Below the pieces are notes generated by a model. The model saw only the letters and a program-made list of their open reading frames with translations, did not search any database and was not told the DNA's origin. From the IMG/VR virus record IMGVR_UViG_3300047382_000470, positions 1 through 20,485 of that record: a DNA stretch of 20,485 nucleotides, one strand, 5' to 3'. Origin of the DNA: a virus. Position 1 is the first letter of the stretch, and each line of letters begins with the position of its first letter. The position numbers were made by a program, and so were the translations under genes. This document shows, in pieces, positions 1 through 20,485 of this stretch.

Positions 1-1539
1 GGTGAAGATGGTGGAACTGATTATTCTACATTCACTGTAACTGTAAGAGGTTTTTCTGATACCGATAAAAGAAAGTCAGTATTAGAAACATATAATAACG
101 TAAACTTAGACCCCGCATCACCTAACTTTATCGCAAGAAGAATCGGTGATAGATTTATGACTATTGATTCTAATGGTAAAATTACTGAATATGGTGATTG
201 GGTAAATAATTCAAAATACATTAGAGTAGAGGTTAAAGAACAAGGATTATATCCAGTATCGGCAGCACCATTCGCACATGGAGCATATACTAACCCTATT
301 AAAACTACAACTGATGCACAATCACTTTGGGTACCAGCAGTAGTATTCAAATCTGGTTCACTTGGTAACACAGCAGGTTCACCTATCAATTACTCTGGTT
401 TCGATTTTGAAACTACTGGTGTAAAATATGATAATGGACACTACTTAAATCCAATTCCAAATGGAGCACAAACTGGTTCAAACACTTCATTTGCATTCGA
501 TGGTAATGTAATTGGTGTTGATTATGTAATGAGTGGTTCTGATTCATCTGATATGGTGAAAAGACAATTCTCAATTGGATTCCAAGGTGGATTTGATGGA
601 GGTTCTCCAGCAATCAGTAAAAAATATGGAAGTGATATTACATCTGGAAACTCACAAGGTTTAGATTTATCATCTTCAACCGCAAGTGGTTCAGTTGCTT
701 ATTCAAAAGCATTAAACGCAGTTTCTAACCAAGATGAATACGATATCAATATGTTAGTAACACCTGGTGTTGTTAGACAACTACACCCATCGGTAGTAAC
801 TAAAGCAATTGATGTTGTTGAAGCAAGGTCTGACGCATTTTATATTTCAGACTTTGGTAAAGCAGACGCAACTATAAACGATATTACAACTCAAGCAAAC
901 GCAGTAGACTCTAACTATGTTGGAACTTACTATCCTTGGGTTAAAACAGTAGACACTAACACTAACAAGTTAGTAAGTGTACCACCTTCAGTATTACTAC
1001 CAGCAGTTTACGCAGCAAACGATGCTATCGCAGCAGAGTGGTTTGCTCCAGCAGGTTTGAATAGAGGTGGAATTACAGGTGCAGCATCGGTATTGAATAG
1101 ACTGACTCACTCTGAAAGAGATACACTATATGAAAACAAAGTAAATCCAATCGCATCATTCCCTGGACAAGGTATTGTAGCATTTGGACAAAAAACTCTA
1201 CAAGACAAAGCATCAGCATTAGATAGAATCAACGTAAGAAGATTATTGATTGGTGTTAAGAAGTTTGTAGCAAGTACTTCGAGATACTTAGTATTCGAAC
1301 AAAATACAGCACAAACAAGAGGTAGATTTATAAACACCGTACAACCTTATTTAGAGGGTATCCAACAAAGACAAGGATTGTACGCGTTCAAAGTAGTTAT
1401 GGATGAGACTAACAACACACCTGATGTTGTTGATAGAAACATATTAGCTGGACAGATTTTCCTACAACCTGCTAAGACCGCTGAATTCATTGTAATTGAT
1501 TTCAACATCTTACCAACTGGAGCATCTTTCTCAGCATAA
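1..1539 (+). CDS. gp18: Tail sheath protein, 3' part (gp18-like)
   Basis: Contractile tail sheath subunit, which polymerises around the tail tube and contracts at infection. The reading frame is open from base 1, so the start lies upstream of the window; an internal ATG at 157 is not the start, because the preceding codons read as normal protein (for example FTVTVRGFSDTDKRKSV). 512 residues are visible. The C-terminal part shows sheath-family features: a stretch around SERDTLYENKVNPIASFPGQGIV, followed by INVRRLLIGVKKFV and then FKVVMDETNNTP with NILAGQIFLQPAKTAEFIVIDF at the end. This polymerisation domain is the best conserved part of phage sheath proteins. T4 gp18 has 659 residues, so roughly the N-terminal fifth to quarter is probably missing. 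The tail tube gene follows 52 bases later, the usual T4 order. No terminator separates the two, but a late-type promoter motif does. Confidence 0.95.
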   Translation, partial: GEDGGTDYSTFTVTVRGFSDTDKRKSVLETYNNVNLDPASPNFIARRIGDRFMTIDSNGKITEYGDWVNNSKYIRVEVKEQGLYPVSAAPFAHGAYTNPIKTTTDAQSLWVPAVVFKSGSLGNTAGSPINYSGFDFETTGVKYDNGHYLNPIPNGAQTGSNTSFAFDGNVIGVDYVMSGSDSSDMVKRQFSIGFQGGFDGGSPAISKKYGSDITSGNSQGLDLSSSTASGSVAYSKALNAVSNQDEYDINMLVTPGVVRQLHPSVVTKAIDVVEARSDAFYISDFGKADATINDITTQANAVDSNYVGTYYPWVKTVDTNTNKLVSVPPSVLLPAVYAANDAIAAEWFAPAGLNRGGITGAASVLNRLTHSERDTLYENKVNPIASFPGQGIVAFGQKTLQDKASALDRINVRRLLIGVKKFVASTSRYLVFEQNTAQTRGRFINTVQPYLEGIQQRQGLYAFKVVMDETNNTPDVVDRNILAGQIFLQPAKTAEFIVIDFNILPTGASFSA

Positions 1540-1558
1540 AATAAAAAAGTGAATAACT

Positions 1559-1568
1559 AATATTTATT
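1559..1568 (+). promoter_or_regulatory. Candidate late promoter motif, tail tube gene
   Basis: The 10-mer AATATTTATT matches the motif RATATTTATA found before five other genes in this window. It ends 23 bases before the tube ATG at 1592. It lies inside the near-palindrome CTAATA-TT-TATTAG (1557-1570). The 20-base-upstream TTTG of the host-type promoters is absent. An AAGGAG at 1575-1580, between motif and start codon, is one of the few Shine-Dalgarno-like sites in the window. Promoter activity is inferred from recurrence and constant spacing. Confidence 0.55.
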
Positions 1569-1591
1569 AGTATAAAGGAGAAAATAAAAAA

Positions 1592-2080
1592 ATGGCAGAA
1601 GTATTAGAATTTAACGAAATGTTCTTTACCAACTTCGAACCGAAGATGAAGAACAGATATATCATGGAGATTGATGGAATTCAATCTTACTTGATAAAAA
1701 CAGCTAACAGACCATCTATCAACTTTGAAACTGTGAAGTTAGACCATATCAACACATACAGAAAATTACAAGGTAAAGGTGAATGGCAAGACTTAGAGAT
1801 TACTCTATATGACCCAATTGTTCCAAGTGGAGCACAACAAGTGATGGAATGGGTAAGATTAGGGTATGAATCAATTACTGGTAGAAAAGGATATGCAGAT
1901 TTCTACAAAAAGGATATTGATTTCTATATGTTAGGACCTGTTGGAGATAAAATCGAACAATGGAAGTTAAAGGGAGCATTTATAACTGCTGCAAACTTCA
2001 ATGATTTAGATTTTTCATCTAATGACCCTGCTGATATTTCGTTAACTTTATCATACGATTACGCAATATTAGAATACTAA
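1592..2080 (+). CDS. gp19: Tail tube protein (gp19-like)
   Basis: Structural subunit of the inner tail tube through which DNA passes. The product has 162 residues, almost the length of T4 gp19 (163). Family features include the N-terminal NRYIMEIDGIQSYLIKTANRP, which fits the first beta strands of tube proteins, then KLQGKGEWQDLEITLYDPI, where the tube fold has its conserved W and the long beta hairpin, and a C-terminal strand SLTLSYDYAILEY. The start at 1592 is preceded by AAGGAG at a suitable distance. The sheath gene is immediately upstream, and a strong terminator at 2104-2143 closes the unit. Tube and sheath can therefore be made at high level independently of the genes downstream. Confidence 0.93.
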   Translation: MAEVLEFNEMFFTNFEPKMKNRYIMEIDGIQSYLIKTANRPSINFETVKLDHINTYRKLQGKGEWQDLEITLYDPIVPSGAQQVMEWVRLGYESITGRKGYADFYKKDIDFYMLGPVGDKIEQWKLKGAFITAANFNDLDFSSNDPADISLTLSYDYAILEY

Positions 2081-2103
2081 AAATTTAATCCACTACTATT
2101 AAT

Positions 2104-2143
2104 AAGGGGAAATTCTTTTCGTAAGAATATCTCCTTTTTTTTT
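2104..2143 (+). terminator. Intrinsic terminator after tail tube gene
   Basis: Hairpin with left arm starting at 2104 (AAGGGGA-ATTCTT, one A-A mismatch), loop TTCGT at 2118-2122 and right arm AAGAATATCTCC, running into nine T residues (2135-2143). The paired arms contain a GGGG/CTCC base and an apical six-pair stem, so this is a good rho-independent terminator. A late-type promoter motif follows within 20 bases. Confidence 0.85.
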
Positions 2144-2159
2144 GACTTTTTTATTTTTA

Positions 2160-2169
2160 TATATTTATA
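2160..2169 (+). promoter_or_regulatory. Candidate late promoter motif, chaperone gene
   Basis: TATATTTATA, ending 23 bases before the ATG at 2193, exactly the spacing seen before the tube gene. It sits directly after the terminator at 2104-2143, so the downstream genes need a promoter here. It overlaps the near-palindrome TATATA-TT-TATATA. A TTTGAC at 2141-2146 is upstream but at 15 bases rather than the 20 seen in the host-type promoters. Confidence 0.55.
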
Positions 2170-2192
2170 TACACAATTAAACAATAAAAGTT

Positions 2193-2954
2193 ATGAGTGA
2201 AAAACAATTTGACTTCCCAACGGAAGTTATTGACCTACCTTCTGAGGGTAAAGTGTACCCATCAGATAATCCTCTATCTTCTGGTAAAGTAACATTAAAG
2301 TATATGACTGCCAAAGAAGAGGACATATTATCTTCTCAGAATCTTATTAAAAAGGGTGTTGTATTAGATAAATTATTTGAATCTATTGTAGTTGATGATG
2401 TAAATCTTGATGATATTACAATTGGTGATAAAAATGCTATCATACTTGCAACTAGAGTATTAGGATATGGACCTGAATACCCAATGAAATTTTATTCTAC
2501 TCATTTAGATGATGAGGTAGAAGGATTAGTGAATTTGGGTAAAGTAAAAACAAAGGAAGTAGATTTATCTTCATTTAATAATAAAAATGAACATGAATTT
2601 ACAACACCAACCGGTAAAAATAAGTTAACATTCAAATTGTTGACTCACGGTGATGAGAAAGCAATTGAAAAAGATATCGCAGCATTAGAAAAGTTTAACA
2701 AAGATGCATCCTTTGATATTACTACTCGATTAAGATATATGATTAAATCTGTTGATGGAAACGAAGATGTAGGTTTCATTAATAAATTTGTATCAAATAT
2801 GTTGGTTAGAGACAGTAGAGCATTTAGGAACTATGTCAAGAAAATCCAGCCTGACATGGATATGGTTTATACCCATGAGCACGAAGACGGTGAAAGGGAG
2901 GAAGTGCCTATTCAGTTAGGCGTCAACTTTTTTTGGCCTGGGGAAGACGCATAG
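2193..2954 (+). CDS. Tail assembly chaperone / baseplate hub assembly protein (gp26/gp51-like family)
   Basis: Probable non-structural or hub-assembly protein needed to start tail formation. The 253-residue product opens with the pattern VIDLPSEGKVYP, then VTLKYMTAKEEDILSSQNL and a later LGYGPEYPMKF, which I recognise from T4-like marine phages annotated as baseplate hub subunit gp26 or gp51-like. The C-terminus runs VPIQLGVNFFWPGEDA. Its place between tail tube and tape measure is where most tailed phages encode their tail assembly chaperones. It starts after a terminator and a late-type promoter motif. The last codons contain a run of seven T (2928-2934) where ribosomes could shift into the frame of the next ORF. 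The exact T4 counterpart is uncertain; family-level placement is more secure than the name. Confidence 0.72.
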   Translation: MSEKQFDFPTEVIDLPSEGKVYPSDNPLSSGKVTLKYMTAKEEDILSSQNLIKKGVVLDKLFESIVVDDVNLDDITIGDKNAIILATRVLGYGPEYPMKFYSTHLDDEVEGLVNLGKVKTKEVDLSSFNNKNEHEFTTPTGKNKLTFKLLTHGDEKAIEKDIAALEKFNKDASFDITTRLRYMIKSVDGNEDVGFINKFVSNMLVRDSRAFRNYVKKIQPDMDMVYTHEHEDGEREEVPIQLGVNFFWPGEDA

Positions 2955-2967
2955 TGCACAAATGCAC
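2928..2967 (+). promoter_or_regulatory. Possible programmed frameshift site with downstream hairpin
   Basis: Seven T residues at 2928-2934 are read as TTT-TTT-TGG near the end of the upstream gene. The frame of the 2962 ORF is already open from 2920, after its TAG at 2917-2919. A +1 or -2 slip on the T run would join the two proteins into about 319-320 residues. A perfect five-pair hairpin, GTGCA-CAAA-TGCAC (2954-2967), follows and contains the ATG of the second ORF, so it could stimulate slippage or restrict independent initiation. The 19-base spacer is longer than usual for a stimulatory structure. Confidence 0.4.
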
Positions 2968-3153
2968 AACCAAATATTTGAGTTGTGTCATTATGGTAAT
3001 GGATTTATTCAATCAGATGTTTATCGTTTGCCAACCTACCTTAGAAACTTCTACTACAATAAATTAATAGAAGCAAAGAAAAAGGAAAAACAAGAATACG
3101 ATAAAGTAAATAAAAATACTAAACCACCTTCTAAAGTTAGGGTAAGGAAGTAA
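2962..3153 (+). CDS. Second tail assembly chaperone ORF, possible frameshift extension
   Basis: The product is 63 residues if started at ATG 2962. The sequence begins MHNQIFELCHYGNGF and continues DVYRLPTYLRNFYYNKL before a highly charged tail (KKKEKQEYDKVNKNTK). The middle resembles short proteins that follow the gp26/gp51-like gene in other marine myoviruses, with an aromatic 'YLRNFYYNKL' helix. The reading frame differs from that of the upstream gene and extends without a stop back to 2920, overlapping its end. It could be made separately, by reinitiation eight bases after the upstream stop, or as a C-terminal extension through frameshifting. The start codon lies within a hairpin. A strong terminator overlaps the 3' end of the gene. 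Function is inferred from position. Confidence 0.65.
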   Translation: MHNQIFELCHYGNGFIQSDVYRLPTYLRNFYYNKLIEAKKKEKQEYDKVNKNTKPPSKVRVRK

Positions 3154-3177
3154 TATCTTTCTATCCTAACTTTTTTT
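3135..3177 (+). terminator. Intrinsic terminator after chaperone pair
   Basis: Long two-part hairpin. The outer stem AGTTAGG (3135-3141) pairs with CCTAACT (3165-3171). The inner stem AGGAAG pairs with CTTTCT around the loop TAATAT. Seven T residues follow (3171-3177). The left arm lies inside the last codons of the 63-residue ORF. Confidence 0.88.
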
Positions 3178-3184
3178 GTATTCC

Positions 3185-3194
3185 GATATTTATA
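3185..3194 (+). promoter_or_regulatory. Candidate late promoter motif, tape-measure/baseplate operon
   Basis: GATATTTATA ends 24 bases before the ATG at 3219 and directly follows the terminator at 3135-3177. It is flanked by TCCG and CGGA (3182-3200), giving an imperfect inverted repeat. Genes from 3219 to 10751 are packed with little spacing and show no other candidate promoter, so this may drive about 7.5 kb. Confidence 0.58.
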
Positions 3195-3218
3195 TACGGA
3201 TAACTAAATTATATAATC

Positions 3219-3440
3219 ATGGCAAGATATAAGATTTCAAAAGAAAATATTAATGAGTTCTTCGGTTTGTTTGGTAAAAAGAAAAAACCAGAAGAACTAA
3301 AGAAGATTATTCAAAATGACCCTACTTTACAAAAATTGGACAAAGAAATTGGTGATATAAATGCTAAATATTCTAAATCCATAAAAGGTAATAAAACGTT
3401 TATGGCACTCGCTAAGAAATATGGTGTTGAAGTAAAGTAG
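3219..3440 (+). CDS. Small protein of unknown function, likely virion-associated
   Basis: 73 residues, rich in lysine and without cysteine. The visible pattern is an N-terminal amphipathic segment ISKENINEFFGLFG, a KKKK cluster, then EELKKIIQNDPTLQKLDKEI and a C-terminal LAKKYGVEVK. Short proteins with an 'NDPxLxKLDKEI' segment occur among structural genes of marine myoviruses, but I cannot assign a function. It is the first gene after the late-type motif at 3185 and lies nine bases before the tape measure gene, so it is probably made together with the tape measure. It could be a small tail or baseplate component or an assembly factor. No membrane segment or signal peptide is seen. Confidence 0.7.
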   Translation: MARYKISKENINEFFGLFGKKKKPEELKKIIQNDPTLQKLDKEIGDINAKYSKSIKGNKTFMALAKKYGVEVK

Positions 3441-3449
3441 GATTATTAA

Positions 3450-5726
3450 ATGGACGGAAATTCACTAGAAAGACAACAAAAACTTCTACTAATTGAAAAG
3501 GAGAAGGAACAACTGGTTAAGAAACTTACTAAAAATAAGCAAAAACTTAATTCAGAAGAAAAAAAACTGCTCGAAAGTGAAGAAAAAAAGTTAAAAACAG
3601 TAAAGAAAAGACTAGGTGTAGAAAACGCCTATATAAAATCTACCTCCTCATTTCTTAGAGATTATAAAAAACTTAATGGGGATATACAAAAACAATTAGA
3701 GGGTCAAAAATCGAGTAGTAGTGGATTGTTTAAGCTTAACGAACAAATAGCAAAAGAAAAGGCTAGAGAAGCAAGGTATTCAGACCCTCAAACAAAATCT
3801 GCAAAAGAACAAAAATATATAGTTCAAGAAAGACTTAGTATTTTAGGGGATGTTGATAAAAACTTAATGTCTCAAGCTAAAGCAACACAAGATGCTCAAG
3901 ATGATTTATTGGGTATGACCCAAATTCAAAAAGATTTAAGAGACTTAAAAGCAAAAGAACATCTTTTAACAAAAGAACAATATAAACTAGCAGAAAATAC
4001 TATAAAACAAACAGATTTACTTAGACAAAAAGAAAAAAGACTAGTTGAAATAAAACAAGAGCAAAGTAACTTATTTAGTGCATTACCTGATTCTATACAA
4101 AGTATGGTTGGTGGTGCTAAAAAGTTCGGAGGAGCATTAACAGGTGCAGTAGCACCATTAGTATTAATTTCTGCTATTGCCATAGCAACTTTATCATCTT
4201 TTACTAAGTTAGATGAAGCAGCAGAAAGTTTCAGAAATGAAACAGGAATGACTAATTCTCAAATGGGAGAATTAAAATCTGATGCGAATGACCTTGTTTA
4301 TTCTTTTTCTAATTTAGGTGTTGAAGCAAAGGATGTCTTTGATTCGGTAAGTGCACTTAGGTCAGAATTTAGTGATATAGTAAAACCAAGTAAAGAGGTA
4401 GTTAGTTCTATGGTGGTTCTCTCCAAAAACTTTGGAGTATCTGCTGCAACTGGTGCAAAAGTACAAGGTATATTTGAACAAATCGGAGGTTTCTCTTCAG
4501 AAACAGCTGCAAGTATTCAAATGCAAGTTGTTCAAATGGCAAAACTTGCTGGTGTTGCTCCTGCCAAAATAATGGAAGATATTGCTGAAAATGCTGAAAT
4601 TGCATCAACTTTATTCAAAGGAGATGTTGAATCACTTACACAAGCAGCAATAGAAGCAAGAAGATTAGGTACTAATCTTAAATCAGTAGCAACAACAACC
4701 GAACACTTATTAGACTTCCAAGGAAATATTGGAGATGAGTTGGTAGCAGCGACATTCGTTGGTGGACAATTTAATTTAACACAAGCCCGTTCACTCGCAG
4801 CAGCAGGTAAAACGGTTGAAGCACAACGAGAGGTTCTTAAACAACTTGAAAGAGGAGGTAAGTTCAGAGATAAAGACTACTTTACACAACAACAACTTGC
4901 TAAAGCAGCAGGTATGAGTGTTGAAGAAATTAATAAACAATTAAATGCTCAAGAAAAATTAAACTCATTAACATCAGAACAACGAACTATTGCAGATAAA
5001 GCAATTAAACAAGGATTGGATATAAGTAATATAAGTAAAGAAGATTTAGCAAACCAAGTTCAATCTTTTGCAACACAACAAGAAATGCAAGGTAATCTTA
5101 CTCAAATGAAAAATACATTTACAGCAATTGCAGCATCGGTAGGTAGTATATTCTTACCAATACTTCAATCAGTTGCAGATGTAATGAGTTTTCTTACTTC
5201 AAATGCTGACGCATTACGAGTTTTCTTTGGTAGTCTTGCTGCTCTAACGTTAGTAATTTATGCAAATAAATTAAAAACATACGCACTAGCAAAAAAAGAA
5301 CTTATATTACAAGCTATATCAAATAGAAAAAGTATGGTTGGGGCAATTAGTAGTATATTTCAAGGTCAAGGTAAATTACCAATTGTTGGTGCTATAATAG
5401 CAGCAGCGATGGTTGCTGGTTTATTCGCTGCGATTAGTAAAGGAAGAGCTAAATCGGTTGGTGACCTTTCTATAAATCCAAATGGTGGACCAGTTGTAAT
5501 GTCCCCAAGAGAAGGTGGTTTATATCAAGGTACTGCTAATGATGCACTAACAATGGCTCCCCCAGGAGCAATGGGTGGTGGTGGTATGACTGCTTCTCAA
5601 GCAGAACGATTAATACGAGGGGTTGAAAAACAAAAAGAAACTTACTTAGATGGAAGAAGGGTTACTTCGAACATTGGTAGAGCAGTTGAAAAGTCTACCA
5701 TGAATAATTTTGCAATAGGAACATAA
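3450..5726 (+). CDS. Tail tape measure protein
   Basis: Sets tail length and is threaded inside the tube, from which it is ejected at infection. The 758-residue product has the expected architecture. Residues 1-210 are almost entirely charged, with long heptad-like stretches (EKEKEQLVKKLTKNKQKL; later repeated KQK/EQ runs), indicating coiled coil. A hydrophobic segment follows at about 228-251 (GALTGAVAPLVLISAIAIATLSS). Then comes a helical region rich in A, Q and S. Two further hydrophobic segments lie at about 587-606 and 643-665 (LPIVGAIIAAAMVAGLFAAI). The C-terminal tail is glycine-rich and ends with YLDGRRVTSNIGRAVEKS, a common ending in tape measure proteins. Its position between the chaperone pair and the baseplate genes supports the assignment. 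The next gene starts one base after the stop codon. Confidence 0.85.
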   Translation: MDGNSLERQQKLLLIEKEKEQLVKKLTKNKQKLNSEEKKLLESEEKKLKTVKKRLGVENAYIKSTSSFLRDYKKLNGDIQKQLEGQKSSSSGLFKLNEQIAKEKAREARYSDPQTKSAKEQKYIVQERLSILGDVDKNLMSQAKATQDAQDDLLGMTQIQKDLRDLKAKEHLLTKEQYKLAENTIKQTDLLRQKEKRLVEIKQEQSNLFSALPDSIQSMVGGAKKFGGALTGAVAPLVLISAIAIATLSSFTKLDEAAESFRNETGMTNSQMGELKSDANDLVYSFSNLGVEAKDVFDSVSALRSEFSDIVKPSKEVVSSMVVLSKNFGVSAATGAKVQGIFEQIGGFSSETAASIQMQVVQMAKLAGVAPAKIMEDIAENAEIASTLFKGDVESLTQAAIEARRLGTNLKSVATTTEHLLDFQGNIGDELVAATFVGGQFNLTQARSLAAAGKTVEAQREVLKQLERGGKFRDKDYFTQQQLAKAAGMSVEEINKQLNAQEKLNSLTSEQRTIADKAIKQGLDISNISKEDLANQVQSFATQQEMQGNLTQMKNTFTAIAASVGSIFLPILQSVADVMSFLTSNADALRVFFGSLAALTLVIYANKLKTYALAKKELILQAISNRKSMVGAISSIFQGQGKLPIVGAIIAAAMVAGLFAAISKGRAKSVGDLSINPNGGPVVMSPREGGLYQGTANDALTMAPPGAMGGGGMTASQAERLIRGVEKQKETYLDGRRVTSNIGRAVEKSTMNNFAIGT

Positions 5727-5727
5727 G

Positions 5728-7473
5728 ATGGCACAGACTTTAGAAGAATTATTTAATAATGGTACATTACAAAGAGGACCTTATGCAGGACAAACTCCTA
5801 AAGACGCATTTACTCCGAGAAATGGTAATAAGATTCCATTATCATCTAACTCACCTGTAATTAATGCCACCACTATGAAGTTAGTAAATAAACTTAGGAG
5901 TGGTAATGGTAGTACTTTACAAGAAACGGTCTTAGAACAAGAGACAACAGGTATTAGAGTATTAGGAACACTTTCACAACCTTTATTATATGGTGCAGAG
6001 TTAGGTAGAATCACTTTAAGAGAAACTGCACCTTTAGCAGAAATGAAAATCGAAACAAGTGGTTTGGTTCCATCAGGTCCAATTGGTAAAGCATTTAAGT
6101 CAGTTAGAACATTTGCTACAAAAACATTGGGTATACCAACATTAGCAACACCTACATTCGCAAATAACTTTTCAGACCCAGTAAAAGGTAGTTTAGAAGG
6201 AACTACTAATATTCAAAAACAATATCCAAAATTATTGGGTGGTATAAAAGATAGTGCCAATGGTACATTATTTGGTAGATTACTAAAAGGTGGATTGGGT
6301 TCATTGACTGACACAGACCAATTAAAAGCAAAAGTAATTGGAGAAGCATTAAAATTCGGAAAGGGATTACTTAGAGAAAAATTAATAGGAGGTGGGAGAA
6401 AACCATCAGCAAACCCATATGATTGGGCATCAATGCCGATTAGTGAAGCAAAGTTTGCAAAACCTACACAAAATTATGGAAAGAGAATAAATTCTAGTGC
6501 ACCACTTTTACTTGATGCATTTGGTACAACTTATCAAAGTAATATAAAAGTTACCGTACAAGATAAGATAGATACTTATGAAAAATTTGTAAGTAGTACA
6601 AATAGAGAAACTCCTATCTTTACGAAAAAAACTAAACAAGAAAGAAAAGAAGAAGGTGGAATACTTGCAAAAATACCATTTCCTAAATTAGACTTAAATA
6701 AAGAAATTAGTAAACCAAAAAGAACTTCAAAAATAAGTGATTTAGAAAAGACAAAGAAAAACACAACTTCTACTTACAATAAGATAGAATCAAAATATGG
6801 TGAATCATCGTTTGGTAATATTATAAACCAAACTGGTGTTTATATTATAGGTGAAGAACCAAAAAAAGATGATAAAACACCCGATGAACTAGACACAATA
6901 GTTTTGAAATTTGAATCAGTAAAACAAAATAAAGCAGTTAACTTTCTTTCAACCATTTCAGGTTTATCTGAAACTATGTCACCATCTTGGGACTCTGCTA
7001 AGTTTATTGGAAATCCATTTAGTTTTTACACATATAGTGGTATGGAAAGGAGTGTAAGTTTCTCATTCAAAGTATTTTCATTAAATCCAGAAGAACACAA
7101 AATTTGTTGGAATAAATTAAATTTTTTAACATCACTTACTTATCCACAAGATTACGAAGGAGAATCAGGATATATTACACCTCCATTTTTAAGATTAACA
7201 ATTGGGGATATGTATAAGAGAAAAGAAGGTTTTTTAAGTAGTTTATCATATACAATTGATGATGGTTCACCTTGGGAAATTGGAAATTTATCTGGTGAAG
7301 ATGGTAATGGTTCATCAATGATTGCATCTCTAAAAGGTGATGTATCTATTGAAAACTATAAATTACCAAGAATAGTTAACGTTCAAACTGAATTTAAGTT
7401 TATAGAACAAAGAAATAGTTTAGAAGGACATAGATATTATCCATTTATTCCTATAACCGAAACAACAACGTAA
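5728..7473 (+). CDS. Baseplate protein, possible tail-tube cap (gp48/gp54-like)
   Basis: 581 residues. The N-terminal two thirds is low in recognisable features, with lysine-rich linkers (TKKTKQERKEE; KPKRTSKISDLEKTKKN). The C-terminal domain, about 385-575, is the informative part: KFIGNPFSFYTYSGMERSVSF, followed by WNKLNFLTSLTYPQDYEGE, PPFLRLTIGDMYK and an LPRIVNVQTEFKFIEQ ending. I recognise this combination from baseplate or tube-cap proteins of T4-like marine phages. Such proteins terminate the tube on the hub and start tube polymerisation. Location between tape measure and LysM protein agrees with that. The specific equivalence to gp48 or gp54 is an inference, while a baseplate role is fairly secure. 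Start at 5728 follows the tape measure stop by one base. Confidence 0.7.
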   Translation: MAQTLEELFNNGTLQRGPYAGQTPKDAFTPRNGNKIPLSSNSPVINATTMKLVNKLRSGNGSTLQETVLEQETTGIRVLGTLSQPLLYGAELGRITLRETAPLAEMKIETSGLVPSGPIGKAFKSVRTFATKTLGIPTLATPTFANNFSDPVKGSLEGTTNIQKQYPKLLGGIKDSANGTLFGRLLKGGLGSLTDTDQLKAKVIGEALKFGKGLLREKLIGGGRKPSANPYDWASMPISEAKFAKPTQNYGKRINSSAPLLLDAFGTTYQSNIKVTVQDKIDTYEKFVSSTNRETPIFTKKTKQERKEEGGILAKIPFPKLDLNKEISKPKRTSKISDLEKTKKNTTSTYNKIESKYGESSFGNIINQTGVYIIGEEPKKDDKTPDELDTIVLKFESVKQNKAVNFLSTISGLSETMSPSWDSAKFIGNPFSFYTYSGMERSVSFSFKVFSLNPEEHKICWNKLNFLTSLTYPQDYEGESGYITPPFLRLTIGDMYKRKEGFLSSLSYTIDDGSPWEIGNLSGEDGNGSSMIASLKGDVSIENYKLPRIVNVQTEFKFIEQRNSLEGHRYYPFIPITETTT

Positions 7474-7475
7474 TA

Positions 7476-7766
7476 ATGGCAAGTAGATACGAAAATAATC
7501 AGACCAAAAAAGTAAATGATGGTAGGACCGTATATCGTTCTAAGATATATCCAAGAATTCCACTAAGAGATAGTGACATTTATGTTGCTAGTGAAACTGG
7601 TGATAGATTAGATACATTAGCAAATCAATACTATAACGATTCTTCTTTATGGTGGATTATTGCATCTGCTAATAATTTACATAATGCTCCATTTGGATTA
7701 ACCGATGGAACTATTCTTAGAATACCAACAAACTATATTGAAATATTAAATAATTTCACTGAATAA
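7476..7766 (+). CDS. LysM-domain baseplate protein (gp53/gpX-like)
   Basis: 96 residues. The segment from about 30 to 85 reads as a LysM-type fold: DIYVASETGDRLDTLANQYY, NDSSLWWIIASANNL, then GTILRIPTN. The 'LWWIIASANNL' helix and the closing 'G-x-x-L-x-I-P' strand are characteristic of small phage tail LysM proteins such as P2 gpX, and the T4 wedge protein gp53 carries the same fold. In contractile systems these proteins sit at the hub-wedge interface and tie the tube to the sheath baseplate rather than degrading cell wall. The gene follows its neighbour by two bases, and its stop overlaps the ATG of the hub gene (AATG at 7764-7768). Confidence 0.85.
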   Translation: MASRYENNQTKKVNDGRTVYRSKIYPRIPLRDSDIYVASETGDRLDTLANQYYNDSSLWWIIASANNLHNAPFGLTDGTILRIPTNYIEILNNFTE

Positions 7767-10393
7767 TGTGGCCAAAGTTATCAACAATAAACGAAAAGGT
7801 ATATAAAACTATTACTGAAATAGACAACCAAAAAGCAAGTCAATTAAATATTTGGGTTAGACTATTCAGTGGTGTAGGTAATGGATTGATTATGGTATCA
7901 AATCCAGACACTAAACTATTTGCCGCAGCAGGTGAAGGTGGTATCTATGGATTTGCTGGAAATGAAAAAGAATCAGGATATAGTGGTACTCTTGGAACTG
8001 ATTGGAACGGTAATCCAATAAATCCATTAAATGGTAGAAGTTTAAGACCATCACCAATAGTAACTAATTTAGAGTTCACTGAAGGAGAAGACCAAATATC
8101 AAGAACTGGTAAAATTAATTTAACTTGTTATTCATTAGAACAGTTAGAAGCAATTCAACAATACTTTATGGAACCTGGTTTTCATTTATTTGTTGATTGG
8201 GGTTGGAATACAAATGATGGAGCAAGAGGACTTACACGAGTAAAGACTAAAGATGCAGATGGTAATCCATTAACAGCTTCCCAAATTGTTGCTGCCGCAT
8301 CAAATGATAATCTCCGTCAATCCAGTATGATAGCTAAAAAAACTACCACCAATGGTCAGTATGATTCTTTTCTTGGATTTATAGTTGGTGGAACTGTAAG
8401 TGGTGGGGGTCAATCTTTTGAAGTTTCGATAGAACTTAGAGGAACACCACAACTACCAACTTATTTTCAATCACATGAAGTAAACTATAAAAAAAATAAA
8501 GAGAATGATGATATATTGGCAGAACAAATTTCTGTACCATATCCTCCATCGAGTTTAGAACAAGAAGCAGAAAATGGAGATACATCAGATGATATGGTAA
8601 GAAATCGTAGATTCTCTCTCATGTATAATGAATTACCATCAAAAAGACAATTAAAATCAGTTAAAGACTTAAAAAGTACATTCAAATATACTGATTTTAT
8701 TAACTTTGATAGTGTTGTTTCAAAAAGTATAAATTCATATACTAAAAATGGATTTTGGGCAACTATTGCAAATTTTTCAACTTCTGCAGAAGAAACAGTT
8801 GAGGTTAAGGTTGATGGAGTAGAAAAAGATTTTACAATTGATAGAGCAAAATTATTTTCATTTCAAAAATACATTAAGTTTGATAAAGCTATTGATATAT
8901 TAAATAAAAATGGAGGATTATCTCACTTTAAGATAGGAGACCGAGAAGTTGAAGTAACATTAGATATCAGTAATGTAAAAGTAGGTTCATTCCCTCTTAT
9001 ATTTTCAACAAAAAAAGAAGTTATGATAATACCAGGTAGGATTCCTGATTTTTCTAAACTAGCATTTAATGATGGTGGTCTAGATTACAATAATCCACAA
9101 ACGATTGATAATTCTATTGATGGTGTTAGTTTTACTCAAAATTTCGAACTAGATGAAGGAACTTTATCAGATTCAAAAAATTATTGGGGGTATTTGAAAA
9201 ATCTGTATATTAATACTGATATGTTTGAAAAAAAAATAACACAATCTCAAAAAAATATAAGAGAAGTTATATTAGACATATTAAATGAAATGTCATCTGC
9301 TGTAAATGGTTTTTGGGACTTTCAAATAGTAGAAGGTGAAAGTAAAGGTGGTGATATTACATTTACCATCATAGATAGAAATTGGATAGGAAAATCTGAC
9401 AATACCAAAGTTAGAACATTTGTTCATGATGGAGAAAAAAGTAGATTTTTAGACGCAACTCTTGATATAGATATACCAGGTGAAATGGCAAATCAAATTA
9501 TATCTAAAAGACTTAATATATCTCCTGGTGGACAACAACCAGAACTTAAAACAAATACCTTTTTTGCAAAGGGGGTGGATAAGTTTATGAAAAAAGCAAA
9601 TTTCAAAGGAGTAGAATTAAGTGGAGAAGATGAAGATACAGACTCAGGTACTTCAATCGAAGAAGGTTCTGTTGCAGAAAAAGAAAAAGAAATTTCAGAT
9701 TTAGATAGTAATATAAAATCTAGAAATCAACAAATTGAAAACAAAGAAGCTCTTAGAAGTAAACTATTAGCGTATACCAAAAAACCAGGTAAGAAATATC
9801 CTGTTACAATAAATGGTGTTACTTACAACAGTACTAATGAAATTAATAAAGAAAGAAAGAAAATCTTTTTTGAGATTGGAAGAGTTAATACTGCTAATAG
9901 GGAGGATAATACAAAAAAGATAAATGCCGAAAAGGAATTAACTAATCAGAAGATAGATGAAAAAATATCGGCAATAGAAGAAAATATAAAAAAAATAGAA
10001 ATATTACCAAATCCAGAATTAAAAAGTGAAATAAATGTGGAGGATAAGTCACTAGCTGAGTTATTAATAAGTCCACCAACCACAGATGGTTCTGAAGATT
10101 TGTTTAGAAAATCTTTTAGAATATATTGTTTGAATGATACTAACTTTTTAGATATTCTAAAAAAGAAAAAACTAGCTCTACCAAAGGACAGATTATCACA
10201 TCCTCTTCCAATTAAATATTCATTTACTATTTTAGGGAATAGTGGTCTTCAACGAGGAGATACTTTTAATATCATAGGTATTCCAAAAAAATATAGAAAC
10301 AATGGGTTATTTCAAATAAATGAATTAACACATACTATAACTGGTATGACTTGGAAAACAAGAGTACAAGGATTATATAGACAAACACAATAA
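7766..10393 (+). CDS. Large baseplate hub protein (gp27/gpD-like)
   Basis: 875 residues, the largest product in the window. An N-terminal region at about 92-150 reads RPSPIVTNLEFTEGEDQ, then TGKINLTCYSLEQLEAI and FHLFVDWGWN, typical of hub barrels in marine myoviruses. The C-terminus, about 785-875, has SFTILGNSGLQRGDTF, an FNIIGIPKKYRNNGLF segment and TGMTWKTRVQGLYRQ, the end found in gp27/gpD-type hub proteins that form the trimeric ring below the tube. Between them, at roughly 632-750, lies a strongly charged, lysine/glutamate-rich stretch that should be coiled coil. This is an insertion relative to T4 gp27 (391 residues), so the protein may combine hub and spike-related or partner-binding functions. 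No lysozyme motif is visible. The start codon overlaps the LysM gene's stop. Confidence 0.75.
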   Translation: MWPKLSTINEKVYKTITEIDNQKASQLNIWVRLFSGVGNGLIMVSNPDTKLFAAAGEGGIYGFAGNEKESGYSGTLGTDWNGNPINPLNGRSLRPSPIVTNLEFTEGEDQISRTGKINLTCYSLEQLEAIQQYFMEPGFHLFVDWGWNTNDGARGLTRVKTKDADGNPLTASQIVAAASNDNLRQSSMIAKKTTTNGQYDSFLGFIVGGTVSGGGQSFEVSIELRGTPQLPTYFQSHEVNYKKNKENDDILAEQISVPYPPSSLEQEAENGDTSDDMVRNRRFSLMYNELPSKRQLKSVKDLKSTFKYTDFINFDSVVSKSINSYTKNGFWATIANFSTSAEETVEVKVDGVEKDFTIDRAKLFSFQKYIKFDKAIDILNKNGGLSHFKIGDREVEVTLDISNVKVGSFPLIFSTKKEVMIIPGRIPDFSKLAFNDGGLDYNNPQTIDNSIDGVSFTQNFELDEGTLSDSKNYWGYLKNLYINTDMFEKKITQSQKNIREVILDILNEMSSAVNGFWDFQIVEGESKGGDITFTIIDRNWIGKSDNTKVRTFVHDGEKSRFLDATLDIDIPGEMANQIISKRLNISPGGQQPELKTNTFFAKGVDKFMKKANFKGVELSGEDEDTDSGTSIEEGSVAEKEKEISDLDSNIKSRNQQIENKEALRSKLLAYTKKPGKKYPVTINGVTYNSTNEINKERKKIFFEIGRVNTANREDNTKKINAEKELTNQKIDEKISAIEENIKKIEILPNPELKSEINVEDKSLAELLISPPTTDGSEDLFRKSFRIYCLNDTNFLDILKKKKLALPKDRLSHPLPIKYSFTILGNSGLQRGDTFNIIGIPKKYRNNGLFQINELTHTITGMTWKTRVQGLYRQTQ

Positions 10394-10394
10394 G

Positions 10395-10751
10395 ATGAGT
10401 TTATTAAGATATAACATATTATTAAAAAAACAAAAAAAATCAGTAGGTGTTCCTTCTATAAAAACTCATTTACCTAATCCAACAGACGGTGATTATAATA
10501 AGGGATATATAAAAAGATACTTTGTACAAAAAGCAAACGATAAGGATTCTCAAATTTTTGAAGTTAGTCAAGTTCAGTACTCTTCATATTCAAACCTTTC
10601 TTACTACCTTTTAGTATCTATTGATTGGAGAGTAAGGGGAAACGTAGAGGAAGTTAAGTATTCAAATAAAGAATCTATTAAAATTGTTTATGGTAAAATG
10701 CCTAAACTGTCTCTTTACTTACCAAACTTATTACAATTTTATCGAAAATAA
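10395..10751 (+). CDS. Conserved small protein of unknown function, probable virion component
   Basis: 118 residues. Visible patterns are a basic N-terminus (LLKKQKKSVGVP), KGYIKRYFVQKANDKDSQIFEV in the middle, YYLLVSIDWRVRG, and a C-terminal MPKLSLYLPNLLQFYRK. Proteins with the 'GYIxRYFxxKxND' element accompany baseplate and neck genes in T4-like marine phages, but I know no function for them. It is the last gene of the run that begins at 3219, separated from the hub gene by one base. Its TAA stop is immediately followed by the TTTG box of the next gene's host-type promoter. The transcription programme therefore changes here. Confidence 0.7.
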   Translation: MSLLRYNILLKKQKKSVGVPSIKTHLPNPTDGDYNKGYIKRYFVQKANDKDSQIFEVSQVQYSSYSNLSYYLLVSIDWRVRGNVEEVKYSNKESIKIVYGKMPKLSLYLPNLLQFYRK

Positions 10752-10783
10752 TTTGGTAATCTGAATATTTTTTGTTATATTTG
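10752..10783 (+). promoter_or_regulatory. Host-type (Bacteroidetes) promoter, glycosyltransferase gene
   Basis: TTTG at 10752-10755 and TATATTTG at 10776-10783, separated by 20 bases. This matches the Bacteroidetes housekeeping consensus TTTG/TAnnTTTG without mismatch. Transcription should begin a few bases past 10783, leaving a short leader before the ATG at 10811. Confidence 0.82.
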
Positions 10784-10810
10784 GATAAGCAAAAATACAT
10801 TTATAAAACA

Positions 10811-11773
10811 ATGAAGGTTACTATTGTAGTTAGAACTTATAAAAGACCTCTATTCTTAAAAGAGGCATTGGCATCAATACATCTACAAACTCATAAAGAT
10901 TGGGAAGTGTTGATTTTTGATGATGGTGGATTATCTGAAACATTTTCTATTTACAAAAACTTCAAAAAAGAAAATAAAGATAAAAGAATTTTATTTTTTT
11001 CATCAAATCAACCATATTATTATTTCAAAGAAAGTTGGAAAATAGCACCTAAAATTTCAGAAGGAGAAATTATGGTTAGATTAGATGATGATGACTTACT
11101 GAGTGTAGACTCATTAGAGTATTTATCAAATACATACACAGAACATAAAGATTTAGATTTTTCATATGGTTCAACTATTTTCTTTGAAGGTAATGAATTA
11201 AAAAACAAAGTAATTACTCAGACTCCTTTAGAACCACCAAAAACAAAAGATATTTGGGAAGGTTATTTGGAAGGTCATCCTTGGAATAAACCATGGAGAT
11301 TCAAAATGAACCATTATGAAGAACCAAAAAATTATACATCAATAGTTCATTGTAGTAAAGCAAATATAATGTGTATCTATCACACTTATGTTATGAGAAC
11401 TTCATCAATTTTGAAAGTATTGGACAAATTTGATGTAACTTCTAATTTTGTAGATGATTTAGAGGTTATGGGTAGTTTAGATTATTTAGGTCTAAAACAT
11501 ACTGCAATAAAAAGAACTCTGACTTATTGTAGAATTCATAATGATGGTAGAGTAACTGATAAACAAAATGAAGTTGAAGGTCAAACCCTATGGAATAATA
11601 TATTATGGATTCGTGATAAAGTTGATTTTTTAAGAAAAGAAGGGTTCGAATCCACTATTTACTTAAATACCATAGAAAACAACAAAAATCAACAAGAAAT
11701 ACATCCAACCGAGCAATTAAACTTTAAGGAATACACACATGATATTCAATCAAAGTCAGAATTATTTGGATAA
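10811..11773 (+). CDS. Family 2 glycosyltransferase
   Basis: Transfers a sugar from a nucleotide sugar to an unknown acceptor; probably cytoplasmic, as no membrane segment is seen. The 320-residue product has a GT-A fold signature: VTIVVRTYKRPLFLKEALASI at residues 3-23, the nucleotide-binding FDDGG at 36-40, and the metal-binding LDDDD at 91-95. A possible catalytic acidic motif DDLEV lies at 215-219, with a basic/aromatic TYCRIHNDGR segment at 238-247. I chose ATG 10811 rather than an upstream in-frame TTG at 10772, because the -7 promoter element overlaps that TTG and transcription must start downstream. It sits between late structural genes but carries its own host-type promoter. Candidate acceptors are phage DNA bases, host surface glycans or a virion protein. 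The sequence does not decide. Confidence 0.85.
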   Translation: MKVTIVVRTYKRPLFLKEALASIHLQTHKDWEVLIFDDGGLSETFSIYKNFKKENKDKRILFFSSNQPYYYFKESWKIAPKISEGEIMVRLDDDDLLSVDSLEYLSNTYTEHKDLDFSYGSTIFFEGNELKNKVITQTPLEPPKTKDIWEGYLEGHPWNKPWRFKMNHYEEPKNYTSIVHCSKANIMCIYHTYVMRTSSILKVLDKFDVTSNFVDDLEVMGSLDYLGLKHTAIKRTLTYCRIHNDGRVTDKQNEVEGQTLWNNILWIRDKVDFLRKEGFESTIYLNTIENNKNQQEIHPTEQLNFKEYTHDIQSKSELFG

Positions 11774-11796
11774 TTGAAATAATTTTTGTATATTTG
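11765..11796 (+). promoter_or_regulatory. Host-type promoter, polymerase-like gene
   Basis: TTTG at 11765-11768, 20 bases, then TATATTTG at 11789-11796. The first box lies within the last codons of the glycosyltransferase gene. The ATG at 11806 begins nine bases after the -7 element, so the transcript would be leaderless or nearly so. Confidence 0.82.
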
Positions 11797-11805
11797 TAAG
11801 TTCAA

Positions 11806-13089
11806 ATGGTTATAGTAGAAAGTAATAAAGAAAAAGAAGAGTTTTTACAATTGTGGGAGAATAATCCTTCTATTGTAATTCCTATATGGTGTGATTTGGA
11901 TAAACATCCAATGAACAATGAACTTGCGTTCTTATTCGTAAGGGTGGGGAAAATTGACTTTATTCTTATATATAATCATATTGATGGTAAATCCCATCAT
12001 TTAGACCTTTCAACATCAACACAACCCAAATGGGTATGGAATAAGAAAGGTTTATTACAAACCGATACCAATATTCAAAATATATTTGATATATCCAATT
12101 ACTACTTCTTTGAAGTTGGTAAAATTATACCCAATGAGGTACAAAATCAACCTTTTATCTCACATTATACCCGAATGGGTGTAAGAGATAATTTGGGAAA
12201 GATAGCACCTATAATGAAATGGAGTGAATATCTAAAATCATTTGTTGATAATATAAGTAGTACCATTCCTCCTTCCGATTTATCTCCTAAAAGTTGGATT
12301 GATAATACGATGATTCCTCTTTTATCTCAGATTGAACGATATGGGGTTGGGGTCGATAGTGAAAAATTTTTTGATAGATACCCAAATGCCACCAAACACT
12401 TATCTAATAATACCCTTTATACCGAATACAATCCATACACGATTACATCAAGACCTTCCAATAGATTTGGTGGTATTAACTTTTCTGCACTAAACAAAAA
12501 AGATGGTACAAGAGAAGTTTTTATCCCAAAACCAAATCATATATTCCTACAAATGGATTATGATGCTTATCACCCACGAATTATTGGTAAGTTGATTGAT
12601 TACGAATTACCCGATACTTCGGTTCACCAATGGTTGGCAGACCAATATGGTGTTGATTATGGAGAATCCAAAGGAATTACATTCCAACTCCTTTATGGTG
12701 GTATACCCGAAGAGTTCGACTCTATTCCTTATTATAAGAAGGTTAGAGAGTACATCGATGAAATGTGGGGTAAGGCATCGAAAAAAGGTTATGTATCGAC
12801 TTACAATCGAAATATACCTCTTAGTTCGATAGAAGGTTTGAATCCACAAAAAGTATTTAACTATTTACTACAAGCAACTGAAACTGAGTTAAATATGGAT
12901 ACAATGAGGAAAGTGTTGGAGTTTATTGAACAAACCGACATTGAGTTAAGTTTATACACATATGATTCATTCTTATTTTCTTATCCATTGGATACTCCTA
13001 AAGAACATGCTCTTAAACTAAAAGAAATAGTAGAAAGTAATGGGTTTCCTATAAACGCAACTTGGGGAACGGATTACTCAAAACTTTAA
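11806..13089 (+). CDS. Compact family-A DNA polymerase-like protein
   Basis: 427 residues, against about 600 for a Klenow-type fragment. The C-terminal half aligns by eye with Pol I: TSRPSNR (213-219, Pol I TGRLSS), motif A MDYDAYHPRI with D251, motif B SKGITFQLLYGG with K289, F293 and Y297, the FNYLLQATE segment with Q356, and motif C YTYDSFLF with D387. Both catalytic aspartates are kept. Changes are notable: the steric-gate Glu of DYSQIELR is H256, the motif B Arg four residues before the Lys is Tyr, and the motif C 'HDE' is 'YDS'. The thumb is mostly absent. The N-terminal 150 residues contain WCDLDKHPMNNEL, a possible remnant of the 3'-5' exonuclease motif I, but no clear exo II or III. 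It may be an active small polymerase or a replication accessory. A consensus host-type promoter lies immediately upstream. Confidence 0.78.
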   Translation: MVIVESNKEKEEFLQLWENNPSIVIPIWCDLDKHPMNNELAFLFVRVGKIDFILIYNHIDGKSHHLDLSTSTQPKWVWNKKGLLQTDTNIQNIFDISNYYFFEVGKIIPNEVQNQPFISHYTRMGVRDNLGKIAPIMKWSEYLKSFVDNISSTIPPSDLSPKSWIDNTMIPLLSQIERYGVGVDSEKFFDRYPNATKHLSNNTLYTEYNPYTITSRPSNRFGGINFSALNKKDGTREVFIPKPNHIFLQMDYDAYHPRIIGKLIDYELPDTSVHQWLADQYGVDYGESKGITFQLLYGGIPEEFDSIPYYKKVREYIDEMWGKASKKGYVSTYNRNIPLSSIEGLNPQKVFNYLLQATETELNMDTMRKVLEFIEQTDIELSLYTYDSFLFSYPLDTPKEHALKLKEIVESNGFPINATWGTDYSKL

Positions 13090-13097
13090 TATTTATA
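13088..13097 (+). promoter_or_regulatory. Candidate late promoter motif, 542-residue protein gene
   Basis: AATATTTATA, overlapping the TAA stop of the polymerase-like gene and ending 20 bases before the ATG at 13118. No host-type TTTG box lies 20 bases upstream. The motif marks the return to late-type expression after the two host-promoter genes. Confidence 0.55.
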
Positions 13098-13117
13098 GGA
13101 TATAGGAAGATTTAAGT

Positions 13118-14746
13118 ATGGATTATTTTAAGCAATTAATAAGTGATATAATAACCGAGGTTTCTTACAGAACTAAAGAAGGTGTTTTGGATTTTGATAA
13201 TCCATCTCATATTAATATTTTTTCTGAGGTATTGGATGAATTTGGGTTGGGTGAAATCAAACACCAATTAATTCAAAATATTTTTGAAGTAAACGAAGAA
13301 ACTGACTCGGATGAAAAAGATGAAATCGAAGAACTAATATCAGAAGCAAGTATTTTAGACCCTAAATATAAACCAGGTCATCAAGTTGTTGTAAAAGATA
13401 AAGTAACTTTTGCTAAACAATTAAAAGTAGGGGATGTAGTTACCATTGTAACAAATAAAGAAGGTGAACCAGATTATGGTTCTGGTGATTTTGAAAAAAC
13501 ATTAAAATTTCCAGATGGTAAAGAGTTCAAAATTGCATCAAATAATAAAGGATATGGTTCTACTATGTTTAATCATCTTAAATCTGGTAAATCAATGCCA
13601 AGTGGTGAAGATTGGGAATCATTAATTATTGTAGCATTTAATGAAAAATATGAAGGTTACGAATGGGAAAGAGCAGAAAAGTTTTGGTCAGATTATGGTG
13701 AAGATGCAAAAAAAGTTGCTGATTCATTTAGAAAAGTAATTAAATCAAAAAATTTATCTCAATTAGGTGCTTCTACTGCTGCATTAAATTCTAATTGGGG
13801 TGGTTCAAATAAAACACCTAAAACCGACATTTTAGGGGATACTGATGAAAGAATATCACTAAAAAAAGCAGGTGGTTCACAATTAATGAGTGGAGGACCT
13901 GAAGAAGCACTCGCAACATTTGATGCGGCAATGCAGATGGTTGGTCAAAATAAACCAAAAGTATTAGATTCATTCTTAAATACGTTAGAAGAAAAAATGG
14001 GTAGAATGAGTCAATCAGGTACTATCACTGCACTTCAAAAATTAAGAGATAGTGGTGAACAACTAACTAAAGACCAAGAAAAACAAATCGCAGAGATGGA
14101 AAAACTCCAACTAAATGCAAAAGAAATAAATTTGGATATGTCTTCAGTGTTTAAGGATATTTACTTCAAAAGTTGTTTTTGTTTCGAAGCAGCAACTGGT
14201 ACTACTAAGTTTGCTGATAAAAAAGCAGTAGCAAATGAATTGATTGAGTTTAATCCAGGTAGTGGAGAAATTACTGCACATTTACCTATGAAAAAAATTG
14301 AAGATGCAAAAGTACTTGCAAACTCTAACTCATTTTATGTATCATTCAAGACGGGTGGTGGAGGTTCTAAACCATATCTTGCGTTGAGAACAAAAAAAAT
14401 GAGTAAAAAACAAATGTTAGGTGAAGATATAGAAACATTTAGAGATATTGTAGTAGAAGAGTTTTCAAAATCAGACTATGGTATGAATTTCTTAAATGAA
14501 GCAAATGAAGAACAACTTAATGAGTTTCAAATCTTCAATAAATTATCAAAGGGTATTAAAAATGTATCATCCAAGATAAAAGACCAAGCAAAAAAAATAC
14601 TAGATGGGATTCTAAAAAGAATCAAATTAGCGTTTGATTCTATAAAAAGAATGGGTCGTAAGATGTTTGATAGTATTATGTACTTTTTGGGTATGAAAGT
14701 AGAATCTGTTAAGATTTCAAGTGGTGGCAAGTTTCCATTAGTCTAA
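13118..14746 (+). CDS. Probable virion protein with a possible PD-(D/E)XK-like core
   Basis: 542 residues, no signal peptide. Residues 55-80 are acidic. A central block reads WESLIIVAFNEKYEGYEW (166-183), then NKTPKTDILG (231-240) and RISLKKAGGSQLMSGG (245-260), followed by FEAATGTTKF (356-364). This set recurs in proteins encoded among structural genes of marine T4-like phages. The spacing TDI...ISLK resembles motifs II and III of PD-(D/E)XK nucleases, with D237 and K249 as candidate metal and catalytic residues and Ser in place of the usual acidic residue, so the fold may be present but inactive. The C-terminus (475-525) is a basic amphipathic region rich in KI/KR, fit for membrane or DNA contact. 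The late-type motif at 13088 and the context suggest a virion component. Nuclease activity is only a hypothesis. Confidence 0.6.
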   Translation: MDYFKQLISDIITEVSYRTKEGVLDFDNPSHINIFSEVLDEFGLGEIKHQLIQNIFEVNEETDSDEKDEIEELISEASILDPKYKPGHQVVVKDKVTFAKQLKVGDVVTIVTNKEGEPDYGSGDFEKTLKFPDGKEFKIASNNKGYGSTMFNHLKSGKSMPSGEDWESLIIVAFNEKYEGYEWERAEKFWSDYGEDAKKVADSFRKVIKSKNLSQLGASTAALNSNWGGSNKTPKTDILGDTDERISLKKAGGSQLMSGGPEEALATFDAAMQMVGQNKPKVLDSFLNTLEEKMGRMSQSGTITALQKLRDSGEQLTKDQEKQIAEMEKLQLNAKEINLDMSSVFKDIYFKSCFCFEAATGTTKFADKKAVANELIEFNPGSGEITAHLPMKKIEDAKVLANSNSFYVSFKTGGGGSKPYLALRTKKMSKKQMLGEDIETFRDIVVEEFSKSDYGMNFLNEANEEQLNEFQIFNKLSKGIKNVSSKIKDQAKKILDGILKRIKLAFDSIKRMGRKMFDSIMYFLGMKVESVKISSGGKFPLV

Positions 14747-14767
14747 TTACCCCCAAATTAATTATTT

Positions 14768-14777
14768 GATATTTATA
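14768..14777 (+). promoter_or_regulatory. Candidate late promoter motif, 133-residue protein gene
   Basis: GATATTTATA, ending 27 bases before the ATG at 14805. It lies inside a larger inverted repeat, AATTACC (14745-14751) and GGTAATT (14778-14784), whose right arm adjoins the motif. It may drive the whole set of genes up to the halogenase, which are closely spaced. Confidence 0.52.
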
Positions 14778-14804
14778 GGTAATTGATTAATATATAAAAA
14801 ATTT

Positions 14805-15206
14805 ATGAAAACACAATTATTGTGTACATTTACTTCAAAGGATGGGTTACAAAAGACTCTACAAGATATTAGAGAGACTTATGTGATAGTGTATAACTAT
14901 ATCTATATCTTACAGAATAAGTCAAACTTAGATGAACTTTACGTTACCTATAATATTAATACGGAGTTCAAACCACCACAACCTTTAGAAGATACAATAC
15001 TAATACACAGAAAAAAAGAATCAAATACTTTATACACCATTAACGCACTAAACCAATTAGTGAGAGAAGAAAATGGTGGTGTATTAGATAAGACATTTAT
15101 CATTGATTGGCAAAAATTTAGAAATTCAATAATACTTACAAATACTGAGGGTACGAAACGTATTCAAACTCGTATCTTTGAGGTTATAGAATTTAATCAG
15201 AAATAA
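14805..15206 (+). CDS. Conserved phage protein of unknown function
   Basis: 133 residues. The N-terminus MKTQLLCTFTSKDGL and the segments IYILQNKSNLDELYVTYNI, ILIHRKKESNTLYTINALN and IIDWQKFRNSIILTN form a pattern I recall from short proteins encoded near structural genes of cyanophages and other marine myoviruses, where it has no assigned role. No membrane segment, signal peptide or cysteine-rich motif is seen; the single cysteine is C7. The fold looks mixed alpha/beta. It is the first gene after the late-type motif at 14768 and precedes the cell-wall enzyme gene by 11 bases, so it is probably expressed late. A role in the virion or in assembly is inference from position. Confidence 0.7.
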   Translation: MKTQLLCTFTSKDGLQKTLQDIRETYVIVYNYIYILQNKSNLDELYVTYNINTEFKPPQPLEDTILIHRKKESNTLYTINALNQLVREENGGVLDKTFIIDWQKFRNSIILTNTEGTKRIQTRIFEVIEFNQK

Positions 15207-15217
15207 ATAAATAAGAA

Positions 15218-15829
15218 ATGGCAAAATTCACAAGAGAACAAATAGAAGAAACGTTAAAGGGTAAAGGATATAAATACTTTACAAGTGATAAAGGATTTGA
15301 TGTTAACATTGTTGGTATCAGAAATTCGGATACACATGGTGAAGTAACAAATAAATTTGATGATACTTTAACAATATCTTATAAAGATTCAGATGGAAAG
15401 TGGATTTATAATGAATATAAAGCAACAACTGACCCTGGTTCACATTGGGAAAAGAACTTATTGAACAAAGATGGTGTAGCAATTCTTAAACCAGGTCAAT
15501 ACAGAGGTTCTCATAAAATTGGATTACACCAAGGTAAATATGAGGCACTAAGACAACAAAAACCTGTTAAGGTTTATAGAGATAATAACAAAGATGGTAA
15601 ATATGATATGATTGAAGAAAATGTACATGAAGGTATATTTGGAATCAACATTCATAAAGCTGGAAAGTTTGTAAATGGTTCAACTCAGATTGATAAATGG
15701 TCTGCTGGTTGTCAAGTACTATCTAAAGAATCGGATTTCAACGAATTTATGGAAATTTGTAGAAAAGCTAGAGATGTATGGGGAAACTCTTTCACATACA
15801 CACTAATAGAATCGAAAGATATTTCGTAA
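15218..15829 (+). CDS. L,D-transpeptidase-like cell-wall enzyme, candidate endolysin
   Basis: 203 residues without a signal peptide or membrane segment. The C-terminal half carries FGINIHKAG with H146 and WSAGCQVL with S162-A-G-C165, the His...SxGC arrangement of YkuD-type L,D-transpeptidases, which use the Cys as nucleophile on peptidoglycan stem peptides. Upstream are TTDPGSHW (70-77) and GQYRGSHKIGLHQGKYEAL (93-111), a pattern I recall from Bacteroidetes chromosomal and phage proteins. YRDNNKDGKYD (120-130) resembles a calcium-binding loop (D-x-N-x-D-G). In a phage the likely role is to cut or modify the host wall at lysis or entry. It lies beside fibre-like genes, so a virion enzyme is also possible. 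No holin gene is recognisable nearby. Activity, hydrolysis or transfer, cannot be told from sequence. Confidence 0.72.
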   Translation: MAKFTREQIEETLKGKGYKYFTSDKGFDVNIVGIRNSDTHGEVTNKFDDTLTISYKDSDGKWIYNEYKATTDPGSHWEKNLLNKDGVAILKPGQYRGSHKIGLHQGKYEALRQQKPVKVYRDNNKDGKYDMIEENVHEGIFGINIHKAGKFVNGSTQIDKWSAGCQVLSKESDFNEFMEICRKARDVWGNSFTYTLIESKDIS

Positions 15830-15845
15830 AACAAAATGAGGTTAT

Positions 15846-16082
15846 ATGGCACAAGAATTATCGAAAGTAGTAAACGCAGCATTTCAAGGTGAACCAGAAC
15901 ACATTGTGTTTCAAATACAATCTACAAAGGAAAAGATAGAACCAACTGACATTCTTAAAGTTGTTGATAGTGGAGTAGAACGAGATTCCAATATGCCTAC
16001 TGATATGTGGGAGGTGGTTAATAGAAATAATAATCACGAATGTAATATAGATTTAGAAACCAAAACCCTTTATTATATTTAG
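15846..16082 (+). CDS. Small protein of unknown function
   Basis: 78 residues, acidic, with one cysteine and no hydrophobic segment, so it is not a holin candidate. Visible segments are LSKVVNAAFQGEPEHIVFQIQ, IEPTDILKVVDSGVE and MWEVVNRNNNHECNI. I do not recognise the family. The start at 15846 (ATATGG) fits the spacing; an ATG ten bases upstream is in another frame. It lies 16 bases after the cell-wall enzyme gene and two bases before the fibre-like gene, so it is part of the same transcription unit and may be a partner or assembly factor of either neighbour. Confidence 0.6.
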   Translation: MAQELSKVVNAAFQGEPEHIVFQIQSTKEKIEPTDILKVVDSGVERDSNMPTDMWEVVNRNNNHECNIDLETKTLYYI

Positions 16083-16084
16083 TT

Positions 16085-16633
16085 ATGCCTATAACAACAT
16101 CAGGAATTGTAAGAGCTTCGGATATAAATACCGAATTTAGAAGGTCGAGTCGTTCATATATGTCTATATGGCATGCTAGAAATGGTTATTATGGTACTGT
16201 TAATACACGAAGGGATAGAAATCCACTTGGTGTTGGTCAAACCAATTCAGGTTATGCTTATTCGGATTGGAGAGGATATCACCACCAAGCATCATTCGCA
16301 CAAATTTATTTGAATCAACGAGAAGCAGATGCAGATGTAGATACTAGAGTAATAAATTATCATTGGCAAGGCACATACATAACTCAAAGATGGCAGTGGG
16401 GAACTACAAATTTAAGATGGATAGGAAACGAACCATATGGTAGAAGATACAATGTTTTATTTGATAATAATGTTGGATGGGGTTCTGCTTGGGCACTTAC
16501 TAGTAGAAGAATATATTCAAATCAAAGAGGATACTTATTAAATGTCCGAGAACGAGTTAGGGATTTTAGATTCTATGATTACTTTACAACAAATAATGGA
16601 GAAAATATTTATATTACAAATACTTCTCCATGA
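16085..16633 (+). CDS. Tail-fibre-like or distal tail protein
   Basis: 182 residues. The N-terminus PITTSGIVRASDINTEFRRSS is a motif I know from tail and fibre proteins of marine myoviruses, where 'ITxSGxIxxSDINxELG' begins a short structural domain. A following YGTVNTRRDRNPLGV and SDWRGYHHQ fit the companion '(S)DxxGY' element. The rest is unusually rich in Arg, Tyr and Trp (RWQWGTTNLRWIGNEPYGRRY), and compositionally beta-rich, as in receptor-binding domains. It lies among small late genes and just before two paralogues. The protein is short for a fibre, so it may be a fibre tip, a connector or a virion decoration. Receptor binding is inferred. Confidence 0.62.
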   Translation: MPITTSGIVRASDINTEFRRSSRSYMSIWHARNGYYGTVNTRRDRNPLGVGQTNSGYAYSDWRGYHHQASFAQIYLNQREADADVDTRVINYHWQGTYITQRWQWGTTNLRWIGNEPYGRRYNVLFDNNVGWGSAWALTSRRIYSNQRGYLLNVRERVRDFRFYDYFTTNNGENIYITNTSP

Positions 16634-16662
16634 AGATTAGTATATAAAACAAAAAACAAATT

Positions 16663-16914
16663 ATGGCAACAAGATATTATAAAACAGCAGATACATATTT
16701 CAAAATTGATGATGGAACAAATGAAGTAATAAGTGTAACCACAAATAGTGATAACAAATGTATAGCTATGAGTATTGATAATAGTGGTTCACCATATACA
16801 CCAATTCAAGAATTTGATTCATATGTTGAAAGAGGAGAAGCTGAACTTATTAGTTCTTCTTTATATGAAGAGAAAAAAATTGAGGTAAAACAATATATAA
16901 GTGATAATTTATAA
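16663..16914 (+). CDS. Small protein, paralogue A of an adjacent pair
   Basis: 83 residues, starting MATRYYKTADTYFKIDDGTNEV. Comparison with the next product shows the shared frame M-x-T-x-Y-x-K-x-x-D-x-YFK, an I/V-x-S strand, a central S-rich beta region, a 'Y-x-x-I-x-E' type segment and a C-terminal helix with YE-x-x-K-x-E-x-K-x-Y. The two are therefore probably tandem duplicates that have diverged. No catalytic motif, cysteine-rich site, signal peptide or membrane segment is visible. The last base of its stop codon is the A of the next ATG. Position between the fibre-like gene and the halogenase suggests a small structural or carrier protein, but function is unknown. Confidence 0.68.
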   Translation: MATRYYKTADTYFKIDDGTNEVISVTTNSDNKCIAMSIDNSGSPYTPIQEFDSYVERGEAELISSSLYEEKKIEVKQYISDNL

Positions 16915-17198
16915 TGAGTACTCATTACATAAAATCACTTGACAATTATTTCAAATTAGTTGATGAGACACTTCAGATAACTAGTTTAGTTACTTCATCT
17001 TACTCGAATGATAGTGGAAGTACTGAAGTAAGTGCTATTACAATATCAAGTATAAATGATTCCTCACGATATGAAGGTATAAAAGAGGGATTTTTAACAA
17101 GTTCAATGAGTGGTTCATCTGCCCCTCAAATCATTACTCAAGTAGAGTATGAATCAGTAAAAGAAGAAATTAAAAGTTATTATTTAGAAATTATATAG
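16914..17198 (+). CDS. Small protein, paralogue B of an adjacent pair
   Basis: 94 residues, starting MSTHYIKSLDNYFKLVDETLQI, a clear relative of the preceding product. It is longer through a serine-rich middle (SSYSNDSGSTEVS and later SSMSGSSAP). The C-terminal helix VEYESVKEEIKSYYLEII matches LYEEKKIEVKQYI of paralogue A. The start overlaps the preceding stop (TAATG), and the halogenase ATG follows one base after its stop, so translation of the three is likely coupled. Ser and Tyr residues are abundant in both paralogues. I see no enzymatic motif. A role as structural protein or as a substrate or partner of the halogenase is speculation from context. Confidence 0.68.
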   Translation: MSTHYIKSLDNYFKLVDETLQITSLVTSSYSNDSGSTEVSAITISSINDSSRYEGIKEGFLTSSMSGSSAPQIITQVEYESVKEEIKSYYLEII

Positions 17199-17199
17199 A

Positions 17200-18747
17200 A
17201 TGAAAATTGTTATAGTAGGTGGAGGAACCGCAGGTTGGTTATCTTCACTATTCCTTGCCAACATCAATAGGAGAGATGAAAAAAATCCCTTATACGATAT
17301 TACAGTAGTAGAAAGTGAAGACATTCCAATCATAGGTGCGGGTGAAGGTTCAACTGGTGCTATGGCTCTCGCACTCATAAATACACTAAAAGATTTAGAA
17401 GGATTAAGTGAACAAACTTTTTTTGAAGAATGTAGTACTACTTTTAAGTTAGGTATTGAGTGTAAAGATTGGAATGGTATAGGTGATTCTTATTTTGAAC
17501 CAATACAACCAACAAAAACATGGGAACTACCAATTGATGTAGATTTTTGTATTTCTAAAAAATATAAAGATGCTTCATATGGGACTTTTAACAGAGTTTT
17601 GTGGGACAATAATTTATCTGCATTTTCAAAAGATGGAACTGTTGGTGATGAGGGGTATGCTTATCATTTTGATGCACATAAAGTTGGAGAATACTTCAAA
17701 AAAGTTGCATTAAAAAATGGAATAAAATTACAAAAAGGTACAGTATCTAATACCAACATAAACCCTCAGAATGGTGAATTACAAAAAGTAAAACTTTCAG
17801 ATGGTACTGAAATAGAATCCGATTTTTGGATTGATTGTACTGGATTCAATAGAGTTCTTATAAATTCAGTAGGTTATGAATGGGTTTCTTATTCAGATTA
17901 TCTTCCTGTAAATTCAGCACTTGTTTATACTCATGAAATAAATGAAAATGAAATTATTAAACCATCAACTTTAGCATGGGCAATGCCAAATGGTTGGATG
18001 TGGCAAATACCAACACAAGAAAGATATGGTTGTGGATATTGTTATTCTGATAAGTTTGTATCTGAGGAACAAGCTCTGAAAGAACTACAAGAAGTTACTG
18101 GTAGAAAGATAACACCACTTAGAAATATAAAGTTCGATAGTGGAAGATTGAAAGAAGTTTGGAAAAAGAATGTACTTTCAGTAGGATTATCATCTTCCTT
18201 CTTAGAACCATTAGAAGCAACATCAATTCATTCATCTATTATTCAGTTAGTTAATTTTACACAACATCACTTATCACACATTAAAGAAAACTTACTTAGA
18301 GAGTCCAATATAAAATCATATAATACTGGTTTTAATAGAATGGTAGATGATTTTAGAGACCTTGTTCAAATCCATTATATGGTAGAAAGAGAAGACACAC
18401 CATTTTGGAAATATATAAAAAACGATTTGAAACGAGGTGATTTGGTAAAGAAAATCTTAGAACTATGTGAATATAGAGTTCCAAATTCTTGGGATTTTGA
18501 TAATTACAATGGTTCTGCTGGTTGGGCAGTTTGGTCTTTTATTCTAGCAGGTAATAAATTAATTTCAGATAAGGTTTTAGATAACACTATGAAATCACAG
18601 GGAATTCACATTATGGGTCCTGATGCATATCAAAAACTAGAAGAGTATTGGAAAAAGAATAGTGAAAATTACTTACACCACACGGAATTTATCCAAGCTA
18701 TCAAAAATTTTAATAAAAATAAATCAAAAAATTTGGAATTGTCATAA
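17200..18747 (+). CDS. Flavin-dependent halogenase (tryptophan halogenase family)
   Basis: Uses reduced FAD, oxygen and halide to make hypohalous acid, which halogenates an aromatic or other electron-rich substrate. 515 residues, close to PrnA/RebH (about 530-540). The FAD-binding GGGTAGW is at 7-13. The lysine that carries the halogenating species is in TFKLGIE at K83. The diagnostic GWMWQIP (WxWxIP) is at 265-271. The EPLE motif at 336-339 corresponds to the PrnA EPLES region with its active-site Glu. All key elements are present, so activity is likely. A cyanophage member of this family (VirX1) is known to iodinate many substrates. No flavin reductase gene is in the window, so reduced flavin would come from the host. 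The true substrate is unknown. The preceding gene ends one base upstream. Confidence 0.92.
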   Translation: MKIVIVGGGTAGWLSSLFLANINRRDEKNPLYDITVVESEDIPIIGAGEGSTGAMALALINTLKDLEGLSEQTFFEECSTTFKLGIECKDWNGIGDSYFEPIQPTKTWELPIDVDFCISKKYKDASYGTFNRVLWDNNLSAFSKDGTVGDEGYAYHFDAHKVGEYFKKVALKNGIKLQKGTVSNTNINPQNGELQKVKLSDGTEIESDFWIDCTGFNRVLINSVGYEWVSYSDYLPVNSALVYTHEINENEIIKPSTLAWAMPNGWMWQIPTQERYGCGYCYSDKFVSEEQALKELQEVTGRKITPLRNIKFDSGRLKEVWKKNVLSVGLSSSFLEPLEATSIHSSIIQLVNFTQHHLSHIKENLLRESNIKSYNTGFNRMVDDFRDLVQIHYMVEREDTPFWKYIKNDLKRGDLVKKILELCEYRVPNSWDFDNYNGSAGWAVWSFILAGNKLISDKVLDNTMKSQGIHIMGPDAYQKLEEYWKKNSENYLHHTEFIQAIKNFNKNKSKNLELS

Positions 18748-18763
18748 ATTTGTCTTATATTTG
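18732..18763 (+). promoter_or_regulatory. Host-type promoter, first of tandem pair before gp32
   Basis: TTTG at 18732-18735, 20 bases, then TATATTTG at 18756-18763. The TTTG box lies in the last codons of the halogenase gene. An ATG begins nine bases downstream at 18773. The first twelve bases, ATTTGGAATTGT, are repeated exactly in the second promoter of the pair. Confidence 0.8.
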
Positions 18764-18772
18764 TGACAATAT

Positions 18773-18847
18773 ATGAAGAAATACACCTCCGAAAAAAAAA
18801 TTACAAAACATTTGGAATTGTTAAAAACTTTTCGTATATTTGTATAA
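18773..18847 (+). CDS. Possible 24-residue leader peptide ORF
   Basis: A short ORF starting nine bases after a perfect host-type -7 element, the same distance as for the polymerase-like gene. The product would be basic (MKKYTSEKKITKHLELLK, then a short hydrophobic end). Its 3' half overlaps the second promoter of the pair. It could be a small phage peptide, a translated leader or chance. There is no homology I can name, and the length gives no statistical support, so promoter spacing is the only argument. Confidence 0.25.
   Translation: MKKYTSEKKITKHLELLKTFRIFV
18811..18842 (+). promoter_or_regulatory. Host-type promoter, second of tandem pair before gp32
   Basis: TTTG at 18811-18814, 20 bases, then TATATTTG at 18835-18842. 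Transcripts would start near 18849 and meet the weak terminator at 18860-18884 before reaching gp32. An ATG again follows nine bases after the -7 element, at 18852. Confidence 0.8.
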
Positions 18848-18851
18848 ATAA

Positions 18852-18932
18852 ATGGAGATAGACCCTCTTAAAATTGGGTTTTTTGATATTTATATAAGGT
18901 GTAGGAAAGACACCAAAATAAAACCTAAATAA
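18852..18932 (+). CDS. Possible 26-residue leader peptide ORF
   Basis: The ORF starts nine bases after the second host-type promoter of the tandem pair and ends at TAA 18930-18932, 28 bases before the gp32 ATG. The predicted product begins MEIDPLKIGFFDIYIRC and ends basic. It spans a weak terminator-like hairpin, the late-type motif and the GGTGT/ACACC hairpin, so its translation could influence those structures, as in attenuation. It may equally be a by-product of regulatory sequence. Evidence is limited to the ATG position. Confidence 0.2.
   Translation: MEIDPLKIGFFDIYIRCRKDTKIKPK
18860..18884 (+). terminator. Weak terminator or attenuator in the gp32 leader
   Basis: ACCC (18862-18865) can pair with GGGT (18876-18879), extended by an A-T and a G-T pair at the base (18860-18861 with 18880-18881), around a ten-base loop. 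Six T residues follow (18879-18884). The stem is short, so termination would be partial. A late-type motif starts at the next base, as after the two strong terminators earlier in the window. Confidence 0.45.
18885..18894 (+). promoter_or_regulatory. Candidate late promoter motif, gp32 region
   Basis: GATATTTATA directly after the T run of the weak terminator. It ends 66 bases before the gp32 ATG, more than twice the spacing seen elsewhere, leaving room for the hairpin leader at 18898-18926 in the transcript. gp32 thus appears to have both host-type and late-type promoters. Confidence 0.5.
18898..18926 (+). promoter_or_regulatory. Candidate translational operator of the gp32-like gene
   Basis: GGTGT (18898-18902) pairs perfectly with ACACC (18910-18914) around the loop AGGAAAG. 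The loop's AGG (18903-18905) can pair with CCT (18924-18926), which would make an H-type pseudoknot. Some 34 bases of A/T-only, structure-poor sequence, with two TTAAA elements, then run to the ATG at 18961. T4 gene 32 is autoregulated by gp32 binding a pseudoknot followed by an unstructured A/U-rich leader, so the layout is comparable. The S2 stem is short, and this is a structural inference. Confidence 0.4.
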
Positions 18933-18960
18933 TAAATTATAAACATTAAAACTTAAAATT

Positions 18961-19785
18961 ATGGCACTAGATTTGAATGCAATCAGAGGTAGACTGAACA
19001 AACTACAAAACACTTCAAACCGCAAAGATAATTTGTGGAAACCTACTCCAGGTAAACATCAAGTAAGAATCGTTCCTTATACATTTTCTCCTGAAAATCC
19101 TTTCATCGAACTATTTTTCCATTACAACATCAACAACAAAACGTACTTGTCTCCAAGTTCATTTGGAAGACCAGACCCAATCGTTGAGTTTGCTGAAAAG
19201 TTGAAAAGAATGGGTGATAAAGAAGATTGGAAAGCAGCGAAAAAAATGGAACCAAAATTAAGAACATTCGTTCCTGTCATCGTAAGAGGTGAAGAGAATG
19301 AAGGTGTAAGATTTTGGGGATTCGGTAAAACTGTTTACCAAGAATTATTAGGATATATCGCAGACCCTGATTATGGTGATATTACTGACCCAACAAGTGG
19401 TAGAGATATTACTATCGAGTATACATCAGCAGATGACGCAGGAACTTCTTATCCTGTAACTACTGTTCGTGTAAAACCAAATCAGACTCCATTATCTGAA
19501 GATAGTTCAGTACAAACTAACTTTATGGAGAATCAAACTAATATTACTGACATCTATTCAGAATTATCTTATGATGAATTAAAATCAGTATTAGAAGGAT
19601 GGTTAAATCCTACTGCTGAAGAAAGTACAGAGAGTGTTTCTCAACAAACACTTTCAACTCCATCAGCACCGAAAACTGAAGCAACTCCTGCAGTAGCAGC
19701 AGCACCTTCAAACTCGGTAAGTACTGAAACTAAAAAGAAAATGGATGATGTCGCATCGGCATTTGATGATTTATTCAACGGATAA
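18961..19785 (+). CDS. gp32: Single-stranded DNA-binding protein (gp32-like)
   Basis: Coats single-stranded DNA during replication and recombination and recruits partner proteins. 274 residues, against 301 in T4 gp32. The start MALDLNAIRGRLNKLQ is the basic N-terminal segment that mediates cooperative binding. The core includes WKPTPGKHQVRIVPY, PFIELFFHYNI and FVPVIVRGEENEGVRFWGFGKTVYQEL, the OB-fold part recognisable in gp32 relatives. A linker rich in S, T, P and A (about 218-258) leads to an acidic end, MDDVASAFDDLFNG, which in gp32 binds other replication proteins. The protein has no cysteine at all, so the zinc site of T4 gp32 is missing. Leader signals include tandem host-type promoters and a possible autoregulatory operator. 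uvsX follows 18 bases later. Confidence 0.9.
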   Translation: MALDLNAIRGRLNKLQNTSNRKDNLWKPTPGKHQVRIVPYTFSPENPFIELFFHYNINNKTYLSPSSFGRPDPIVEFAEKLKRMGDKEDWKAAKKMEPKLRTFVPVIVRGEENEGVRFWGFGKTVYQELLGYIADPDYGDITDPTSGRDITIEYTSADDAGTSYPVTTVRVKPNQTPLSEDSSVQTNFMENQTNITDIYSELSYDELKSVLEGWLNPTAEESTESVSQQTLSTPSAPKTEATPAVAAAPSNSVSTETKKKMDDVASAFDDLFNG

Positions 19786-19803
19786 TAATAACAAGTTACA
19801 ATT

Positions 19804-20485
19804 ATGGCAAAAAAAGAAATGGATTTAGCTGCGGAATTGGCTTCCGAGCTAAACAAAACAAACAAAGACCAAAAGGTTGCCTTCTTCTTAGGAGAGGATG
19901 ATGCACCCACAAATGTGGATGGATGGATATCAACTGGATGTGCTATGTTGGATGTTGCCATTTCGAATCGCCCTTATGGTGGACTTCCTGTTGGAAGAAT
20001 TACCGAAGTCACTGGTTTAGAACAAAGTGGAAAATCATTAGTATCTGCTCACCTCCTTGCTGAAACACAAAAGCAAGGTGGTGTAGCAGTTCTTATTGAT
20101 ACAGAAACTGCAGTAAGTAGAGAATTTTTAGAAGCAATTGGTGTAGATGTAGGAAAACTACTTTATGTATCAGCTGATTCAGTAGAACAAATTTTCGAAT
20201 TTACCGAAACAATCATTGAAAAAGTAAGAACCACACAAAAGGATAAATTAGTTACAATTGTAGTAGATTCCGTTGCAGCAGCGTCAACTAAGAATGAGTT
20301 GGCAGCTGATTATGGTAAAGATGGATATGCTACTGATAAAGCTATTATTATCTCAAAGGCGATGAGAAAGATTACCAATCTAATTGGTAGGCAAAAAATT
20401 ACCTTAGTATTCACTAATCAATTAAGACAAAAGATGAATGCTATGTTTGGTGACCCTTGGACTACTTCTGGAGGAAAAGCTCTTG
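19804..20485 (+). CDS. uvsX: UvsX/RecA-type recombinase, 5' part
   Basis: ATP-dependent strand-exchange protein, which forms filaments on single-stranded DNA and takes over sites loaded with gp32. The first 227 residues are in the window and the frame runs off the right end. The Walker A motif GLEQSGKS is at 71-78, the catalytic glutamate region LIDTETAVS has E102 (RecA E96 region), and Walker B TIVVDSVAA has D155. TNQLRQKMNAMFGDPWTTSGG (204-224) matches RecA loop L2. The L2 and Walker A sequences are closer to cellular RecA than to T4 UvsX, so RecA-like is equally apt as a name. It starts 18 bases after the gp32 stop without a terminator between, so the two are probably co-transcribed. Confidence 0.93.
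   Translation, partial: MAKKEMDLAAELASELNKTNKDQKVAFFLGEDDAPTNVDGWISTGCAMLDVAISNRPYGGLPVGRITEVTGLEQSGKSLVSAHLLAETQKQGGVAVLIDTETAVSREFLEAIGVDVGKLLYVSADSVEQIFEFTETIIEKVRTTQKDKLVTIVVDSVAAASTKNELAADYGKDGYATDKAIIISKAMRKITNLIGRQKITLVFTNQLRQKMNAMFGDPWTTSGGKAL

Follow-up and report, generated by a model that had tools for sequence, protein, structure and literature searches.

A probable late-promoter box of Bacteroidota T4-like phages and a candidate gp55-like sigma factor

Genes and upstream elements of the window

The stretch of DNA analyzed here (the window) comprises positions 1 to 20,485 (20,485 nt) of the virus record IMGVR_UViG_3300047382_000470. It carries a gp19 tail tube gene, a baseplate hub gene, glycosyltransferase-like and DNA-polymerase-like genes, and a gene for a gp32-like single-strand DNA binding protein; the elements upstream of these and other genes are listed in Table 1. 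ORF 3219-3440 is followed by a large ORF at 3450-5726. An Rfam search of the window gave no matches.

Table 1. Features of the window and candidate sigma genes of related phages; "late" is a predicted class.
Feature	Position	Strand	Basis
Late box AATATTTATT before gp19 tail tube (ATG 1592)	1559..1568	+	54/54 non-identical orthologous leaders with [AC]TATTTAT[AT]
gp19 tail tube gene (late)	1592..2080	+	phrog_4542, E 7e-31
Terminator hairpin with T-run before hub box	2104..2136	+	fold -13 kcal/mol, z -3.1
Late box TATATTTATA before baseplate hub gene (ATG 2193)	2160..2169	+	29/53 orthologous leaders
Terminator hairpin with T-run before 3185 box	3133..3173	+	fold -18.2 kcal/mol, z -4.7
Late box GATATTTATA before ORF 3219-3440	3185..3194	+	9/9 orthologous leaders
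Host-type promoter TTTG ... TATATTTG before glycosyltransferase-like ORF (ATG 10811)	10752..10783	+	read from sequence
Host-type promoter TTTG ... TATATTTG before DNA-polymerase-like gene (ATG 11806)	11765..11796	+	12/13 orthologous leaders TTG..TAnnTTTG, late box 0/13
Late box AATATTTATA before ORF 13118-14746	13088..13097	+	9/11 orthologous leaders; kept in G013
Late box GATATTTATA before ORF 14805-15206	14768..14777	+	19/19 orthologous leaders
Possible seventh box AATATTTATA, end of ORF 16085-16633, 49 nt before ATG 16663; uncertain	16604..16613	+	exact match
Host-type promoter TTTG ... TATATTTG, first of two 5' of gp32	18732..18763	+	read from sequence
Host-type promoter TTTG ... TATATTTG, second 5' of gp32	18811..18842	+	read from sequence; box kept in close relatives
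Weak terminator-like stem with T6 before gp32 box	18860..18881	+	fold -6.3 kcal/mol, z -0.3
Late box GATATTTATA, 66 nt before gp32 (ATG 18961), adjoining leader hairpin	18885..18894	+	33/37 gp32 leaders with box within 130 nt
Conserved gp32 leader hairpin GGTGT-AGGAAAG-ACACC	18898..18914	+	stem covariation
gp32-like single-strand DNA binding protein	18961..19785	+	phrog_1192, E 8e-23
Predicted sigma, gp55-like	immuto KNV73_gp118; Mel-JY01 158764-159534; G013 46919-47638		profile and predicted fold

A sequence-only reading of the window had proposed six copies of a motif RATATTTATA (1559, 2160, 3185, 13088, 14768, and 18885) ending 20-27 nt, and once 66 nt, before an ATG. The motif was present at all six positions, and the recounted spacings (23, 23, 24, 20, 27, and 66 nt) agreed. 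Exact copies were found at four of the six, those at 1559 and 2160 being variants, and one exact match had been overlooked (16604..16613); the latter was not conserved in G001, the one relative aligned. Overall, five exact matches lay on the + strand and none on the - strand, compared with a mean of 0.79 in shuffled sequences, none of 100 of which reached five. With one mismatch allowed, no excess was observed in the window alone (15 vs. 17.9), so the window by itself cannot prove the motif, and the proof rests on the relatives. As a definition, RATATTTATA was too narrow: the core of the family is ATATTTAT[AT], with CTATTTATA also occurring in phage immuto and TATTTAA in Rhodothermus phage RM378. 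The gp19 box is identical in G001, G013, and G014; several other hub-gene leaders have ATACTTATA at the box position.

Three boxes had been described as directly following terminators. Two of these terminators folded well, and the third, before gp32, was a weak stem followed by six T. Downstream of the gp32 box, the stem of the conserved leader hairpin had 14 cells changed on both sides, and 92% of cells were paired. A pseudoknot in the same leader was suggestive, yet for most sequences shuffled versions scored as well.

Strand, position, and gene specificity of the box in related phages

Among 466 upstream regions from 80 related IMG/VR loci, ATATTTATA was the commonest 9-mer, with 136 occurrences on the coding strand vs. 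3 of the reverse complement and a positional peak 30-35 nt before the ATG. A reversed-word control was uninformative, as this word is identical when read backwards. Comparison of related phages with shuffled sequences showed an excess in upstream regions (in G013, for example, 19 upstream regions with the box vs. a shuffled mean of 0.8). The strand bias was present in the relatives and absent from T4 and RM378.

The boxes stand at operon starts, often after terminators. Genes with a box had a median upstream gap of ~50 nt, compared with ~8 nt for those without, and terminator-like hairpins preceded 26 of 125 boxes vs. 17 of 890 other genes. The nearly fixed distance to the ATG, ~30 nt, would also suit a signal acting in RNA (translation initiation, mRNA processing, or a leader element). 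We regard this explanation as very unlikely: orthologous leaders of operon-internal genes have no box (0/3, 0/17, 0/23, and 0/15), boxes directly follow terminators, the gp32 box lies about 64-93 nt from the ATG with the hairpin in between, and the RM378 form lies mostly just ~10-25 nt from the ATG.

Phage immuto, an isolate that infects Flavobacterium sp. LMO8, has the late box 5' of 9 of its 21 structural or lysis genes; its 20 replication/nucleotide genes and 17 early-cluster genes have none (P 3e-5). A host-like TTG..TATATTTAG box preceded 12 of the 17 early-cluster genes and no genes of the other classes. About half of the structural genes had no box of their own, as would be expected if they lie within operons. 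The early cluster also contains two late-type matches (74282 and 74566), which count against the late-promoter reading. The box was weaker in Mel-JY01 (17 to 6) and absent from the 50 kb examined of LR756508 (484 kb, gp19 52% identical). The association with virion and not replication genes holds except for gp32, where the box also precedes a replication gene; gp32 has both kinds of promoter.

Comparison with host promoters and the T4 late promoter

The promoter of the primary sigma factor of Bacteroidota (sigma-ABfr) consists of TTTG and TAHHTTTG elements (PMC6847099). The late box had been said to differ from the host -7 box mainly in its eighth base, A for G, and to lack the -33 element; both differences were borne out. 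The profile of 73 late sites was TATATTTATA, with TTG at -28..-18 at a frequency of 0.25 vs. 0.15 in a control interval, i.e., not clearly enriched, while host-type boxes of the same genomes gave TATATTTG with TTG at 0.55 vs. 0.16. In 818 Bacteroidota-type host leaders, ATATTTATA occurred once forward and once reverse, and TAHHTTTG occurred 135 and 45 times, respectively.

The first seven bases of the late and host-type boxes are the same, other operons of these phages use the host-type box, and the -33 element is itself weakly conserved in F. johnsoniae (PMC6847099). The late box could accordingly be a weak or activator-dependent sigma-A variant, a middle promoter read by the unmodified or phage-altered host sigma. 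This is unlikely in our view. The final G of TAHHTTTG, a feature of Bacteroidota sigma-A, is not used by the late box, TTG is clearly enriched at host-type boxes only, the two kinds of box stand at different orthologous genes (Table 1), the late box is absent from host leaders, and the same phages encode a gp55-like protein.

The T4 late promoter TATAAATA is read by gp55 (PMC1524935, PMC2988020, PMC7892883). Applied to the late leaders of T4, the same procedure ranked TATAAATA first among 8-mers. The upstream regions of the relatives did not follow this consensus, containing TATAAATA 10 times vs. TATTTATA 140 times. The sequence-only reading held that the motif reads opposite to the T4 element; this proved to be an artefact. 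Aligned in the same direction, TATAAATA and TATTTATA are equal at 6 of 8 positions, with AA replaced by TT in the middle; they are reverse complements only because TAT..ATA is palindromic. That complementarity would also fit a T4-type late promoter on the opposite strand driving antisense, leftward transcription. Such a promoter is extremely improbable: the genes lie on one strand with the box close to their 5' ends and often after terminators, leftward transcripts would enter the upstream gene, and the same-direction alignment TAT[AA/TT]ATA makes it unnecessary. As in T4, a lone box takes the -10 position, no -35 element accompanies it, and it lies just 5' of the virion-gene operons that it would drive.

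A precedent for joint change of a late box and gp55 is Aeromonas phage Aeh1, with a CTAAATA box and a diverged gp55 (PMC1524935), although the base change is another one and the host is a gammaproteobacterium.

A candidate late sigma factor and the proposed mechanism

Homologues of an unannotated conserved protein (the A5 family) are present in G013, immuto, Mel-JY01, and hundreds of viral contigs. By hhalign, A5 matched a profile of T4 and cyanophage gp55 with an E of 7.6e-7 across 110 columns (region 2); the score was 49.6, and the highest among 60 column shuffles was 17.3. The match became clear through the addition of cyanophage gp55, the T4-only profile giving an E of 0.008. With the AlphaFold model as query, nearly all Foldseek matches were sigma factors, at a best probability of 0.97 and with E values of 0.02 or higher. 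The model has an additional helical C-terminal domain (137-224). Neither Pfam Sigma70_r2 nor phrog_1740 detected the sigma in immuto, Mel-JY01, or the IMG/VR relatives; a PHROG gp55 match was weak and seen in immuto only, and phrog_234 was the sole weak lead pointing to the candidate. The protein is a distant homologue of gp55 and the likely reader of the box. Unlike T4 gp55, it is far diverged and ~50 aa longer. No gp45-type clamp was found by PF02916 search; a diverged one is likely because Mel-JY01 has clamp-loader genes.

Other Bacteroidota phages (crAss-like) encode an RNA polymerase, and such an enzyme could have a promoter of its own. This is highly improbable here, as no T7-like or multisubunit polymerase gene was detected in 10 relatives (PF00940, without a positive control, and PF00562).

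We consider with good confidence that the box is a late-promoter core, probably read by the phage gp55-like sigma directing the host RNA polymerase. The suggestion of a phage-specific sigma recognition was supported in the sense of a non-host phage promoter, most likely late, with a plausible phage sigma. In this clade of Bacteroidota T4-like phages, the core would be [ACGT]TATTTAT[AT], mostly TATATTTATA, located ~30 nt 5' of the ATG that opens a structural-gene operon, with no evident -33 element, and transcription would probably start a few bases 3' of it. The phage sigma most likely brings the host polymerase to the box. Late transcription of the gp55 type is an already known kind, while the box, the sigma family, and the clade-wide assignment appear to be new; no earlier description was found in the literature searched, most subscription papers being outside its reach. 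With this assignment, early host-type and late-box transcription could be mapped from sequence in a phage group that is very common and mostly uncultured, and the role of late sigma factor is probably filled by one particular protein that had carried no annotation. The adaptation of gp55-type late transcription to the divergent polymerase of Bacteroidota also becomes open to experiment, and a promoter-sigma pair without a host counterpart might serve for orthogonal gene expression in Bacteroidota.

RM378, which is T4-like and infects a related group of hosts, has a sister box, found in this analysis: the TATTTA core stands before the genes for tail tube, sheath, and portal, in some cases behind a terminator, but the box ends with AA instead of TA. 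Its sigma, Rm378p144 (phrog_1740; regions 2 and 4), gave no match to the A5 family in a profile comparison. Tentatively, T4-like phages of Bacteroidota and Rhodothermota may form an ancient shared late-promoter branch with the TATTTA core, in which a two-domain sigma (gp55-like region 2 and its own C-terminal domain) replaces the gp55 and gp33 pair of T4. The box would then combine T4 late features with those of the unusual host -7 element, as might result from adaptation of both the box and the sigma to the polymerase of Bacteroidota.

The sigma gene itself lies in operons without a late box, whose assignable promoters are usually host-type: none of 33 non-identical sigma loci had a late box within 2.2 kb upstream, and the nearest promoter match was host-type in 30 of them, although the pattern is loose and some matches may be due to chance. 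A cascade from host-type promoters through the phage sigma to the late boxes would fit this arrangement. The sigma gene of immuto is directly followed by the first late box of the structural region.

A strand-biased box upstream of phage genes

The window is assigned to a T4-like phage because tail sheath, gp19 tube, and baseplate genes, gp32, and UvsX are present. Isolates with a related gp19 were Mel-JY01 (62%), Flavobacterium phage immuto (49%), and Rhodothermus phage RM378 (44%), and relatives were encoded on at least about 600 IMG/VR contig stretches. As a long relative, we used the IMG/VR contig G013 (252,603 bases), which agrees with the window in gene order and in UvsX (99% over 227 residues). 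A tryptophan-halogenase-like gene (window 17200–18747; phrog_2928, E 2e-106) was observed in a phage of this kind.

The sequence-only reading had proposed six copies of RATATTTATA ahead of + strand genes as a candidate phage late promoter (late box). All six positions and distances to the ATG held when re-checked in the sequence; four copies were exact, those at 1559 and 2160 were each one base off, and a further exact match at 16604 had been overlooked. Exact matches in the window numbered 5 vs. 0.79 in shuffles; one-mismatch matches showed no excess over shuffles, so relatives were examined. Among 466 non-identical 60-nt upstream regions, the top 9-mer was ATATTTATA (136 forward vs. 3 reverse), with a peak 30–35 nt upstream of the ATG, and late-box counts upstream of genes exceeded those of every dinucleotide shuffle. 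In whole genomes, ATATTTATA favored the coding strand by 33 to 2 in G013 and 16 to 1 in immuto. This bias was present in 17/17 IMG/VR records tested and absent in T4 (6 to 7) and RM378 (3 to 3). The same script returned TATAAATA as the top 8-mer from T4 late genes, showing that the method finds known late promoters. The late box was absent (1 forward and 1 reverse match) from 818 leaders taken near groEL on low-GC contigs of Bacteroidota-type hosts; TAHHTTTG was enriched in the same leaders.

The analysis established the element itself, its strand, spacing, gene specificity, and absence from hosts. The claim of a box opposite to the T4 element was not supported. TATAAATA of T4 and TATTTATA here have the palindromic TAT..ATA in common; in the same direction, the two differ in the two middle bases, and an opposite reading is unnecessary. 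The T4 late box spans −13 to −6 (PMC1524935); in Flavobacterium, the −7 box extends from −12 to −5 (PMC6847099).

Gene specificity, operon position, and the gp32 leader

Sets of orthologous leaders were sharply divided by gene: they carried the late box in 54/54 cases for gp19, 19/19 for orf14805, 9/9 for orf3219, and 9/11 for orf13118, all window genes behind late boxes. For the hub gene (window 2160), 29 of 53 leaders had it, with ATACTTATA among the others. ATACTTATA is the hub box in several relatives, including the IMG/VR loci G001, G013, and G014, and occurs in 27 copies among the 466 regions; its presence there suggests that C is tolerated at that position. Polymerase-gene leaders had no late box (0/13) and mostly a host-type promoter (12/13), and operon-internal structural genes had no late box in orthologous leaders.

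In immuto, the late box preceded 9 of 21 structural or lysis genes vs. none of 37 replication/nucleotide and early-cluster genes (P 3e-5), and the host-like element TTG-N-TATATTTAG stood at 12/17 early-cluster genes vs. 0/41 others. At ~60–76 kb of this genome (NC_055915, L088), ~19 copies of TTG-N-TATATTTAGGTATCAATAATTAAAACA, a host-like early promoter with a leader that is conserved as well, lie before small unknown genes. Late boxes open operons: the gap upstream of the gene was ~50 nt with a box vs. 8 without. Terminator-like hairpins were 11 times as frequent ahead of late boxes as ahead of other genes. Since some genomes are closely related, P values pooling them are optimistic. The late box almost certainly acts as a promoter and very probably does so late in infection.

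The leader hairpin of gp32 resembles the autoregulatory leader of T4 gene 32, and may explain the exceptional 66-nt distance of this late box. Elsewhere among the gp32 leaders (L118–L197) it reads GAGTG..CACTC, with compensatory changes; the leader downstream is A/T-rich, and a pseudoknot pairing AGTTT with AAACT may arise in some of them. Given the tandem host-type promoters before its late box, gp32 seems to be served in both phases.

Features upstream of gp32 in the window
Feature	Position	Location	Remark
Conserved leader hairpin GGTGT-AGGAAAG-ACACC	18898–18914	between late box and gp32 ATG	compensatory changes
Two tandem host-type promoters	18732–18842	upstream of gp32 late box	

Candidate late sigma factor

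A gp55-like protein is present in these phages. The starting point was a weak match to a gp55 profile in immuto, which pointed to KNV73_gp118. Homologues are encoded by Mel-JY01 and G013 (39% identity) and by hundreds of viral contigs. A 36-member profile of this family matched the T4 and cyanophage gp55 profile in its region-2 part (E 7.6e-7, score 49.6; at most 17.3 in 60 column-shuffled controls). AlphaFold models (mean pLDDT 74 and 77) gave Foldseek lists consisting almost entirely of sigma factors, albeit with weak E-values; Pfam did not recognize the protein, and PHROGs barely matched it. A helical C-terminal domain is predicted after region 2 and might correspond to region 4 or gp33.

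In 33 non-identical loci, the 2.2 kb preceding the sigma gene contained no late box, and the nearest match was host-type in 30 of them, by a loose pattern. Directly 3′ of the gene lies a late box in immuto, and 3′ of it in G013 the box-like TATATTTATT. Searches for RNA polymerase genes of the T7-like and multisubunit kinds detected none, the first (T7-like) being run without a positive control. The candidate sigma probably recognizes the late box; it would be made from host-type promoters and then switch on late promoters, an expectation that the gene arrangement fits. Late transcription of the gp55 type is known, and in Aeh1 the box changed together with gp55 (PMC1524935); the box of the Bacteroidota phages, a sigma family that lacks annotation, and a late/early map spanning the clade appear to be new.

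RM378 and Mel-JY01

Leaders of RM378 (NC_004735, L090–L092) contain TATTTAA followed by A-rich sequence, mostly 10–25 nt upstream of the ATG, which extends the TATTTA core beyond the Bacteroidota phage clade. Of 111 annotated genes checked, 36 had it, among them those for tube, sheath, and portal; polymerase and helicase genes were without it. The RM378 sigma belongs to another detectable family than the candidate sigma. The recurrent RM378 boxes lie before structural genes and many unknown ones; they sometimes form divergent pairs and sometimes follow terminators.

The record of Mel-JY01 (PP395634, L083–L086) names it a Microcystis phage, but by its gp19, UvsX, and candidate late sigma it groups with phages of Bacteroidota; its host assignment may deserve a check. 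It has 6–7 copies of a AACAACCTAACAG-like sequence 5′ of genes.
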